Positions 1-64,000 of a stretch of DNA of 64,000 nucleotides are shown in pieces. The stretch's first letter is position 1. Each line of letters opens with the position of its first letter. The stretch spans positions 1 through 64,000 of the forward strand of contig JAHCAI010000006.1 of assembly GCA_019634975.1 (NCBI GenBank), read 5' to 3'. A model generated the notes under the pieces. It searched no databases and was not told the origin of the DNA. It worked only from the letters and a program-made list of their open reading frames with translations. The translations under genes were made by a program, and so were the position numbers. Source of the stretch: Burkholderiales bacterium. Its GTDB lineage: Bacteria > Pseudomonadota > Gammaproteobacteria > Burkholderiales > SG8-41.

Positions 1-230
1 TCGAGTGGAGCGCAACCCTGACGCAGCAATGGCTGGCCGCGCCCTTCAGCTTCACCAGCAATGTCGACCGGAAGAGACGCACGATGCCGGCCTGGGTGCT
101 GGTCGCGCACCTGTTCAATCACCAGACCCACCATCGCGGACAGCTGACGACGCTGATCTTCCAGTGCGGGATTGATCCCGGAATCACCGATCTGCCCTTT
201 CTGCCTGAGTTCACGCCGGCGCCGGCCTGA
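1..230 (+). CDS. DinB-family protein, C-terminal fragment
   Basis: The gene enters from the left edge; the open frame (codons in phase with position 3) ends at TGA 228-230. The visible 75 residues include NHQTHHRGQ, which matches the last metal-ligand segment (HxxxH-R-G-Q) of DinB/YfiT-like four-helix-bundle proteins, and they end in a Pro/Ala-rich tail. DinB-fold proteins bind a divalent metal and often act as thiol-dependent transferases or stress-induced proteins, but the substrate cannot be told from this fragment. This DinB fold is unrelated to the dinB DNA polymerase at 27152. Confidence 0.7.
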   Translation, partial: EWSATLTQQWLAAPFSFTSNVDRKRRTMPAWVLVAHLFNHQTHHRGQLTTLIFQCGIDPGITDLPFLPEFTPAPA

Positions 231-426
231 GCTTGAGTTGCCGAGAATTTCTTGACCGGCGCCCGGCCCGGAGGGCATGCCGCAGGCATAAGGTCCTGAT
301 TGCCGGGAACTTCTTCGGCTGGCCCCGGATATCCTGTCAACGCCGCAGTGCTGTTTTCCGATTGCCCTTTTCCCGTTTCGCGATTAGGGTTACCCCCTCG
401 CACACGCTCGGGCCTTGGGGAGGGCC

Positions 427-1716
427 ATGAAACCAGAGCTGCGCTTGCTGATTGTCGAGACCTCTGCAGCCGAAGCCGAAGGGCTGCTGGAGGTGCTGCG
501 CGGCCAGGGTTACGCGGCTACGGCGTCGGTCGTCTCCGGTTCGGCAGCACTGCGCGAGGCGCTGGCGGCGCCCGACTGCAAGGCCGTCATCTGCTGCCAT
601 CCGGTGGCAGGCTGTCCCGCGGCGACGGCACTCGCCCTGGTGCAGGAGCTGCGTCCCGACCTGCCGTTCATCGTGCTGGCGCGCGAATCCAACCTCGAGC
701 TTGCCGTCGGCCTGATGAAGCTGGGCGCGCACGATTACCTCCCTGCCGGCGAACTGCTGCGGCTGGGTCCCGCGCTCGAACGCGAACTGCGCGATGCCGC
801 GGTGCGGCGGCGCCATAAACTCATCGAGCATCGGCTCCATGAAAGCCACGAGCTGTTCCGCGCGATCGTCGAGAATGTCGGCGACCTTGTCGCCGTGCTC
901 GACACCGAGGGCCGGCGGGTCTACAACAGCCCCTCGTACCGGCCGCTGTTCCACGAGCGCGATATCCGCCGCGGCAGCAATTCCTTCGCCGAGATCCATC
1001 CCGAGGACCGCGAACGCATCCGCGCGATATTCCGGCGCACGGTGGAGACCGGCATCGGCGAGTGCGCCGAATTCCGCTTCGTGCTGAAGGACGGCAGCAT
1101 CCGCTTCATGGAGTCCGACGGCCGCGCGATCCGCGACGCCGACGGCAAGGTGTCCAAGGTGGTCGTGGTCTCGCGCGACATCACCGAGCAGAAGCGGCTG
1201 GAGGCCGAGCTGCGCGAGATGGCCGCCACCGACATGCTGACCGGATTGCCCAACCGCCGCCACTTCCTCGCCCAGCTCGAACAGGAATGCGCCCGCGTTC
1301 ACCGCGATCGCGAACACAGCGCCTCGGTGCTGATGATCGACATCGACCATTTCAAGGCGGTCAACGACAGCCGCGGGCATGTCGCCGGCGACCAGGTCCT
1401 GCGTCACCTGGCCACGGTGATGCGCCAGGAACTGCGCCGCGTCGACACCCTGGGCCGCCTCGGCGGCGAGGAGTTCGCGATCATCCTGCCGGGCGCGGCG
1501 CTCGCCGACGCGGAACTGTTTGCGAACCGGCTGCGCAGCAAAGTCGCCGAAAGCGTGGCTACCCACGAAGGCTGCGCGCTGCCGGTAACCATCAGCATCG
1601 GCGTCAGTGAAATCCACGCCGCGGATGCCGGCGCCGACGACGTGCTGGGCCGCGCCGACCGCGCGCTGTACTGCGCCAAGGAGGGCGGGCGCAACCGGGT
1701 GGTCACCGAGGCCTGA
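427..1716 (+). CDS. degenerate receiver - PAS - GGDEF diguanylate cyclase
   Basis: A 429-residue protein predicted to make cyclic di-GMP. Residues about 1-120 have a CheY-like receiver fold, about 135-255 a PAS domain ending in the PAC-like segment SRDITEQKRLEAEL, and about 265-425 a GGDEF domain. The active-site motif is intact (GGEEF, 346-350), and RRVD at 337-340 is a product-inhibition I-site five residues upstream. The receiver is degenerate: the strand that should end in the phospho-acceptor Asp reads AVICCHP (53-59), so it probably cannot be phosphorylated conventionally. ATG 427 is chosen because GGAGG lies just upstream; a TTG at 415 is possible. It is soluble, with no membrane segments, and stands alone. 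Confidence 0.88.
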   Translation: MKPELRLLIVETSAAEAEGLLEVLRGQGYAATASVVSGSAALREALAAPDCKAVICCHPVAGCPAATALALVQELRPDLPFIVLARESNLELAVGLMKLGAHDYLPAGELLRLGPALERELRDAAVRRRHKLIEHRLHESHELFRAIVENVGDLVAVLDTEGRRVYNSPSYRPLFHERDIRRGSNSFAEIHPEDRERIRAIFRRTVETGIGECAEFRFVLKDGSIRFMESDGRAIRDADGKVSKVVVVSRDITEQKRLEAELREMAATDMLTGLPNRRHFLAQLEQECARVHRDREHSASVLMIDIDHFKAVNDSRGHVAGDQVLRHLATVMRQELRRVDTLGRLGGEEFAIILPGAALADAELFANRLRSKVAESVATHEGCALPVTISIGVSEIHAADAGADDVLGRADRALYCAKEGGRNRVVTEA

Positions 1717-1815
1717 AACAAGCCGCGGCCGCGGCCCGGCTTCCCGTGCCGCTGTTCATCACCGGCAAAGCGCGGGACAATGCAGTCCCGTTCAAACCTG
1801 CCGGACATCCCCTCC

Positions 1816-2769
1816 ATGAACAAACCCGTGTGCCTGCTGTGGGTCGATGAAGTCCCCGCCTATGAAAAAGCCCTCGCCGACGCCGGCCTCGCCGGCCGCC
1901 TCGAACTGCATTTCGTCAAGACCACGGACAAGCCGCCGGAAGAGCTGCTGCCCCGCGTTGAAATACTGGTCGGACGCAAGCACGGCGGCATGCTGCCGCG
2001 CATGCCGAAGCTGCGCTGGGTGCAGACGGTCACCGCCGGTGTCGAATCCTGGATCGGCGCGCCGGGCCTGCGTGATGAGGTGGCGCTGTGCAACGCGCGC
2101 GGCTCGCACCGCCACTCGATGTCGGAGAACATCCTCGGCGCGCTGTTCCATCTGACCAAGCCGTACATGGCGATCGCGCTCGACCAGAAACAGAGCCGCT
2201 GGCACAAGCGCCAATCGCCGCTGCTCGCCGGCCAGACCCTGGGCATCCTCGGCCTCGGCGCGATCGGCCAGGAACTGGCGCAGAAGGCCGCCGCGCTGGA
2301 GATGCGCGTGATCGGCACCAAGCGTTCGCCGGAGCCGATCGAGGGCGTCGAGGAGGTCTACGGCAGCGATGAAACCGACGACGTGCTGCGCCAGTCGGAT
2401 TTTGTCGTGATGCTGATGCCGGCCACCGCCGAAACCGACGACTTCATCAACGCCGCACGCCTGAAGCTGATGAAACCGACGGCCTGGCTGATCAACTTCG
2501 CGCGCGGCAGCCAGATCGTCGACGCCGACCTGATCGCCGCGGTGAAGGCGAAAACCATCGCCGGCGCCGTGCTCGATGTTTTCCGCGAAGAGCCGCTGCC
2601 GGCCTCCCACCCCTTCTGGACCACCGAGAACATCCTCGTGCTGCCGCACATCGGCGGCGGTTATTCAGGCCGCGCCGCAGCGGTGGCCGCGATCTTCGCC
2701 GAAAACGCGTGCTGCGATCTTGAAGGTGAAGAGTTCTCGACCGGTGTCGATCGCGAACTCGGGTACTAG
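1816..2769 (+). CDS. D-2-hydroxyacid dehydrogenase (GhrA/glyoxylate-reductase-like)
   Basis: A 317-residue NAD(P)H-dependent reductase of 2-oxoacids. The Rossmann motif GLGAIG is at 146-151. The catalytic triad of the family is present: Arg230 in NFARGS, Glu259 in FREEP and His278 in LPHIGG. Length and layout fit the glyoxylate/hydroxypyruvate reductase branch, but the substrate (glyoxylate, hydroxypyruvate, phenylpyruvate or another) cannot be assigned. The ATG at 1816 starts the conserved core; an in-frame upstream ATG at 1780 would add 12 poorly conserved residues. It is followed by a hairpin and a convergent Bug receptor gene. Confidence 0.85.
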   Translation: MNKPVCLLWVDEVPAYEKALADAGLAGRLELHFVKTTDKPPEELLPRVEILVGRKHGGMLPRMPKLRWVQTVTAGVESWIGAPGLRDEVALCNARGSHRHSMSENILGALFHLTKPYMAIALDQKQSRWHKRQSPLLAGQTLGILGLGAIGQELAQKAAALEMRVIGTKRSPEPIEGVEEVYGSDETDDVLRQSDFVVMLMPATAETDDFINAARLKLMKPTAWLINFARGSQIVDADLIAAVKAKTIAGAVLDVFREEPLPASHPFWTTENILVLPHIGGGYSGRAAAVAAIFAENACCDLEGEEFSTGVDRELGY

Positions 2770-2777
2770 ACGAAAAC

Positions 2778-2811
2778 GTCCCCTCATCCCGAATTGCAGG
2801 GGTGAGGGGAC
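2778..2811. terminator. intergenic hairpin between convergent genes
   Basis: Arms GTCCCCTCATCCC (2778-2790) and GGGGTGAGGGGAC (2799-2811) pair at 12 of 13 positions around an 8-nt loop. There is no T-run directly after it, although AAAAAA follows at about 2836. It lies between the stop of the dehydrogenase and the convergent Bug gene, so it may end transcription from both sides or be a copy of a palindromic intergenic repeat. Confidence 0.5.
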
Positions 2812-2874
2812 ACCCGAAGCGCAGCAGGGGCTGGGGAAAAAAGCCCGACTGCGCTGCCCCTCCGCTTCACCCGC

Positions 2875-3885
2875 TTAGTCGGCGCGGGCGCCCGAGGCCT
2901 GGATCACCTTGGCGTATTTTTCGATTTCGCGCTTGAGATAGTCCGCCATCTCCGCGGGCGAGCTTGCCAGGGGCGTCGCGCCTTGGTTCTCCATCAGTTT
3001 CCGCACATCAGGGTCAGTAAGCACCTTGCTCATTTCCGCATGGAAGCGCGACACGATGGCCTCCGGTGTCTTCGCCGGGAAGAACAGGCCGTACCAGTTG
3101 TCGCTCTCGAAACCCTTCAGCGTTTCATCGACCGTGGGCAGGTTCGGCACAGAGGGCGCACGTTTGAGCGTGGTCACCGCCAGCGCGCGCATGCGCCCGG
3201 ATTCCATATGCGGCAGCGCCGCGGCAATGGTCGTGATCAGCATGTCGATCTCGCCGCTGGCGAGCGCGATGACCGCCTGGCCCGCGCCCTTGTACGGCAC
3301 ATGGGTCATCTGGGTGCCGGTCATTGTCTTCAGCAGTTCCGAGGCGAGGTGGCTGGTCGTTCCGGTGCTGTTTGAACCGAAGTTGAACACCCCCGGACGT
3401 GCTTTGGCCAGGGCGATCAGTTCCTTCACATTCTTCGCCGGTACCGAGGGGTGCACCACCAGGATCAGCGGCGTCGAGGACACCAGCATCACCGGCGCGA
3501 AGTCGCGCAGTGCGTTGTAGTTGAGCTTGCGGTAGAGGCTGGCATTCACCGCCAGCGAAGCCGACTGGAACAGCACCGTGTAGCCGTCGGGCGGCGACTT
3601 GGCGACCAGTTCCGCGCCGATGTTGCCGCCGGCCCCCGTGCGGTTGTCGACGATCACCTGCTGTCCGAGCAGCGGCTGCAGCTTGGCCGAGAACAACCGC
3701 GCCTGGATGTCGGTGCCGCCGCCGGTGGCGAAGGGCACGATCATGCGCACCGGCTTTACCGGCCAGTTCTGCGCCAGCGCGGCAGTGGCGGGGAACAGCA
3801 GGCCGCCGGCGAGCAGCAGGGCAACGGCCTTCAGTGCGAATTCACGGGAATCGGAAAAACGTGTGGCGACCGGGCGTGCGGACAT
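2875..3885 (-). CDS. Bug-family (TctC-like) periplasmic solute receptor
   Basis: A 336-residue extracytoplasmic binding protein of the tripartite tricarboxylate transporter type. A signal peptide covers about residues 1-38, with a hydrophobic core and an ALA-Q cleavage site. It is followed by WPVKPVRMIVPFATGGGTD, the Bug signature strand and the glycine-rich loop that grips the ligand carboxylate; DNRTGAGGNIGAELVAKSPPD is also typical. GGAGG lies 9 nt upstream of the ATG at 3885. No TctA or TctB membrane genes are nearby, so it is an orphan receptor, as is common in Burkholderiales. The ligand is probably a carboxylate but is not predictable. Confidence 0.92.
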   Translation of the reverse strand: MSARPVATRFSDSREFALKAVALLLAGGLLFPATAALAQNWPVKPVRMIVPFATGGGTDIQARLFSAKLQPLLGQQVIVDNRTGAGGNIGAELVAKSPPDGYTVLFQSASLAVNASLYRKLNYNALRDFAPVMLVSSTPLILVVHPSVPAKNVKELIALAKARPGVFNFGSNSTGTTSHLASELLKTMTGTQMTHVPYKGAGQAVIALASGEIDMLITTIAAALPHMESGRMRALAVTTLKRAPSVPNLPTVDETLKGFESDNWYGLFFPAKTPEAIVSRFHAEMSKVLTDPDVRKLMENQGATPLASSPAEMADYLKREIEKYAKVIQASGARAD

Positions 3886-4008
3886 GGCGGGACTCCTCCG
3901 GGGGGGCTGCGGGTTGTAATGGGTATCCGGGATGATGCCGGGATTGCGCAGTCAACGCGGTCAGCCTATGCCCGGCCCCTGCGAGCGTCAAGCTGCATGC
4001 GCCGTGTT

Positions 4009-5004
4009 TCAGCCCTCGGGCAGCAGCAACGTCCCCCGCTGCAGGCCCCGCAGCGTCTGCAGGCACAACCACGCAATCACCAGCGTCGCCAGCGCCAGCA
4101 GTGGCACCGCGAGGAAGGCAAAGGGCTGGCCCGTCGGAGCGAGGCGCAGCGTCAGCGCGGCGAAGGCCGCCAGCGGAAAGCTCAGCGCCCACCACGCGAC
4201 CGTGAAAGGCTGTGCCAGCATCGCGCGCAGCACGCTCGCCGACCACAGCAGGAAAAACGCCGCGATGCCCCAGCAGGCCTGCGACCACGCCGGCCCAGCG
4301 CCGAGGTGCAGCAGCGCGCTCCCGATCACCGCCGGCGGCGCCACGGTGATGAAGGCCGAGGGCAGCAGGCGCTCCGGCCACAGGCCCTGCATGCCGATGC
4401 GTACCACGATCAGTCCCAGTACCACCGGCCACAGGAAGACCCCGAGGCCGAACTGCGCGGCTGCCAGCGCCGATTCGCCCAGCGCGACGCCGGCGAGCGG
4501 CGCCAGCACATTGCCCACCACCGGGATGATCAGCACCGGGGTGATGCCCGGCCACTGGAATCCGCCGGGCACATTGCCGCGGGTCCAGCGCGACAGCACC
4601 CACAGCGTCACCGCGAACTGGATCACGCAGCCGAGCAGCCACAACACCAGCCAGGGCACCGCGGCGCCGAACAGCGCCGCGCCCAGCGTGGCCAGCAGGA
4701 TCAGCGACACCGGCAGCGCCGCGAGGAAGGCATGGCGCACCGGATGATTGAGATCCGCGGACAGTGCTTCGGGATGCAGCTGCTCGCGGCGGATGTTCAG
4801 CGCCAGCAGTCCGGCAAACACCAGCACGGCCAGCGCGCCGATACCCAGCGCGATCCATCGGGCCGCTGATCCCATCTGCGGCACCGCCGCAGTCCAGGCG
4901 AGCGCAAGTCCGGCGAGGCCCATCACCGTGGCGAACCACTGCGGGCCGAGGAATTTGAGCGGGGAGGGTGCGGCGGTCGGAGCAGTCGGGTTTTCTGCAG
5001 GCAT
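4009..5004 (-). CDS. TDT-family (TehA/SLAC1-like) transporter
   Basis: A 331-residue integral membrane protein with about ten hydrophobic helices. It begins LKFLGPQWFATVMGLAGLAL, resembling the first helix of the tellurite-resistance/dicarboxylate transporter (TDT) family, which includes TehA and plant SLAC1 anion channels. The sequence does not say whether it moves anions, dicarboxylates or tellurite. It is transcribed alone on the minus strand. An AT-rich repeat copy and the SIR2 islet lie upstream of its start. Confidence 0.82.
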   Translation of the reverse strand: MPAENPTAPTAAPSPLKFLGPQWFATVMGLAGLALAWTAAVPQMGSAARWIALGIGALAVLVFAGLLALNIRREQLHPEALSADLNHPVRHAFLAALPVSLILLATLGAALFGAAVPWLVLWLLGCVIQFAVTLWVLSRWTRGNVPGGFQWPGITPVLIIPVVGNVLAPLAGVALGESALAAAQFGLGVFLWPVVLGLIVVRIGMQGLWPERLLPSAFITVAPPAVIGSALLHLGAGPAWSQACWGIAAFFLLWSASVLRAMLAQPFTVAWWALSFPLAAFAALTLRLAPTGQPFAFLAVPLLALATLVIAWLCLQTLRGLQRGTLLLPEG

Positions 5005-5236
5005 CGGGTGACTCCGGTCGGGACACGATTGCCGTCGAAGATAGGGCTTCGATGCACGAGCGGCAAGGACAACATTCCCGCTTCGGCAAGGGTTCGTTGC
5101 CGGACGGGCAAGGCACTGCGCGCACAGTGCGGAATTGCGGGTTGCAGTGCCGGGAGAACGCCGCCTAAACTGCGGGCAGACCGGCTGCCAAGGCCGATCT
5201 TGCGGAAGCCACCCGCCGGCCGCTTCCGGGAATCAT

Positions 5237-5264
5237 AAAAATATCAATAAAAACAAGTGCTTAT
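5237..5264 (+). repeat. dispersed AT-rich element, copy 1 (IHF-site-like)
   Basis: This is a 28-bp element within the 5005-5287 stretch, which otherwise has no gene I can support. Its core AAACAAGTGCTTA differs from the IHF consensus WATCAANNNNTTR at one position and is preceded by an A-rich tract. The copy is framed by an 8-bp inverted repeat, AATCATAA (5231-5238) and TTATGATT (5261-5268). Unlike most other copies it is not at a stop codon; it lies 51 bp before the small ORF at 5288. Confidence 0.65.
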
Positions 5265-5287
5265 GATTTGTCGGAAAGGGGTGCTGC

Positions 5288-5395
5288 ATGTTCTTCACGT
5301 TGCTGGTGTCCGCGATCCTGGTGAGCGTCTTCAGCCAGCCGGTCGAGCGCATTCTCCATGCATCAGTGCCGACGCCATCTTCTAGGGGCGCTTAA
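5288..5395 (+). CDS. small membrane peptide ORF, possibly a truncated native gene
   Basis: A 35-residue ORF starting with a hydrophobic segment (MFFTLLVSAILVSVF) and preceded by AAAGGGG, a plausible ribosome binding site. It is GC-rich like the native genome, while the next gene is AT-rich. Its TAA shares one base with the ATG of the SIR2 gene (TAATG), which would couple translation. I do not recognise the family. It may be the N-terminus of a small native membrane protein whose 3' part was replaced when the SIR2 gene arrived. Confidence 0.35.
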   Translation: MFFTLLVSAILVSVFSQPVERILHASVPTPSSRGA

Positions 5396-6405
5396 TGCCA
5401 AGACAACAACGAAAGATCGTATTTTTCCTGGGGGCAGGTGCGTCTGTCGGCGCTGGAGCATATGCATTAGGACAAGGTGGTGGACGATGCAATATTCCGA
5501 CACAAGAATCATTCTGGGATGTTTTTTTACGATTCTGTTCGTCTACCAATAATCGGAAAGATATCCAATCGTTTCTTTTTCGATATTTTTTAGGCTATGA
5601 GCGTGTTCCTGCGCGGTTAGGTGCGATGGAGCGCCGACAAATGCTTCAACATATAGATGTCGAGGAAGTCTTTACTTTTTTGTCGGAGCGCGCGCGGGCA
5701 CCATCCACGTCACCGGCACTCCGAGGTTATGCGGCAAGAATATGGCTAGCGTTAGTTGACGAAGTTGGGAATGTATTTAGAAATTTTGAGCCAAACGTAA
5801 AAACGCGGTCTATTTATCGGAAATTCGTAGATCAAATGGTTCGATCTCGAGATACCGTAGTGTCATTTAATTACGACACTGTTTTTGAAGGAAGCTTACG
5901 TGCGAATTATGAGTGGCATTACGAGGGGATCGATGAAAAAACAAAAAGTGTTGGAATAATTAAACCGCATGGTTCGGTAAATTGGGAGGATGGTGACCCA
6001 GTAAAAATTAAAGAGTCTCCTGATAGGCCCCTTATCGTGGCTCCAACTCATCTTAAGTTTGTCGAAATATCTGCTAGTGAAGGCGATAGTTCTCCGGGTT
6101 ACCTAAATCATTCCAAGCCCATGAGAAATGTCTGGGCAGCAATGGAGCGTGAAATGCGGGAAGCCAGAGCTCTGGTTTTTATTGGTTATTCATTCCCGAT
6201 TGCAGATTTATATTTCTCATCTGTGTTGCGATCAGTTTTGGCCGATAGGGACGGCGCCCCTGGGGTTGTAATTGTTAATCCTGACGCTGTCGCAATTAAA
6301 GGGCGATTGCAGGGGCGGTTTGCAATTGATCGGATCGGTATGTATTTCGATATTCAGAATTTTGTGAGAGATTCGAGAGGTCAAGTTCTTGCTTTGCTTA
6401 AATGA
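5395..6405 (+). CDS. SIR2-family NAD-binding protein (SIR2_2-like), probably acquired
   Basis: A 336-residue sirtuin-fold protein. FFLGAGASVGAGA near the N-terminus is the NAD-binding glycine loop. SFNYDTVFEG provides the Asn and Asp of the NAD site, KPHGSVNW the catalytic His, and FIGYSFPIADLYF the C-terminal strand typical of the SIR2_2 group. Members of this group are often NAD-depleting effectors of anti-phage systems (Thoeris, DSR, SIR2-HerA and others). No partner gene is beside it, so a lone defence effector or another NAD-consuming role are both open. The gene is strikingly AT-rich with codon use unlike every neighbour, indicating horizontal transfer. Confidence 0.82.
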   Translation: MPRQQRKIVFFLGAGASVGAGAYALGQGGGRCNIPTQESFWDVFLRFCSSTNNRKDIQSFLFRYFLGYERVPARLGAMERRQMLQHIDVEEVFTFLSERARAPSTSPALRGYAARIWLALVDEVGNVFRNFEPNVKTRSIYRKFVDQMVRSRDTVVSFNYDTVFEGSLRANYEWHYEGIDEKTKSVGIIKPHGSVNWEDGDPVKIKESPDRPLIVAPTHLKFVEISASEGDSSPGYLNHSKPMRNVWAAMEREMREARALVFIGYSFPIADLYFSSVLRSVLADRDGAPGVVIVNPDAVAIKGRLQGRFAIDRIGMYFDIQNFVRDSRGQVLALLK

Positions 6406-6443
6406 GATATGTCCTTGAGAAAATTATTAAATAAAGGTGATAA

Positions 6444-7232
6444 ATGAAGTTCGGCCGTTTCCAGCAGCAGAACCGTGTCTTCTTCGGCCTCGTCGAAGGC
6501 GAGCAGGTCATCGAACTCGACGGTTCGCCGTTCACGAGTTACAAGCCCACCAGCAACGCACACCTGCTGTCGTCGCTGAAGACCCTGATCCCCTGCGAGC
6601 CGCGCAATTTCTACTGTGCGGGCCTCAACTATGCGGCGCATATCGAGTGGGCAGCCAAGCGCAAGGGTCTGCCGGTGAAGCTGCCGGAGAAGGCCGACGT
6701 CGGTTACCGCTCGCCCAACGCGCTGTGCGCGACCGATGAGGCAATCGTGATTCCCGCTGACGCGACCGACATGGTGCAGTTCGAGGGTGAACTGGTGGCG
6801 GTGGTCGGCAAGACGGCGAAACACCTGACGGAAGACAATGCGCTGTCCTGCATCCTCGGTTACACGCTGGGCAACGATGTCAGCGAACGCAACTGGCAGA
6901 AGGCCGATCGCACGTTGTGGCGCGCGAAGAACTGCGACACCTGGAAACCGATGGGCCCCTTTATCGCCACCGGCCTTGACCCGATGAACCTCGATGTCGA
7001 GATCCGCATCGACGGCAAACGTGTCGCCGGCTACAACACCAGCAAGATGCTGTTCTCCGCACAGCGTTACATCGCCGAAATCACCAAATACATGACGCTG
7101 CATCCGGGCGACGTGATCTGGCTCGGCACTGACGACGCGACTGAGCCGAACCTCGCGCATGGCCAGGTCTGCGAGATCGTGCAGAAGGACATCGGCGTGC
7201 TGCGCAATCCGGTGGTGCGCGAGGGCGCGTAA
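6444..7232 (+). CDS. fumarylacetoacetate hydrolase (FAH) family protein
   Basis: A 262-residue FAH-fold enzyme. The metal-binding Glu pair and Asp are seen in VQFEGELVAVVGK and GYTLGNDVSERNWQ, and the substrate loop in LNYAAHIEWAAKRKG. Family members hydrolyse or decarboxylate 2,4-diketo acids or oxaloacetate-like compounds in aromatic catabolism; the exact substrate is not evident. The coding part is normal GC-rich sequence, but the 40 bp before the ATG is AT-rich, marking the right edge of the SIR2 islet. AAAGGTGA upstream may serve as ribosome binding site. Confidence 0.85.
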   Translation: MKFGRFQQQNRVFFGLVEGEQVIELDGSPFTSYKPTSNAHLLSSLKTLIPCEPRNFYCAGLNYAAHIEWAAKRKGLPVKLPEKADVGYRSPNALCATDEAIVIPADATDMVQFEGELVAVVGKTAKHLTEDNALSCILGYTLGNDVSERNWQKADRTLWRAKNCDTWKPMGPFIATGLDPMNLDVEIRIDGKRVAGYNTSKMLFSAQRYIAEITKYMTLHPGDVIWLGTDDATEPNLAHGQVCEIVQKDIGVLRNPVVREGA

Positions 7233-7242
7233 GTCATAGTGC

Positions 7243-7337
7243 ACGTCATTCCGGACGGGCTTCAGCCCGATCCGGAATCCAGCAACGTTCGCGGATTAAC
7301 CACTGGATTCCGGATCGCTCCGCGTCCGGAATGACGT
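7243..7337. repeat. nested palindromic intergenic repeat
   Basis: Outer arms ACGTCATTCCGGAC (7243-7256) and GTCCGGAATGACGT (7324-7337) are perfect inverted repeats. Inner arms GATCCGGAATCCAG (7269-7282) and CTGGATTCCGGATC (7303-7316) are also perfect inverted repeats. The whole would fold into a long cruciform or RNA hairpin. The GTCATTCCGG...GGAATCCAG pattern is a familiar intergenic element in proteobacteria, and a related copy lies at 11971-12035. Confidence 0.8.
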
Positions 7338-7343
7338 GTTGTT

Positions 7344-7371
7344 ATAAGTATTTGATTTTATTGATATTTTT
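7344..7371 (-). repeat. dispersed AT-rich element, copy 2 (IHF-site-like)
   Basis: A reverse-orientation copy. On the minus strand the core reads AATCAAATACTTA, an exact match to WATCAANNNNTTR, with an A/T-rich flank. It sits 47 bp before the start of selenoprotein gene 1 and directly after the palindromic repeat. Confidence 0.72.
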
Positions 7372-7417
7372 GTAAATCGCTGCTTTCCGGCAGCGATTGA
7401 TTTTTCGGAGGCAGGGA

Positions 7418-9151
7418 ATGACCGACACGCATTACGCCGCGCTGTGGCCGCGCGGCCCGCGCCAGGCGAAGGTGAAGCCGCTGGCGAAGCGCCTCGACAC
7501 GCTCGAAGGCAAGACCGTGGCCTGGCTGTGGGACTACGTGTTCCGCGGCGACGAGGTGTTCGAGCAGCTGGAGAACAGCCTGCGCGCGAAGTATCCCGGC
7601 GTGAAGTTTGTGCACTGGGAAGTTTTCGGCAACACCCACGGCAGCGACGAGCGCGCGGTGATCGCGGCGCTGCCGAAGAAGCTGCGCGAACTCGGGGCCG
7701 ACGCGGTCGTCTCCGGGATGGGGTGTTGAGGCAGCTGCACGCCCGCCGTGTTGCGGGCGAGTGTGGCGGCCGAAAATGCCGGCATTCCTTCGGCGACGCT
7801 GGTCTGTGAGAGTTTCATGACGCTGGCGAAGGCCGCGTCGCAGGGGCTGGGTTATCCGAACATCGCGGTGGCGCCGGTGCGCGGCCATCCGGGGCTGCAG
7901 AGCAAGGAAGAGCTGCAGCGCAATGTGCGCGAGCTGACGCTGGACGGCGTGCTCGACGCGCTGTTCAAGATGCCGGCGGCGAAGACGCTGGGCGGCGAGC
8001 CGGGTCCGCGCGAGGTGATCTGCAGCGGCAGCTTCGAGGACATCAACGACTATTTCATCGCGCATGAACTCTCCGACGGCCTGCCGGTGGTGCCGCCGAC
8101 GGTGGCGAAGGTCGAGGCTTTCCTGCGCTACACCGACCGCAAGGCCGAGGAGGTGCTGGGCGTGCTGCTGCCCGACAACCGCGCGGCGACGGTGTGGAGT
8201 GTCGCGGTCAACGGCGTGATGGCGGGCTGCCGGCCGGAGTACATGCCGGTGCTGGTGGCGCTGACGGAGGCGATGGCCGATCCGGCCTACGGCGTCGAGC
8301 ACAGCGGCAACACGCCGGGCGGTGAAACGCAGATCGTGATCAACGGCCCGATCATCAAGGAACTGGGTTTCAACTACACCCAGGGCGTGATGCGCGACGG
8401 CTTCCAGGCCAACACCACGGTGGGCCGCTTCTGGCGCCTGATGCTCCGCAATGTCGCCGGCTTCCTGCCGCACAAGAACGACAAGGCGACTTTCGGCAAC
8501 ACCTGGCGCGTTGTCATTGCGGAAAACGAGGACGTCGCCGCGAAAATCGGCTGGCCGCTGCACAGCGCGGAGTTCGGTTTCAAGCCCGGCGACAACGTGG
8601 TGTCGGTCGCGCGTTACACCGGCGGCAACCACATCTCCTCGGTGTCGGGCGCGACGCCGGAGGAACTGATGCCGTACATCGCCGACGCCGTCGCGCGCCA
8701 GTATTCCTGGCAGATCATGTTCAGCGTCGGCCAGGGTTATGACACGGTGCGCCCGTTGCTGCTGCTGTCGCCGATCATCGCCGAGACCATCGCTGCCGGC
8801 GGCTGGTCGAAGCAGCGTTTCAAGGAAGAACTGTTCAGGCAGGCGCGCATGACCGCGGCCGACTTCGAGCGCATGCTGCGCGACTGGACGCAGAAGCCGA
8901 CCTGGAACCTCGCCGAGGAGCATGCGGCGGGGCGCATCCCGAAAGTGTTCCACGAGTCCGACGATCCGCAGCGGCGGGTGCCGCTGGTGTGGCGGCCGGA
9001 GGATTTCCAGGTGGTTGTCACCGGCGATCTCGGCCGCAACAGCATTTATGTGCTGGCACATAACGGCGTGCTCGGTTTTCCGGTGGGCAAGCAAATCGGT
9101 TTGCCGAAGAACTGGGCTGTATTGCCGAAAGGACGCAAACCCCATGGATAA
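7418..9151 (+). CDS. UGSC-type selenoprotein fused to a large conserved domain; Sec at TGA 7727-7729
   Basis: A 577-residue product if the in-frame TGA at 7727-7729 is read as selenocysteine 104. The frame is open on both sides of that codon and TGA is followed by GGC AGC TGC, giving C-U-G-S-C-T-P-A. U104/C107 would form a UxxC redox pair. A SECIS-like hairpin follows. The continuation (AGIPSATLV, then IAVAPVRGHPG) resembles the Sec segment of glycine reductase GrdB as I recall it. Residues about 200-577 form a second domain with DGLPVVPPT, MAGCRPEYMPV and INGPI, homologous to the gene at 10877 and to the C-terminal part of 30802. Start ATG 7418 has GGAGG at 7407-7411. The substrate is unknown. 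The last 8 bases overlap the CinA-like gene. The alternatives, a pseudogene or two genes, fit less well. Confidence 0.85.
7730..7758 (+). promoter_or_regulatory. bacterial SECIS-like hairpin after Sec codon 1
   Basis: Beginning 11 nt after the TGA, GCCCGC (7741-7746) pairs perfectly with GCGGGC (7753-7758) around the loop CGTGTT. The loop G at 7748 is 19 nt past the TGA, within the spacing typical of bacterial SECIS elements, and the loop carries G-U as in known SelB-binding loops. It lies inside the coding frame. Confidence 0.78.
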
Positions 9152-9632
9152 ACTGCTGCCCCATGCCGAGCGCGCGATTGCCGCGCTGAAAGCGAAGAAC
9201 CAGACCATCGCCGTGGCCGAATCCTCGGCCGGCGGCCTGATCACCGCGGCGCTGCTCGCGGTGCCCGGCGCCTCGGCCTGTGTGCGCGGTGGCGTGGTGA
9301 TCTACACCTACGAGATGCGCCGCGCGATCCTCGGCATCAGTGACGCGGAAATGCAGGGCTTCACACCCTCGACCGAAACCTATGCGCTGCTGAAGGCGCG
9401 GCGGCTGCGCGAGCGCGTGAAAACCGACTGGACGCTCGCCGAGACCGGCGCCACCGGCCCGACGGGCAGCCGTTACGGCTATCCGCCGGGGCATGCCTGT
9501 TTCGCCGTGGCCGGCCCCGGCGGCGAGCGTGCGACCACGCTGGAAACCGGCGAGTCGGACCGATTGGACAACATGCAGGCCTTTGCGGCCGCTGCGCTCG
9601 ATTTCCTGACAGAGACGGTTGCGGGGGGCTGA
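9144..9632 (+). CDS. CinA C-terminal-domain protein (PncC-like amidase family)
   Basis: A 162-residue stand-alone CinA C-terminal domain. AVAESSAGGLITAALLAVPGAS holds the Ser-rich active-site loop of nicotinamide-nucleotide amidases (PncC), and ETGATGPTGSRYG the second conserved loop. PncC converts NMN to nicotinate mononucleotide. This protein is a divergent member, so the activity is tentative. The ATG at 9144 overlaps the last 8 bases of selenoprotein gene 1, indicating translational coupling and a possible role in the same pathway. Confidence 0.75.
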   Translation: MDKLLPHAERAIAALKAKNQTIAVAESSAGGLITAALLAVPGASACVRGGVVIYTYEMRRAILGISDAEMQGFTPSTETYALLKARRLRERVKTDWTLAETGATGPTGSRYGYPPGHACFAVAGPGGERATTLETGESDRLDNMQAFAAAALDFLTETVAGG

Positions 9633-9650
9633 GTCAGCCGTCCATCGCTG

Positions 9651-10703
9651 TCATTCCTTCCACAGGGCGTCGACTTCGATCTCCGGTGCGATCCTGAGCA
9701 GTGCTTCGCGTCCCTGCTTCGCGCGGCTGCGCCAGCCGCGACCGCGGCTGACCAGGTCGCGCCAGGCATTGTTGAACACCCGGGCCTGTCCGTTCTGCAG
9801 GAACCAGGCCGCGAGTGCCGCGGTCTGCAGCAGGTCCTTGTTTGCCTTTGCGCGCTGTGAGATCGGACGTTCGCCATAAACCACAAGCTTGTGTATGGCA
9901 TAACGCTCGGGCACCGGCAGATTCACCGTGCATGCCCCGGTGCGGCCGAAGACACAGGCCTGGGTCAGGTCCTCCAGTGCAAACTCCATGAACTTCAGCG
10001 GCTCAAGCGCGACTTTCAGCATGGGGATGCGCACCGGCTTTGTGCTGCGGCCGCGGGTAGTCAGGAAATCCACGCGCAATTCAGCATCTGCCGGATTGCG
10101 ATACTGGCTGCCGATCGAGCCATCGAGTTCGGTGATTGGCAGCAGGCCCATTTCGAGGGATTGCAGCGCGTCGTGTACGTCCACCTCAAGGTCCGCCTGC
10201 ATCGCGACAGATACGTTGTTGCCGGCATGGGCGAGATCGACGTCGAGCGTGCTGGAGGCGTCCCGCCAGCGCACGCCGAGCAGATTGCCGTAAGCGATGA
10301 AGGCATGGGTGCCGACCAGCAGTGCGCCCGCACGAAACAGGCCGTACTCGGCGAGCCGCTTGATGACGCGAAAATGTTTTGGCGCCATCGGCGTGCAGCC
10401 GAGGTTGATCGCGGCAAGTGCTTGCGGTGCCAGTGCCTTCGGATTGCGCTCGCGGCGGAAGCGTTCGACCAGAGCGCGTACCTGCGGGTTGTCGGGACCG
10501 ACGTAGATGACCCTCGTGCGTTCGGCGCCAGCTTCTCGCCAGGAGAAGTACCAATAATCCTTGCCTTTGCGCGATAGTTTCTGGAAGCTGCCGGACAGAC
10601 CGGCCAGCGCGTGTTCAATTTCGAAAACGCGTGTGCGTTCGGCCAGCTCGGCATACGCCGTTTGCGCGGGCAGGGGCAATTCGGTATGACGTGGATCAAC
10701 CAT
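9651..10703 (-). CDS. GSU2403-type nucleotidyltransferase-fold protein
   Basis: A 350-residue protein. The segment GALLVGTHAFIAYGNLLGVRW followed by TLDVDLA (about residues 130-160) has the pattern of a nucleotidyltransferase fold, with a G-hA-[YF] strand and a downstream D-x-D. It resembles the uncharacterised NTP_transf_8 / GSU2403 family and more distantly AbiEii-like proteins. The middle has RVDFLTTRGRS, a likely third acidic strand. Its biological role is not known. It is transcribed opposite to its neighbours, and a strong palindrome directly upstream (10718-10748) suggests regulation of its own promoter. Confidence 0.6.
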   Translation of the reverse strand: MVDPRHTELPLPAQTAYAELAERTRVFEIEHALAGLSGSFQKLSRKGKDYWYFSWREAGAERTRVIYVGPDNPQVRALVERFRRERNPKALAPQALAAINLGCTPMAPKHFRVIKRLAEYGLFRAGALLVGTHAFIAYGNLLGVRWRDASSTLDVDLAHAGNNVSVAMQADLEVDVHDALQSLEMGLLPITELDGSIGSQYRNPADAELRVDFLTTRGRSTKPVRIPMLKVALEPLKFMEFALEDLTQACVFGRTGACTVNLPVPERYAIHKLVVYGERPISQRAKANKDLLQTAALAAWFLQNGQARVFNNAWRDLVSRGRGWRSRAKQGREALLRIAPEIEVDALWKE

Positions 10704-10717
10704 CGGCGGCTCCCGGA

Positions 10718-10748
10718 TTGCTAGACATTATTCCAAAACGTCTAGCAA
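10718..10748. promoter_or_regulatory. perfect palindromic operator candidate
   Basis: TTGCTAGAC (10718-10726) and GTCTAGCAA (10740-10748) form a perfect 9-bp inverted repeat with a 13-bp AT-rich spacer. It is centred 30 bp upstream of the start of the nucleotidyltransferase-fold gene, where a repressor or the gene product could bind. There is no T-run, and its position before rather than after a gene argues against a terminator. Confidence 0.55.
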
Positions 10749-10857
10749 CTGACAAGCATGCAGCAATCATTTCGGCACCGGATGGTTGTGTTTAACTGTA
10801 TGTTTTCAAATAATTTTTACTTATTTCGTGGAAGAGGCTGGGCGCGGCCGGCTCGCG

Positions 10858-10877
10858 TGGCCGGTAAAATCCGGCCA
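10858..10877 (+). promoter_or_regulatory. hairpin abutting the start codon of the UGSC partner gene
   Basis: TGGCCGG (10858-10864) and CCGGCCA (10871-10877) pair perfectly around TAAAAT. The right arm includes the A of the ATG at 10877. No Shine-Dalgarno sequence is visible upstream, so this stem could mask translation initiation. Confidence 0.4.
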
Positions 10878-11920
10878 TGGACAGTCTCCCGAAGTTCTCC
10901 AGCGAGATTCACGAAGTCGCTGACGCGACTGAAGCCAACGAGCTCTACCAGCGCAACGGCTGGACCGACGGCCTGCCGATCGTGCCGCCGACCGAGGCGG
11001 CGGTAGCGCGCTTTCTGGATGCGGCAAAGCTTGCCCCGGATGCGGTGATCGGCATCGAGCCGGTGCGCCGTCGCAGCATCACGGCTGAAAAGGTGGCGAT
11101 TGCCGCGGTGATGGCGGGTTGCCTGCCGGAATACCTGCCGGTGGTGGTGGCGGTGGTGAAGGCGATGTGCCAGCCCGAGTACGCGCTGCACGGCAGCACC
11201 GCCAGCACTGGCGGCAGCGCGCCTTTCATCGTCGTCAACGGCCCCGTGCGCCGGGCGATCGGCATGAATGCGACCCACAATGTGCTGGCCAACGCCTCGC
11301 GTGCCAATGCCAGCATTGGCCGCAGCATCCGCCTGATCCTGCTCAATGTGCTGGGCGGCATTCCCGGCCAGCTCGACCGCTCGACGCTGGGCCATCCCGG
11401 CAAGTTCACTTTCTGCATCGCCGAAGACGAGGAGGATTCGCCTTGGCTGCCGCTGGCAGTTGAACGCGGCGTGCCGGCCGGCACCTCAGCGGTGACGGCT
11501 CTGCAGGTGGAGTCGCCGCTGCAGATCATGAACGAATGGACCCACGATCCGAAGGAAATCTGCGACACCTATGCCGCGGCGATGCGCAGCAACATGCTGC
11601 TGTACTCGATCTGGGAGGGCAATTACGCGGTCGTCATTCCGAAGCAGCACCGCGAGATTTTTGCCGCGGCGGGCTGGAGCAAGCAGAACATCCGCGACTA
11701 CGTTTATGAAAAGGCGCGAGTGAAGCGCGGCGAATGGCGCGGCGTCGGCAAGGCCGCGGTGGCCGGGCGCAAGGACGAGGACAAGGTCTATTGCGCACTG
11801 CGCTCACCCGACGACCTGCTGGTTATTGCCGCCGGCGGCCCGGCCGGCGGTTTTGCCGCGATCCTGCCGCCCTGGTACGGCAAGAAGTCGCTGGCGGTGA
11901 CGATGCCGGTCGGCGCGTGA
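10877..11920 (+). CDS. stand-alone homologue of the selenoprotein C-terminal domain
   Basis: A 347-residue protein of unknown function, homologous over its length to the C-terminal halves of the selenoproteins at 7418 and 30802. Shared signatures are DGLPIVPPT (31-39), VMAGCLPEYLPV (78-89, with Cys82), VVNGPVRRAIG and ASIGRSIRLILLNVLGG. No signal peptide or membrane segment is visible. Because the same domain is covalently fused to a UGSC Sec domain in two other genes here, and a separate UGSC gene follows 158 bp downstream, it most likely works with selenoprotein 2 as its partner subunit. The reaction is unknown. Confidence 0.8.
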   Translation: MDSLPKFSSEIHEVADATEANELYQRNGWTDGLPIVPPTEAAVARFLDAAKLAPDAVIGIEPVRRRSITAEKVAIAAVMAGCLPEYLPVVVAVVKAMCQPEYALHGSTASTGGSAPFIVVNGPVRRAIGMNATHNVLANASRANASIGRSIRLILLNVLGGIPGQLDRSTLGHPGKFTFCIAEDEEDSPWLPLAVERGVPAGTSAVTALQVESPLQIMNEWTHDPKEICDTYAAAMRSNMLLYSIWEGNYAVVIPKQHREIFAAAGWSKQNIRDYVYEKARVKRGEWRGVGKAAVAGRKDEDKVYCALRSPDDLLVIAAGGPAGGFAAILPPWYGKKSLAVTMPVGA

Positions 11921-11970
11921 TCCGTGCTCGGCGGGCCTCGCATAAGGAATGAAGGCCAACGGTTTTGCTT

Positions 11971-12035
11971 CGTCATTCCGGCGGACGCCGGAATCCAGAA
12001 CAGCCCCCTGGGTTCCTGCTTTCGCAGGAACGACG
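11971..12035. repeat. palindromic intergenic repeat (GTCATTCCGG type)
   Basis: Two adjacent hairpins lie here: TTCCGGC/GCCGGAA in the left half and TTCCTGC/GCAGGAA in the right. The outer ends CGTCATTCC (11971-11979) and GGAACGACG (12027-12035) are inverted with one mismatch. It is related to the element at 7243-7337 and separates the two genes of UGSC locus 2. Confidence 0.75.
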
Positions 12036-12078
12036 ATCATGGCTTGTGGTGTTATGCGGCAACTGACAGGAGGAAACC

Positions 12079-12609
12079 ATGACGCTGAGAGTCCTTGACC
12101 CCACGCAATCCGCCCACGGCGAGGCGCTGCGCCTTGCGCCGCCGCTGGCATCCCTGGAAGGCGCGGTGGTCGGCATGATCGACAACGCCAAGATCGGCAC
12201 CGGACGCCTGTTCGACTTCATCGAGGAGATCCTGAAGAAGGAGCACCGCGTGCGCGAATGCATCCGCCGGCGCAAGCCCGATGCCTCGCGCCCGGTGCCG
12301 GAGACCATGCTGATGGAGCTGCGCGGCGCGGATGCCATCCTCGCCGCCACCGGCGACTGAGGCAGCTGCTCGTCGTGCAGTCTGCACGACGCCATCGAAT
12401 CCGAACGGCTCGGCATTCCCGCGGTCGCGATCATGACCGACCGCTTCGTCGCCACCGCGAGAGCGGTGGCCGGCGTCAACGGCCTGAAGGATTATCCCTT
12501 CGCGGTGATCGCTCACCCGATCGCCAATAACGACGACGCAGCACTGCGGGAGAAGGCGCGCATCGCGGTCGATGCGATCGTGCCGATGCTGATGCAGCGC
12601 GCGGGCTGA
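12079..12609 (+). CDS. stand-alone UGSC-type selenoprotein; Sec at TGA 12358-12360
   Basis: A 176-residue product if TGA 12358-12360 encodes Sec94; the frame then stays open to TGA 12607-12609. The codons after it give U-G-S-C-S-S-C, so U94/C97 form a UxxC pair with an extra Cys at 100. The flanks follow the same plan as the other two UGSC proteins: an N-terminal half ending in a strand (ADAILAATGD), Sec, a helix, then RLGIPAVAIM and YPFAVIAHPIAN. AGGAGG lies 5 nt before the ATG. A perfect hairpin follows the Sec codon. Its probable partner is the gene at 10877. Read conventionally, the protein would stop at 93 residues just before its redox motif, which makes no functional sense. Confidence 0.85.
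12361..12390 (+). promoter_or_regulatory. bacterial SECIS-like hairpin after Sec codon 2
   Basis: GTCGTGCA (12372-12379) pairs perfectly with TGCACGAC (12383-12390) around loop GTC. Opening the top A-T pair gives AGTCT, close to the E. coli fdhF apical loop as I recall it. The loop G at 12380 is 20 nt past the TGA. Confidence 0.8.
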
Positions 12610-12637
12610 GCGGCGGTCTTTCGCACGCGCAGCGGGC

Positions 12638-12668
12638 AATAAAAAGGGCAGACCCTGCGGCCTGCCCT
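12638..12668 (-). terminator. rho-independent terminator of the Bug receptor gene
   Basis: On the minus strand AGGGCAG and CTGCCCT (12662-12668 and 12645-12651) form a 7-bp stem around a 10-nt loop, followed by a run of T with one A. It lies just after the stop of the gene at 12688-13671. Confidence 0.75.
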
Positions 12669-12687
12669 GACCAGCCGGGCATCCGGA

Positions 12688-13671
12688 TTATTCGGCCGTG
12701 ATGCCGGCTTCCTTGATCACCCTGGCGTACTTGGTCTTTTCCGACTTTATGAAGGCCGCAAATTCCTTCGGCGTGTTGCCGACGGGTATGGCGCCCTGCT
12801 TGGTCAGCGCAGCCTTCATGTCGGCCGAATGCGTGGCCCTGACCGTTTCGGCGGCCAGTTTGTCCAGCACCTTCGGCGGCAGGCCGGCCGGCGCGACCAA
12901 GCCGTACCAGGCGGCCGACTCGTAACCCGGCACGCCCGATTCCGCCACCGTGGGCACCTCGGGTGCGACATCGAGGCGCTTGGCGGTGCTCACCGCAAGC
13001 GCCCGTACCTTGCCGGACTTCGCGTGCGGCAGCACGGTCAGCGCGGTGGTCATGGTCATGTCGACATGACCGGCAACGACATCGAGCAGTCCCTGGTTGC
13101 CGCCCTTGTACGGGATGTGGTTCATCTTGATCTTGGCCATGTAAGCGAGTAGTTCGGTGGCGAGATGCTGCGAGGAGCCGATGCCGCCGGTGGCGTAATT
13201 GACCGGTTTCTGCCCTTTGGCCAGTGCAACCAGCTCGCGGATATTGGCTGCCTTCACCGAAGGATGCACGGCGATGATCTGCGGCAGTATCGCGGTCAGG
13301 CTGACCGCGGTGAAGGCCTTGTCGGCGTTGTAGGGCAGGTTCTTCCGCAGCAGCGGATTGATTGCATGGCCGATCGCGACGAACATCAGCGTGTGTCCGT
13401 CCGGTGCAGACTTTGCGGCGATGTCGGCGGCGACCACGCCGTTGGCGCCCGGCCGGTTGTCGGCGACGACCTGCTGGCCCCAGGCCTCGGTCAGCTTCTG
13501 GCCGATCATGCGCGCGAGGATGTCGGTGGATCCGCCGGGCGTGAAGGGCACGAGGATGCGGATCGGCTTGTCGGGATAGCTGTTGGCGGATGCGGGCAGC
13601 GTGACCGCGAAAGTGATTAGCGCCGCGGCGGCGATGGAGATATGTTTCAAGGGCTTGCTCCTGTTGTTCAT
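12688..13671 (-). CDS. Bug-family (TctC-like) periplasmic solute receptor
   Basis: A 327-residue Bug protein. A signal peptide of about 29 residues ends in ASA-N. It is followed by YPDKPIRILVPFTPGGSTDI and DNRPGANGVVAADIAAKS, the family's ligand-loop signatures, and by the conserved HIPYKGGNQGLLDVVAGHVDM segment. No TctAB genes adjoin it. It is followed 12 bases upstream by the stop of a TauD-like gene on the same strand, so the two may be cotranscribed and the receptor may supply that enzyme's substrate. A clear terminator follows it. Confidence 0.92.
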   Translation of the reverse strand: MNNRSKPLKHISIAAAALITFAVTLPASANSYPDKPIRILVPFTPGGSTDILARMIGQKLTEAWGQQVVADNRPGANGVVAADIAAKSAPDGHTLMFVAIGHAINPLLRKNLPYNADKAFTAVSLTAILPQIIAVHPSVKAANIRELVALAKGQKPVNYATGGIGSSQHLATELLAYMAKIKMNHIPYKGGNQGLLDVVAGHVDMTMTTALTVLPHAKSGKVRALAVSTAKRLDVAPEVPTVAESGVPGYESAAWYGLVAPAGLPPKVLDKLAAETVRATHSADMKAALTKQGAIPVGNTPKEFAAFIKSEKTKYARVIKEAGITAE

Positions 13672-13683
13672 TCGGTCGGGTAG

Positions 13684-14547
13684 TCAGGCGGCGGCAATGT
13701 AGCCCGAGGGCGTGCCGAGCACGGTCGTGCGCTCCATGTGGCGCAACTGTGTTTCATCGAAATCGCCCAGCGCCTGGTGCAGCGTGCAGCGGTTGTCCCA
13801 GACCAGCAGGTCGTTCTCGCGCCACTGTTGGCGGAACACGAACTCGGGCCGGGTGGCGTGCCGGTTCAGGTAGTCGATCAAGGGCTTGCTTTCCTCTTCG
13901 GTCATGCCGTCGAAACGCTTGACCTTTTCGCCGAGGTAGAGGGCCTTGCGGCCGGTTTCGGGATGCACGCGCACCACCGGCTGTGCGATCGGCGGATTGA
14001 GCTTCATGACCTCAGCGCGGCGCGCCTCGCCGGCATCGGCAACATTGATTTTGCGCGTGCCGGAGAGATGGATGCCGTGCAGATCGGCGATCAGCTTCTT
14101 CATGCCCTCGGACAGCGTGTCGTAGGCGAGGTACATGTTGGCGAACAGGGTGTCGCCGCCGACCTCGGGCAGGTTATAGCAGCGGAGCAGGGAACCGAGT
14201 GCGGGGCGCGTGGTGTATGACATGTCGGTGTGCCAGGAACGGCCGGTATAGCGCGACTCGGACGGGGTGCCGTCAGGATTCGGACGGTTGGTGACCAGCA
14301 GGATTTCCGGGTAGTCCGGATGGCGGTCACGCGGCAAGGATGCATGATCGTCGAGCTCGCCAAAACGGCGGCTGAATTCGATGTGTTGCTCGCGGCTGAT
14401 GTCCTGGTTGCGGAACAGCAGGATGCCGTATTGCAGGAAGGCGCTGTAAATTTCACCGAATGTGCTTTCGCTCATCGGCTTTCTCAAGTCGAGGTCACAG
14501 ACTTCGACACCCAGCGCATTCGAAAGGCGGCGCAGTTTAAGGGCCAT
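13684..14547 (-). CDS. TauD/TfdA-family Fe(II)/2-oxoglutarate dioxygenase
   Basis: A 287-residue enzyme. The facial triad is complete: His106 and Asp108 in SWHTDMSY and the distal His in RCTLHQALGDFD. The 2-oxoglutarate-contacting Arg is probably in the RHMERTTVLG segment near the C-terminus. TauD/TfdA enzymes hydroxylate sulfonates, phenoxyacetates and other carboxylates; the substrate is unknown. The start ATG at 14547 has GGAGG 8 nt upstream. The gene lies just upstream of the Bug receptor on the same strand, 12 bp apart. Confidence 0.9.
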   Translation of the reverse strand: MALKLRRLSNALGVEVCDLDLRKPMSESTFGEIYSAFLQYGILLFRNQDISREQHIEFSRRFGELDDHASLPRDRHPDYPEILLVTNRPNPDGTPSESRYTGRSWHTDMSYTTRPALGSLLRCYNLPEVGGDTLFANMYLAYDTLSEGMKKLIADLHGIHLSGTRKINVADAGEARRAEVMKLNPPIAQPVVRVHPETGRKALYLGEKVKRFDGMTEEESKPLIDYLNRHATRPEFVFRQQWRENDLLVWDNRCTLHQALGDFDETQLRHMERTTVLGTPSGYIAAA

Positions 14548-14658
14548 GGGATTTTCCTCCGGGACGGCTGTTGCGGACCGGAAGAGTATTCCACAAAGCG
14601 GCTTGATATCATCGGCGGATGCCACATCGTGTAAACCGCTGACTGCCGAGGACGTCCC

Positions 14659-15411
14659 GTGAATTCTTCCGAACCCCGATTGACCGGAAAAATCGCCCGC
14701 GAGCGTATCGTCATGATCGACATTCCCCGGCCGGACAAATCCGTCATCGAGGCTTTCCTCGCGCTGACCGACCTCGCAGGCACGGTGTCGGACGCGATGG
14801 ACGAGCTGGGCATCCACGGCGCGATTCCGGCGGCGAGGCTGCAGCCGATGCTGCCGGGCGCGCGCATGGTCGGGCCGGCGATCACGGTGCGCAACATCAT
14901 GCAGGCGACGCCGCCGACGCTGGGCGCGCAGGCACGCCAGTCGAAGCAGGCCGACATCGAGGCGCACAACCTGGCGAGGCCCGGCGACGTGCTGGTGATC
15001 GAGGGCGTCGAGCACATCTCCAGCCTCGGCGGCAATTCGGCGAACGTCGGCAAGCGTCAGGGCGAGGCCGGCGCCATCGTCGATGGCGCGACGCGCGACG
15101 TCGCCACCGCGCGCGGCATCGGTTATCCGGTCTGGGCGCGCGGCGTCAGCCTGATGACCGGCAAGTGGCGTGTCGAAACCGTGGCGATCAACGGTCCGGT
15201 GCAGATCTGCGGCGTGCCGGTGAATGCCGGCGACCTCGCGGTGGCCGACGACAACGGCGTGTGTTTCATCCCGCGCGCGCGCATTGCCGAAGTGCTGGCG
15301 CGGGCGCAGGCGCTGTCGGCGGGCGAGGAGGAACGCAACCGCGACGTCGCCGCCGGCATGAGCGTGGTCGAGGTCGCGAACAAGGCCTACTTCAGGAAGA
15401 TCGGCAGCTGA
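14659..15411 (+). CDS. RraA-like / HMG aldolase family protein
   Basis: A 250-residue protein of the RraA-like fold that includes 4-hydroxy-4-methyl-2-oxoglutarate aldolases. [20 protein letters not shown] followed by ATRDV contains the family's phosphate/metal loop and the R-D pair used by class II pyruvate aldolases. Its similarity to RraA, the RNase E inhibitor, is structural; a catabolic aldolase or decarboxylase fits this catabolic neighbourhood better. Translation probably begins at GTG 14659. It is followed 11 bp later by the degenerate TauD-like gene on the same strand. Confidence 0.82.
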
Positions 15412-15422
15412 AGCGGCGAGGC

Positions 15423-16271
15423 ATGCGCAGCCCCGAAATCATTCCTTCCGGAGCGGCCTGTGGCGCCGAGCTGCGCGGCATCGACCTTGCGGCGCCGGGG
15501 CCGTTCATGGCGGAAGCCCTGCAGCAGGCGCTGCGGGAACATCTCGCCGTGGTGATCCGCGGTCAGCCGCTGGACGGGCCGCAGCTGCTCGCCCTCGCCG
15601 CTCTGCTCGGCGCGCCGGAGGGCCAGGGCATCAGCGTGTTGACGGGCGAGGGCTCCGCGATGCCGGCGGCGGCTCTGGTGGCGTCGAGTGCCGCCGCGCC
15701 GGCACGGCCCACCGGCAGCCTGGGCGGGGGTGCGGGCATCTGGCAGTCGGATCTCGCCTACCGGCTGCGGCCCTGCTCGATCGCGCTCCTGCATGCGCGC
15801 GCGCTTCCGGCGGACGGCGGCGCGGTGGCCTTTGCCGACCAGTACCGCGCTTACGACAGCCTGCCGGCGGACCTGAAGGCGCGCGTCGAAGGGCGCATGC
15901 TGCTGCACGACGAGAGCCGCGACAACGAGGGACGGCTGCGCGAGGGCCACGCCGATATCGGCGATCCGCGCGAATCCACCGGCGCCCAGCACCGCATCGT
16001 GCGCACCCATCCCGACACCCGGCGCAAGGCGCTGTACCTGGGTCGCCGCCGCAATGCCTGGGTGATCGGCCTGCCGCTGGAGGAGAGCGAAGCCCTGCTC
16101 GACGCGCTGTGGGCGCATGCCACGCAGCCCGCGCTGCAGTGGCGCCACCAATGGCGCGCCGGCGACACCCTGCTCTGGGACAACCGCTGCCTGCTGTATT
16201 GCCACGATGCGGCCGCAGCGGCGGCGCGCGCGTTCCTGCGCGTGCAGCTGCGCGGCGAGCCGCCGCGCTGA
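15423..16271 (+). CDS. TauD-like protein with lost metal-binding triad
   Basis: A 282-residue protein clearly paralogous to the dioxygenase at 24166: shared [36 protein letters not shown] and [11 protein letters not shown]. The iron site is broken. The H-x-D motif reads WQSD (Gln108 replaces His), and the distal His position in DNRCLLYC is Tyr259, although a His follows two residues later at 261. It is also shorter in the substrate region around 75-105, which is Ala/Pro-rich. It is unlikely to be an Fe(II)/2OG oxygenase and may be a binding or regulatory pseudo-enzyme. The frame is intact, so it is not an obvious pseudogene. It sits in a run with the RraA-like and aldehyde dehydrogenase genes. 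Confidence 0.8.
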
Positions 16272-16339
16272 GCGTCAAAACCGTTTATCCTTCGGCTTCC
16301 CGCTCATTCTTACCATTCACCACGCACAAGGGAATTGCC

Positions 16340-17779
16340 ATGTCGTCGTATACGAACACGCTGCTTTACATCGATGGCCAGTGGTGCGCCGCGGCTTCGG
16401 GCCGCACGCTGCCGGTGGTCAACCCCGCAAACCACCAGCAGATCGGCACCGTGGCCTATGCCGAGAAGGCGGATCTCGACCGTGCGCTGGAAGCGGCGGA
16501 AAAGGGTTTCAAGGCCTGGCGCAAGGTATCGGCCTTTGAGCGCTGCAAGATCATGCGCAAGGCCGCGGACATTTTCCGCGAGCGCGTCGAGACCGTTGCG
16601 ACCTACATGACCTTCGAGCAGGGCAAGCCGATCGGCGAGTCGCGGCTGGAAACGCTGGCCGGCGCCGACCTGATCGACTGGTTCGCGGAAGAGGGCCGCC
16701 GCGCCTACGGCCGGGTGATCCCGGCGCGCGCGGAAGGCGTGTATCAGCTGGTGGTGAAGGAACCGGTGGGCCCGGTCGCCGCCTTCACGCCCTGGAATTT
16801 CCCGATCAACCAGGCGGTGCGCAAGCTGTCGGCGGCGTTGAGCACCGGCTGCTCGGTGATCCTGAAGGCGCCGGAGGAAACCCCGGCCTCGCCCGCGGAG
16901 CTGGTGCGCGCCTTTGCCGATGCCGGCGTGCCGCCGGGCGTGATCAACCTGGTCTACGGCAGCCCCGCGGAGATCTCGAGCTACCTGATTCCGCACCCGG
17001 TGATCCGCAAGATGACCTTCACCGGCTCGACGCCGGTGGGCAAGCAGCTGGCGGCACTGGCGGGACAACACATGAAACGCGCGACGATGGAGCTGGGCGG
17101 CCACGCGCCGGTGATCATATTCGACGACGCCGATGTCGAGGTTGCGGCGAAGACCATGACCTTCATGAAGTACCGCAATGCCGGGCAGGTCTGCGTGTCG
17201 CCGACGCGTTTCCTGGTGCAGGAAGGCATCTACAAGCAGTTCGTCGAGAAGTTCACCGAGGGCGCGAAGGCGATCAAGGTTGGCGACGGCTTCGACAAGG
17301 ACACCAAGATGGCGACGCTCGCCAACCCCCGGCGCCAGGCGGCGATGGTCGCCAACGTCGAGGACGCCAGGAAGCACGGCGGCAAGGTGCAGACCGGCGG
17401 CTACCCGATCGGCGAGAAGGGCAATTTCTTCGAGCCGACGGTGATCACCGAACTGTCGACCGAGGCGATGGCGATGAACACCGAGCCTTTCGGCCCGCTG
17501 GCGATCATCAATCCGTTCAAGACCTTCGACGACGCCGTCGCCGAAGCGAACCGCCTGCCTTACGGGCTCGCTGCCTATGCATGGACCAAGTCGGCGAAGA
17601 CGGCGACCGCGATCGCAGCGCAGGTGGAGACCGGCATGATGACCATCAATCACCTCGGCTTCGCGCTGCCCGAAGTGCCCTTCGGCGGCGTCAAGGATTC
17701 GGGCTACGGTTCCGAGGGCGGGCTGGAGGCGCTGGAGCCCTATCTGGTCGGCAAGTTCGTGACCCAGGCCGGATTATAA
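16340..17779 (+). CDS. NAD(P)-dependent aldehyde dehydrogenase, succinate-semialdehyde type
   Basis: A 479-residue ALDH. Catalytic Glu251 is in [10 protein letters not shown] and nucleophile Cys285 in [12 protein letters not shown]; the cofactor loop [11 protein letters not shown] and [13 protein letters not shown] are typical. Overall layout, including the C-terminal [17 protein letters not shown], is that of the succinate/glutarate semialdehyde dehydrogenase group. The start is ATG 16340 with weak GGAA upstream. The preceding RraA-like and TauD-like genes on the same strand suggest one catabolic unit. The stop codon overlaps an AT-rich repeat copy. Confidence 0.9.
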
Positions 17780-17805
17780 AAATATCAATATAATCAATTA
17801 GTTAT
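17778..17805 (+). repeat. dispersed AT-rich element, copy 3 (IHF-site-like)
   Basis: The copy overlaps the TAA of the aldehyde dehydrogenase gene. Its core AATCAATTAGTTA matches WATCAANNNNTTR exactly. It ends 20 bp before the response-regulator start, so it could affect that promoter. Confidence 0.72.
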
Positions 17806-17824
17806 GTGATATCCGGGCTGGTAT

Positions 17825-18496
17825 ATGCGCATACTGCTGGTCGAGGATGACGCGATGCTGGCCGAGACCGTGACGCGGGCGCTGACCCAGTCCGCGCACA
17901 CGGTCGATTGCGCAACCACCGGCGAGGAGGCCGACCGCGTGCTGGCCACGGTCCAGTATGACCTGGTGCTGCTGGATGTCGGATTGCCGAAGCTCGATGG
18001 TTTCGAGGTGCTGCGCCGGTTGCGGGCCCGCCGTTCCGCGGTGCCTGTGCTGATGCTGACGGCCAACGATGCGGCGGAGGATGTGGTCAGGGGACTCGAT
18101 CTCGGCGCGGACGATTATCTGACCAAGCCATTTCGCCTGTCCGAACTCGAGGCGCGGGTGCGCGCGCTGATCCGCCGCGCCCACGCCAGCGTGACTTCGG
18201 AGATTGTCAACGGCCGCTTGCGGCTCGATATGGCCGGCCGCCGGCTGTATTGCGACGGACAGCCGCTGGAACTGTCGCAGCGTGAGCTTGCCGTCATCGA
18301 GCTGCTGCTGCTGCGCGAGGGCAAGGTGGTCACCAAGCAGCAGATCGTCGACCACCTCTACGGCTGGGAGGATGTGTCGTCGAGCAATGCCATCGAGGTG
18401 TTCGTTCACCGGCTGCGCAAGAAGCTCGAGCATAGCGGCGTGTCGATTGCGACCGTGCGCGGGATGGGTTACCTGATCGAAAAGGCGAATGGCTGA
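17825..18496 (+). CDS. OmpR/PhoB-family response regulator (TctD/QseB-like)
   Basis: A 223-residue regulator. The receiver has the acidic pair E7-D8-D9, phospho-acceptor Asp51 (LVLLDVGLP) and the Lys in YLTKPF. A winged-helix DNA-binding domain follows from about residue 125 (LSQRELAVIELLL, VEVFVHRLRKKLE-like, ending GMGYLIEK). It overlaps the downstream kinase by 8 bp and forms a two-component pair. Similarity to the TctD type suggests control of carboxylate-uptake genes such as Bug/TctC receptors, which is an inference from family and context. Confidence 0.9.
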   Translation: MRILLVEDDAMLAETVTRALTQSAHTVDCATTGEEADRVLATVQYDLVLLDVGLPKLDGFEVLRRLRARRSAVPVLMLTANDAAEDVVRGLDLGADDYLTKPFRLSELEARVRALIRRAHASVTSEIVNGRLRLDMAGRRLYCDGQPLELSQRELAVIELLLLREGKVVTKQQIVDHLYGWEDVSSSNAIEVFVHRLRKKLEHSGVSIATVRGMGYLIEKANG

Positions 18497-19886
18497 ATCT
18501 CCGCGCCGGCCGCTGCTGCGCAGGCAGCTGCTGGCCTGGCTGCTGGCGCCTCTGCTGCTGCTGCTCACCGCGGACACCTTCATCAGTTACTGGGTGGCCC
18601 TGGATTTTTCGCGGCGCGCGCATGACCGCACGCTGGTCGGTGTCGCGCGCGAGGTGGGCCTGCACCTGCGCACGGACGGCGGAATGCTGCGGCTCGACCT
18701 GCCCGAGGAGGCGCGCCGCGTGCTGCTCGCCGATCCCGACGACCGGCTCTTCTTCGAGGTCGTGGCGGGCGATGGCCGGCGCATCGGCGGCGAAGCCCTG
18801 GCGCCGGCTTCGGATGAGACTGCCCGGCGACGCAGTGCCGAAACCTTCTACGACGGGCGCGTGCACGGCGAGCCGGTGCGCATTGTCGAGCTGCGCATCA
18901 ATGGCGACGGGCGCGGGGCAGCGATCGTCCGCGTCGCCGAGACGCTCAACAAGCGCGGCGAACTGGCCAATGAAATCCTGCTCAGCGTGGTGTTGCCGCA
19001 GCTGCTGCTGATCCTGATTGCGGGCATCGTCGTCTGGCTCGGCGTGGTGCGCGGGCTTGCGCCGCTGCAGCGCCTGCAGAACGCAGTGGCACGGCGCTCG
19101 GTCCGTGACCGCAGCCCGGTCAGGGTGGAGGGTGTGCCGGGCGAGGTTTCGCCGCTGCTCGATGCCATAAATGGCCTGCTGGCGCGCCTCGACCATGTGT
19201 TGACGCTGCAGAGCCGCTTCGTGTCGGACGCTGCGCACCAGCTGAAGACGCCGGTCGCGGCCCTGAAAACCCAGTTTGAGGTGGCGCTGCGCGAGACCGA
19301 TCCGCGGCGCATGCGCGAGGCCCTGCAGGACATCCAGCCACGACTCGACCGCATGCAGCGGCTGGTGTCGCAACTGCTGTCGCTGGCGCGCAACGAGCCC
19401 GACGCGGTCAGCGCGGTGACGCTCGCAGCGGTCGACCTTGACGCGCTGGCTCTGGAGAAGGCCACCGAGTGGGTGCCTGCGGCGCGGCGCCGCCGGATAG
19501 ACCTCGGCTTCGAGGGCGCGGGGCGGCCGGTGAGCGTGTCCGGCGATGCCGCGCGCCTGCGCGAGCTGCTCGACAACCTGCTGGACAACGCCGTGCGCTA
19601 CAGCCGCGACGGCGGGCGCATTACGGTCCGCGTGGCGGCAGTGCCCCCGCGGATCGAGGTCAGCGACGATGCGCCACGCATCCCGCCCGAAGAGCGGGCG
19701 CGCATATTCGAGCGCTTCCATCGCCTGCTCGGCAGCGGTGCGGAAGGCAGCGGCCTGGGGCTCGCGATTGCGCGGGAAATTGCCGAGCTCCACGGCGGCG
19801 AGATCAGGCTGGCCGAGGACGCCGGCGACGGCATCGGCAATACCTTCAGCCTGGTGCTGCCTTCTTCCGCGGATGCGGCCCCGTAA
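18489..19886 (+). CDS. sensor histidine kinase (TctE-like)
   Basis: A 465-residue inner-membrane kinase. A membrane helix at about 14-35, a periplasmic sensor region to about 160 and a second helix at about 163-188 are followed by a HAMP-like linker. The phospho-acceptor His250 is in SDAAHQLKTPV. The N-box is LLDNLLDNAVRYS and the G-box EGSGLGLAIA. The first ATP-lid glycine motif reads VSDDAPRIPPEE instead of the usual D-x-G-x-G. It is translationally coupled to the response regulator (overlap ATGGCTGA). Confidence 0.9.
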   Translation: MAESPRRPLLRRQLLAWLLAPLLLLLTADTFISYWVALDFSRRAHDRTLVGVAREVGLHLRTDGGMLRLDLPEEARRVLLADPDDRLFFEVVAGDGRRIGGEALAPASDETARRRSAETFYDGRVHGEPVRIVELRINGDGRGAAIVRVAETLNKRGELANEILLSVVLPQLLLILIAGIVVWLGVVRGLAPLQRLQNAVARRSVRDRSPVRVEGVPGEVSPLLDAINGLLARLDHVLTLQSRFVSDAAHQLKTPVAALKTQFEVALRETDPRRMREALQDIQPRLDRMQRLVSQLLSLARNEPDAVSAVTLAAVDLDALALEKATEWVPAARRRRIDLGFEGAGRPVSVSGDAARLRELLDNLLDNAVRYSRDGGRITVRVAAVPPRIEVSDDAPRIPPEERARIFERFHRLLGSGAEGSGLGLAIAREIAELHGGEIRLAEDAGDGIGNTFSLVLPSSADAAP

Positions 19887-20008
19887 GCTTCCGTTCATCT
19901 TCGGGAAAGCCTGCGGTCACGCGGGCGCGTGGCTGGCGTAAGCCGGCATCCGTATCCTCATTCCCTGTCCTGCGGCCGCGTGCCGCATGAGCGACGGAGG
20001 AGTTGCGG

Positions 20009-20878
20009 ATGGAGATGCTGGGCAGTTCGTTTTTCTGGGTGACCCTGGGCCAGATCATGATGATCAACATCGTGCTCAGCGGGGACAATGCGGTGGTCAT
20101 CGCGATGGCCAGCCGGTCCTTGCCGCCGCGCCAGCAGAAGCAGGCGATCCTGTTCGGCAGCTTCGGCGCGATTTTCCTGCGCATCGTGCTGACCTTCTTT
20201 GCGGTGATGCTGCTCGACCTGCCGTTCCTGAAGCTGCTGGGTGCCGTGCTGCTCGGGTACATCGGCGTCAAGATGCTGGTGCCCGACGAGGCCGAGGACG
20301 AGATCGACGGCCATTCCCAGATGTGGGCGGCGATCAAGACCATCATCGTGGCCGACCTGATCATGAGCCTCGACAACGTGCTCGGCGTTGCTGCCGCGGC
20401 AAAAGGCAATCTGGCGCTGCTGGTGATCGGTCTGGGAATCAGCATTCCGCTGATCATCTACGGCAGCACCTTCATCCTGAGGCTGATGAACCGCTTCCCG
20501 GTCATCATCACCCTGGGCGGCGGCGTGCTCGGCTGGGTGGCCGGCGAGATGCTGGTGTCGGATCCGGCGATCGCCGAGTGGGTCAACGGACAGGCCCACT
20601 GGCTGCATACCTTTGCCCCGGCGCTGGGCGCCCTGCTGGTGGTGGCGGTCGGAAAATCCATGGCCGCCGCGAAACTGGCCAAGCTGAACCGGCTCCCGGA
20701 AGGGCAGCTTACCCTGCCCGAGGACGAGGAGCCGGCGCCTCCCGGATACCACTGGGTGCATCGCGCCTGGCGCCGCCTGCCGGATGGCACCCGCGACTAC
20801 GCAGCCTATTACGGCAAGCTCGCTTTCAGATACCTGCGTCCGATCGCATCACGGCTGCGGCGCCCGAGAAAGGTTTGA
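20009..20878 (+). CDS. TerC-family membrane protein
   Basis: A 289-residue protein with seven or so hydrophobic helices. The two family signatures, LSGDNAVVIAMA and MSLDNVLGVAAAA, carry the intramembrane Asp-Asn pairs. TerC/YkoY/Alx proteins are linked to tellurite resistance and manganese export during secretion. The C-terminus is a charged cytosolic tail (GYHWVHRAWRRLPDG). ATG 20009 is preferred because GGAGG lies 8 nt upstream (19996-20000). The 122 bp before it shows no manganese riboswitch that I can recognise. A strong terminator follows. Confidence 0.88.
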   Translation: MEMLGSSFFWVTLGQIMMINIVLSGDNAVVIAMASRSLPPRQQKQAILFGSFGAIFLRIVLTFFAVMLLDLPFLKLLGAVLLGYIGVKMLVPDEAEDEIDGHSQMWAAIKTIIVADLIMSLDNVLGVAAAAKGNLALLVIGLGISIPLIIYGSTFILRLMNRFPVIITLGGGVLGWVAGEMLVSDPAIAEWVNGQAHWLHTFAPALGALLVVAVGKSMAAAKLAKLNRLPEGQLTLPEDEEPAPPGYHWVHRAWRRLPDGTRDYAAYYGKLAFRYLRPIASRLRRPRKV

Positions 20879-20912
20879 CCCCGCGGCCGGTACGCAGACC
20901 TGGCCGCAGCTG

Positions 20913-20954
20913 ACGGGAGCAACGGCGGCAGCAAGCCGTTGTTCCCGTTTTTTT
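20913..20954 (+). terminator. rho-independent terminator after terC-like gene
   Basis: ACGGGAGCAACGGC (20913-20926) pairs with GCCGTTGTTCCCGT (20935-20948) around an 8-nt loop, with one G-T wobble, followed by a T-run at 20948-20954. The remaining bases to 21118 show no feature I can support. Confidence 0.9.
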
Positions 20955-21118
20955 CGCCACACTTGATCTACATCGAAGCGCCCACATCGAGAGATCGCGA
21001 GTGGACAGGCGTTAGTCAGTGCCGGATTGAGAGGAAACGGCATTTCCCGGCAGCACACGTCAACAAAACAAGAGCGCGGCGTTGGGCATATAAATTCCCA
21101 TTGCCGGGCTATTCAGCC

Positions 21119-22093
21119 TCAATGAGCTGACACACCTGCCTTGCGCAATATGTCGGCGAAGATTCGGGTGTCCTTGCGTATGGTGTCTGCAAACTCACCC
21201 GTACTTCCCCCCAGCACGTCAAAACCCTGGCTGACCAGCCTCTGACGCGTATTGCCCGTGTTCAGCACTTCGTTAACGGAGGCGTTGATTTTTGCAATGA
21301 TTGCCTTTGGCGTGCCTGCCGGAACGATAAAACCGAACCAGTTCTTGAAATCGTATCCAGGGACTGTCTCGCCGAGAGCCGGGATATCTTCCGCGATGGC
21401 AGAACGCTTGGCAGAGGTAATTCCGATAACGTGTATTCGTCCTGACTTGTGCAAGGGCAGCAAATTGGGCAATCCGGTCATGACAAGCGGTATATTGTTG
21501 GCTACCACATCCATCATGGCCACATTCCCGCCCTTGTAGCTGATGTGCGCGATATCAATCCCGGCGGCCGACTTGAATATTTCTCCTGCCAGATGACCGC
21601 CGCTGCCGATGCCCGCCGTGCCGTAACTGAGTTTTCCGGGCTGCGCTTTGGCAAAATCGATAAGTTCCTTCGTCGTCCTTGCCTTTGACGAGGGATGAGT
21701 TCCCAGGGCCATGGGCTGGGCGGCGATCAGCACTGCCGGAGCCAGATCCCGTTCTGCGTTGTAAGGCAATTTCTTGTGCAGCGCCGGATTGGCGGCCAAG
21801 GCATTCGGCGAAAGATAAATGGTGTGGCCGTCGGGAGAGGCCTTTGCCACGATTTCTGTGGCAATCAAGGTTCCTCCTCCGGGACGATTGTCCACGATGA
21901 CCTGCTGTTTCCACAATTCAGTAAGGCGCAGGGAAACAGCCCTTGCAACCAGGTCGAAAGTTCCTCCTGCAGCAAATGGAACAACAACTCGAACCGGTCG
22001 CCCGGGGTAGCCATCGGCTGTAGCGGCGAGAGCGGGGCCGGCGAGAAACAAAAAAAATAGACCCCAAAAAGCCTGCAATGAAATTTGACGCAT
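21119..22093 (-). CDS. Bug-family (TctC-like) periplasmic solute receptor
   Basis: A 324-residue Bug protein with a signal peptide of about 23 residues ending ALA-A. It is followed by YPGRPVRVVVPFAAGGTFDL and DNRPGGGTLIATEIVAKAS. It is divergent from the enolase-superfamily gene at 22202, and a 14-bp site shared with the gntR promoter lies between them. This suggests that the receptor and the enzyme handle the same compound. Its base composition is somewhat lower in GC than surrounding genes, as is that of the whole 21119-24160 cluster. Confidence 0.92.
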   Translation of the reverse strand: MRQISLQAFWGLFFLFLAGPALAATADGYPGRPVRVVVPFAAGGTFDLVARAVSLRLTELWKQQVIVDNRPGGGTLIATEIVAKASPDGHTIYLSPNALAANPALHKKLPYNAERDLAPAVLIAAQPMALGTHPSSKARTTKELIDFAKAQPGKLSYGTAGIGSGGHLAGEIFKSAAGIDIAHISYKGGNVAMMDVVANNIPLVMTGLPNLLPLHKSGRIHVIGITSAKRSAIAEDIPALGETVPGYDFKNWFGFIVPAGTPKAIIAKINASVNEVLNTGNTRQRLVSQGFDVLGGSTGEFADTIRKDTRIFADILRKAGVSAH

Positions 22094-22145
22094 GCGATCT
22101 CCTCCGGTTGCGTTGAGGACAGATTATTGTTATATCCTTCAACTC

Positions 22146-22159
22146 ATACGTATGATACG
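22146..22159. promoter_or_regulatory. candidate GntR operator, site A
   Basis: ATACGTATGATACG lies between the divergent Bug receptor and enolase-superfamily genes. Exactly the same 14 bp occurs at 24103-24116 between the gntR-type gene and the TauD gene. It includes the palindrome ATACGTAT followed by GATACG. A HutC-type regulator encoded inside the cluster is the obvious ligand. Confidence 0.7.
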
Positions 22160-22201
22160 TAAAATATTGCTTGATTCCAACAACAACCGGGGTTTCATAT
22201 T

Positions 22202-23287
22202 ATGGTTATTCGCGAAATCGTTGTCCGGCAGCTTTGTTTGCCTCTGACAAAGCCCTACAAGGTCTCGTTTAGAACGTACACCGAGTTCGAGCCGATAATC
22301 GTCGAAATGACTGCGGCCGATGGCACGGTCGGGTGGGGGGAGGCCTATGTTCCGGCCGGATCCACTCGGGAAACAGCCGAGAGTGCGTGGAAGTTTTGCT
22401 GCTCTAATGCAGAAAAGCTGGTCGGCAGAACAACTGCAGAAATAGGGGAAGTCATTGATGCCGAGGTGCAAGAATCGCCATTTGCGGCCTGCGCCATGCT
22501 GTCGGCAGTGGCGATGGCAATTCGCCACCCCGCCCTTACGGTCGACACCGAGACGCGTGTGCCGTTGCTTGTGCCGGTGTCCGCGACAGACAAGGAGTCT
22601 ATTGCCGCCGAAATTGAAGAGCGGCTCGACCAGGGCTATCGCACTTTCAAGGTAAAGGTCGGCTGGGACGTGGATGCCGATTTGCAGCGTGTTCGCTGGG
22701 TGCAGCAGGCGCTGCGGGGCCGTGCCGCGATTACGATGGATGCCAATAGGGGATACGATGTCGTCCAAGGCGCACGCTTTGCGTCAGAACTGGATCCGAA
22801 AGACATTTTGTTGTTTGAGCAGCCCTGTGAGGCGGATGAGTGGGAGGCCAATTCACAGATCGCGCGGATATCAAAAGTGCCATTGATGCTGGATGAATCC
22901 ATTCGAGGCGTTCGGGACATTGAGCGCGCTGCCACTCTTCCCGGAGTACGTTACGTCAAGCTGAAACTCAAGCGGATCGGGGGGGTTGACAGGGCTCTGG
23001 TGGCGATGCGTCGGGCACGGGATCTGGGCTTGGGGATCTGCCTGGGCGACGGTGTCGCAACCGAAATCATGTGCTGGGTCGAGGCCTGCGTATCACGCGG
23101 ATACCTCGCCGGTGCCGGCGACATGAACGGGTTCCTGAAACCGAAAACACGGCTGTTGGCCAACCCGCTGCCGTTTGAGCGCGGCAACATTGTATTGCGT
23201 CCGGGGTATTGGCCCGAAGTTGACCGCACGATACTGAAAGCACACCAGAAGCGGGAATCCCGCTATTCGGCCATGGCGACTGCCTAA
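22202..23287 (+). CDS. enolase-superfamily enzyme (mandelate racemase / muconate lactonizing family)
   Basis: A 361-residue enzyme. The barrel motifs are in order: K150-V-K152 (catalytic KxK), metal ligands Asp180 (MDANRG), Glu206 (FEQP) and Glu232 (LDES), then a Lys in YVKLKLKRIGG (about 253-261). The KxK plus distal Lys pattern fits the muconate lactonizing/dipeptide epimerase or mandelate-racemase-like branches; the reaction is not determinable by eye. It is divergent from a Bug receptor and convergent with the GntR-type regulator, whose stop is 2 bp away. The start ATG at 22202 follows immediately after TATT with no strong ribosome binding site. Confidence 0.88.
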   Translation: MVIREIVVRQLCLPLTKPYKVSFRTYTEFEPIIVEMTAADGTVGWGEAYVPAGSTRETAESAWKFCCSNAEKLVGRTTAEIGEVIDAEVQESPFAACAMLSAVAMAIRHPALTVDTETRVPLLVPVSATDKESIAAEIEERLDQGYRTFKVKVGWDVDADLQRVRWVQQALRGRAAITMDANRGYDVVQGARFASELDPKDILLFEQPCEADEWEANSQIARISKVPLMLDESIRGVRDIERAATLPGVRYVKLKLKRIGGVDRALVAMRRARDLGLGICLGDGVATEIMCWVEACVSRGYLAGAGDMNGFLKPKTRLLANPLPFERGNIVLRPGYWPEVDRTILKAHQKRESRYSAMATA

Positions 23288-23288
23288 G

Positions 23289-24068
23289 TCAAATACTGCC
23301 TTCAATGGATCGGTAGTGGTACTTTGAGGCGTCAAAAATACGGGTGCGGAACTCGACCGGGACGTTGCGATATGTGTATGCCGTCCTTTCGACGCGTAGC
23401 ACCGGGCTGCCGCTGCGGATTTTCAGTGCTTTTGCATCAGCGGCCGTGGCCAGCGCTGCGTGAACATGTTCTTCAATGCGAATTACGTTGACACCGCATT
23501 CGTCCTGATATGCCGCATAAAGATTTTCCTGTGCCTTGCGTACCGCATTTGCCGTAAGCTTGCTGAAAAGTCGGGCTGGCACGGTGATGTCCAGTGTTGC
23601 CACGATTTGCCCATTATCCACGCTGACCATGCTCAAGCGAAAAACAGGCGCATGATCGCCTGGAGGAAGTGCAAGCCGTACCGCTTCCTCCGGTGTAGCG
23701 GTTCCTTTGACGAAAGAGAGCAGTTCCCGATCCGGCAGTATTTGCCGACCGTTAACGTCATGGATGTGGGAGAACTGATAGCGTTGGCGGAGCCTGGAAT
23801 GTCTGGCGACAAAGGTGCCTTTCCCCTGTTTGCGCACGAGGATATTCGAAGCCACCAGTTCCCCGATGCCGGCGCGGATCGTGAATACCGCGACGCCGAA
23901 ACGCTCGGCAAGCTGGTTCTCAGTTGGTAGCTGGTCCCCCGGTCTCCATTCGCCTTCGGCAAGGCATTGAAGGATTCGCTGCTCGACCTGCTTGTAGAGG
24001 GGATCGGGGCCGCTGACGTCTAGTTCGGTGTGATTGTTTTTTTGTGCCATGGCCGAGCTTAATTTCAT
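23289..24068 (-). CDS. GntR-family (HutC subfamily) transcriptional regulator
   Basis: A 259-residue regulator. An N-terminal winged helix (PLYKQVEQRILQCLAEGEW, LPTENQLAERFGV, RKQGKGTFVA) is followed by a UTRA ligand-binding domain from about residue 100 (RVERTAYTYRNVPVEFRTRIF). It probably controls the local catabolic cluster: an identical 14-bp site is found at its own divergent promoter and at the Bug/enolase promoter. Start ATG 24068 is chosen for length; ATG 24050 is also possible. The inducer is probably the substrate or a breakdown product of the TauD and enolase-type enzymes. Confidence 0.9.
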   Translation of the reverse strand: MKLSSAMAQKNNHTELDVSGPDPLYKQVEQRILQCLAEGEWRPGDQLPTENQLAERFGVAVFTIRAGIGELVASNILVRKQGKGTFVARHSRLRQRYQFSHIHDVNGRQILPDRELLSFVKGTATPEEAVRLALPPGDHAPVFRLSMVSVDNGQIVATLDITVPARLFSKLTANAVRKAQENLYAAYQDECGVNVIRIEEHVHAALATAADAKALKIRSGSPVLRVERTAYTYRNVPVEFRTRIFDASKYHYRSIEGSI

Positions 24069-24102
24069 GAAAATTATAGCCGGGTTGCGGATTTTTCAAA
24101 AG

Positions 24103-24116
24103 ATACGTATGATACG
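24103..24116. promoter_or_regulatory. candidate GntR operator, site B
   Basis: ATACGTATGATACG, identical to 22146-22159, lies between the divergent gntR-type and TauD-type genes, 50 bp before the TauD start. This is where autoregulation and coordinate control would act. Confidence 0.7.
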
Positions 24117-24165
24117 CATGTATTGTATTGGACAAGTTAACACCCTAGGCGATAGGAGACTCCTC

Positions 24166-25050
24166 ATGCAAGTGGCCCAACAAGTTGCCCGCAAAACAGA
24201 GCTGATCCCCGAAATCATCCCCTCCGGCAAGAGCTGCGGCGCCGAAGTCACCGGCATCGACCTTGCCGCACTCGACCCGGCCACCGTGGAGACGCTGCAA
24301 CGCGCGGTACTGGAACACCTGGTGGTGGTGGTGCGCGGGCAGCCGATTTCTGATCCGCAGCTGATCGCGCTGGGCAAGACCTTCGGCGAGTTGGAGCCGC
24401 CGGGGATGAGCATAATCGGCAAGCCGTACCTTGATGAGTTTCCGGACATTCTGGTGATTTCGAATGTTATGGAACAGGGTATTCCAAAGGGTAATCTTGG
24501 ATCAGGCGAAGCGATCTGGCATACCGACATGTCCTATCGCCCGAAACCCTGCACGATTGCGATCCTGCACGCACTTGAAGTGCCTCCGACTGGCGGCAAC
24601 ACTTACTTCGCCAATCAGTACATGGCCTATGACACACTGTCTGACGAGCTGAAGCAGAAACTCGACGGTCTCGAGGTGATTCACGACGAAACCTACAACA
24701 GTGGGGGCCAGTTGCGCAAAGGCTTCAAGGAAGTGACCGATCCGCGCGAAGCGCCGGGCGCGCGCCACAGGATTTTCCGCACCCATCCGCTGACGGGGCG
24801 CAAGGCGCTGTATCTTGGGCGCCGCCGCAACGCCTACATCGTCGGGCTGCCGCTGGAGGAAAGCGAGCGCCTGCTCGACCAGCTGTGGGCGCACGCCTCG
24901 CGCCCGGAATTCGTCTGGCACAATGAGTGGAGCGCTGGCGACACGCTGATCTGGGACAATCGCTGCCTGATTCACCGTAGAGATTCTTTCGATGCCAGCC
25001 AGCGCCGGATGATGCACCGCGTGCAGATCCGCGGCGAGGCGACGCAGTAA
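24166..25050 (+). CDS. TauD/TfdA-family Fe(II)/2-oxoglutarate dioxygenase
   Basis: A 294-residue enzyme with an intact facial triad: His119 and Asp121 in WHTDMSY and distal His270 in RCLIHRRD. It is the active-looking paralogue of the degenerate protein at 15423. ATAGGAG lies about 5 nt before the ATG at 24166. Divergent from the GntR-type regulator and sharing its operator-like site, it is likely induced by the compound taken up by the Bug receptor at 21119. A terminator follows directly. Confidence 0.9.
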   Translation: MQVAQQVARKTELIPEIIPSGKSCGAEVTGIDLAALDPATVETLQRAVLEHLVVVVRGQPISDPQLIALGKTFGELEPPGMSIIGKPYLDEFPDILVISNVMEQGIPKGNLGSGEAIWHTDMSYRPKPCTIAILHALEVPPTGGNTYFANQYMAYDTLSDELKQKLDGLEVIHDETYNSGGQLRKGFKEVTDPREAPGARHRIFRTHPLTGRKALYLGRRRNAYIVGLPLEESERLLDQLWAHASRPEFVWHNEWSAGDTLIWDNRCLIHRRDSFDASQRRMMHRVQIRGEATQ

Positions 25051-25071
25051 TCCGGCAAGGTTGCTGAATGC

Positions 25072-25102
25072 AAAAAGCCCCGCGGTTAACCGCGGGTTTT
25101 TT
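25072..25102 (+). terminator. rho-independent terminator
   Basis: CCCGCGG (25079-25085) and CCGCGGG (25090-25096) pair around TTAA, with an A-run before and T-run 25097-25102 after. It ends the TauD-type gene and could also work for the opposite strand. Confidence 0.92.
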
Positions 25103-25138
25103 GTTCTTGGCAGGGTGGCGGGTGGATTGAGCCGGGCA

Positions 25139-25741
25139 TCAGCCTGGCGCCGATTTCTCCGCCAGCCACACCGTGTGTCCTCCGCAATCCGGATCCTCGA
25201 TCCGGTGCAGCAGCACCCGGAAACCCGCCGCGGCCAGCAGGCTTTCGTATTCCGTGCTGTCGAGGCTGGCGTGGTACAACTCATGGCCGTGGGTCTCGCC
25301 CATGGCCACGCCGGCCCGCGGTCCCGAGGTGAACAGCAGCAGCGCGCCGGGCGCTGCGTGGCGAGCGAATACCGGGAACATCGCGCGCTGGTCGCCGGGC
25401 TCGAGGTGGAAAAAGCTGTCCCAGGCGATGATCGCGTCGAAGATGCGGCCGAGGTCGAGGCCGCGCATGTCGGCCTCGATCCATTCGCCGTCCGGCCAGC
25501 GCTCGCGGCAGATCGCGATCATCGCGGCTGCGCAGTCGACACCGGTGACGCGGCAGCCGGCATCGATGAAGAATTTCGCGAGGGGCTCGCCGCCGCCGCA
25601 GCCGAGATCGAGGACCTCGCGCCGGCCGCCGAGCCGCGACAGCAGGGCTTCGAGGTACTGCCGTTCCATCAGGGAACGGCAGCGGTCGCGGTCGAACTGC
25701 CGCGCGACCGCTTCGTAGACGCCCCGGATGCTGCCGGGCAT
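25139..25741 (-). CDS. class I SAM-dependent methyltransferase
   Basis: A 200-residue methyltransferase of the UbiE/small-molecule type. The SAM-binding loop is EVLDLGCGGGEPLAKFFIDAG with acidic Asp in VTGVDCAAAMI, and motif II is AIIAWDSFFHL. Its substrate is unknown. Its ATG shares one base with the TGA of the upstream VOC gene (TGATG), so the two are translationally coupled and may act in one small pathway. Confidence 0.85.
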   Translation of the reverse strand: MPGSIRGVYEAVARQFDRDRCRSLMERQYLEALLSRLGGRREVLDLGCGGGEPLAKFFIDAGCRVTGVDCAAAMIAICRERWPDGEWIEADMRGLDLGRIFDAIIAWDSFFHLEPGDQRAMFPVFARHAAPGALLLFTSGPRAGVAMGETHGHELYHASLDSTEYESLLAAAGFRVLLHRIEDPDCGGHTVWLAEKSAPG

Positions 25742-26145
25742 CAGGCCTTGCCGGCCGGACGCTCGGGTTTCTTGTAGCGGCCGACCGGCACCAGCTCGGC
25801 AACGGTGCCGCCGGGGGCGCGGAACTTGACCGGTATCACGCCGGGGTCGCTGATGATTTCGCAGCCGTAGCCTTTGATCTTTTCCGTGGCGGCCGCCATG
25901 TCCTCCACCTCGATCGCGAAGTGGTGGATGCAGGGGCCTTCGCCGGCCGCCTTGGACTCGGCCGATTGCGTGCCCTCGTCGTACTTGATCAGCGTGAAAT
26001 CGATCTCGCCGTCGGTGAGGTGGCGCGACAGGTGGTCGCGGGTCTTGCGGGTCTCGGCTTCCCAGAAGCCGAAGACTTCCTCGTAGAACTTCGTGGTCTT
26101 CTCGAGATCCTCGACTTTCAGGGCGAGATGGACGATGCGGTTCAT
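25741..26145 (-). CDS. VOC-family (glyoxalase/extradiol dioxygenase-like) protein
   Basis: A 134-residue single VOC module pair: IVHLALKVEDLEKTTKFYEE at the N-terminus and IHHFAIEVEDM with GTVAELVPVG at the C-terminus. Metal-ligand candidates are His7, the His in IHHFA and the Glu in AELV, as in glyoxalase I. A lactoylglutathione-lyase-like or other isomerase role is possible but unproven. It is the first gene of a two-gene unit with the methyltransferase. Confidence 0.85.
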   Translation of the reverse strand: MNRIVHLALKVEDLEKTTKFYEEVFGFWEAETRKTRDHLSRHLTDGEIDFTLIKYDEGTQSAESKAAGEGPCIHHFAIEVEDMAAATEKIKGYGCEIISDPGVIPVKFRAPGGTVAELVPVGRYKKPERPAGKA

Positions 26146-26321
26146 GGCGTTCTCCTTGGGCTGCGCGCAGGGATTGCGGCGATGGCGGCGTTTTACGCTC
26201 CCGGCTGCCGCTTCCGCAAGCGGGGTGTTACACTGCGGGCGTCATAGTATCTGACCCCCGCCGTTTCCACCGCCCGGTCCGCATTTCCGCCTCCGGTCTG
26301 CGCCTGGCAGCGCAGCGCTCC

Positions 26322-27056
26322 TCAGGCCAGCGCGGAAATGGTCAGTCCCACCACCTTGTTGTCGGCGATGGCCTTGGCGACCAGCCCCGTTGCCTTGGCG
26401 TCCTCGATGAACTCGGCGAGGTATTTGGCAGCCTTGGGCCGCCCCTTGGGCACGCCCGCCGCCTGCAGCACGGCGGTGAAATTGCCCTCCACGATCACCG
26501 AGCCCGGGAACTTGGCCTGATCGGAGATCAGGCGCGGCTTCAGCCCGGCCAGCGCGTCGAATTTCTCGTCGACAAAACGCTTGAAGCAGAGATCGCCGCC
26601 CTTGTCCCTGACGAGCTCGGCGTTTTTGATGGTGCGCGAGAGGTACAGCTCATAGGCGGCCTTTTCCGGCACGATGATGCGCACGCCCTTGCGGTCGACT
26701 TCACCGGCATGCTTCAGCGGCGAGCCCGGCGGCACCAGGTAGGTCGACTCGATCTCGACATAGGCGGCGGTGAAATCGATCTCGTTGGCGCGCTGCGGTT
26801 CGGCGCCGAGGAAGCCGACGTCCCAGACATTGTTGCCGGCGGCACCCGCCAGCGCGCCCGGGTTGGGGTGCGGCACGAACTCCACCGGCAGGCCGAGACG
26901 GCGCGCCAGTTCCAGGCCAAGGTCATGGGCGACGCCCAGCGGCTTGCCGGTGGCGGGGTCGGTGCGGGTGAGCAGGAAATTGCTCATGTTGAGGCCCACG
27001 CGCAGCGTGCCGGTGGGTGCGAATTCTGAGCGGAGGGCGGGGGTGACTTCGGTCAT
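26322..27056 (-). CDS. family-3 solute-binding-like protein without signal peptide
   Basis: A 244-residue protein with the type II periplasmic-binding fold of amino-acid ABC receptors: TLRVGLNMSNFLLT, KPLGVAHDLGLELARRLG, WDVGFLGAEPQRANEIDFT and AYVEIESTYLVPPGS are all characteristic. No hydrophobic signal sequence precedes it. The in-frame extension up to 27164 is not hydrophobic either. It may therefore be cytosolic, like cyclohexadienyl-dehydratase-like or sensor variants. No ABC permease or ATPase is nearby. The 176 bp before it toward 26145 hold no gene I can support. Confidence 0.75.
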   Translation of the reverse strand: MTEVTPALRSEFAPTGTLRVGLNMSNFLLTRTDPATGKPLGVAHDLGLELARRLGLPVEFVPHPNPGALAGAAGNNVWDVGFLGAEPQRANEIDFTAAYVEIESTYLVPPGSPLKHAGEVDRKGVRIIVPEKAAYELYLSRTIKNAELVRDKGGDLCFKRFVDEKFDALAGLKPRLISDQAKFPGSVIVEGNFTAVLQAAGVPKGRPKAAKYLAEFIEDAKATGLVAKAIADNKVVGLTISALA

Positions 27057-27151
27057 GTGCTGGTCCTGTTGACTTGCGGGTTGCGGAACGCCCGATTTAA
27101 CACTGAACCGCGGCAGCTTGTCATCCGCGATTAGAATGGCGGCGCTGCAAT

Positions 27152-28339
27152 ATGGAATCCGCACATCCGGCGCGCTCCGCGCGCTATATCGCCCACCTCG
27201 ACATGGATGCGTTTTACGCGTCGGTCGAACTGCTGCGTTATCCGCAGCTGCGAGGGAAACCGGTGGTGGTCGGCGGCCGGCGGCGCGCCGCGCGCGGCGA
27301 GGCCGAGGATGGCGGCTTTGCCACGCTGCGCGGCTACAGCGGCCGCGGCGTGATCACCACCTCGACCTACGAGGCACGCGCGCTGGGCGTGTTTTCCGGC
27401 ATGGGCCTGATGAAGGCGGCGAAGCTTGCGCCGGACGCGGTGCTGCTGCCGGCGGATTTCGAGGCCTATCGCAGGTATTCGCGGCTGTTCAAGGACGCGG
27501 TGCGCGCGATCGTGCCGCAGGTGGAGGACCGCGGCATCGACGAGATCTACATTGATTTCAGCGAAGCCGTCGCCGCCAGCGCCGCCGAGGGCGCGCCCGA
27601 CCCCTGGGCGCGGGCGCGCGCCATCGCGCTGGACATCCAGCGCGCCGTGCGCGAAGCGACGGGACTGTCCTGCTCCATCGGCATCACGCCGAACAAGCTG
27701 CTGTCGAAAATCGCCTCCGAACTCAACAAGCCGGGAGGCGTCAGCGTGATCCGGCCCGACGAGGTGCGCAGCATCGTCTGGCCGATGGCGGTGCGCAAGA
27801 TCAACGGCATCGGACCCAAGGCCAACGCAAAACTCGAGCGGCTGGGCCTGCGCACCATCGGTGAACTGGCGCAGAAGGATGAGGCCTGGCTGGTGGAACA
27901 GTTCGGGCGCAGTTACGGCGCGTGGATGCACCGCGCCGCCCGCGGCGAGGACGAACGGCCGGTGGTGACCTGGAGCGAACCGAAGTCGGTCAGCCGCGAG
28001 ACCACTTTCGAGGACGACCTGCATCCGGTGCGCGACAAGGCGCGGCTGACGCAGATCTTCACCGGGCTGTGCGAGCGCGTCGCCGGCGACCTGAAGCGCA
28101 AGGGTTATGCCGGCAGAACCATCGGCCTGAAGATCCGCTTCGACAATTTCCACACTGTCACCCGCGACCTGACGCTCGACGCACCGGTGCAGGATGCGAG
28201 GGCGATCCGCCGCGCCGCCGGCGAATGCCTGAAGCGCGTGTCGCTCGACCGGCGCATCCGCCTGCTGGGGGTGCGTGTCGGCGCCCTGTCGCGGCCGGAT
28301 ATATCGTCCGAAGTCCACGCCATGGCGCTGTTCGACTGA
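27152..28339 (+). CDS. dinB: DNA polymerase IV (Y-family translesion polymerase)
   Basis: A 395-residue Y-family polymerase. The catalytic acids are Asp17/Asp19 in HLDMDAFYASVE and Asp130-Glu131 in RGIDEIYIDFS. The helix-hairpin-helix KINGIGPKANAKLERLGL and the little-finger domain (SVSRETTFEDDL) are present. An insertion of about 15 residues (44-62, Arg/Gly-rich) lies between VVVGG and the RGVITT strand compared with E. coli Pol IV. The C-terminus VHAMALFD lacks a strong QLxLF clamp-binding motif. I see no obvious LexA box upstream. It bypasses damaged bases with low fidelity. Confidence 0.93.
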   Translation: MESAHPARSARYIAHLDMDAFYASVELLRYPQLRGKPVVVGGRRRAARGEAEDGGFATLRGYSGRGVITTSTYEARALGVFSGMGLMKAAKLAPDAVLLPADFEAYRRYSRLFKDAVRAIVPQVEDRGIDEIYIDFSEAVAASAAEGAPDPWARARAIALDIQRAVREATGLSCSIGITPNKLLSKIASELNKPGGVSVIRPDEVRSIVWPMAVRKINGIGPKANAKLERLGLRTIGELAQKDEAWLVEQFGRSYGAWMHRAARGEDERPVVTWSEPKSVSRETTFEDDLHPVRDKARLTQIFTGLCERVAGDLKRKGYAGRTIGLKIRFDNFHTVTRDLTLDAPVQDARAIRRAAGECLKRVSLDRRIRLLGVRVGALSRPDISSEVHAMALFD

Positions 28340-28389
28340 GCAGGCGTGCGGCCGGTCATAATCCGCCGATCGATTGTCCGGGAGTGACC

Positions 28390-29733
28390 ATGAGCCTCAC
28401 CGCAGAACTCGCCGCCAGCATCCGCGGCACCACCTTCGATTCACTGTCCCCTGCCGATGTGCAGACCGCGAAACGGCTGATCGCCGACGGCATTGCCGTC
28501 GCGGTGGCCGGCAGCGGCGAGGCATTGCCCCGGCTGTTTGCCGGGCATGTGCGCGAACAGGGCGGCCGCGAGCAATGCCCCGTTTGGGGTTTCGGTTTCC
28601 GCACTTCGCCGGTCGCTGCGGCCTACGCGAACGCGGTGTCCATGCATGTGCTGGATTTCGAACCGATGTCGAGTCCGTCGACCCATGCCCTGTCGCCGAC
28701 GGTGCCTGTCGCCTTTGCGCTGGCCGTGCGTGACGGCCTCGACGGGCGCGCGCTGCTGACGGCCTGTGCCAAGGGCTTCGAGGTCCAGGGCCGGCTGCTG
28801 GCCTCGGTGGACCATCGCCGCGAAAGTTCGAAATTCCACGCGCCCGGGGTCGTCGGGCCCTTTGGCGCCGCAGTGGTCGCGGCGCACCTGCTGGATCTCG
28901 ACGAGTCCCGCCTCAATCATGCGCTGGCGATCGCGGCCTCGCGCAGCGGTGCGCTGCGCGCCAACATCGGCCATGGGGTCAAATGCACCCATTGCGGAAA
29001 TGCCGCTGCCGCCGGACTCGAGGCGGCGCTGCTGGCTGCGCGCGGCATGACCGGCAATGCCGACATACTCGCGCACGGCGAGGGTTTCGTCGCCGCCTTC
29101 TTTCCCAAGGGCATCGACCGCGACATGCTGCTCGGCTACGGCAAGCCCTTCCGCTTCCGCGACCCGGGCATGGCGATCAAGTTCTATCCGTCGAAGTATC
29201 CGACGCATTTCGCGATCAGCGCCGCACTGGAGGCGCGGCAGGGTATTGCTGATCCGCGCGATATCGCGGCCGTGAATCTGGTGACGCCGCCGATGCCGGA
29301 CGTCGACCGTCCGCAGCCGGTGTCAGGGCTGGAGGGCAAGTTCAGTTTTCAGTACGCCGCAGCCTGCGCGCTGCTCGATGGCCGGGTCGGCATCGCGTCC
29401 TTCCACGATGACCGCCGTTTCCGCGATGACATGGCTGCCTTGCTGCCGCGCATCCGGGTCAGCCCGGATGATGTCCTGCCGACCGCGTTCAACCGCATGC
29501 AGGTGTCGGTGGAGGTGACGATGCGCGACGGTTGCGTGCACCGCGCGACCTGTACCCGTCCGCCGGGTTTCTGGGGCGTGCCTTTCGATCTGGAACGTCA
29601 CCGCGCAAAGGTCGCCGACTGCCTGGCGACACGCCTCGATGCCGCGCGTGCGACCCGAGTCACCCAGTTGCTGGAGGTACTGGAGGATCTGCCGGCAGAG
29701 GGCCTGCGCGAGCTGAGCGGGCTGCTTGAATAA
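28390..29733 (+). CDS. MmgE/PrpD family protein
   Basis: A 447-residue protein of the 2-methylcitrate dehydratase / cis-aconitate decarboxylase family. Typical segments are HVLDFEPMSSPSTHALSPTV, the NIGHGVKCTHCGNAAAAGLE region and AIKFYPSKYPTHFAISAALE. The substrate cannot be predicted; Bordetella and Burkholderia carry many paralogues in catabolic islands. The start ATG at 28390 has GGGAG just upstream. It follows dinB by 50 bp but the two are functionally unrelated. Confidence 0.88.
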   Translation: MSLTAELAASIRGTTFDSLSPADVQTAKRLIADGIAVAVAGSGEALPRLFAGHVREQGGREQCPVWGFGFRTSPVAAAYANAVSMHVLDFEPMSSPSTHALSPTVPVAFALAVRDGLDGRALLTACAKGFEVQGRLLASVDHRRESSKFHAPGVVGPFGAAVVAAHLLDLDESRLNHALAIAASRSGALRANIGHGVKCTHCGNAAAAGLEAALLAARGMTGNADILAHGEGFVAAFFPKGIDRDMLLGYGKPFRFRDPGMAIKFYPSKYPTHFAISAALEARQGIADPRDIAAVNLVTPPMPDVDRPQPVSGLEGKFSFQYAAACALLDGRVGIASFHDDRRFRDDMAALLPRIRVSPDDVLPTAFNRMQVSVEVTMRDGCVHRATCTRPPGFWGVPFDLERHRAKVADCLATRLDAARATRVTQLLEVLEDLPAEGLRELSGLLE

Positions 29734-29873
29734 GGATAAGGCGCGCTCCGGCAGTCTGTTTGTTGAAAAAGGGATGCGCGAGCGCACCCGCGTGCAAGTC
29801 CCCGATTCGACGAGGACATCCATGCTCGCTAAGGCCCGCGACTGACATCGGTTCCGGGAATTTCAACTGACGG

Positions 29874-30695
29874 CTAGAGTCTGCCGCGGGCCGTGCCCGG
29901 CCTGGCGCGCGGCCGGGCCGCGACAGCCGGCTTTGATTCGCCGGTGCCAATAGCGTGGATCAGCGATTCGAGGTCGTTGCGCATGTCGGCCGGCATGGCC
30001 AGCTGGTGCAGGCGACGCAGTCGCGCGTTGCGGTCGGGCAGGTCGAGCATGCCGGTCAGGTAGAGCAGCAGATCGTTGGGGGTGTAGCGGTTCCCGGGAC
30101 TGCTGCGCCAGAAGTCGCGCGGCAGCTCCGGATACCCGCGGGAGCCCGGAAACAGCGCGCGCAGCACGAATCCGATGCAGCTCATGCAGTTGCCCTGCGG
30201 CGTGTCGTCGAGGCAGTAGGGAATGCCGGACTTGACCCAGGCATTGACCCGGGCCGGCAGCGTCTTGCGCAGCCGGGCCATGGCCGCGTTGTCCGGGAAG
30301 GGCCGCAGGCCGTAGAGATGCCAGACGTCGTAGCTGTTGTTGCCGACCTCGAGGGTTTCGCCGCTGATGAACGGCGAGATGACGACACCCAGCTCCGGGA
30401 AAGACCAGGCGATGCGCTGGTCTTCGAGTTCGATGCCGACCTGCACTTCCACGCTGTCATCCGGCATGCGCAGCAGGAAGTAGTGCACATAACCCGCCTG
30501 TCCGGGCGCGACGCCGACCACGCTGTGCAGCGGTGCCGTGCCGCGCGTGGCCGGCACTGGCTTGCTGACCGGAGTTGCCGGGCGCAGTGTTTCGGCAGGC
30601 GGCGGAATCCGCGCCGCCGTGTGGCCGGAGAGCAGCAGCACGGTGATCGTGCCCAGTATGCGGATGATGGCTTGCCTGCGCATGGTGAGGGGCAT
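29874..30695 (-). CDS. conserved secreted protein of unknown function
   Basis: A 273-residue protein that I do not recognise. A hydrophobic N-terminal segment (RILGTITVLLLSG, about residues 10-24) looks like a signal peptide, followed by a Pro-rich linker. The body contains YCLDDTPQGNCMSCIGFV with three Cys, and ends in a basic Arg/Pro tail. The start is uncertain; ATG 30695 and ATG 30683 both precede the signal. It is divergent from selenoprotein gene 3, and the two may share the 106-bp promoter region. Confidence 0.6.
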   Translation of the reverse strand: MPLTMRRQAIIRILGTITVLLLSGHTAARIPPPAETLRPATPVSKPVPATRGTAPLHSVVGVAPGQAGYVHYFLLRMPDDSVEVQVGIELEDQRIAWSFPELGVVISPFISGETLEVGNNSYDVWHLYGLRPFPDNAAMARLRKTLPARVNAWVKSGIPYCLDDTPQGNCMSCIGFVLRALFPGSRGYPELPRDFWRSSPGNRYTPNDLLLYLTGMLDLPDRNARLRRLHQLAMPADMRNDLESLIHAIGTGESKPAVAARPRARPGTARGRL

Positions 30696-30801
30696 TATTG
30701 CTGTAATCGGCACTACCTTGTGGATGTCAATTAGATGGATCGCTGTCATGCAGGCCGGTGACTGGTCCTTTAGAATCCCCTGACCAAGGAGGGTTCCATC
30801 A

Positions 30802-32529
30802 ATGGTCAAAATAGAATTCCACGATCCGTCGGGCACGCTCGAAGTGACCCAGGCCTTTGCGCCGCGAATCGACACACTGGCCGGCAAACGCATCGGCTTT
30901 GTCAGCAACGAGCAGTGGCAGGCCTTCCGCATGCTGCCGCTGTTGCGCGACCTGATCCGGGCCGATTTTCCGACGGCGGAGCTGCTGCCGATCGACGCCT
31001 ATCCACAGGGCAATGTGCTGATTCCGACCGAGGAGACCGCCGCGCTGGTGAAACAAAGCGGCGTCGACGCGGTCATCGTCGGCAACGCGGCCTGAGGCTC
31101 CTGCGCCACCGCTTGCGGCCGTGCTGCCGCGAGGATTGAAGCGCTGGGCATACCCACCGTCACGCTGACGCGGACGGACTTCGTCGGGGTCATGAAAAAC
31201 GCCGTCTCCGGGCTGGGCCTTGCGCCCGACGCGGCGATGGTGACTTTTCCGATCGACCTGTTCCTGCCGGGCAGCGACCTGTCCGCCGTCACTGCGCGGA
31301 GGAAGGAGTTCTACAACGGGTTGACGAAGTGGCAGTCTGATTTCAACCAGGGGACCGGCGGTGCGAAGATGCTCGCCGTCGAGGGCGCGACCCATGAAGA
31401 TGCGCTGCAGAAGGCCAACAACCTGCTGCTGACCAACCTCTGGGGCGACGGACTGCCGGTGTGGCCGGCAACGCGCGAGCGCGTCGACTGGATCCTGCGC
31501 GGCTCGGCGCTGCCGCGCGACCATGTGCTCGGCAAGTTTCCGCCGCGCGGCGGCATCACCACCGTCGAGCTGTGCGCGGTGGCGCTGGCGATGGCCGGCG
31601 GCCGGCCGGAGTACCTGCCGGTGCTGATCGCTGCCGTTGAAGCCTGTCTCGCGCCGGAATCGCTGTTCGACCAGCTGCAGGCGACTTCGGGCGGGCCGTT
31701 CCCGGTGGTGATCGTCAATGGTCCGATCGCGAAGGACATCCGCCTCAACTCCGGTTTCGGCTGTCTCGGCCCCGATCCGCAGCGGCCGGCCGGCGCCAGC
31801 ATCGGCCGCGCGCTGCGCCTGATGCAGCAGAACGTCGGCGGCGCGCTGCCCGGCATCGGCACCATGGCGATCTACGGCGCGATGCGCTACACCAATGCGG
31901 TGTTCGCCGAGGACGAGGCGAGCCTGCCCGAAGGCTGGCAACCCCACGGCACCCGCCGCCACGGCTTCGCGCCCGGCACCAACTCGGTATCGGTGTTTTT
32001 CGCCAGCGGCGTCACCAACATCCGCCGCCGCGGCGCGAAAAAGGAAACGCCGGAAGAGGATGTGACCCAGGGCCTGCACCGCATGGCCGATTTCATGCGC
32101 ACGCCGAATTTTGCCGCGCTCGCCGGCTGGGAGAAGGGCACGCCCGGTGCGATGCTGATCTCGCCGGTGGTCGCCGGGATGATGGCCAAGCTCGGCTGGA
32201 CGCCGGCGAAGCTGCAGGACTTCCTGTGGGAACACTCGAAGATTCCGATGGAGACCATCCGGCGTGCCGGCGGCCGCGCCTGGATCGAGATCGACCCGAA
32301 CCCGAAGGCGCGGGCGAGCATCGACCTCGACCCCTGGCCGATCGCGATGAAACCGGAGAACCTGGTCTTCCTGGTTGCCGGCGGCGACCATCCGACGCAC
32401 AGCCAGTGGCTGCAGGCGCACTCGCCGGCGGTGATTGGAAGGGTGATCCACACGCCGGAGTCCTTCGACCGGCTGCTCGCCGAATCGGACCGCGACCTCG
32501 GCTGTGGTTCCGAGGAATGCCGGATCTGA
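30802..32529 (+). CDS. UGSC-type selenoprotein fused to a large conserved domain; Sec at TGA 31093-31095
   Basis: A 575-residue product if TGA 31093-31095 is Sec98. The frame is open across it, and GGC TCC TGC gives U-G-S-C-A-T-A-C, a UxxC pair plus a further Cys. GVDAVIVGNAA-U-GSC and ARIEALGIPTV mirror the Sec segment of the glycine/betaine reductase B subunit as I recall it. Residues about 205-575 are the conserved second domain (DGLPVWPAT, NGPIAKD, ASIGRALRLMQQNVGG). The Cys of the AGC-PEY motif is Gly here (AGGRPEYLPV). The C-terminus adds Cys568 and Cys573 (GCGSEEC), a possible resolving pair. AAGGAGGG is 8 nt before the ATG. The rhodanese gene follows 29 bp later. Confidence 0.85.
31096..31133 (+). 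promoter_or_regulatory. bacterial SECIS-like hairpin after Sec codon 3
   Basis: CTTGCGGC (31112-31119) pairs with GCCGCGAG (31126-31133), seven canonical pairs and one G-U, around loop CGTGCT. The loop is nearly the same as that of SECIS 1 (CGTGTT). The loop G at 31121 is 26 nt past the TGA. Confidence 0.78.
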
Positions 32530-32558
32530 AACAACGAAAACGAACGGGGAATCGCTTG

Positions 32559-34148
32559 ATGATGCAGAAAGTGACGCCGCAGCAGCTGCGGCAGTTCTAC
32601 GACGACGGCAGGGAACTTGCCGTGCTCGACGTGCGCGAGGAAGGCGTCTACTCGTACACCGGCCACCTGCTGCGCGTGTCCAACGTGCCGCTGAGCGTGC
32701 TCGAACTGCGCGTGCCGGCGCTGCTGCCGCGCAAGGACCTGCGCATTGTCGTCTGTGATGGCGGCGAAGGCCTTGCCGCCGAGGCTGCGGGAAAGCTGCG
32801 CGCGGGCGGTTACACCGATGTCAGCGTGCTCGACGGCGGCACGCCGGCGTGGAAGGCGGCGGGCGGCCGGCTTTACACCGGCGTCTATGTGCCGAGCAAG
32901 GCCTTTGGCGAATACATCCAGCACGAGGATGCACCGCCGGAGGTGACTGCCGCCGAACTCGATGCCTGGATGAAATCCGGCAGGGACCTGGTGGTGGTCG
33001 ACAGCCGGCCGCTGAACGAATTCAAACGCAACAGCATTCCCGGCGCCTACGACTGCCCCAGCGCCGAACTGCCGTACCGGATGCCCGCTTTCGTGAAATC
33101 GCCGGATACCACGGTGGTGGTCAATTGCGGCGGCCGCACGCGCAGCATCATCGGTGCGCAGGTGCTGATCAATGCGGGATTTCCCAACAAGGTCTATGCG
33201 TTGAAGGACGGTACCCAGGGCTGGAAGCTCGCCGGTTTGCAGCTCAATCACGGCCGCACCGAAGCCGTGCCGCCGCCACCCGACGGCGGCAGGGGCTGGC
33301 CGCAGCAGGCGGCGGAGCGGGTGGCGCGGCGTTTCGGCGTGCGCCGCATCGACCTCGCGCGGCTGCGCGAACTGCAGGCGGACAGGTCGCGCACTACCTA
33401 TCTGTTCGACGTGCGCAATCCCGAGGAATACGAAGCCGGTCATCTGCCGGGTGCGGTCCATGCACCGGGCGGGCAGATGGTGCAGGCCACCGACACCTAT
33501 ATCGCGGTGCGGCCGTCGGTGGTGGTGCTCGTCGATACCGACGGCGTGCGCGCGACGATGACCGCGGCCTGGCTGGCGCAGATGGGACACGATGAAGTGT
33601 ATGTGCTGGCCGCGTCTGCGGCGGACTGCAGCGAGCGCGGGACGCCGGCGCCGCCGCTGCTCGGGGGCGCAGCGCTGCATGACGCATCGGTCACTGCAGC
33701 GGAACTGAAGCGCCTGCTCGACGCCGGCCAGGCGCAGGTCGTCAATCTCGACTCCAGCCTGCAGCATCGTGAAGGCCATATCCCCGGCGCCTGGCATGTG
33801 GTGCGCTCGCGCCTGAAGGATCAGCTGCCGAAAATCCCGGCGTCACCGCTGCTGGTATTCAGCGCCGCCGAGGAGCCGCTGGCGCGGCTGGCGGCGGCGG
33901 ATGCCGCGCAACTGACTTCGGCGAAGCTGCAGGTGCTGAGCGGCGGCACACCGGCGTGGACGGCTGCGGGTTTTGCGCTGGAGACCGGCGACATGCGCAT
34001 GACCGGCGAAGCCGACGACCTCAGCTACCGTGCGCTCGATCGCAAGGACAAGGTCGAAGAGGCGATGCGCGAATACCTGAAATGGGAGGTCGAACTGCTC
34101 GACGCAGTCGCCAGCGATCCTGATTTCGGTTTTCGGCGTTTTCCGTAA
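32559..34148 (+). CDS. four-domain rhodanese-like protein
   Basis: A 529-residue protein with four tandem rhodanese domains of about 120-130 residues, starting near 1, 125, 260 and 395. Active-site loops differ: domain 1 VVCDGGEG and domain 2 NCGGRTRS keep the sulfur-carrying Cys, domain 3 (LVDTDGVRA) and domain 4 (FSAAEEPLA) have lost it. Rhodanese domains carry persulfide or perselenide sulfur. No signal peptide is present. It follows selenoprotein gene 3 by 29 bp on the same strand, so a role in sulfur or selenium transfer for that system is an attractive inference. The stop is 5 bp before an AT-rich repeat copy. Confidence 0.88.
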   Translation: MMQKVTPQQLRQFYDDGRELAVLDVREEGVYSYTGHLLRVSNVPLSVLELRVPALLPRKDLRIVVCDGGEGLAAEAAGKLRAGGYTDVSVLDGGTPAWKAAGGRLYTGVYVPSKAFGEYIQHEDAPPEVTAAELDAWMKSGRDLVVVDSRPLNEFKRNSIPGAYDCPSAELPYRMPAFVKSPDTTVVVNCGGRTRSIIGAQVLINAGFPNKVYALKDGTQGWKLAGLQLNHGRTEAVPPPPDGGRGWPQQAAERVARRFGVRRIDLARLRELQADRSRTTYLFDVRNPEEYEAGHLPGAVHAPGGQMVQATDTYIAVRPSVVVLVDTDGVRATMTAAWLAQMGHDEVYVLAASAADCSERGTPAPPLLGGAALHDASVTAAELKRLLDAGQAQVVNLDSSLQHREGHIPGAWHVVRSRLKDQLPKIPASPLLVFSAAEEPLARLAAADAAQLTSAKLQVLSGGTPAWTAAGFALETGDMRMTGEADDLSYRALDRKDKVEEAMREYLKWEVELLDAVASDPDFGFRRFP

Positions 34149-34153
34149 AAATG

Positions 34154-34181
34154 AAAAATATAAATAAAAACAAATACTTAT
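34154..34181 (+). repeat. dispersed AT-rich element, copy 4 (IHF-site-like)
   Basis: It starts 6 bp after the rhodanese stop codon. The core AAACAAATACTTA has one mismatch to WATCAANNNNTTR. It shares the A-rich left flank of the other copies. Confidence 0.65.
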
Positions 34182-34274
34182 AGAGAATCGCAAGGCCGTG
34201 ACCCTGTCTGTTCGCAGACCTGCGATGGCCGTGTCAGTATCGGCACTCCCACTGTAACTGCCCCGAACACCACC

Positions 34275-35216
34275 ATGAATGACGACATCGACATCCTGAT
34301 CAGCGAAGTGGGTCCGCGCGATGGCCTGCAGAACACCAAGGCTTTCATGCCGACCGAGTACAAGAAGCGCTGGATCAGCGCGGCCGCCGCGGCCGGCATC
34401 CGCGAGATCGAGGTCTGCTCCTTCGTGCCGCCGAAGCTGATTCCGCAGATGGTCGATGCCGCGGAGGTGGTCGCCCACAGCCTGACCATCCCCGGCCTGC
34501 ATGTCGCGGCGCTGGCGCCGAACTTCAAGGGCGCGCAGCGTGCAATGGAGGCCGGCGTGCACAAGCTGACGTTGACCATCTCGGTGTCGCGCGAACACAG
34601 CCTGGCCAACGTGCGCGTGACGCCGGACGAGGCCATCGCCAGCGCGAAAAAAATCTGCGAATACCGCGACAGCCTGCCGAAGGACAAACGACCGGTGATC
34701 GAATCCGGGCTGTCGACGGTGTTCGGCTGCACGCTGGCGGGCACGGTCAGTGAGGATGAAGTGGTGCGCATGGCGGTGGCTTCGGTGGAGGCCGGCTGCG
34801 ACGAAGTCGGACTGGCCGACACCACCGGTTACGCCAACCCCGAACAGATCCGCCGCGTGTTCAAGAAGGTCCGCGCCGCGATCGGCGACAGGCTGTCGGG
34901 CGCGCACCTGCACAACACCCGCGGGCTGGGCCTTGCCAACGTCGTTGCCGCACTGGAGGTCGGCGTCAAAACCTTCGACAGTTCGCTCGGCGGACTCGGC
35001 GGCTGCCCCTTCGCGCCCGGCGCCTCCGGCAACATCGTCACCGAGGACCTGGTGTTCATGCTCGAGGCTATGGGCCTGCGCACCGGCATCAACCTCGACA
35101 AGCTGCTGGCGATCCGCGATATCCTCAAGCAGAGCATGCCGGACGAACCGCTCTACGGTTACGTGCCGCTGGCGGGCGTGACCAAGGGCTTTGTGCCGGC
35201 GACGCGTTCGGGCTGA
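34275..35216 (+). CDS. hydroxymethylglutaryl-CoA lyase family protein
   Basis: A 313-residue TIM-barrel enzyme of the HMGL group. EVGPRDGLQN supplies the metal-binding Asp and catalytic Arg, HLHNTRGLGLAN the two metal-ligand His, and GGLGGCPFAPGASGN the mobile Cys loop essential in HMG-CoA lyase. It cleaves 3-hydroxy-3-methylglutaryl-CoA or a related acyl-CoA to acetyl-CoA plus a ketone body. The CoA-transferase gene at 35341 on the same strand could make its CoA ester, so the two likely form a degradative pair. Confidence 0.88.
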   Translation: MNDDIDILISEVGPRDGLQNTKAFMPTEYKKRWISAAAAAGIREIEVCSFVPPKLIPQMVDAAEVVAHSLTIPGLHVAALAPNFKGAQRAMEAGVHKLTLTISVSREHSLANVRVTPDEAIASAKKICEYRDSLPKDKRPVIESGLSTVFGCTLAGTVSEDEVVRMAVASVEAGCDEVGLADTTGYANPEQIRRVFKKVRAAIGDRLSGAHLHNTRGLGLANVVAALEVGVKTFDSSLGGLGGCPFAPGASGNIVTEDLVFMLEAMGLRTGINLDKLLAIRDILKQSMPDEPLYGYVPLAGVTKGFVPATRSG

Positions 35217-35222
35217 AAAAGC

Positions 35223-35308
35223 AATTAACAGGATGTACAGGATAGGCCGGATAAATCCGGGGACAGGTGCTGGTTCTATTCCTGTTCATCCTGTCTGTCC
35301 TGTCAATT
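35223..35308. repeat. inverted intergenic repeat with ACAGGAT units
   Basis: The left part carries two ACAGGAT units (AATTAACAGGATGTACAGGA from 35223). The right part carries the reverse complement type TCCTGT three times up to AATT at 35308. The two halves are imperfect inverted repeats flanking GGCCGGATAAATCCGG. It fills most of the space between the HMG-CoA-lyase-like and CoA-transferase genes. Confidence 0.65.
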
Positions 35309-35340
35309 AGGTTCTTTGTATCAAAGTAACGGAATCCATC

Positions 35341-36525
35341 ATGACCAAAAAACTTCCCCTCGAAAACATCCGCGTCATCGAGTTCTGTCACGTCGTCATG
35401 GGGCCGACCTGCGGCCTGGTGCTGGCCGACCTGGGCGCCGAGGTGATCAAGATCGAGCCGCTCGACGGCGACCACACGCGCAAGCTCACGGCCTCCGGCG
35501 CCGGCTTTTTCCCGACCTACAACCGCAACAAGAAGAGCATTGCGGTGGATCTCAAGTCGGAGCAGGGCCGGGAGCTGGTGCTGAAGCTGATCGCCAGCGC
35601 GGACGTGCTGACCGAGAATTTCCGCCCCGGCGCGATGGACAAGCTGGGCTTCGGCTACGAGGCGCTGAAAAAGCTCAACCCGCGGCTGATCTACTGCTCG
35701 ATGAAGGGCTTCCTGCCCGGACCCTATGAGCACCGCACCGGGCTCGACGAGGTGGTGCAGATGATGGGCGGCCTCGCCTACATGACCGGCGGCCGTTACG
35801 GCCCGTTGCGCGCCGGCGCCTCGGTCAACGACGTGATGGGCGGCATGTTCGGCGCCATCGGCATCCTCGCCGCGGTCAACCAGCGTTACAGCACCGGCGA
35901 AGGCCAGTATCTGCAGAGCGCGCTGTTCGAGAACGTCGCTTTCCTGATGGCCCAGCACATGCTTGAGGGGTATGCCACCGGCCAGGCGGTGAAACCCATG
36001 CCCGACCGCATCCGCGCCTGGGCGCTGTACGACAACTTCAAGACGAAAGACGGCGAACTGGTCTTTGTCGGTGTGGTGACCGATACCCAGTGGAAGGTGT
36101 TCTGCGAATCCTTCGGCCTGACGGAACTGTTCAACGATCCGTCACTGAAGACCAATCCGCAGCGTGTCGAGGCGCGGCCGCGCATACTGCCCATCGTCAG
36201 CGAAATCTTTTCAAAAATGGGCAAGCAGGAACTGATGGACCGTTGCGAAAAACTGGGCTTGCCCTTCGCGCCGATTGCCAAACCGGAAGACCTGTTCGAG
36301 GACAAACACCTCAACGCCTCCGGTGGACTCGCGCCGGTGCGGCTCAACAACGGTGTCAGAACCAAGGTGCCGGTGCTGCCTCTGGAAATGGATGGCCGGC
36401 GCTTCGGCACCCGGCTCGACATTCCGCATGTGGGGGAACACACGCGGGAGGTGCTGAAGTCGGTGGGTTATGGTGATGCCGACATCGAGCGCTTCGTCAG
36501 CAGCAAGACTGTCGCTGCCGGCTGA
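35341..36525 (+). CDS. family III CoA-transferase (CaiB/BaiF)
   Basis: A 394-residue enzyme. VIEFCHVVMGPTCGLVLADL and GAEVIKIEP form the N-terminal Rossmann-like core. The catalytic Asp is in HRTGLDEVVQ, and the GRYGPLRAGASVNDVMGG loop is typical. It moves CoA between carboxylates via a mixed anhydride at the Asp; donor and acceptor are unknown. It is likely paired with the upstream HMG-CoA-lyase-like gene, and is convergent with the racemase-like gene 7 bp away. Confidence 0.92.
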   Translation: MTKKLPLENIRVIEFCHVVMGPTCGLVLADLGAEVIKIEPLDGDHTRKLTASGAGFFPTYNRNKKSIAVDLKSEQGRELVLKLIASADVLTENFRPGAMDKLGFGYEALKKLNPRLIYCSMKGFLPGPYEHRTGLDEVVQMMGGLAYMTGGRYGPLRAGASVNDVMGGMFGAIGILAAVNQRYSTGEGQYLQSALFENVAFLMAQHMLEGYATGQAVKPMPDRIRAWALYDNFKTKDGELVFVGVVTDTQWKVFCESFGLTELFNDPSLKTNPQRVEARPRILPIVSEIFSKMGKQELMDRCEKLGLPFAPIAKPEDLFEDKHLNASGGLAPVRLNNGVRTKVPVLPLEMDGRRFGTRLDIPHVGEHTREVLKSVGYGDADIERFVSSKTVAAG

Positions 36526-36532
36526 GCGGCAC

Positions 36533-37279
36533 TCAGCAGCTTGCCATCACCTTCCCCCACTTCGCATCCGGTTTGATCTTCAAGGGCTGCGGCGCCGCCG
36601 CCAGCGCCGTGCGCGTGGTCGAGGTGATGTTGAGCAGCACCGGCTTGCCGAATTCGGCTTCGAGTATCGGCACGGCATGGATCGCGAACCACAGGCCGCC
36701 AGGCAGCAGCAGGGCCTGGGCTTCGGGCGCGGCGGCGAGTGCGGCACGGCCCAGTTCCAGTGCGAGTTCGTGGTCGGCGAGCGGGCTGGAGACCTTGTTC
36801 TGGTCGAGGTTGCGGCCCTGGGCGCGCAGTGACACGACTTCGATGCCGGCGGCCTTCAGGTAATTCGACAGCGCGGTATTGACATGTTCGGGCCAGCGCG
36901 TGGCCAGCGCGAGTTTCGTGACGTTGAAATGCTGCAGCGTGGCGATGTGCGCCTCGAGGTCGGTGTCGCAGGCGATGCCGGTGCGTTGCGCGCCCTCATC
37001 AAGGATTTCGCGCATCTTTTTGCGGCCAAGAACTGAGGCCACCGGCACGCCGCTGAGCGCGATGCGGTCGACCTTCTTGCCCTTCAGCCGGTCGAAGGCG
37101 GCCCACAGCGCCGGCAGTTCGGTTTCGACCGCGGCGAGGCTGTATTCCTTGAGGTTCAGCCCGGTGGTCACCAGCATCATGCCGTCGGGCGCCACGCGGT
37201 AGAACTGGTAGGCGTCCATGTCGGTGTAGAGGTGGGGGATGACATAACCGAGGGTAAGCCAAGGACTGACGAGGGACAT
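36533..37279 (-). CDS. Asp/Glu racemase-superfamily protein (maleate isomerase / arylmalonate decarboxylase-like) without the catalytic Cys pair
   Basis: A 248-residue protein that starts LTLGYVIPHLYTDMDAYQFY, as in maleate isomerases and arylmalonate decarboxylases. Both positions where the family carries catalytic Cys look changed: the first strand reads RIALSGVPVAS and the second ALLLPGGLWFAI, each without Cys. The G-K-P-V-L strand after it is kept. It may use other residues, or be non-catalytic. Cys123, Cys248 and others are off-site. Orientation is opposite to the CoA-transferase. Confidence 0.7.
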   Translation of the reverse strand: MSLVSPWLTLGYVIPHLYTDMDAYQFYRVAPDGMMLVTTGLNLKEYSLAAVETELPALWAAFDRLKGKKVDRIALSGVPVASVLGRKKMREILDEGAQRTGIACDTDLEAHIATLQHFNVTKLALATRWPEHVNTALSNYLKAAGIEVVSLRAQGRNLDQNKVSSPLADHELALELGRAALAAAPEAQALLLPGGLWFAIHAVPILEAEFGKPVLLNITSTTRTALAAAPQPLKIKPDAKWGKVMASC

Positions 37280-37414
37280 GCGGGCGATCCGTAAAGATTG
37301 ATCAAAAAGAGAGCGGGAAAGCCCGCATTATCCACGACCCGCGCCGATTACCCGCGTGCCGCCGGATTTCGGTATCCTCGCGGTTCTTTTTCGAACCTAC
37401 CGGAATTTTGCACC

Positions 37415-39075
<1,661 letters not shown>

Positions 39076-39079
<4 letters not shown>

Positions 39080-39103
39080 GTAATTGATTTTATTAATAAA
39101 AAT
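39076..39103 (-). repeat. dispersed AT-rich element, copy 5 (IHF-site-like)
   Basis: A reverse-orientation copy overlapping the ettA stop codon (39077-39079). Its minus-strand core AATCAATTACTTA matches WATCAANNNNTTR exactly. It runs directly into the terminator stem. Confidence 0.72.
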
Positions 39104-39127
39104 GGCGCCATAAGGGCGCCATTTTTT
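39101..39127. terminator. bidirectional rho-independent terminator
   Basis: AATGGCGCC (39101-39109) and GGCGCCATT (39115-39123) pair perfectly around a 5-nt loop. T-run 39122-39127 serves ettA, and the A-run before the stem serves the convergent SDR gene. Confidence 0.93.
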
Positions 39128-39144
39128 CTGCTGCGACAAGCGGC

Positions 39145-39903
39145 TCAACCGCGCCCGGCGTAGGGCATGTCAGTGGCCATCACCATCAGGTGATAGATGT
39201 TGACGTTGAGCGGCTGGTTGGCCATGAACAGCACCGACTTCGCGACGTCGGTGACGTCGATCATCGGTTCGACCTTCACCGTGCCGTCGGCCTGCTTGAC
39301 GCCTTTGGCCATCCGTTCCGCCAGTCCGGTCATCGCATTGCCGACGTCGACCTGGCAGCAGGCAATGTTGTACTTGCGGCCGTCCAGGGAAATCGTCCGC
39401 GTCAGCCCGGAGATCGCGTGCTTGGAGGCGGTGTAGGGCGCCGAGTCAGGGCGCGGCGCATGCGCCGAAATCGAGCCGTTGTTGATGATGCGGCCGCCCC
39501 GCGGGTTCTGGCTCTTCATCATCCGGAACGCCGCCTGCGCGCAGAGGAAGGATCCGCTGAGATTGGTGTCGACCACGGATTTCCATTTGTCCCAGGGCAG
39601 GTCCTCGAAGGGCACGCCCGGCGCATTCTGGCCGGCATTGTTGAACAGCATGTCGATGCGGCCGAAGCGGTGCTGCACGGCGGCGAACAGCGCGGCGACC
39701 GACTGCGGATCGCTGACGTCGGTGGCGACGGCGAGGCCGTGCGAGGCGTCGCTGCCGGCTTCGGCCAGTGCCGCGTCGAGGGCGTCCTGCCGCCGGCCGG
39801 CAAGGGCGACGGCCCAGCCGTCCTTCAGGAACGCGAGCGCGGTGGCCTTGCCGATGCCGCTGCCGGCTCCGGTGATGACGGCAACTTTGTGTGCGGTGGT
39901 CAT
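39145..39903 (-). CDS. short-chain dehydrogenase/reductase
   Basis: A 252-residue SDR. The cofactor motif is [12 protein letters not shown] (residues 11-22), followed by NNAG (NNAGQNAPG). Catalytic Ser is in [11 protein letters not shown], and Tyr/Lys in [13 protein letters not shown]. Such proteins oxidise or reduce hydroxyl/keto groups with NAD(P)H; the substrate is unknown. It is convergent with ettA through a bidirectional terminator, and 39 bp downstream of the diguanylate cyclase on the same strand. Confidence 0.92.
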
Positions 39904-39942
39904 GGTGGTGTTTGCTCCCTCAGTGGTGGTGAAGATGACCTG

Positions 39943-41844
39943 TCAAGCGGTCTGGCTGTCCGCGGCCATGGCCCAGCGGTTGCGCCCGGTCGTTTTGGCC
40001 GCATACATCGCGGCGTCAGCGCGTTCCAGCAATTGCTCCGCGTCCCCGGCATGCTGCGGCCAGCAGGCGATCCCGATGCTGGCGCTGACCTCGACGCTGC
40101 CGCCGGCGATCTGCACCGGCTGGCGGATGCGCGCAACGAGCTTCTCGACCACGACGGAGATGTCCTCGACGGGGCGAACGCTCTCCAGCATGACGACGAA
40201 TTCATCGCCGCCCAGCCGCGCCACGGTGTCGGTCTCGCGCACGCATTCGCGCAGCCGCCCGGCAATCCGCACCAGCAGTTCGTCGCCGGTGGCGTGGCCG
40301 TGCAGATCATTGACCTGCTTGAAGCCGTCGAGATCGATCACCAGCAGCGCGACGCCGGACTTGTTGCGCCGCGCCCGGGTGATCGCCTGCTCGATGCGGT
40401 CGTTGAGGAACAGGCGGTTGGCGAGGCCGGTCAAGGGATCGTGGCGCACCATGTGCTCGAGCTCCCGCTCCTTGGCGAGCAGGCGCTGGTTCAGCAATTC
40501 CAGGCTGCGGGTGCGCTCGGCGACACGTTCCTCAAGGCGCTGTTCGGAATCGCGCAGTATCTCGACCATTTCCTGCTTGGCAGCGAGCGCCGCTTCGTTG
40601 GCGCGGTCCTTGTCCCGGCGCATCGCGTTGATGCGGTCGGCCAGCGCGAAGGACAGCAGCAGCACCTCCAGCGCAGAGCCGATCTGCATCGCATTGAGGG
40701 TGAACGCGTTGGTCGGCAGCCAGCCCAGGTTGCGCATCGCGAGCACCGCGACGCCGACCAGCAGCAGCGTCCAGGCCAGCAGGAAATAGCGTGCTCCGGG
40801 ATGGCCCCGGCGCAGGCACCAGAGTCCGGCGGCCACCGCCACCGCGGAGAAGGTGATGCCGAGCACTGAAACGAGAACCGCCACGGCCTGGTAGGGCAGC
40901 AGCAGCGGCGACAGCGCGGCCAGCGCAAACAGTAGCGCGCAGCCGAGGATCGCGCGGTCGAGCAGCTTCGATCCCCTGCGGGTTTCGAGGAACAGGCGCG
41001 TGAACAGCGCGCCGAAGAACCCGGTGGCCGCCATGCCGGAGGGGAGCGCGACATTGCCCCACGCCGGCCACTCCGGCCAGATGAACTGGTTGCCGAAGCC
41101 GTTCATCGAGGCTTGCCCCACGGCCATCGCCGCCGTGAACGCGACATAGGCGAGGAAGTTGATGTCGCGGGTGGTCATGAACAGCAGCAGGTTGTAGAGC
41201 CCGAGCGCGAGCAGCATGCCGTAGTAGAGGCTGAGCACTGTGTACGCGGTCTGGTCGTGGCGGGCCAGCGCATCCGGCTGCCACAGCGCCAGCGGGATCG
41301 TCAGGTTGCCGGCGGAGACCACGCGCAGGTAGACCACCTGCTCCTGCCCCGGCCGCAGCTGCAGCGGAAACACCAGGTTGCGGTGCGGGTGGGGGCGCTC
41401 GGAGAAGGGCTGCAGGTCGCCGGCAACCATGCGCTCGAAGCCGCCACCCGCACGCGGCACATGGACTTCCACGCGGTCGAGCGAGGCGTAGCCGATCTCG
41501 AGCAGCCAGCGCGCGGGGGCATCTGCCGGCGCCTGCAGCGGCAGCGCCAGCCACCAGGCCGATTTCGAATAGCCGAAATTGATCTCGCCGCGGCTGGCGC
41601 TGCCCAGCACCGGGCGCAGGCTGCCGGCGGCATGGGCGCGCGCGACATCTTCGACCTGCAGCGCATGCCCCGGATCCTCCAGCGCCAGTGCAGCCTGTGC
41701 CGCCGGGATGTTCCCGGCGCTGCCGTCCAGTTTCAGCGGCGCGAGTCCCGTCTGTGCAGTGGCGGTGAGGCTCCACAGCAGCAGCGCCGCGGCCGCCACG
41801 GCGCGGCACAGGCGGCGGCAGGGCGCGGGCAGCACCGGAATCAT
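39943..41844 (-). CDS. 7TMR-DISM membrane sensor diguanylate cyclase
   Basis: A 633-residue membrane protein. A signal sequence ends near TATAQ (about 31), a periplasmic 7TMR-DISM extracellular domain follows to about 185 (GYSKSAWWLALPL, RWLLEIGYASLDRVEV), seven helices run from about 195 to 405, and a coiled coil (RDSEQRLEERVAERTRSLE) leads into the GGDEF domain. The active site is RLGGDEFVVML, and RETD five residues before GGDEF is an I-site. It should sense an external ligand, perhaps carbohydrate, and make c-di-GMP. Its ATG overlaps the glnS stop (ATGA). Confidence 0.92.
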   Translation of the reverse strand: MIPVLPAPCRRLCRAVAAAALLLWSLTATAQTGLAPLKLDGSAGNIPAAQAALALEDPGHALQVEDVARAHAAGSLRPVLGSASRGEINFGYSKSAWWLALPLQAPADAPARWLLEIGYASLDRVEVHVPRAGGGFERMVAGDLQPFSERPHPHRNLVFPLQLRPGQEQVVYLRVVSAGNLTIPLALWQPDALARHDQTAYTVLSLYYGMLLALGLYNLLLFMTTRDINFLAYVAFTAAMAVGQASMNGFGNQFIWPEWPAWGNVALPSGMAATGFFGALFTRLFLETRRGSKLLDRAILGCALLFALAALSPLLLPYQAVAVLVSVLGITFSAVAVAAGLWCLRRGHPGARYFLLAWTLLLVGVAVLAMRNLGWLPTNAFTLNAMQIGSALEVLLLSFALADRINAMRRDKDRANEAALAAKQEMVEILRDSEQRLEERVAERTRSLELLNQRLLAKERELEHMVRHDPLTGLANRLFLNDRIEQAITRARRNKSGVALLVIDLDGFKQVNDLHGHATGDELLVRIAGRLRECVRETDTVARLGGDEFVVMLESVRPVEDISVVVEKLVARIRQPVQIAGGSVEVSASIGIACWPQHAGDAEQLLERADAAMYAAKTTGRNRWAMAADSQTA

Positions 41845-43610
41845 TTGCCCCAGGAATCGCGCAGCGTCACCGCGCGGTTGAACACCGGCGCATCGGCGCG
41901 GAAATCGGCGAGGTCGGCGACGAAGTAGCCGTGGCGCTCGAACTGGAAGCAGCTGCCGGGGGCGGCGCTGCGCAGACCGCTCTCGACCCGGGCCGCGACG
42001 GTCTTGCGGGAGTCCGGATTGAGGTCGAGCAGGAAGTCACGGTCGCCCGCGCCCGGATGCGGCGTGCGGAACAGCCGGTCGTACAGGCGAACCTCGGCCT
42101 CGGCGGCTTCGCGCGCGCTGAGCCAGTGGATGTTGCCCTTGACCTTGACCGATTCCGCGCCCGGAGTGCCGGACTTGGTGTCGGGCAGGTACTCGCAGTG
42201 CACCGCGGTGACGTTGCCCTGCGCATCCTTGTCGCAGCCGGTGCATTTGACGACGTAGCCATAGCGCAGGCGCACGCTGTTGCCGGGGAACAGGCGGAAA
42301 TAGCCCTTGGGCGGGTTTTCGCTGAAATCCTCGCGCTCGATCCACAGCTCGCGCGTCAGCGGCACCGCGCGCCTGCCCAGTTCGGGCTTCTGCGGATGGT
42401 TGGGGGCGTAGCAGTCTTCCTGCTTTCCTTCCGGATAATTGTCGATGACCAGTTTCAGCGGGTCGAGCACCGCGATGCGCCGCTCCGCCGATTCATTGAG
42501 GTGCTCGCGCATGCAGTCCTCGAGCACCGAGTAGTCGATCCAGGAGTCGGCCTTGGACACCCCGATGCGCTCGGCGAAGCGGCGGAAGCCCTCGGGTGTG
42601 TAGCCGCGGCGGCGCGCGCCGGCCAGCGTCGGCATCCGCGGGTCATCCCAGCCGTCGACATGCCTCTCGGCAACCAGCTGGATCAGCTTGCGCTTGGACA
42701 GCACGACGTACGTCAGGTTGAGCCGCGCGAATTCGATCTGCTGCGGCAGCGGCCGCGCGAGCAGCCCGCCGTCGGCGAGCTTGCCGAGCAGCCAGTCGTA
42801 AAAGGGACGCTGGTCCTCGAACTCGAGCGTGCAGATCGAGTGCGTGATGCGCTCCAGCGCGTCCTCGATCGGGTGCGCGTAGGTGTACAGCGGGTAGATG
42901 CACCAGGCATCGCCGGTGCGGTGGTGCGTCGCCTTGCGGATGCGGTAGATCACCGGGTCGCGCAGGTTGATGTTGGGCGAGGCCATGTCGATTTTCGCGC
43001 GCAGCACCATCGCGCCGTCGGGATGCTTTCCGGCGCGCATTTCACGGAAGCGCGCGAGCGATTCCGCGGCCGGGCGCTCGCGCCAGGGTCCGGGACGGCC
43101 GGGCTCGGTCAGCGTGCCGCGGTTCCTGCGCATGTCCTCCGCGCTCTGCTCGTCGACATAGGCATGACCGGAGCCGATCAGGTACTCGGCGGCCTCGTAC
43201 ATGAAATCGAAGTAGTCGCTCGCGAAATAGCCGTGCGGACCCCAGTCGAAACCGAGCCAGTGCACGGCATCGCGGATGGCGTCGACGTATTCCTGCTCTT
43301 CCTTTTCCGGATTGGTGTCATCGAAGCGCAGGTGGCAGGCGCCGCCGTAGTGCTGCGCAAGCCCGAAGTTCAGGCAGATCGACTTGGCGTGGCCGAGGTG
43401 CAGGTAGCCGTTGGGTTCGGGCGGAAAGCGGGTGCGGATCCGTGCCGGATCGGCGGGCGCGGCGGCATGCGACCCGGCGTCGCCGGGCCTGCCGCCCCAG
43501 CCGCGGCCCGCGTACTTGCCGGCGGCAAGGTCGGCTTCGATGTGGCTGCGGATGAAATTGGAGGTGGATGCCGCAGCGGCTTCGGTGCCCGGCTTCGCGG
43601 ATTTGGACAT
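41841..43610 (-). CDS. glnS: glutaminyl-tRNA synthetase
   Basis: A 589-residue class I synthetase. FPPEPNGYLHLGHAKSICLNF contains the HIGH motif, and YVVLSKRKLIQLV the KMSKS-type loop. WDDPRMPTL and the C-terminal anticodon-binding barrels (GNSVRLRYGYVVKCTG) agree with GlnRS rather than GluRS. An N-terminal extension of about 20 residues precedes SNFIRSHIEADLAAGKY. It charges tRNA-Gln directly, as in other beta- and gammaproteobacteria. Confidence 0.95.
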   Translation of the reverse strand: MSKSAKPGTEAAAASTSNFIRSHIEADLAAGKYAGRGWGGRPGDAGSHAAAPADPARIRTRFPPEPNGYLHLGHAKSICLNFGLAQHYGGACHLRFDDTNPEKEEQEYVDAIRDAVHWLGFDWGPHGYFASDYFDFMYEAAEYLIGSGHAYVDEQSAEDMRRNRGTLTEPGRPGPWRERPAAESLARFREMRAGKHPDGAMVLRAKIDMASPNINLRDPVIYRIRKATHHRTGDAWCIYPLYTYAHPIEDALERITHSICTLEFEDQRPFYDWLLGKLADGGLLARPLPQQIEFARLNLTYVVLSKRKLIQLVAERHVDGWDDPRMPTLAGARRRGYTPEGFRRFAERIGVSKADSWIDYSVLEDCMREHLNESAERRIAVLDPLKLVIDNYPEGKQEDCYAPNHPQKPELGRRAVPLTRELWIEREDFSENPPKGYFRLFPGNSVRLRYGYVVKCTGCDKDAQGNVTAVHCEYLPDTKSGTPGAESVKVKGNIHWLSAREAAEAEVRLYDRLFRTPHPGAGDRDFLLDLNPDSRKTVAARVESGLRSAAPGSCFQFERHGYFVADLADFRADAPVFNRAVTLRDSWGK

Positions 43611-43643
43611 GCAGAAAAGGAAAAAGCGGCGGAAAGCCCGATT

Positions 43644-44351
43644 TTAACCCGCGCCCAGATAGCGGGTAGGCAGCGCGCGTTCGACGGCGCGGTCTCCGCG
43701 GCGGACGAGCTGCCAGCCACGCGCCTGGCGCCGCGCGGACACCACGCGGGCGAGCCGCCCGCCGATGAAATGCAGCGCGACCCCGTCGTCTGCGGCAAGG
43801 CCGTCGGCCACCCTGCCGCGGGCAATCATGCGGCGGTAGACGGGACGCCGTTGCGGCTCGCTGTCGTAATGCGGGCAATTGCTGCCGGGCAGGAAGCCGA
43901 GGCAGTCCAGCGTGGTCAGGGGGCCGGCAATGGAGTCGGTGATGCCCTGCTCAAACCAGCAGATCGAGCCGGCGCTCCATCCCCCGAGCACGATGCCCTG
44001 CTGCCAGGCCTTGTGCAGGTGGGCGACCAGGCCCCAGTCGCGCCATACCGCGAGCATGCTGCGCGTGTTGCCGCCGCCGACGAAGAGGGCGTCCTGTTCG
44101 AGCACGAAGGATTCGAGGTTGCGCGGCGTGCGCGCGAACAGCGGCAGGTGCGTCGGCCTGCATTCGAACTGGCCGAAGCTCGAGTAAAAACGCAGTCGCC
44201 CGGACTCGGCGTCGCCGTGGGCGGTGCCGATGAAGCAGACGCGGGGCCTGCGCTTGCGGGTCTGCTTCAGGAAATAGTCGACCAGCAGGAGATTGTTGTC
44301 CTGCCCCATGGGCAGGGCGCCGCCGCCGATGGCGATGATCTGGCGTTTCAT
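43644..44351 (-). CDS. peptidase E / cyanophycinase-family (S51) serine peptidase-like protein
   Basis: A 235-residue protein. IIAIGGGAL starts the fold, PRVCFIGTAHGDAESG follows, DALFVGGGNTRSMLAVW is the glycine-rich loop, and VLGGWSAGSICWFEQG holds the nucleophile Ser in G-x-S-A-G. S51 enzymes cleave Asp-X dipeptides or cyanophycin; the specificity is uncertain. ATG 44351 is used. The first 28 bp of the gene are duplicated 133 bp upstream. Confidence 0.85.
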   Translation of the reverse strand: MKRQIIAIGGGALPMGQDNNLLLVDYFLKQTRKRRPRVCFIGTAHGDAESGRLRFYSSFGQFECRPTHLPLFARTPRNLESFVLEQDALFVGGGNTRSMLAVWRDWGLVAHLHKAWQQGIVLGGWSAGSICWFEQGITDSIAGPLTTLDCLGFLPGSNCPHYDSEPQRRPVYRRMIARGRVADGLAADDGVALHFIGGRLARVVSARRQARGWQLVRRGDRAVERALPTRYLGAG

Positions 44352-44485
44352 GACTTCATGTCCTTGCGTTCTGCCGGAGGTCCCCGCCGCGGCGCCGATG
44401 CGCGCCTGCGCGGCCACATCCCGCAAGCGGGGCACGGCTCCGCGCTCCGGTGTGCCCGCCGATGGCGATGATCCGGCGTTTCATG
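44325..44485. repeat. direct duplication of the peptidase E gene start
   Basis: The 28 bp at 44325-44352 recur at 44458-44485 with one mismatch (CTGG versus CCGG). On the minus strand both read ATGAAACGCC(G/A)GATCATCGCC and encode MKR(R/Q)IIAIGG. The distal copy continues in a frame without the rest of the gene, so it is a non-functional start remnant or a decoy start. Confidence 0.8.
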
Positions 44486-44545
44486 GGCTGCATGTTAACG
44501 CCTTGCGTCGCCTGCCGCGCGGGTTAATCGGCTATCCTTGGCCCC

Positions 44546-45529
44546 GTGAACCCCATGGCTTTCAAAACCCTGCGCGCGCTGTCCGACGGGGCGTTCCATT
44601 CCGGCGAGGACATCGCGCGCGCGCTGGGCGTCACCCGCGGCGCGGTATGGTACGGCATCCGCGACCTCGCCGGTTGCGGATTCAGCATCGAGAAGGTGAG
44701 GGGCCGCGGTTACCGCCTTTCCCCCGCACTGTCACTGCTCGACGCCGTCACGGTGTCGGAATGGCTGGGACCGGCAGCCGCGACATTCGCCATCGAGGTG
44801 CTCGACAGCATCGATTCGACCAACACCCGCCTGCTGCAGCGTGCGGCCGCAGGCGCGCCTTCGGGCCTGGTGCTGGCGGCGGAGGCGCAGACCGCGGGCC
44901 GTGGCCGCCGCGGCCGGCCGTGGCGTTCCGCGGTGGGCAGCACGCTGACGTTTTCGCTGCTGTGGCGCTTTGCGCGAGGCGCGCGCGAGCTTGCCGGGCT
45001 CAGCCTGGCCGTGGGACTGGCGCTGGCGCGGACGCTGCGTGCGGCCGGGGCCCCCGGTGTTGCGCTGAAGTGGCCCAATGACGTGATGCTGCCCGCCGGC
45101 AAGCTCGCCGGCATACTGATCGAGATGCAGGGCGATGTGCTGGGGCCCAGCGCCGCGGTGATCGGCATCGGTGTCAATGTCCGTGCTGATCCGCGGGTGG
45201 CGGAGCAGGTGGACCAGCCGCTGGCAGACCTCGAATCTGCCACCGCAGAGCCGGTGGACCGCAACCGGCTGCTGGCGCAGATGCTCGCAGAGCTCGGCGG
45301 GGTGCTCGAATCCTTCGCGCAGGGCGGATTTGCACCGCTGCGCGCGGAATGGCAGCAGCTGCATGCACACCAGGACCGCCGCGTGCGCCTGCTGCTGCCC
45401 GACGGCGGGACGCTTGCCGGTATCGCCCGCGGTGTCGCCGACGATGGCGTGCTGCTGCTGGAAACGGCGGACGGGCTGCAGCGCTTCCACAGCGGCGAAC
45501 TGAGCCTGCGCGCGGAGGCCGCGGCGTGA
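44546..45529 (+). CDS. birA: bifunctional biotin-[acetyl-CoA-carboxylase] ligase / repressor
   Basis: A 327-residue BirA. The N-terminal winged helix (HSGEDIARALGVTRGAVWYGI) suggests DNA binding. The ligase core has DSIDSTNTRLLQ, AEAQTAGRGRRGRPW (the biotinyl-AMP loop) and LKWPNDVML. The C-terminal SH3-like domain ends at about 320. It attaches biotin to the carboxylase carrier and may repress biotin genes. The start is GTG 44546, nine bases ahead of an in-frame ATG. It overlaps coaX by 4 bp. Confidence 0.94.
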   Translation: MNPMAFKTLRALSDGAFHSGEDIARALGVTRGAVWYGIRDLAGCGFSIEKVRGRGYRLSPALSLLDAVTVSEWLGPAAATFAIEVLDSIDSTNTRLLQRAAAGAPSGLVLAAEAQTAGRGRRGRPWRSAVGSTLTFSLLWRFARGARELAGLSLAVGLALARTLRAAGAPGVALKWPNDVMLPAGKLAGILIEMQGDVLGPSAAVIGIGVNVRADPRVAEQVDQPLADLESATAEPVDRNRLLAQMLAELGGVLESFAQGGFAPLRAEWQQLHAHQDRRVRLLLPDGGTLAGIARGVADDGVLLLETADGLQRFHSGELSLRAEAAA

Positions 45530-46260
45530 ACCTGCTGCTGATCGACGCCGGCAACACGCGCATCAAGTGGGGCTGCAGTCGCGATGGCGAGTGGCTGCGC
45601 CAGGGCTGGGTGGCGACAGCGCGGCCGGAGGCGCTGGCCGCGGAGTTTGCCGGGCTGCCGGGCATCGGGCGCATCGTGGCGTCCTGCGTGGCGGCAGACG
45701 AAGTGCGCGACGCAATCGCGGCGGCCTTGCCGGAATCCGCGGAGCCGTTGCGCTGGCTCGTCGCCTCCGCGGCGCAATGCGGCGTGCGCAGCAGCTATGC
45801 GGACCCCTCCTCGCTGGGGCCGGACCGCTGGGCCGCGCTGATCGGCGCCTGGCAGATCACCGGCGCCGCCTGCGTGGTGGTCAATGCCGGAACCACGATG
45901 ACAGTTGATGCGCTCGGTGCCGATGGCGTGTTTCTCGGCGGCTGCATCCTGCCCGGTGCCCGCCTGATGCGCGAATCGCTTGCCCGCGACACGGCGCGGC
46001 TTGCCCAGCGTGAAGGCGGGTTCAGCTACTTTCCCGACAACACCGGCGATGCGATTTTCAGCGGCGCGGTGAACGCGCTGGCCGGCGCGGTCGAGCGCGT
46101 CGCGCGTTATCTCGGCGAGATCACCGGCTCGCCGCCGCCGGTGCTGTTGTCGGGCGGCGATGCGGCGCTGGTGGAGAAACGGCTTAACGCGCAGGTCACG
46201 GTTGTGGATAATCTGGTGCTCGAAGGGCTGGCGCGCATCGCCGCGCAGCCCGCGGACTGA
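45526..46260 (+). CDS. coaX: type III pantothenate kinase
   Basis: A 244-residue ASKHA-fold kinase: LLIDAGNTRIKWG (phosphate loop), GPDRWAALIGAW, NAGTTMTVDAL (adenosine/catalytic) and GGCILPGARLM. It carries out the first step of CoA synthesis without feedback by CoA. The GTG at 45526 overlaps the birA stop (GTGA), the classical birA-coaX arrangement of betaproteobacteria. Downstream is a SPOR-domain gene 5 bp away. Confidence 0.95.
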   Translation: MNLLLIDAGNTRIKWGCSRDGEWLRQGWVATARPEALAAEFAGLPGIGRIVASCVAADEVRDAIAAALPESAEPLRWLVASAAQCGVRSSYADPSSLGPDRWAALIGAWQITGAACVVVNAGTTMTVDALGADGVFLGGCILPGARLMRESLARDTARLAQREGGFSYFPDNTGDAIFSGAVNALAGAVERVARYLGEITGSPPPVLLSGGDAALVEKRLNAQVTVVDNLVLEGLARIAAQPAD

Positions 46261-46265
46261 ATGCC

Positions 46266-46943
46266 ATGAGAACCCTGCTGCTCCTGCTGTTGCTCGCGAA
46301 CCTCGGATTCTTTGCCTATCACCATGTGGCGGGTGCGGATGATGAGGCGGCGGCACAGATCGCGCTGCTGCAGATCAGCCCGGAGCGCATCAGGACTGTT
46401 GCCGCGGGCACGGTGACCCCGCCACCGGCGGGTGCGGCGCCCGCGGGCGGATCCCTTGCCGGGCCGGCAGCCTGTCTCCAATGGGGACCGTTTGGCAGCG
46501 CCGAGTCTGCCCGCGCCGAGGCTGCGCTCGCCGTGCTGGTGCTGCCGCCGGACGCGCTGCAGCGGCAGGTCGCAGACGTCGACGGTTACTGGGTGCACAT
46601 GCCGCCGATGAAGACCCGGGCCGAAGTCGACCGCAAGGTCGGGGAGCTGAAGGCCTTGGGCATCGAGGAGTTTTTCGTGGTCCAGGATGCGGGACCCTGG
46701 CGCAATTCGGTGTCGCTCGGCCTGTTCAAGAACGAGGAGGCGGCGACGACCGAGCTGGAGCGCCTGCGCCAGCGCGGCGTGCGTTCCGCGGTCATCGTGC
46801 GGCGGGAGCGGCTGCTGAAACAGCTGACCTATTACCTGCGCGAACCGGATCCGGCGACGGTGGCTCGCCTGACTGAACTGCAACGGGATTTTCCTGCGAC
46901 CGAGCTTCGGGCAGCAGCCTGCCCGACCCCGGCGAAATCATAA
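46266..46943 (+). CDS. SPOR-domain protein
   Basis: A 225-residue protein. An N-terminal membrane anchor (TLLLLLLLANLGFFAYHH) is followed by a Pro/Ala linker to about 70 and a SPOR domain from about 70 to 175 (CLQWGPFGSAESARAEA, VSLGLFKNEEAATTELERL). SPOR domains bind denuded glycan strands at the division site. A C-terminal stretch rich in Leu/Arg and a single Cys follows. As third gene after birA and coaX it completes a conserved beta-proteobacterial trio. Its stop overlaps an AT-rich repeat copy. Confidence 0.88.
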   Translation: MRTLLLLLLLANLGFFAYHHVAGADDEAAAQIALLQISPERIRTVAAGTVTPPPAGAAPAGGSLAGPAACLQWGPFGSAESARAEAALAVLVLPPDALQRQVADVDGYWVHMPPMKTRAEVDRKVGELKALGIEEFFVVQDAGPWRNSVSLGLFKNEEAATTELERLRQRGVRSAVIVRRERLLKQLTYYLREPDPATVARLTELQRDFPATELRAAACPTPAKS

Positions 46944-46968
46944 AATATCAATAAAATCAAGTACTTAT
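46941..46968 (+). repeat. dispersed AT-rich element, copy 6 (IHF-site-like)
   Basis: It begins with the TAA of the SPOR gene. The core AATCAAGTACTTA matches WATCAANNNNTTR exactly. It lies between convergent genes with no clear terminator, so it may take part in 3'-end function. Confidence 0.74.
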
Positions 46969-47004
46969 AAATTATTCCGCCTTCCGTCGGATTAATGTAA
47001 GTGA

Positions 47005-47502
47005 TCACTTTTCAGGGGTGGTCGAGCGCACTTTCTGCAACAGGGCGGTGGTCGAACGCTGGTGCGCGAAAGCGATGGAATGCACGCTGCCGCCCCAGCC
47101 CCGCACTTCGCGTGCGCCGACAATGGCTTCCGGCGGCCAATCGCCACCCTTGACCAGCACCTCCGGCTTCAGTGCGAGGATCAGCTCCAGTGGCGTGTCG
47201 GCGTCGAACCAGGTGACGAGGTCGACGCTGGCCAGCGCGGCGACCACGGCGGCGCGGTCGGGCAGTGAGTTCACCGGACGGTCCTCGCCTTTGCCGAGGC
47301 GCCGCGCCGATGCGTCGCTGTTCAGCGCGACGACCAGGCTCGCACCCAGCGCGCGCGCCTGGGCAAGGTAGGTGACATGGCCGCGGTGCAGGATGTCGAA
47401 CACACCGTTGGTGAACACCAGCGGCCGCGGCAGCGCGGCGGTTCGCGATACGGCTTCGGCCGGCGCGCAGATGCGGCCCTCGAATGCGGGAGTATCGTGC
47501 AT
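47005..47502 (-). CDS. rfaE2: D-glycero-beta-D-manno-heptose 1-phosphate adenylyltransferase
   Basis: A 165-residue nucleotidyltransferase. [20 protein letters not shown] contains the H-x-G-H motif, [20 protein letters not shown] the ADP-heptose-synthase signature, and VLVKGGDW the second site. It is the stand-alone second half of HldE/RfaE, making ADP-heptose for lipopolysaccharide inner core. The separate kinase half is not in the window. An SIS isomerase that may be GmhA is at 59514. Confidence 0.93.
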
Positions 47503-47558
47503 GGCCCGGCAGTCTACGCGGGCGGGAAGTCCGCGACAAACCCCGGCACCGCGGCGGC

Positions 47559-48422
47559 TCAGCCCGCGGCGATTTCCTTGCGGAAGCGGTTGAGGTCCTT
47601 CACCGATTCAAAGCCCTGGCCGAAGAGCAGCGACAGGTTGTGCAGGATGACCTTCACCACCTTGTGCTCCCACTCGCGGTCGAAACGGATCTGTTCGTCG
47701 AGCCAGCGCTCCAGCCAGGCAGGATCGGGCAGCCGGCTTTGCACGGTGTCGTTCGGGAACAGCGCCTTGCTGACATGCAGGTTGGTCGGATGCAGCGGTT
47801 TGCCGCTGCGCCCGGAGCTGGCCATCAGCACGCCGACCTTTGCGAATGCCGCACGCGCAGGATCGCCGGCGCTGTTGAGCGCCCGCTTCATGTATTGCAG
47901 GTAGGCGCCGCCATGGCGCGCCTCGTCGCGCGAGATCAGCCGGTAGATTTCCCGGATCACCGGCTCGGTATGCCATTCCATCGCGCAGCGGTACCAGTGG
48001 TTGAGGCGGATCTCGCCGCAGAAATGCAGCATCAGCGTCTCCAGCGGCGGCGCCGGATCGAAATCGAAACGCACGGCATGGAGTTCTTCCGGCGTCGGCG
48101 CGAGCTCGGGCCGGAAGCGGCGCAGATAGTCGATCAGCACCAGCGAGTGCTTCTGCTCCTCGTAGAACCAGACCGACATGAAGGCGGAGAAGTCGCTGTC
48201 GTGGCGGTTGTCGCGCAGGAACATTTCGGTGGCCGGCAGGGCCGCCCACTCGGTGATCGCATTCATCTTGATCGTCAGCGCCTGCTCGTCGGTGAGGCGG
48301 CTGGCGTCGAAGCGGTCCCAGGGCACGTCATCGGCCATGTTCCAGCGGATGCGCTCCATGGACTTGAAGATTTCGGGGTACAGCATGTGTCCGGTGGTGA
48401 CAAACTCGGTGTGGGGCTGCAT
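47559..48422 (-). CDS. ferritin-like di-iron protein
   Basis: A 287-residue helical protein. Glu/His ligands are placed as in ferritin-like carboxylate-bridged di-iron proteins: a Glu in [11 protein letters not shown], EExxH in [11 protein letters not shown], a Glu in [10 protein letters not shown] and DExRH in [12 protein letters not shown]. The family (AurF / acyl-desaturase-like) oxidises lipids or amines with O2; the substrate is unknown. ATG 48422 has GGAG 6 nt upstream and is preferred to ATG 48440. It lies 34 bp after the photolyase stop, on the same strand, so it may be light-regulated with it. Confidence 0.75.
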
Positions 48423-48456
48423 CAGGGGCTCCGGGGACATGACGGATCGAACATCA

Positions 48457-49992
48457 TCATAGTTGCGGGATTGTTGCAAGAATGCGATCGGCGGATTGCC
48501 GGATGGCCCGCCGTTCGGCGGCATCGAAGCGCGCGATATTGCGGGCCATCAGCACCGTGCGCGGGTTGCCGGCGAATTCGGCCTCGTTGCGGTCGAGAAA
48601 GTTCCAGTAGAGCACGGTAAAGGGGCAGGCGCGGGGCCCGCTGCGCAGCTTCGGGTCGTAGCGGCAGCCGCGGCAGTAGTTGCTCATGCGGCCGATATAG
48701 GCCCCGGAGGAGATGTAGGGCTTGCTGGTGAAGCGCCCGCCATTGGCATAGAGAGCCATGCCCGCGGTGTTCGGCAGCTCCGCCCATTCGACGGCGTCGA
48801 CGTACACCGCCAGGTACCATTCGTGCACCGCCCGCGGCTGCAGCCCGGCGAGCAGTGCGAAATTGCCGGTGACCATCAGGCGCTGGATATGGTGGGCGTA
48901 GCCGTGGCGCAGGGTCTGGCCGATGGCCTGGCGCAGGCAGTTCATCTGCGTCTCGCCGCTCCAGTACCAGTCGGGCAGCGGCCGGTCGTGGCCGAAATGG
49001 TTGGCCTCGAGCAGCCGCGGCATGTCGAGCCAGTAGACGCCGCGGATGAACTCGCGCCAGCCGAGGACCTGGCGCACGAAGCCCTCGACCGCCGGCAGCG
49101 GCGCCCGGCCGCGTTGCCAGGCCTCGACGGCGGCTGCGATCACTTCGCGCGGATTCAGCAGTTTGAGGTTCAGGGCCGCCGACAGCAGCGAGTGCCAGCC
49201 GAAGGGCATGTCGGTCCACATCGCGTCCTGGTAGCTGCCGAAGCCGGGCAGCCGGTGCTCGATGAAATCGGCCAGCGCGGCCTGTGCATCCCCGCGCGTC
49301 ACCGGCCAGTGAAAGCCGTCGAGGGTCCCGGGATGCTCGGCATACCGCTTCCCGACCATGGCGATCACGTCCCTGGTCATGCGGTCCGGCACGAAGCGGG
49401 GCGGCTGCGGCAGCTCTGGCGGGCCGTCCTTGGGAAAGGCGGAGCGGTTGGCCGCATCGAAATTCCAGCGGCCTCCCGCCGGCGCGCCATCCTCGAGCAG
49501 GATGCCGTGGCGGCGGCGCATTTCACGGTAGAAGAATTCCATGCGCAGGGTTTTGCGTTTGCCGGCCCAGTCCGCGAACTCCGTCCCGCTGCACAGGAAG
49601 TGCGCATCCGGGCGCAGTTCCAGCCGGACATCGAGGCTGCGACAGGCCTGCTCCAGGAGTTTGCGCACGCGCAGCTCTCCCGGCTCGCAGGCGACCACAC
49701 GCTCGGGCCGGTGCTCACGGATCGCGGTGATCAGGCCGTCAGCGAGGGAGGCTGCCGGAGCCGGGTCGTCGGTGGCGAGGTAGCTGACCGGCCAGCCTCG
49801 GCTGCGCAGCATTTCCGCGAAATGCCGCATCGCCGACAGGAACAGCACGATGCGCGCCTTGTGGCTCCAGACGTGGGTGGCTTCGGCGCGGCTCTCGATC
49901 ATCAGCACGCGGTCGCGCCCCGGATCGAATCCGCCGAGCGCGGCGCCATCGGCGTCGAGCTGGTCACCCAGGAGCAGCACGAGATTGCGCAT
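48457..49992 (-). CDS. iron-sulfur bacterial cryptochrome/photolyase (FeS-BCP, PhrB-like)
   Basis: A 511-residue protein with the N-terminal Rossmann domain of deoxyribodipyrimidine-photolyase-related proteins (NLVLLLGDQLD) and a helical FAD domain. Cys352, Cys440, Cys443 and Cys456 (NCLRQ, YCRGCRYD, ACPFT) have the spacing of the four [4Fe-4S] ligands of Agrobacterium PhrB (350/438/441/454 as I recall). Members repair (6-4) photoproducts and bind a lumazine antenna. It is cotranscribed with the CarH-type regulator and DUF2256 upstream (3-bp gap after DUF2256), consistent with light control. Confidence 0.92.
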   Translation of the reverse strand: MRNLVLLLGDQLDADGAALGGFDPGRDRVLMIESRAEATHVWSHKARIVLFLSAMRHFAEMLRSRGWPVSYLATDDPAPAASLADGLITAIREHRPERVVACEPGELRVRKLLEQACRSLDVRLELRPDAHFLCSGTEFADWAGKRKTLRMEFFYREMRRRHGILLEDGAPAGGRWNFDAANRSAFPKDGPPELPQPPRFVPDRMTRDVIAMVGKRYAEHPGTLDGFHWPVTRGDAQAALADFIEHRLPGFGSYQDAMWTDMPFGWHSLLSAALNLKLLNPREVIAAAVEAWQRGRAPLPAVEGFVRQVLGWREFIRGVYWLDMPRLLEANHFGHDRPLPDWYWSGETQMNCLRQAIGQTLRHGYAHHIQRLMVTGNFALLAGLQPRAVHEWYLAVYVDAVEWAELPNTAGMALYANGGRFTSKPYISSGAYIGRMSNYCRGCRYDPKLRSGPRACPFTVLYWNFLDRNEAEFAGNPRTVLMARNIARFDAAERRAIRQSADRILATIPQL

Positions 49993-49995
49993 GAT

Positions 49996-50124
49996 TCAGT
50001 GTCCGCGCCGGCAGCGTTCCGAGCAGTACTTGACGGCGTCCCAGTTCTTCGCCCAACGCTTGCGCCAGACCATGGGCCGGCCGCAGGCCGCGCAGGCCTT
50101 GACCGGAAGTTCCGATTTGCGCAC
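49996..50124 (-). CDS. DUF2256 small zinc-ribbon protein
   Basis: A 42-residue ORF. ACAACGRPMVWRKRWAKNWD followed by VKYCSERC carries two Cys pairs (CxxC and CxxxC) and the W-R-K-x-W-x-x-x-W pattern of DUF2256, a tiny family usually encoded beside photolyase/cryptochrome genes. Translation probably starts at GTG 50124; it ends 3 bp before the photolyase ATG. It is short and easily missed. Its function is unknown, perhaps as a metal-binding partner of the photolyase. Confidence 0.85.
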   Translation of the reverse strand: MRKSELPVKACAACGRPMVWRKRWAKNWDAVKYCSERCRRGH

Positions 50125-50150
50125 GGGGCGAGCCGCTCGGCCTGCGGTGC

Positions 50151-51080
50151 TCAGCGCTGTGCGTTCTCGACGCGCCAGCGCTCCAGCGCATAGCGCAGGT
50201 CGTCGAATGAACGCAGCAGCAGCACGCCGGGTGCCGCCTTGCGCGCACGCGCCAGAGCACCGCCGCCGCCCCAGACCTCGACCGCCGCCGGAAGCAGCGT
50301 GCGCAGTTCGGCGAGACCGGCCAGCGCCGCCGTCTGGGTGATCGCGCTGCTGAATGACAGCGCCACCACGTCGACCCGGTAGGCGGGAACCGCGTTCTTG
50401 ATGTCGATGATCGGGGTTTCGGTGCCGAGCGCGACGCAGGCCGCGCCCTCGGCGGTCAGCACCGCTTCGACCATCAGCAGGCCGATGCGGTGTTTTTCCC
50501 CGGGCAGGGAGGTCAGCAGCACCCGCGGGCCCGAACCGCGTCCCGGCTGGGCAATGATCGCGTTGCGCAGGATGTTCTGGATGTGCTCGGAATAGAGGTG
50601 CTCGTCGAATACCGCGATGCGGCCGGCAAGCCAGGCTTCGCCGATCCAGTGGTTGAGCCCGGCCACGGTCTCGGTGACGAAGCGCAGCAATCCCTGTTTC
50701 ATCAGGGCCTGCAGCAGCGCGTTGCGGAAGCGCTCGACATCGTGCTGCAGCAGCAGGTCGATGATCGCGGCGAGTTCCGGCGGCGGCGACTTTTCCGGCG
50801 TGCGCGCACTGATCATCTGGCTGAGCTCCGCGGTGCTGCGGTTGATGATCTTGCCGGGACGGTGCCCGTAATCGATCAGCAGGCGCAGCAGGCGCAGCTT
50901 CTCGAGGTCAGGAAGCGAATACAGGCGTTCGTCGTGCTGGTCACGTTGAGGCTTGGGGAAGCCATATCGCCGTTCCCAGACACGCAATGTGTCCTTGGAC
51001 AAACCAGTATCGCGCTCAACGGCGGCAATGTTGTAGAAGGCCGCCTGACTGTCTATTTCGCTGTCCAGTATCGTGGTCAT
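50151..51080 (-). CDS. CarH/LitR-type MerR-family B12 photoreceptor repressor
   Basis: A 309-residue regulator. Residues about 14-80 are a MerR winged helix (YNIAAVERDTGLSKDTLRVW, ERRYGFPKPQR). Residues 100-309 are a helical plus Rossmann cobalamin domain. The adenosylcobalamin contacts of CarH are kept: Trp150-x9-Glu160-His161 and the lower-axial-ligand His197 in GEKHRIG (ExHxxG). In CarH, the tetramer bound to adenosyl-B12 represses DNA in the dark and light breaks it up. It is therefore predicted to control the photolyase genes downstream and the divergent folE2 operon. The symbol litR or carH would fit. Confidence 0.9.
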   Translation of the reverse strand: MTTILDSEIDSQAAFYNIAAVERDTGLSKDTLRVWERRYGFPKPQRDQHDERLYSLPDLEKLRLLRLLIDYGHRPGKIINRSTAELSQMISARTPEKSPPPELAAIIDLLLQHDVERFRNALLQALMKQGLLRFVTETVAGLNHWIGEAWLAGRIAVFDEHLYSEHIQNILRNAIIAQPGRGSGPRVLLTSLPGEKHRIGLLMVEAVLTAEGAACVALGTETPIIDIKNAVPAYRVDVVALSFSSAITQTAALAGLAELRTLLPAAVEVWGGGGALARARKAAPGVLLLRSFDDLRYALERWRVENAQR

Positions 51081-51180
51081 ATGTCTTGGACAATATAAGG
51101 ATTAATTGGGGAGAATCTGGGAATTTCCGGTTCATTTCTGTATCTTTGACCAAGACATTATTGGTCATTAGCTGGACAAA
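51060..51180. promoter_or_regulatory. divergent promoter region with TGGWCA repeats (candidate CarH/LitR operator)
   Basis: The 198 bp between the photoreceptor gene and folE2 holds several TGGACA/TGGTCA hexamers: TGGTCA 51074 and TGGACA 51087 at the start of the regulator gene, TGGTCA 51062-51067-type units at 51162 and TGGACA at 51173 exactly 11 bp apart, and an inverted TGACCA at 51147. TGACCAA (51147-51153) and TTGGTCA (51161-51167) make a perfect 7-bp inverted repeat. CarH binds 11-bp direct repeats, so this is the likely operator. AGGAG lies before folE2. Confidence 0.55.
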
Positions 51181-51278
51181 GTCAATCCAGAGATTCGACG
51201 ACCTGCCCTGCTGATTGCTATCGGAGCACCCTCGTTCGTCGCTGGACATAACGGTTTTGCACAAGACAGGAGCTGAAC

Positions 51279-52073
51279 ATGAATGCACCGGAAAAATGGT
51301 TGTTGCCCGACGTGCAGGCGATTGCCGACCGCCGCAACGTGTATATCAACCGGGTCGGCGTGAAGGCGCTGGTCCACCCCCTGCGCATTGCCGCGGCCGG
51401 CGGCGAGGCGGTGGCGACGGTGGCCACGGTCGACATGACCGTGGGCCTGCCACCCGAAGTCAAGGGCACCCACATGTCGCGCTTCGTCGAGGTCCTGCAA
51501 CAGCATGACGAAGCGATGGATGCGCTGTCCTTCGCCCGCCTGCTCGAGCGCATGCTGCAGCGCCTCGATGCCGGCAGCGGCATGATCGAAATGCGCTTTC
51601 CCTATTTCATCCGCAAGCGGGCGCCGGTTTCCGGTGTCGAGAGCCTGCTCGACTACCGCGTGATGCTCCGCGGCGAGCGGACCGCGGAGGGCACGGTGTT
51701 CACGACCCGGGTGTCGGCGCCGGCCACCAGCCTCTGCCCCTGCTCGAAGGAGATCTCGGAATACGGGGCCCACAACCAGCGCTCCGAAATCACCATCACC
51801 GTCCAGTGCACCGAGCCGCTGGCGATCGAGGAACTGGCCGGGATCGCCGAGCAGGAGGCTTCCTGCGAGGTCTACGGGCTGCTGAAGCGGCCGGATGAAA
51901 AGTACGTCACCGAAAGAGCTTACGACAATCCGAAGTTCGTCGAAGACCTGGTGCGCGACATCGCGCTGCGCCTCGACGCCGATGCGCGCGTGCGCAGCTA
52001 TACCGTGGAGGCCGAGAACTTCGAGTCGATCCACAATCACTCGGCCTACGCGCTGGTCGAGCGGGTGAAATAA
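51279..52073 (+). CDS. folE2: GTP cyclohydrolase FolE2 (type IB)
   Basis: A 264-residue enzyme with VDMTVGLPPEVKGTHMSRFVE at the core, zinc-ligand Cys in TSLCPCSKEIS, and SEITITV. It opens GTP to dihydroneopterin triphosphate for folate and related pterins; the IB form can use metals other than zinc. First gene of the operon divergent from the B12 photoreceptor; folE-type genes in such operons may supply photolyase antenna or pterin cofactors. AGGAG is 7 nt before the ATG. Confidence 0.95.
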   Translation: MNAPEKWLLPDVQAIADRRNVYINRVGVKALVHPLRIAAAGGEAVATVATVDMTVGLPPEVKGTHMSRFVEVLQQHDEAMDALSFARLLERMLQRLDAGSGMIEMRFPYFIRKRAPVSGVESLLDYRVMLRGERTAEGTVFTTRVSAPATSLCPCSKEISEYGAHNQRSEITITVQCTEPLAIEELAGIAEQEASCEVYGLLKRPDEKYVTERAYDNPKFVEDLVRDIALRLDADARVRSYTVEAENFESIHNHSAYALVERVK

Positions 52074-52074
52074 C

Positions 52075-53382
52075 ATGCACCCCACCGCGCAGGGCAAGCG
52101 CATTGCCGTGATCGGTTCCGGCATAGCCGGCCTCTCAGCGGCCTGGCTGCTGTCGCGCCGGCATGCGGTGACCCTGTTCGAGGCCAATGACTACCTCGGC
52201 GGGCATACCCACACCGTCGATGTCACGCTCGACGGCATCACGGCCCCGGTCGATACCGGCTTCCTGGTGTTCAACGATCGCACCTATCCCAACCTGGTCG
52301 CGCTGTTCGAGCACATCGGCGTCGGGTCCTGCGCCAGCGACATGTCGTTCTCCGTGCGCCTCGAGGATGCGGGCATCGAGTGGGCGGGCGCGAGCCTCGA
52401 CACGGTGTTCGCGCAACGCCGCAACCTGCTGCGCCCCGCTTTCTGGGGCATGCTCGCCGACATCCTGCGCTTCAACCGCGAGGCAACGGCACTGGCGCGA
52501 TCGGCTTCCGGAACCGCGGGATCCCTGGGCGAATTTCTCGATGCCGGCGGCTATGGCCGCGCTTTCCGGGACTGGTACCTGCTGCCGATGGCGGGCGCGA
52601 TCTGGTCCTGCCCGACCGCAGCCATGCTGCAGTACCCGGCGCAGACCTTTTTCCGGTTTTGCGACAACCACGGGCTGCTCCAGATCAAGGACCGGCCGCT
52701 GTGGCGGACCGTGGTCGGCGGCGCGCGCAGCTATGTCGACAGGCTTGCCGCGGAGATCACCGACCTGCGCCTCGCCACGCCGGTCACCGCGGTGCGCCGC
52801 AAGGAACAGGGTGTGGTGCTCCGGGCCGGCGGCGCGGAGTCAGGCTTCGATGCCGTGGTGCTGGCCTGCCACAGCGACCAGGCCCTGCGCCTGCTGGCGG
52901 ACGCCGATGCGGAGGAGCGGGCCGTCCTCGGCGCGGTCGCCTGGCAGGACAACGAGGTGGTGCTGCATACCGACGAGAGCTTCCTGCCGCGCTCCTCCCT
53001 CGCGTGGTCGGCGTGGAACTATCACGCCGCAGGCGCGGCCGACGCCGGCCGGCCGGTCGGCGTCAGTTACCTGATCAACAAGCTGCAGCCCCTGCCGTTC
53101 CGCAGGCCGGTGATCGTCACCCTGAATCCGGACCGCGCGCCGCGCGGCGATGCCGTGCTCGACCGCTATGTCTATGCCCATCCGGTGTTCGACATCGGCA
53201 GCGACGCTGCACAGACCCGGCTGCCGCGGCTGCAGGGGCGGCGCAACACCTGGTACTGCGGCGCCTGGGCCGGCTACGGCTTCCACGAGGACGGCCTGAA
53301 GGCAGGCATGGCGGTGGCCGCAGGCCTCGGCGTCACCGCGCCCTGGCTGTCCCAGCCCGAGGCGCTGAAGGCCGCCGCATGA
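52075..53382 (+). CDS. FAD-dependent amine-oxidase-like protein
   Basis: A 435-residue flavoprotein. RIAVIGSGIAGLSAAWLLSR and LFEANDYLGGHTHTVDV form the dinucleotide-binding site. VDTGFLVFNDRTYPNL and the C-terminal YCGAWAGYGFHEDGLKAGMA are typical of the COG2907 group found beside DUF1365 and cyclopropane-synthase-like genes. It is expected to oxidise or desaturate a lipid acyl chain rather than an amine. It starts 1 bp after the folE2 stop and overlaps the next gene by 4 bp. Confidence 0.9.
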   Translation: MHPTAQGKRIAVIGSGIAGLSAAWLLSRRHAVTLFEANDYLGGHTHTVDVTLDGITAPVDTGFLVFNDRTYPNLVALFEHIGVGSCASDMSFSVRLEDAGIEWAGASLDTVFAQRRNLLRPAFWGMLADILRFNREATALARSASGTAGSLGEFLDAGGYGRAFRDWYLLPMAGAIWSCPTAAMLQYPAQTFFRFCDNHGLLQIKDRPLWRTVVGGARSYVDRLAAEITDLRLATPVTAVRRKEQGVVLRAGGAESGFDAVVLACHSDQALRLLADADAEERAVLGAVAWQDNEVVLHTDESFLPRSSLAWSAWNYHAAGAADAGRPVGVSYLINKLQPLPFRRPVIVTLNPDRAPRGDAVLDRYVYAHPVFDIGSDAAQTRLPRLQGRRNTWYCGAWAGYGFHEDGLKAGMAVAAGLGVTAPWLSQPEALKAAA

Positions 53383-54152
53383 CCGGCACGAGCCGCAGCG
53401 CGCTGCTCTACAGGGGCACGGTGATGCACCACCGCCACGCGCCGGTCGTGCATGCCTTCCGCCATGGCGTGTTTTTCCTGCGCCTGCGCGTCGACGGGCC
53501 GCCGCCGGAATTGCCGGCGCTGTGTTCGCGCAACCGCTGGAACCTGTGCGCCTTCCACGACGCCGACCACGGACCGCGCGACGGCAGTGCGCTGGAACCC
53601 TGGATCCGCGGAGTGCTCGCCGACCACGGGCTGTCCTGTGCCGACGGCGCGATCTGGCTGCAGTGCTTTCCGCGAGTCCTCGGCTATGTCTTCAACCCGG
53701 TCAGCTTCTGGCTGTGCCATGACCGGCAGGGCGCGCTGCGCGCGGTGCTGGCCGAAGTCAACAACACTTTTGGCGAGCATCACAACTACCTGCTCGCCCA
53801 CGGCGACGCGCGCCCGATTGCCCCCGGCGACTGGCTGACTGCGCGCAAGGTGTTCCATGTTTCGCCGTTTTTCCCCGTGTCAGGCGCCTACCGTTTCCGG
53901 TTCAGTGACGCCGGCGCGCACTGCAGCTTCCGCATCGATTATGAGGATGCCCGGGGCCACCGCCTGGTCACCAGTGTCGGCGGCTCGGCGCAGCCCCTGA
54001 CCGGCGCGGCGCTGGCGGCAGCCCTGCTCCGCCATCCGGCGCTGACCTTCGGCGTGATGCTGCGCATCCACTATCACGCGCTGCGGCTGTGGCTGAAGCG
54101 CGTTCCGTTTTTTCCGAAACCCCTGCCGCCTGCGGAGGACACCACACGATGA
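53379..54152 (+). CDS. DUF1365 protein
   Basis: A 257-residue protein. YRGTVMHHRHAPVVHAFRHG and FPRVLGYVFNPVSFWLCHD are the family signatures, with NNTFGEHHNYLL and KVFHVSPFFPVSGAYRFRF. No function is proven. It is found almost always between the flavoprotein and the lipid methyltransferase in light- or singlet-oxygen-induced operons. Start ATG 53379 (ATGA overlap with the flavoprotein gene); its stop overlaps the next start in the same way. Confidence 0.92.
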   Translation: MTGTSRSALLYRGTVMHHRHAPVVHAFRHGVFFLRLRVDGPPPELPALCSRNRWNLCAFHDADHGPRDGSALEPWIRGVLADHGLSCADGAIWLQCFPRVLGYVFNPVSFWLCHDRQGALRAVLAEVNNTFGEHHNYLLAHGDARPIAPGDWLTARKVFHVSPFFPVSGAYRFRFSDAGAHCSFRIDYEDARGHRLVTSVGGSAQPLTGAALAAALLRHPALTFGVMLRIHYHALRLWLKRVPFFPKPLPPAEDTTR

Positions 54153-55360
54153 ACAACACACTGACCGATGCCGCACCATCCGGCAATGAACCTGCCGCCG
54201 CCCGCTGGCTGTTCCGCCTGCTGGAGCGCCTGCGGTTCGGCAGCATTTCCCTGCGCACGCCGGACGGCCGGCTCCTCGAGTTCGCCGGCGCGCGCCCCGG
54301 CCCGCATGCCCAACTGGCGCTGGCCGACTGGGGGGTCTGCAGCGAGATCCTGAGAAAGGGCGACATCGGGTTTGCCGAGGCGTACATCGTCGGCCGCGCG
54401 GACACCGAGGACCTGACCCAGCTGCTGCTGCTCGGTGCGTTGAACGAGCAGGCGATCGAGCAGGCGGTCCACGGCCGCTGGTGGGCAACGCTGGCCTACC
54501 GCCTGCGCCACTGGCTGCGTCCGAACACCCGGGCCGGCAGCCGCCGCAACATCCATGCCCACTACGACATCGGCAACGATTTCTACCGTCTCTGGCTGGA
54601 CGACACGATGACTTATTCCTCCGCGCTGTTCGGGGGCAAGCCGTCGCTCAGCCTGGAACAGGCCCAGTCGGCCAAGTACGGGCGCATCCTGGGCGAACTG
54701 GGCGCGCGGGCCGGCGACCACATCCTCGAGATCGGCTGCGGCTGGGGCGGCTTTGCCGAGCACGCGGCGCGTGCCGGCTGCCGGGTCACCGGCGTGACGG
54801 TGTCGGCGGCGCAGCTCGAATTCGCTCGGGCACGCATTGCCGCAGCGGATCTGCAGGACCGCGTCGACCTCAGGCTCTGTGATTACCGCGACCTTGAGGG
54901 GAGCTTCGACCACGTCGTGTCGATCGAGATGTTCGAGGCGGTCGGCGAACGCTACTGGCCCGGATACTTCGCGACCCTGCGCGAGCGGCTGAAGCCGGGT
55001 GGCCGCGCCGTGGTGCAGACCATCACCATCGCCGAATCGAAATTCGAGCGTTATCGCGGCGGCACCGACTTCATTCAGCAATACATTTTTCCCGGCGGCA
55101 TGCTGCCCTCGCCGGAGCGCTTTCGCGCCGAAGCCGAAGCCCAGGGCCTCGCCCAGGTCGGCGCGCAGGCCTTCGGACTCGACTATGCCGAAACGCTGCG
55201 CCGCTGGCACAGGCGTTTCGACGGCGCGGCCGCGCAGGTGATGGCGCAGGGCTTCGATGAGCGCTTCATGCGCACCTGGCGCTTCTACCTCGCCTACTGC
55301 GAAGCCGGTTTCCGCGCCGGTGCCACGGACGTGATGCAGGCCGTGCTCAGGCATGCCTAA
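54149..55360 (+). CDS. cyclopropane-fatty-acyl-phospholipid synthase family methyltransferase
   Basis: A 403-residue SAM-dependent lipid methyltransferase. NIHAHYDIGNDFYRLWLDD and MTYSSALF are the CFA signatures, HILEIGCGWGGFAEHAA the SAM loop, and FIQQYIFPGGMLPS a conserved late motif. It may cyclopropanate or, as for UfaM in Rhodobacter, C-methylate unsaturated fatty acids on the way to furan fatty acids that quench singlet oxygen. That last reading is inference from the flavoprotein and DUF1365 neighbours. ATGA overlap at the start, 8-bp overlap at the end. Confidence 0.92.
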   Translation: MNNTLTDAAPSGNEPAAARWLFRLLERLRFGSISLRTPDGRLLEFAGARPGPHAQLALADWGVCSEILRKGDIGFAEAYIVGRADTEDLTQLLLLGALNEQAIEQAVHGRWWATLAYRLRHWLRPNTRAGSRRNIHAHYDIGNDFYRLWLDDTMTYSSALFGGKPSLSLEQAQSAKYGRILGELGARAGDHILEIGCGWGGFAEHAARAGCRVTGVTVSAAQLEFARARIAAADLQDRVDLRLCDYRDLEGSFDHVVSIEMFEAVGERYWPGYFATLRERLKPGGRAVVQTITIAESKFERYRGGTDFIQQYIFPGGMLPSPERFRAEAEAQGLAQVGAQAFGLDYAETLRRWHRRFDGAAAQVMAQGFDERFMRTWRFYLAYCEAGFRAGATDVMQAVLRHA

Positions 55361-55898
55361 GGCGCTCCTGCTCCTCGCGGTGCTGCTGTGGGCGGCACCG
55401 GCAGCGGCGGTCAACGTGCCGGCGGAACTGCCGGCGCCGGTATGCAGCGCGCTCGAGAACTGCCGCATGGTCGGCAAGGGCAGGCTGCGCTGGTGGGGCT
55501 TCCATGTCTACGATGCCGCGCTGTGGGCGCGTGACGGCCGCTGGCGCCCCGATGCGCCCCATGTGCTGGACATCGTCTACGCAAGGCGCATCAGCGGTGC
55601 GCAACTCGCCGCCACCAGCATCGACGAAATGCGGCGCCTGGGCGTGAAGGACGAGGCCAGGCTGGCGCGATGGGAGGCGGCGATGCGGGCGGTGTTTCCC
55701 GATGTCGATGCGGGCAGCCGCCTGATCGGCCTCCATCTTCCCGGACGCGGCGCGCAGTTCCATTCGGGGGCGCGGCCGCTGGGCACGATCGAGGATGCGG
55801 AGTTTGCAAGGCGCTTCTTCGAAATCTGGCTGGATCCGCGCACCCAGACGCCGGACCTGCGCACCGCGCTCCTTGGCGCTGATGGCCGCACTGAGTAA
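55353..55898 (+). CDS. chalcone isomerase-like exported protein
   Basis: A 181-residue protein. A signal peptide of about 19 residues (LLLLAVLLWAAPAAA) is followed by a chalcone-isomerase-like fold: GKGRLRWWGFHVYDAALWA, LDIVYARRISGAQLAATSIDEM, and FARRFFEIWLDPRT. Plant CHI-like bacterial proteins often bind fatty acids or have no known activity. It overlaps the lipid methyltransferase gene by 8 bp and the MFS gene by 17 bp, fitting a periplasmic role in the same membrane-lipid programme. Confidence 0.85.
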   Translation: MPKALLLLAVLLWAAPAAAVNVPAELPAPVCSALENCRMVGKGRLRWWGFHVYDAALWARDGRWRPDAPHVLDIVYARRISGAQLAATSIDEMRRLGVKDEARLARWEAAMRAVFPDVDAGSRLIGLHLPGRGAQFHSGARPLGTIEDAEFARRFFEIWLDPRTQTPDLRTALLGADGRTE

Positions 55899-57177
55899 GG
55901 GAAGCCTCGCGGCCTACGCCGCGGTTGCATTGCCGCTGGCGGCCGCAGCCCTGCCGGTGCACGTGCACGTGCCCAAGTATTACAGCGAACTGGGACTCGA
56001 CCTCGCGCTGGTCGGCGTGCTGCTCCTCGCCCTGCGGCTGCTCGATGCGGTCAGCGATCCGCTTCTGGGTGCAATCGCCGACCGCATTCCATCGCACCGC
56101 GGCGGGCGCAAGGCGATGATCGGCATCGCGGTGCTGCCGCTCGCCGCGGGATTCTGGCTGCTGTTCAATCCGCCGGCGGCCGGCGGGAACCTCACCATCT
56201 GGCTCGCAGGTTCGCTGATGCTGACCTATCTCGGCCTCAGCGCCGCCAGCATCGGCCATTTTGCGCTGGGCAGCGCACTGTCGCGCGACTATGCCGAGCG
56301 CACCCGCATCACCGCGGCGCGTGGCATTGCCGCGCTGTCCGGAGTGCTGTTCGCGGCGGCAGTGCCGGAAATGATGGTGCGCGCACAGGGGGCGTCCGCA
56401 GGGCTCGCGCTGTTCGCGGCGGCTTATCTGCCGCTGCTGTTCGCGGCTGCGGCCGTCACGCTGTTCGCGGGTCCCGGGGCGGCGACGGTGGCGGCACGCG
56501 CAGTGACCCTGCGCGCACTGCAGCAACCGCTGCGCAACCCGAGGTTCCGCCGGCTGGCGCTGGTGTTCCTCGTCAATGGCGTCGCGGCGGCGGTGCCTGC
56601 AACCCTGATCCTGTTCTTCGTTGCCGACATCCTGCAGCGCGCCGACCTGACGCCGCTGTTCCTGGTGCTCTATTTCGTGGCAGGCGCCGCCGGCATGCCC
56701 TTGTGGGTGCGGCTGGCCGCGCGCATCGGGAAGGCGCGCGCCTGGCTGCTGGCAATGGCCGTTGCAGTCGCGGCATTTGTCTGGGCCTATCTGCTGGGTC
56801 CGGGCGATGCCGCGGCCTTCGCCGCGGTCTGCATCCTGTCCGGGCTGGCTTTCGGCGCCGATCTCGCGCTGCCGGCATCGCTGCTGGCCGATGTGATCGA
56901 TGATGACGAAGGGCGCGACGGGCGGCCGGACGGCGCCTATTTCGGGCTCTGGCACCTGTTGGAAAAGCTTGCGCTCGCGCTTGCCGCGGGCATCGCGCTG
57001 CCGCTGCTGCAGTGGCTGGAGTACACGCCGGGGATGGCGGCAGCGCCGGGATCCGCGCTGGCCTGGGTATACGCGCTGCTGCCCTGCGCGGTCAAGCTGG
57101 CCGCGGCGCTGATGCTGTGGTTTTCGGAACTGGAGCCGCGGGGCGCACCGCGGGCCTGGAAAGGAGTCGGTGCATGA
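55882..57177 (+). CDS. MFS transporter (GPH-like sugar:cation symporter family)
   Basis: A 431-residue membrane protein with about 12 helices. LLDAVSDPLLGAIADRIPSH and RGGRKAMIGIAVLPL contain the family-specific D-x-x-x-D-P and R-G-G-R-K loop. Late LAFGADLALPASLLADVIDD is also typical. The cargo is unknown; in this operon a lipid or pterin-related compound is plausible. Start ATG 55882 lies inside the end of the CHI-like gene; the stop overlaps the next start by 4 bp. Confidence 0.88.
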   Translation: MAALSKGSLAAYAAVALPLAAAALPVHVHVPKYYSELGLDLALVGVLLLALRLLDAVSDPLLGAIADRIPSHRGGRKAMIGIAVLPLAAGFWLLFNPPAAGGNLTIWLAGSLMLTYLGLSAASIGHFALGSALSRDYAERTRITAARGIAALSGVLFAAAVPEMMVRAQGASAGLALFAAAYLPLLFAAAAVTLFAGPGAATVAARAVTLRALQQPLRNPRFRRLALVFLVNGVAAAVPATLILFFVADILQRADLTPLFLVLYFVAGAAGMPLWVRLAARIGKARAWLLAMAVAVAAFVWAYLLGPGDAAAFAAVCILSGLAFGADLALPASLLADVIDDDEGRDGRPDGAYFGLWHLLEKLALALAAGIALPLLQWLEYTPGMAAAPGSALAWVYALLPCAVKLAAALMLWFSELEPRGAPRAWKGVGA

Positions 57178-57704
57178 AGGGTTTGCGATGGATGCTGGCG
57201 GCGCTGCTGCTGGCACTGGCGGGCTGCGGCTCGGTGCCGGTCGAGCGTTACCGTGACGAACGGCCGGCGATGGATCTGCAGCGCTATTTCAACGGCACGG
57301 TGGATGCCTGGGGCATGTTCCAGGATCGCAACGGCAAGGTCGTCAAGCGCTTTTACGTGAGGATCGATGCGCAGTGGAAGGGCGACACCGGTGTCCTCGA
57401 CGAGCATTTCGAGTATTCCGACGGCACACGCAGCCGTCGCGTATGGACCATCACCCGCATCGACGCCAATCGCTACCGCGGTACGGCGGACGATGTGGTG
57501 GGCGAGGCGCGCGGCGAGATGCAGGGCAACGCGCTGCGCTGGCAGTACGCGCTGAAGCTGGAAGTCGACGGCAGGACCTGGGAAGTTGATTTTGACGACT
57601 GGATGTACATGATCGATGATCAGGTCATGCTCAATCGATCGGTGATGAGCAAGTTCGGCATCCGGCTCGGCGAAGTGATCCTGAGTTTCCGCAGGCGCAC
57701 ATGA
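57174..57704 (+). CDS. DUF3833 lipoprotein
   Basis: A 176-residue protein. A lipoprotein signal ends in LALAGC (lipobox, Cys at about 18). The mature part DLQRYFNGTVDAWGMFQDRN, GVLDEHFEYSDG and WEVDFDDWMYMIDDQVMLN is the DUF3833 signature. Function unknown; it is regularly found in the same operon as the CFA-type methyltransferase. GGAG lies 8 nt before the ATG, which overlaps the MFS stop (ATGA). Confidence 0.9.
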   Translation: MKGLRWMLAALLLALAGCGSVPVERYRDERPAMDLQRYFNGTVDAWGMFQDRNGKVVKRFYVRIDAQWKGDTGVLDEHFEYSDGTRSRRVWTITRIDANRYRGTADDVVGEARGEMQGNALRWQYALKLEVDGRTWEVDFDDWMYMIDDQVMLNRSVMSKFGIRLGEVILSFRRRT

Positions 57705-58477
57705 GCCTGAACCGTCCCCTGCGCGACTGGTCCGGCAAGCGTGTCTGGATCATCGGCGCCTCCAGCGGCATCGGCGCGGCGGTGGCGCGCGCGCTGCTGG
57801 CGGAGGGTGCCAGGGTGGCGCTCTCGGCGCGCAGTGCGCCCGGGCTGGAGCACATCGCGGCGCTGCACGGCGATGCCGCGCTGGCGCTGCCGCTGGACGT
57901 GATCGATGCCGTGGCGGCGGAAGCCGCCCTCGGGCGCATCGTCGAGGCCTGGGGCGGCATCGATTTCGTGCTGCTGTGTGCCGGGACCCATCAGCCGGTG
58001 CGTGCCTGGACGCTTGACGCCACCATTGCGCGCCACCTGGTCGACGTCAATGTCAACGGCGTGTTCAACTGCCTGGCGCCCCTGGTGCGGCAGATGCAGC
58101 TGCAGGGGTCGGGCGCGATCGGCATTGTGGCCAGCGTCGCCGGTTATGGCGGCTTGCCCACGGCGCTGGTCTACGGCGCGACCAAGGCCGCCCTGATCAA
58201 TCTGGCGGAGACGCTGTACCTGGACCTGGCGCCGCGCGGCATCGGCGTGTTCCTGGTCAATCCCGGTTTCGTCAAGACGCCGCTGACCGATCGCAACACT
58301 TTCCGGATGCCTGCGCTGATCAGTGCCGAGGAAGCGGCCGGGGAGATACTGGCCGGGATCGGGCGCGGCGATTTTGAAATCCACTTCCCGCGCCGCTTCA
58401 CCGGCTGGCTGAAGTTCATGCGCCTGCTACCGTACCGGATCTACTTCGCGCTGGTGCGCCGGGGGACCGGCCTGTGA
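57701..58477 (+). CDS. short-chain dehydrogenase/reductase
   Basis: A 258-residue SDR. GASSGIGAAVARALL is the cofactor loop and YGATKAALINLAETLYLD holds the catalytic Tyr/Lys. Ser is in VASVAGYGG. The C-terminal part (FTGWLKFMRLLPYRIYF) is amphipathic, suggesting membrane association. It probably reduces or oxidises a lipid-derived intermediate of the operon. ATGA overlap with DUF3833, GTGA overlap with the NTF2-like gene. Confidence 0.92.
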   Translation: MSLNRPLRDWSGKRVWIIGASSGIGAAVARALLAEGARVALSARSAPGLEHIAALHGDAALALPLDVIDAVAAEAALGRIVEAWGGIDFVLLCAGTHQPVRAWTLDATIARHLVDVNVNGVFNCLAPLVRQMQLQGSGAIGIVASVAGYGGLPTALVYGATKAALINLAETLYLDLAPRGIGVFLVNPGFVKTPLTDRNTFRMPALISAEEAAGEILAGIGRGDFEIHFPRRFTGWLKFMRLLPYRIYFALVRRGTGL

Positions 58478-58920
58478 ATGCGCAGGTAATCGACGCGCTG
58501 GTGCATTACTTTGAAACGCTGAGCCCGGAAACCGTTGACGCACTGCCGCAGTACTATGCGCAGGAGTGCCGGTTTGTCGACCCTTTCAGTGACGTGCGCG
58601 GCGTGGAGCGCGTTGCCGCCATATTCCGCCACATGTTCGATCAGCTCGATGCGCCGCGTTTCATCGTGCGTGAGCGGGTAGCCGAGGGGTCGCGCCTGTT
58701 GCTGACCTGGGACTTCGAGTTCCGTTTCCGGCGCTGGCGGCCCGGGGAAACCCGGCGCATTCATGGCGCGAGCCTGCTGACTCTTGATGCCGATGGACTT
58801 GTCACCGTGCACCGCGACTACTGGGATGCCGCCGAACTCTACGAGAAGCTTCCCGGACTCGGCCTGCTGATGCGCGCGCTGAAACGCCGTGGGCGGCCTC
58901 CGGCGCCGCCCACAACATGA
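58474..58920 (+). CDS. NTF2-like (SnoaL-type) protein
   Basis: A 148-residue cone-fold protein. YFETLSPETVDALPQYYAQE, CRFVDPFSDVRGVERVAAIF and LVTVHRDYWDAAELYEKLPG are typical of the nuclear-transport-factor-2-like family in these operons. The role is unknown; NTF2-like folds include isomerases and carriers. It starts at GTG 58474 overlapping the SDR stop and is the last of the nine-gene run. An AT-rich repeat begins 3 bp after its stop. Confidence 0.88.
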   Translation: MNAQVIDALVHYFETLSPETVDALPQYYAQECRFVDPFSDVRGVERVAAIFRHMFDQLDAPRFIVRERVAEGSRLLLTWDFEFRFRRWRPGETRRIHGASLLTLDADGLVTVHRDYWDAAELYEKLPGLGLLMRALKRRGRPPAPPTT

Positions 58921-58922
58921 TC

Positions 58923-58950
58923 TAAATACTTGATTTTATTGGTAAATTAA
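58923..58950 (-). repeat. dispersed AT-rich element, copy 7 (IHF-site-like)
   Basis: A reverse-orientation copy squeezed between two convergent genes; its right end includes the stop codon (58947-58949) of the BON-domain gene. The minus-strand core AATCAAGTATTTA matches WATCAANNNNTTR exactly. Confidence 0.72.
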
Positions 58951-59513
58951 TCCAGGTATTCAAAGACCCGGACGACCTTGCGGACGCCGCCGGTGGTGCG
59001 CGCAACCTCGGTGGCATCGGCAGCCTCCTGGCGCTTGACCAGGCCGAGCAGGTACACCACGCCGTTCTCGGTGACAACCTTGACGTGCAGCGGGCTGAAC
59101 TTGCCGGCATCGACGAAGCGCGCCTTGACCTTGGAAGTGATGACCGAGTCGTTGGTGCGCGCCTGCAGCGAGCTGTTGCCCGAGACCTGCAGCTCGTTGA
59201 ACACGCTGCGCACGTTGTCGACCGCGCGCGCGATGCGCTCGGCCTCGGCTTTTGCGGCCTCCGTGGGCACCTCGCCGGTCAGCAGCACCACGCGGTTGTA
59301 GCTGGTGATGTTGATGTGCGCATCCTTGACCTTTTCCGCGATGCGGCTGGCGGCCCTCAGTTCGATGCCCTGGTCTTCGGTCATCGTGCCGACCGTGCGG
59401 CGGTCCTCGGCGACCATCACGCCGGCAGCGACGCCGCCGGCGGCAACGGCGACGCAGCCGGAGACCACCGGCAGCAGCGCGAGCAGGGCGATGGTGACAA
59501 TGTTGTTGCGCAT
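58947..59513 (-). CDS. BON-domain outer-membrane lipoprotein (DolP/YraP-like)
   Basis: A 188-residue lipoprotein. The signal ends VVSGC (lipobox). Two BON domains follow, at about 45-115 (GIELRAASRIAEKV, NRVVLLTGEVPTEAAKAEAE) and 120-188 (DSVITSKVKARFVDAG, NGVVYLLGLVKRQEAADATE). DolP supports outer-membrane integrity at the division site. In E. coli the order rsmI, lpoA, yraN, diaA, dolP is the same as here. The start ATG follows the SIS gene stop directly. Confidence 0.9.
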   Translation of the reverse strand: MRNNIVTIALLALLPVVSGCVAVAAGGVAAGVMVAEDRRTVGTMTEDQGIELRAASRIAEKVKDAHINITSYNRVVLLTGEVPTEAAKAEAERIARAVDNVRSVFNELQVSGNSSLQARTNDSVITSKVKARFVDAGKFSPLHVKVVTENGVVYLLGLVKRQEAADATEVARTTGGVRKVVRVFEYLD

Positions 59514-60479
<966 letters not shown>

Positions 60480-60496
<17 letters not shown>

Positions 60497-61574
60497 GACG
60501 CCCCGGCGGCAGTGCCTGGACGCGGCCTTCGCTGTAGCGCCCGGCGACCAGTTCGCGTTCAATGAGCCCGTCGGCACCCAGCGCCAGACGTCCGGTGACC
60601 CCGTCGAGGCGGATGTCGCGCACGCCCTCGAGCAGCTGCAGGGCGATGCGCCAGGCGTCGATGCCCAGTGCATAGAGCCGGTCAAGTTCGGCGCTGACGG
60701 GGGTATTCGGGCGCGGGAACGCCGCGATGCGGGGGTGGTCGGGCTCCAGCAGCCAGGGCATGTCGACGAACACGATGCCGCCGAGGTCATGTCCCGCGAG
60801 CGGACCGAGATCGCCGCCGTGCACACCCGAAGTGGCGTACAGCGCCACGGTTCCGAGGTAAGGGCGCGCGATGCGCGCTTCCGGCAGACCGAGGGCGAGG
60901 AACACCATGTCGGCACCGTTCAGGCTCCGGGAGGCGGCGCGCAGGCTCTCCGGCTCCGGCGAAAAGGCGAGATCGGCCACCACCGCGGCACCGAGGCGCA
61001 TGAATTCCGCGGTGAACGCGGCTTGCATGCGGCGCTGGACCGGTCCGCTGCCGGCGAGGACTGCGGCGTTGCGGCGACCGGCATTCCAGGCGAGGCGGGC
61101 AATCTGGCGGGCCTCGGTCTCCACCTGCAGGCCCAGCACATAGAGGTTGCCGGGCACGCGTCCGACCTCTTCGGGCATGCTCAATGCCAGAGTCGGCACG
61201 GGCACGGGCTCGCCCAGGGCCAGCGCGGTGACCGCATCCCGCGTCAGCGGCCCTACGACCACCTGAGCGCCTGCGGCAACCGCTGCGCGGTAGCCCTCGA
61301 GGTTTGCGCCGGCGTCTCCGGAAACGGCATATTCGCGCAGCGGCAGCACGGGGCGCGACTCCTTGCCGGCCGCGGCGCGGAATCCGTCGCGGACCGCTGC
61401 CGCGTGCCGTGCGAAAACTTTCGAATTGACCGGCAGCAGCAGCGCGATGTGCGGCACCTGTGCCGTGCCGGCGACGGGCACGGCTTCGCTGGCCAAGGCC
61501 GGCCCTGCTCCGTATAGTAGGCAGCCGCAAGTCACAGCGGCCATGAGCCGCGACAGTCGATGGATCATCCGCAA
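60480..61574 (-). CDS. penicillin-binding protein activator (LpoA/LppC-like)
   Basis: A 364-residue exported protein. A signal peptide of about 29 residues ends ALA-S (no clear lipobox). HIALLLPVNSKVFARHAAAV starts the periplasmic-binding-like fold; QVVVGPLTRDAVTALA and GNLYVLGLQVETEARQIARLA are typical of the LpoA C-terminal domain. The TPR-rich N-terminal domain of E. coli LpoA is absent, as is usual in betaproteobacteria. It is predicted to stimulate PBP1A peptidoglycan synthesis. It is divergent from rsmI, with 15 bp of 5' overlap. Confidence 0.88.
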
Positions 61575-62462
61575 AACCCGGTGACAGTGGAAGTTTCGAA
61601 TGCGCGCAGTGCCGCTGCCGCATGTCCCGGGACATTATATGTAGTCGCGACCCCGATCGGTAATCTCGGCGACATCACCCTGCGCGCACTGGACATTTTG
61701 CGCAGTGTCGATGTCATTGCCGCGGAAGACACGCGGATGACCTCAAGGCTGCTCAATCGCCACGGCATCAGCGGCCGCCTGATTGCAGTGCACGAGCATA
61801 ACGAGCGGCGTGCCGCCGAAACGGTGACCGGCATGCTTGCCGGGGGCAAGGCGGTGGCGCTCGTCAGCGACGCGGGCACCCCCGGCATTTCCGATCCCGG
61901 CGCGCAGGTGGTGGCTGCCGCGCGCGCGGCCGGGCATGCCGTGGTGCCGCTGCCCGGCGCCAACGCGGCGGTGGCGGCGCTTTCGGCAAGCGGCTTCGAT
62001 GCAGCCCGTTTCCTCTTCTGCGGTTTTCTGCCGTCCCGCCCCGCGGAACGTCGCCGGGCGCTGGCGGAACTTGCAGCCGAGCGCGCTCTGCTGGTGTTCT
62101 ACGAGGCGCCGCACCGCATCGCGGACTGCATCGCCGACATGTGCGCGATTCTGGGCGGCGGCAGGGAAATCCTCATCGCCCGGGAGCTGACCAAGCTCCA
62201 TGAAACACTGCGCCGCTGCCGCCTTGACGCGGCCGGCGAATGGCTGCAGGGCGATGAGCACCGGCGGCGCGGAGAGTTCGTGCTCGTCGTGGAAGGCGCG
62301 CCCGGGGCTGCGCGGGAGGAACCGGATAAGGCCGAGGGCGTGCTCCGAGTACTGCTCGCGGAATTGCCGCTGAAGCAGGCCGTTGCACTGGCGGTGCAGC
62401 TCACGGGCGGCAACCGCAATGAACTTTACAGTCTTGCGCTGAGGCTGAAACAGGAAAGCTGA
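61560..62462 (+). CDS. rsmI: 16S rRNA (cytidine-1402-2'-O)-methyltransferase
   Basis: A 300-residue tetrapyrrole-methylase-fold enzyme. [56 protein letters not shown] and [13 protein letters not shown] are the RsmI signatures. It methylates the ribose of C1402 in the ribosomal P site. It overlaps the divergent lpoA-like gene at the 5' end, so the promoters are interleaved; a later start would remove the overlap but drop only the non-conserved first 25 residues. Confidence 0.95.
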
Positions 62463-62509
62463 GAGATGGCAATTTACGCCCGGCGGCGCAGCGATTAACA
62501 TGCCTTCAA

Positions 62510-63547
62510 ATGAACAAGATCACCATTACCCGACCCGACGACTGGCACCTGCACCTGCGCGACGGCGCGGCGATGCGCGACGTGCTGCCGCATACCGCGG
62601 CGCGCTTCGCGCGCGCCATCGTCATGCCCAACCTGAAGCCGCCGGTGACGACAACCGCGCTCGCGCTGGCCTACCGCGAACGCATCCTCGCGGCGCTGCC
62701 CGCGGGTGGCCGCTTCGAGCCGTTGATGACGCTGTACCTGACTGACAACACGCGGCCGGAGGAGATCGCGACGGCAAAGGCGAGCGGCGCGGTGCACGCG
62801 GTCAAATACTATCCGGCGGGCGCCACCACCAATTCCGATTCCGGCGTGACTGCGCTGGAGAAATGCTTTCCGGTGCTGGCGGCGATGGAAAAGGCGGGCA
62901 TGCCGCTGCTGGTGCACGGCGAGGTGACCGATGCCGATGTCGACGTGTTTGACCGCGAGCGCGTGTTCATCGAGCGCACGCTGGCGCCGCTGGTGGAACG
63001 TTTCCAGGGCCTGAAGGTGGTGATGGAGCACATCACGACGCGCGAGGCCGCGGCGTTCGTGACGGCGGCCCCGCCGCGGGTGGCGGCGACGCTGACGCCG
63101 CAGCATCTGCTGCTCAACCGCAATGCGCTGTTTACCGGCGGCGTGCGTCCGCACCACTATTGCCTGCCGATCCTCAAGCGCGAGGTCCATCGCCAGGCCC
63201 TGGTCGCGGCGGCAACCAGCGGCAATCCGAAGTTCTTCCTCGGCACCGACAGCGCGCCGCATGCGCGCCACACCAAGGAGAACGATTGCGGCTGCGCCGG
63301 CATCTACAGCGCACACGCCGGCATCGAGCTGTATGCGGAAGTGTTCGAGTCCGCCGGGGCGCTCGACCGGCTGGAAGCCTTCGCCAGCCACCACGGCGCC
63401 GACTTTTACGGCTTGCCGCGCAACACGGAAACCATGACGCTGCTGCGCGAATCCTGGAGCGTGCCGGCCAGCGTGCCCTTCGGCGCCGACACGCTGGTGC
63501 CGATGCGCGCCGGCGGGACTGTCGGCTGGAGGATTGCCGCCGCTTGA
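62510..63547 (+). CDS. pyrC: dihydroorotase
   Basis: A 345-residue class II amidohydrolase. Zinc ligands are His13/His15 in DWHLHLRDG, the carboxylated Lys99 in [14 protein letters not shown], His136 in LLVHGEV, the His in MEHITT and the Asp in FLGTDSAPH. It closes carbamoyl-aspartate to dihydroorotate in pyrimidine synthesis. Start ATG 62510 directly begins the conserved [19 protein letters not shown]. It overlaps the ChaC-like gene by 4 bp. Confidence 0.96.
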
Positions 63548-64000
63548 ACGCGAACACGCGGCGGCATTCCGCGAACAACGATTTGCCGGGGCTGTGTGAA
63601 GACCATCCCCTGCATTACAGCCGGCTCGATCTGCCGCGCGGCGACCTGTGGATATTCACCTACGGCTCGCTGATGTGGGATCCGGGCTTCCGTTTTGCCG
63701 ACGCCCTGCCGGCGCTGTTGCGCGGTTACCACCGTTCGTTCTGCATTTACTCGAGCCGTTATCGCGGCACCGTGGACAAGCCCGGCCTGGTGCTCGGTCT
63801 CGATCGCGGAGGCGCCTGTCGCGGCATCGCCTACCGCATCGTTGCCAGCGATGTGCCGCGCGCACTCGAGACACTGTGGCTGCGCGAGATGCGGCGCGGG
63901 GTGTATGTGCCGCGGCTGCTGCCGGTGGCTGCCGGCGGCGCGAGGCCGAAAGCCCTCGCTTTCCTCGCCAACCGCGGGCACGCCGGCTATGCGGGCAGAC
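63544..64000 (+). CDS. gamma-glutamylcyclotransferase (ChaC-like), 5' part
   Basis: The first 152 residues are visible; the gene runs off the right edge. [15 protein letters not shown] is the substrate-binding loop of the ChaC family, followed by [37 protein letters not shown] and, near the edge, [16 protein letters not shown]. The catalytic Glu is expected in TLWLRE. ChaC cleaves glutathione to 5-oxoproline and Cys-Gly. Initiation is probably at TTG 63544, overlapping the pyrC stop. Confidence 0.88.

Follow-up and report, generated by a model that had tools for sequence, protein, structure and literature searches.

A 64-kb stretch of DNA, referred to here as the window, carries three copies of a UGSC selenoprotein domain with a conserved partner domain, and we propose, at a probability of roughly one half, that the pair is a reductive enzyme cleaving a carbon–heteroatom bond of a small organic acid. 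Sequence analysis shows the two domains to be fused or neighbouring, to occur together and to diverge in step. The constancy of the partner, together with the distant relationship of UGSC to the glycine and proline reductases, suggests that the pair likely cuts such a bond in small imported compounds, and the best reading is of a Grd/Prd-like, Sec-dependent and likely reductive C–X-cleaving enzyme whose substrate subunit is of a new kind.

UGSC-partner units in the window and the host genome

The preliminary description had placed three UGA-containing UGSC domains in the window, two fused to the partner and one free beside a free partner, and translation with TGA read as selenocysteine (Sec, U) confirms this arrangement. 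All three Sec domains have the UGSC motif with an in-frame UGA, and the loci are as follows:

7418..9151, + strand: fused UGSC-partner selenoprotein gene, 577 aa with TGA read as U, U104
~7418-7999, + strand: UGSC part of the 7418 fusion
7727-7729, + strand: predicted Sec codon (UGA) of the 7418 gene
~8009-9148, + strand: partner domain of the 7418 fusion
10877..11920, + strand: free partner-domain protein, an ordinary 347-aa ORF with DGLPxxPPT, AGxxPEYxPV and NGPI motifs
12079..12609, + strand: free UGSC selenoprotein gene, 176 aa, U94
12358-12360, + strand: predicted Sec codon (UGA) of the 12079 gene
30802..32529, + strand: fused UGSC-partner selenoprotein gene, 575 aa with TGA read as U, U98
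31093-31095, + strand: predicted Sec codon (UGA) of the 30802 gene

The 12079 gene was ended at the next in-frame TGA after its Sec codon and the 30802 gene at its last TGA, both read as stops. The motifs listed for the free partner recur, as first described, in both fusions, there with single substitutions; the partner domains of the fusions score 499 bits (7418) and 498 bits (30802) against a profile made from the genome's six copies, both included. AlphaFold2 models were obtained for the 7418 fusion (pLDDT 88.1, pTM 0.90) and for the free partner at 10877 (pLDDT 94.4, pTM 0.93). The three UGSC domains all score above 25 bits, the Pfam threshold for PF24696 (UGSC), with 102.3 (7418), 165.9 (12079) and 75.2 (30802) bits, and the NCBIfam equivalog cut-off of 125 for NF041046 is passed by 12079 only (127.3; the fusions score 51.2 for 7418 and 44.2 for 30802). 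U94, G95 and C97, numbered as in the 12079 protein by its U94, are invariant in 56 of the 56 sequences of an alignment thinned for redundancy from 89 matches, with the own-genome rows of contigs C1, C14 and C19 left out.

Three further UGSC-partner units lie outside the window, giving the host genome six UGSC and six partner domains in total, with every UGSC fused to or adjoining a partner on the same strand. Five of the six UGSC copies have an in-frame TGA, and one paralogue outside the window (contig C19) has lost both Sec and Cys. The setting is not an obvious Stickland anaerobe, heme-copper oxidases being present in the genome.

Neither half is new on its own. UGSC already has a family name (PF24696/NF041046), and its fusion to a domain called Unknown_1 was published in 2008 (PMC2398784, Fig. 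S1A), where the UGSC fold is considered likely Trx-like, Unknown_1 is described as of limited occurrence, and the text on this fusion gives no function. We infer that the window's fused partner is likely this Unknown_1 domain (PMC2398784). The earlier account is corrected on this point, both the family and one of its fusions having already been in print.

Pairing of UGSC and partner

Of at least 574 partner loci the 80 best were examined, and 79 of these contain UGSC; in the eightieth, a UGSC gene begins at the end of the contig. The pair is mostly split in these 80 loci, and the relatives come from many bacterial phyla, with Sheuella amnicola and Reyranella aquatilis as culturable examples. 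Across 28 genomes a same-strand partner lies within 1.5 kb of 99 of 107 UGSC matches; 26 of these genomes were reached through partner loci, which biases presence counts, and the free sample is the set of 150 Pseudomonadota genomes, three of which contain UGSC and the same three, the host genome included, the partner. Among 21 paralogous pairs of one genome the distances of the two halves correlate (r 0.92; 0 of 2000 permutations as high). The partner is thus close to obligatory, and the survey and the correlation together bear out the earlier proposal that the two parts belong together as one unit.

Neighbouring genes and paralogue expansion

The split pair is adjoined in the window by a transporter receptor gene, which in turn has a dioxygenase ORF beside it, both given here as context:

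12688..13671, - strand: TctC receptor of a tripartite tricarboxylate transporter (PF03401, E 8.6e-61), adjoining the split pair
13684..15015, - strand: TauD/TfdA-family dioxygenase ORF (PF02668, E 5.2e-69), adjoining the TctC gene

One betaproteobacterial MAG has 40 UGSC matches, many of them beside TctC receptors. In this genome 25 partner domains of its 45 matches were covered, in 18 regions, and 19 of them have a TctC gene no more than 3 kb away, as against 65 of 195 control segments; the control segments overlap, and therefore no p-value is given. The family would have grown through duplications that took both halves together, in betaproteobacteria close to TctC uptake receptors, which is what one would expect were each pair to serve a substrate of its own. 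Amidohydrolases, CoA transferases and Hydantoinase_B are also among the neighbours of the pairs, in scans covering 119 of 142 nearest genes and 115 of 232 next ones.

The partner domain

The free partner (10877-11920) matched no Pfam or NCBIfam family. As a query it found at least 7422 homologues at E<=0.001 among 7999 candidates scored, and the UGSC half found 19 matches among 694 scored, a disparity that may mark an annotation hole and is explained in part by the shorter, less conserved UGSC query. In an alignment of 61 partner rows, thinned for redundancy from 91 matches and with the own-genome rows of contigs C1, C14 and C19 left out, no Cys, Ser or Thr is invariant. The GrdE/PrdA pyruvoyl family PF09338 has no match in the host genome; it matches in three of 11 genomes searched, there beside GrdB, and the same three hold full-length GrdB.

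Structurally, the partner weakly resembles class I fumarases and cyclic amide hydrolases. Along with the amidohydrolases, CoA transferases and Hydantoinase_B encoded nearby, these resemblances would suit a lyase, hydrolase or hydratase that works without reduction, its chemistry residing in the partner domain and its selenolate serving as a nucleophile or metal ligand; we regard this explanation as unlikely.

Relationship of UGSC to GrdB and PrdB

The Sec segment had been thought akin to GrdB, and profile-profile comparison upholds this. Alignment of the 56 UGSC sequences with the GrdB family (4 sequences) by hhalign gave 96.0% (E 4.2e-9, 86 columns, 29% identity), placing Sec on Sec and HP loop on HP loop, and comparison with 11 PrdB-like proteins gave 89.7% (E 1.8e-6). 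Controls were far lower: 60 column shuffles per target reached at most 0.8% (GrdB) and 2.3% (PrdB-like), reversed targets 0.2-0.3%, and the partner profile 0.2% with UGSC and 0.1% with GrdB. NF041046 also matches a PrdB-like protein (E 5.2e-5), and the 12079 protein matches TIGR01917 (GrdB) weakly (E 3.7e-4, 19.5 bits against a cut-off of 602.2). The likeness is limited to template positions 341-429 of 437, approximately the last fifth of GrdB, so that the earlier comparison holds for its Sec-bearing end.

The GrdB set comprised four of five full-length GrdB matches, the fifth having no locus; three were tested and all exceed the TIGR01918 cut-off, and the fourth scores 433.9 bits with PF07355. 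The PrdB-like set comprised 11 of the 16 short matches that had a locus; L120 (Cys for Sec), L123, L124, L125 and L131 were not included. Three of its members, when tested, scored 97-142 bits with TIGR04483, below the cut-off of 300. Sequence searches of the PDB turned up no solved structure related to GrdB or PrdB. On these comparisons UGSC shares ancestry with the C-terminal, Sec-bearing part of GrdB/PrdB, whereas in print it is called thioredoxin-like.

The literature view would make UGSC a general thiol/peroxide redox protein with the partner as its reductant or target, and UxxC is indeed a common redox motif. Against this, the UGSC part of the 7418 model is predicted to alternate strictly between strand and helix over five strands from residue 33, with Sec after the third strand; a thioredoxin fold would have a mixed sheet and, at its C-terminal end, a beta hairpin, and no hairpin is predicted. 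The sequence relatives found are GrdB and PrdB, and the number of paralogues and their TctC neighbours fit catabolism better than a general redox role; we consider this explanation rather improbable. A complete, divergent glycine/betaine/sarcosine reductase B component, passing a carboxymethyl-selenoether to GrdA and yielding acyl phosphate via GrdC/D, would account for the Sec-domain homology to GrdB, but PF07355, like PF09338, has no match in the host genome while both match in three others, and the partner profile gives no match to GrdB, making this very unlikely.

UGA codons and downstream hairpins

Hairpins are found at the UGA codons of the three window genes:

7727..7774, + strand: UGA and downstream SECIS-like hairpin of the 7418 gene, fold -28.0 kcal/mol, z -2.73
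12371..12391, + strand: SECIS-type hairpin of the 12079 gene, 9 bp, starting 13 nt past the first UGA base
31093..31140, + strand: UGA and downstream SECIS-like hairpin of the 30802 gene, fold -18.3 kcal/mol, z -0.71

A family stem behind the UGA, in 82 sequences, has 90.2% of cells paired and a covariation of 0.174 compared with 0.096 when shuffled, with 0 of 500 shuffles as high. The 12079 hairpin is a member of this stem (single-sequence fold z -1.19); the 7418 and 30802 fusions are out of register with it and form other hairpins, that of 30802 being weak taken alone because of its z-score. There was no Rfam match. One in-frame TGA is present in 102 of 107 UGSC matches (28 genomes), its position having been checked in the copies read individually, and in five of ten proteins read it is replaced exactly by Cys to give a clean CGSC form. 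The host genome has SelB (429 bits, cut-off 242) and tRNA-Sec (75.9 bits, cut-off 47; ARAGORN concurs), and we predict that the window UGAs are read as selenocysteine. That the TGAs are instead ordinary stops or errors in broken genes is hardly credible given their recurrence, the exact Cys replacements, the Sec machinery and the covarying stem, even with two of the three window hairpins unremarkable in single-sequence folding.

A proposed reaction

In the Grd/Prd-like enzyme that we favour, the partner would stand in for GrdE/PrdA without a pyruvoyl group, and would use its conserved polar residues (D31, H105, R142, R149, E183 and W190) to bind and polarise the substrate. The UGSC selenolate would attack the carbon and drive off the leaving group, which could be N, S, O or halogen; the invariant Cys of the UxxC motif, three positions further on, would resolve the Se adduct as a Se–S bond, and this would be reset by a cellular dithiol system such as thioredoxin.

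A broader proposal, advanced tentatively and at somewhat less than even odds, is that the pair forms a third branch of selenoprotein-B chemistry beside Grd and Prd: a two-subunit, pyruvoyl-free, Sec-dependent C–X reductase of respiring bacteria, with dozens of paralogues in a genome, each equipped with a separate substrate subunit and in many cases with a TctC receptor to itself, and overlooked where gene finders drop the Sec half at the UGA and leave the other half an orphan hypothetical. If this is right, Stickland-type Sec-dependent bond cleavage reaches respiring soil and water bacteria, and some 40 such enzymes may sit in one genome. With a fixed partner and GrdB/PrdB ancestry, the orphan UGSC becomes a testable two-subunit enzyme with a predicted reaction class, and the pairing shows experimenters which proteins to co-express.

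Comparison with known systems

UGSC resembles GrdB/GrdF/GrdH (PF07355, TIGR01918) in having Sec in U-G-x-x, GIP after the helix and the HP loop, but it lacks the GrdB N-terminal domain, falls below PF07355 detection, and is paired with a new domain where GrdB is paired with GrdE. D-proline reductase (PrdB/PrdA) likewise combines a small Sec subunit with a larger partner, but PrdA belongs to the pyruvoyl proprotein family PF09338, whereas no Cys, Ser or Thr is invariant in the UGSC partner. The monofluoroacetate proteins FarB/FarE, proposed to cleave C–F, are described as a GrdB-like Sec subunit with a partner without pyruvoyl-forming cysteines, and are in this respect similar; unlike the pair here, FarE is a GrdE homologue, FarB a GrdB homologue and the organism an anaerobe (PMC10838667). 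A further precedent is UGSC/Unknown_1 as presented in PMC2398784; the Sec domain described here belongs to that UGSC family. What is added here is the homology to GrdB/PrdB, a near-obligatory partner, which occurs in many phyla and in the 80 loci is mostly split from UGSC, the lack of a PF09338 match in the host genome, and the 40-copy MAG.

The UGSC domain and its partner

The window carries three units, each of a predicted Sec-bearing UGSC domain and a conserved partner domain:

7418-9151, fused UGSC-partner protein, TGA read as Sec
10877-11920, free partner protein
12079-12609, free UGSC protein, TGA read as Sec
30802-32529, second fused UGSC-partner protein, TGA read as Sec

A profile search places all three Sec domains in Pfam family UGSC (PF24696), and the free partner matched no Pfam or NCBIfam family. 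The fused and split forms noted in the preliminary description recur throughout the source genome, which encodes six UGSC and six partner domains in three fused and three split units, with every UGSC (6/6) adjoining or joined to a partner. A plus-strand ORF with four rhodanese stretches (32226-34148) overlaps the 3' end of the second fusion; because of this overlap its true start is probably just past 32529, and a role in sulfur or selenium transfer is possible.

Searching with the partner domain found at least 574 loci, and UGSC is present in 79 of the best 80; in the other (L060) a UGSC gene begins and is then cut by the contig end. At locus L033 UGSC sits in a neighbouring fusion and the contig stops just past the free partner, and at a few loci (L067, L070, L106) the spacing is 1 to 1.5 kb. 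Gene order is variable, with either domain first and the two split or fused. Of 150 freely sampled Pseudomonadota genomes, three contain UGSC, and the partner is found in just these three, the source genome among them. Within a set of 28 genomes, 26 of them reached through partner loci, a same-strand partner lies within 1.5 kb of 99 of 107 UGSC matches, and UGSC is present for 105 of 128 partner matches; the unpaired matches are partly explained by contig ends. One genome (G164) has a true surplus of partners, 17 matches vs 7 for UGSC, with partner domains lacking a nearby UGSC on contigs C56, C73, C98, C121 and C150; its contig C30 carries a UGSC paralogue without the motif. We regard the partner as near-obligatory and give the pairing a probability of roughly 0.9.

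Several partners (at loci L041, L044, L066, L069, L108 and several more) have a CxDC motif at or near the C-terminus, possibly an extra redox pair, which is absent from the window copy.

Selenocysteine

An in-frame TGA is present in five of the six UGSC copies of the source genome, which also encodes SelB and tRNA-Sec; in the sixth (contig C19) Gly replaces Sec and the Cys is gone too. Across the 28 genomes, 102 of 107 UGSC matches contain one in-frame TGA, its position verified only in copies read individually, and the other five comprise three fragments short of the motif, one DCGSC and one with the motif lost. Clean CGSC forms were seen in five of ten database proteins read. Between 15 and 33 nt from the UGA lies a stem in which 90.2% of cells are paired over 82 distinct sequences. 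In percentage paired, double-change cells and covariation it outscores each of 500 shuffles and all slid versions, with the caveats that the sequences are related and the region is coding; two further measures do not exceed these controls. The hairpins of the two fused window copies differ from the family stem (z -2.73 and -0.71).

Relationship to GrdB and PrdB

The resemblance of the Sec segment to GrdB, first noted from the sequence alone, was upheld by profile comparison. With the glycine reductase B model (TIGR01917) the free window UGSC protein gives a match of E 3.7e-4, scoring far below the model cut-off. Comparison sets of four GrdB-family and 11 PrdB-like proteins were drawn from UGSC-holding genomes; the three GrdB proteins tested all exceed the TIGR01918 cut-off, and the fourth scores 433.9 bits with PF07355. 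A profile of 56 UGSC sequences matches GrdB at 96.0% (E 4.2e-9, 86 columns), aligning Sec on Sec, GIP on GLP and HP on HP, and the PrdB-like proteins at 89.7% (E 1.8e-6). Negative controls gave 0.2% (partner vs UGSC) and 0.1% (partner vs GrdB), column shuffles (60 per target) reached maxima of 0.8% and 2.3%, and reciprocally one PrdB-like protein matches NF041046 at 5.2e-5. These alignments make it very probable that UGSC is homologous to the GrdB/PrdB Sec domain. In an AlphaFold2 model of the natural fusion at 7418-9151 (pLDDT 88.1, pTM 0.90), strands and helices, five of each, alternate strictly from residue 33 of the UGSC part onward, with Sec after the third strand, and the structural neighbours of this part are mostly Rossmann-like.

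Short PrdB-like selenoproteins with in-frame TGA (L117, L118, L119, L121, L122, L126-L128, L130, L132) are a separate orphan group; the pyruvoyl family PF09338 was not found in five genomes with PrdB-like matches (G150, G153, G157, G160, G169).

Paralogue expansion and co-divergence

The largest UGSC family among the genomes analysed is in the 5.9 Mb MAG Betaproteobacteria RIFCSPLOWO2_12_FULL_62_13 (G163, locus L078), with 40 UGSC matches (38 with in-frame TGA, some of these fragments) and 45 partner matches, a copy number that may reflect co-assembly of strains. The largest known bacterial selenoprotein gene totals are 57 and 63, according to the review PMC13188914. For 21 paralogous pairs from 18 regions of this MAG, partner and UGSC distances correlate at r 0.92 (0/2000 permutations, maximum 0.32), which shared speciation does not explain, since every pair comes from one MAG; the six source-genome pairs give r 0.80 (10/2000 permutations). 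The correlation shows that the domains are inherited together, an outcome that fusion and adjacency by themselves would promote too; it does not indicate that the halves touch.

Genomic neighbourhood

Units in the source genome neighbour genes for TctC receptors, TauD-type dioxygenases, an RraA-like aldolase, aldehyde dehydrogenase, MmgE/PrpD, HMGL and CoA-transferase. The 18 regions read from the expanded MAG contain 25 partner domains, of which 19 have TctC within 3 kb, compared with 65 of 195 control segments, which overlap one another; for 12 of the 25, TctC is on the same strand and no more than 700 bp away. In the source genome TctC is near three of six (controls 124/520), and across the 80 loci a close same-strand TctC occurs at only two of 85 partner blocks. 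Elsewhere the genes closest to the units are of mixed types (transporters, LysR, CoA transferases, acyl-CoA dehydrogenases, amidohydrolases), which is consistent with catabolism of a range of substrates and argues against a third protein common to all units. Two heme-copper oxidases exceed the cut-off in the source genome, so the bacterium can likely respire oxygen.

Also in the window are a Y-family DNA polymerase gene (27152-28339, plus strand) with an equally long antisense ORF (27131-28318, minus strand) and, amid metabolic genes, a SIR2-like domain protein (PF13289; 5395-6405, plus strand), perhaps a defence gene.

Proposed function and comparison with known systems

Established from sequence are the pairing, the co-divergence, the GrdB/PrdB homology and the conserved U and C. 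In the mechanism we propose, the partner would bind substrate, the UGSC selenolate would attack carbon, the invariant Cys would carry out resolution and a dithiol would reset the enzyme; we give even odds that the pair performs reductive C-X cleavage. The family itself is not new, the UGSC name and one fusion being already in print; a search of listings and passages from open-access papers yielded no account of the large paralogue expansions, of the descent shared with GrdB/PrdB, of the pyruvoyl-subunit swap or of a partner that is near-obligatory.

The Sec subunits of the Grd and Prd systems act together with GrdE/PrdA, members of family PF09338. This family was found in three of 11 genomes searched, those with full-length GrdB and adjoining it, and had no match in the source genome. 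Over 61 aligned rows no Cys, Ser or Thr of the partner is invariant; the invariant positions are D31, R149, E183 and W190, with W29, H105, R142, N157 and D167 close to invariant. Its structure model is very confident (pLDDT 94.4), and a PDB search gave no clear relative; as this search is uninformative for most of the partner, we make no claim of a new fold. A precedent for a B component without a pyruvoyl group is FarE/FarB, for which C-F cleavage of monofluoroacetate is proposed in PMC10838667.
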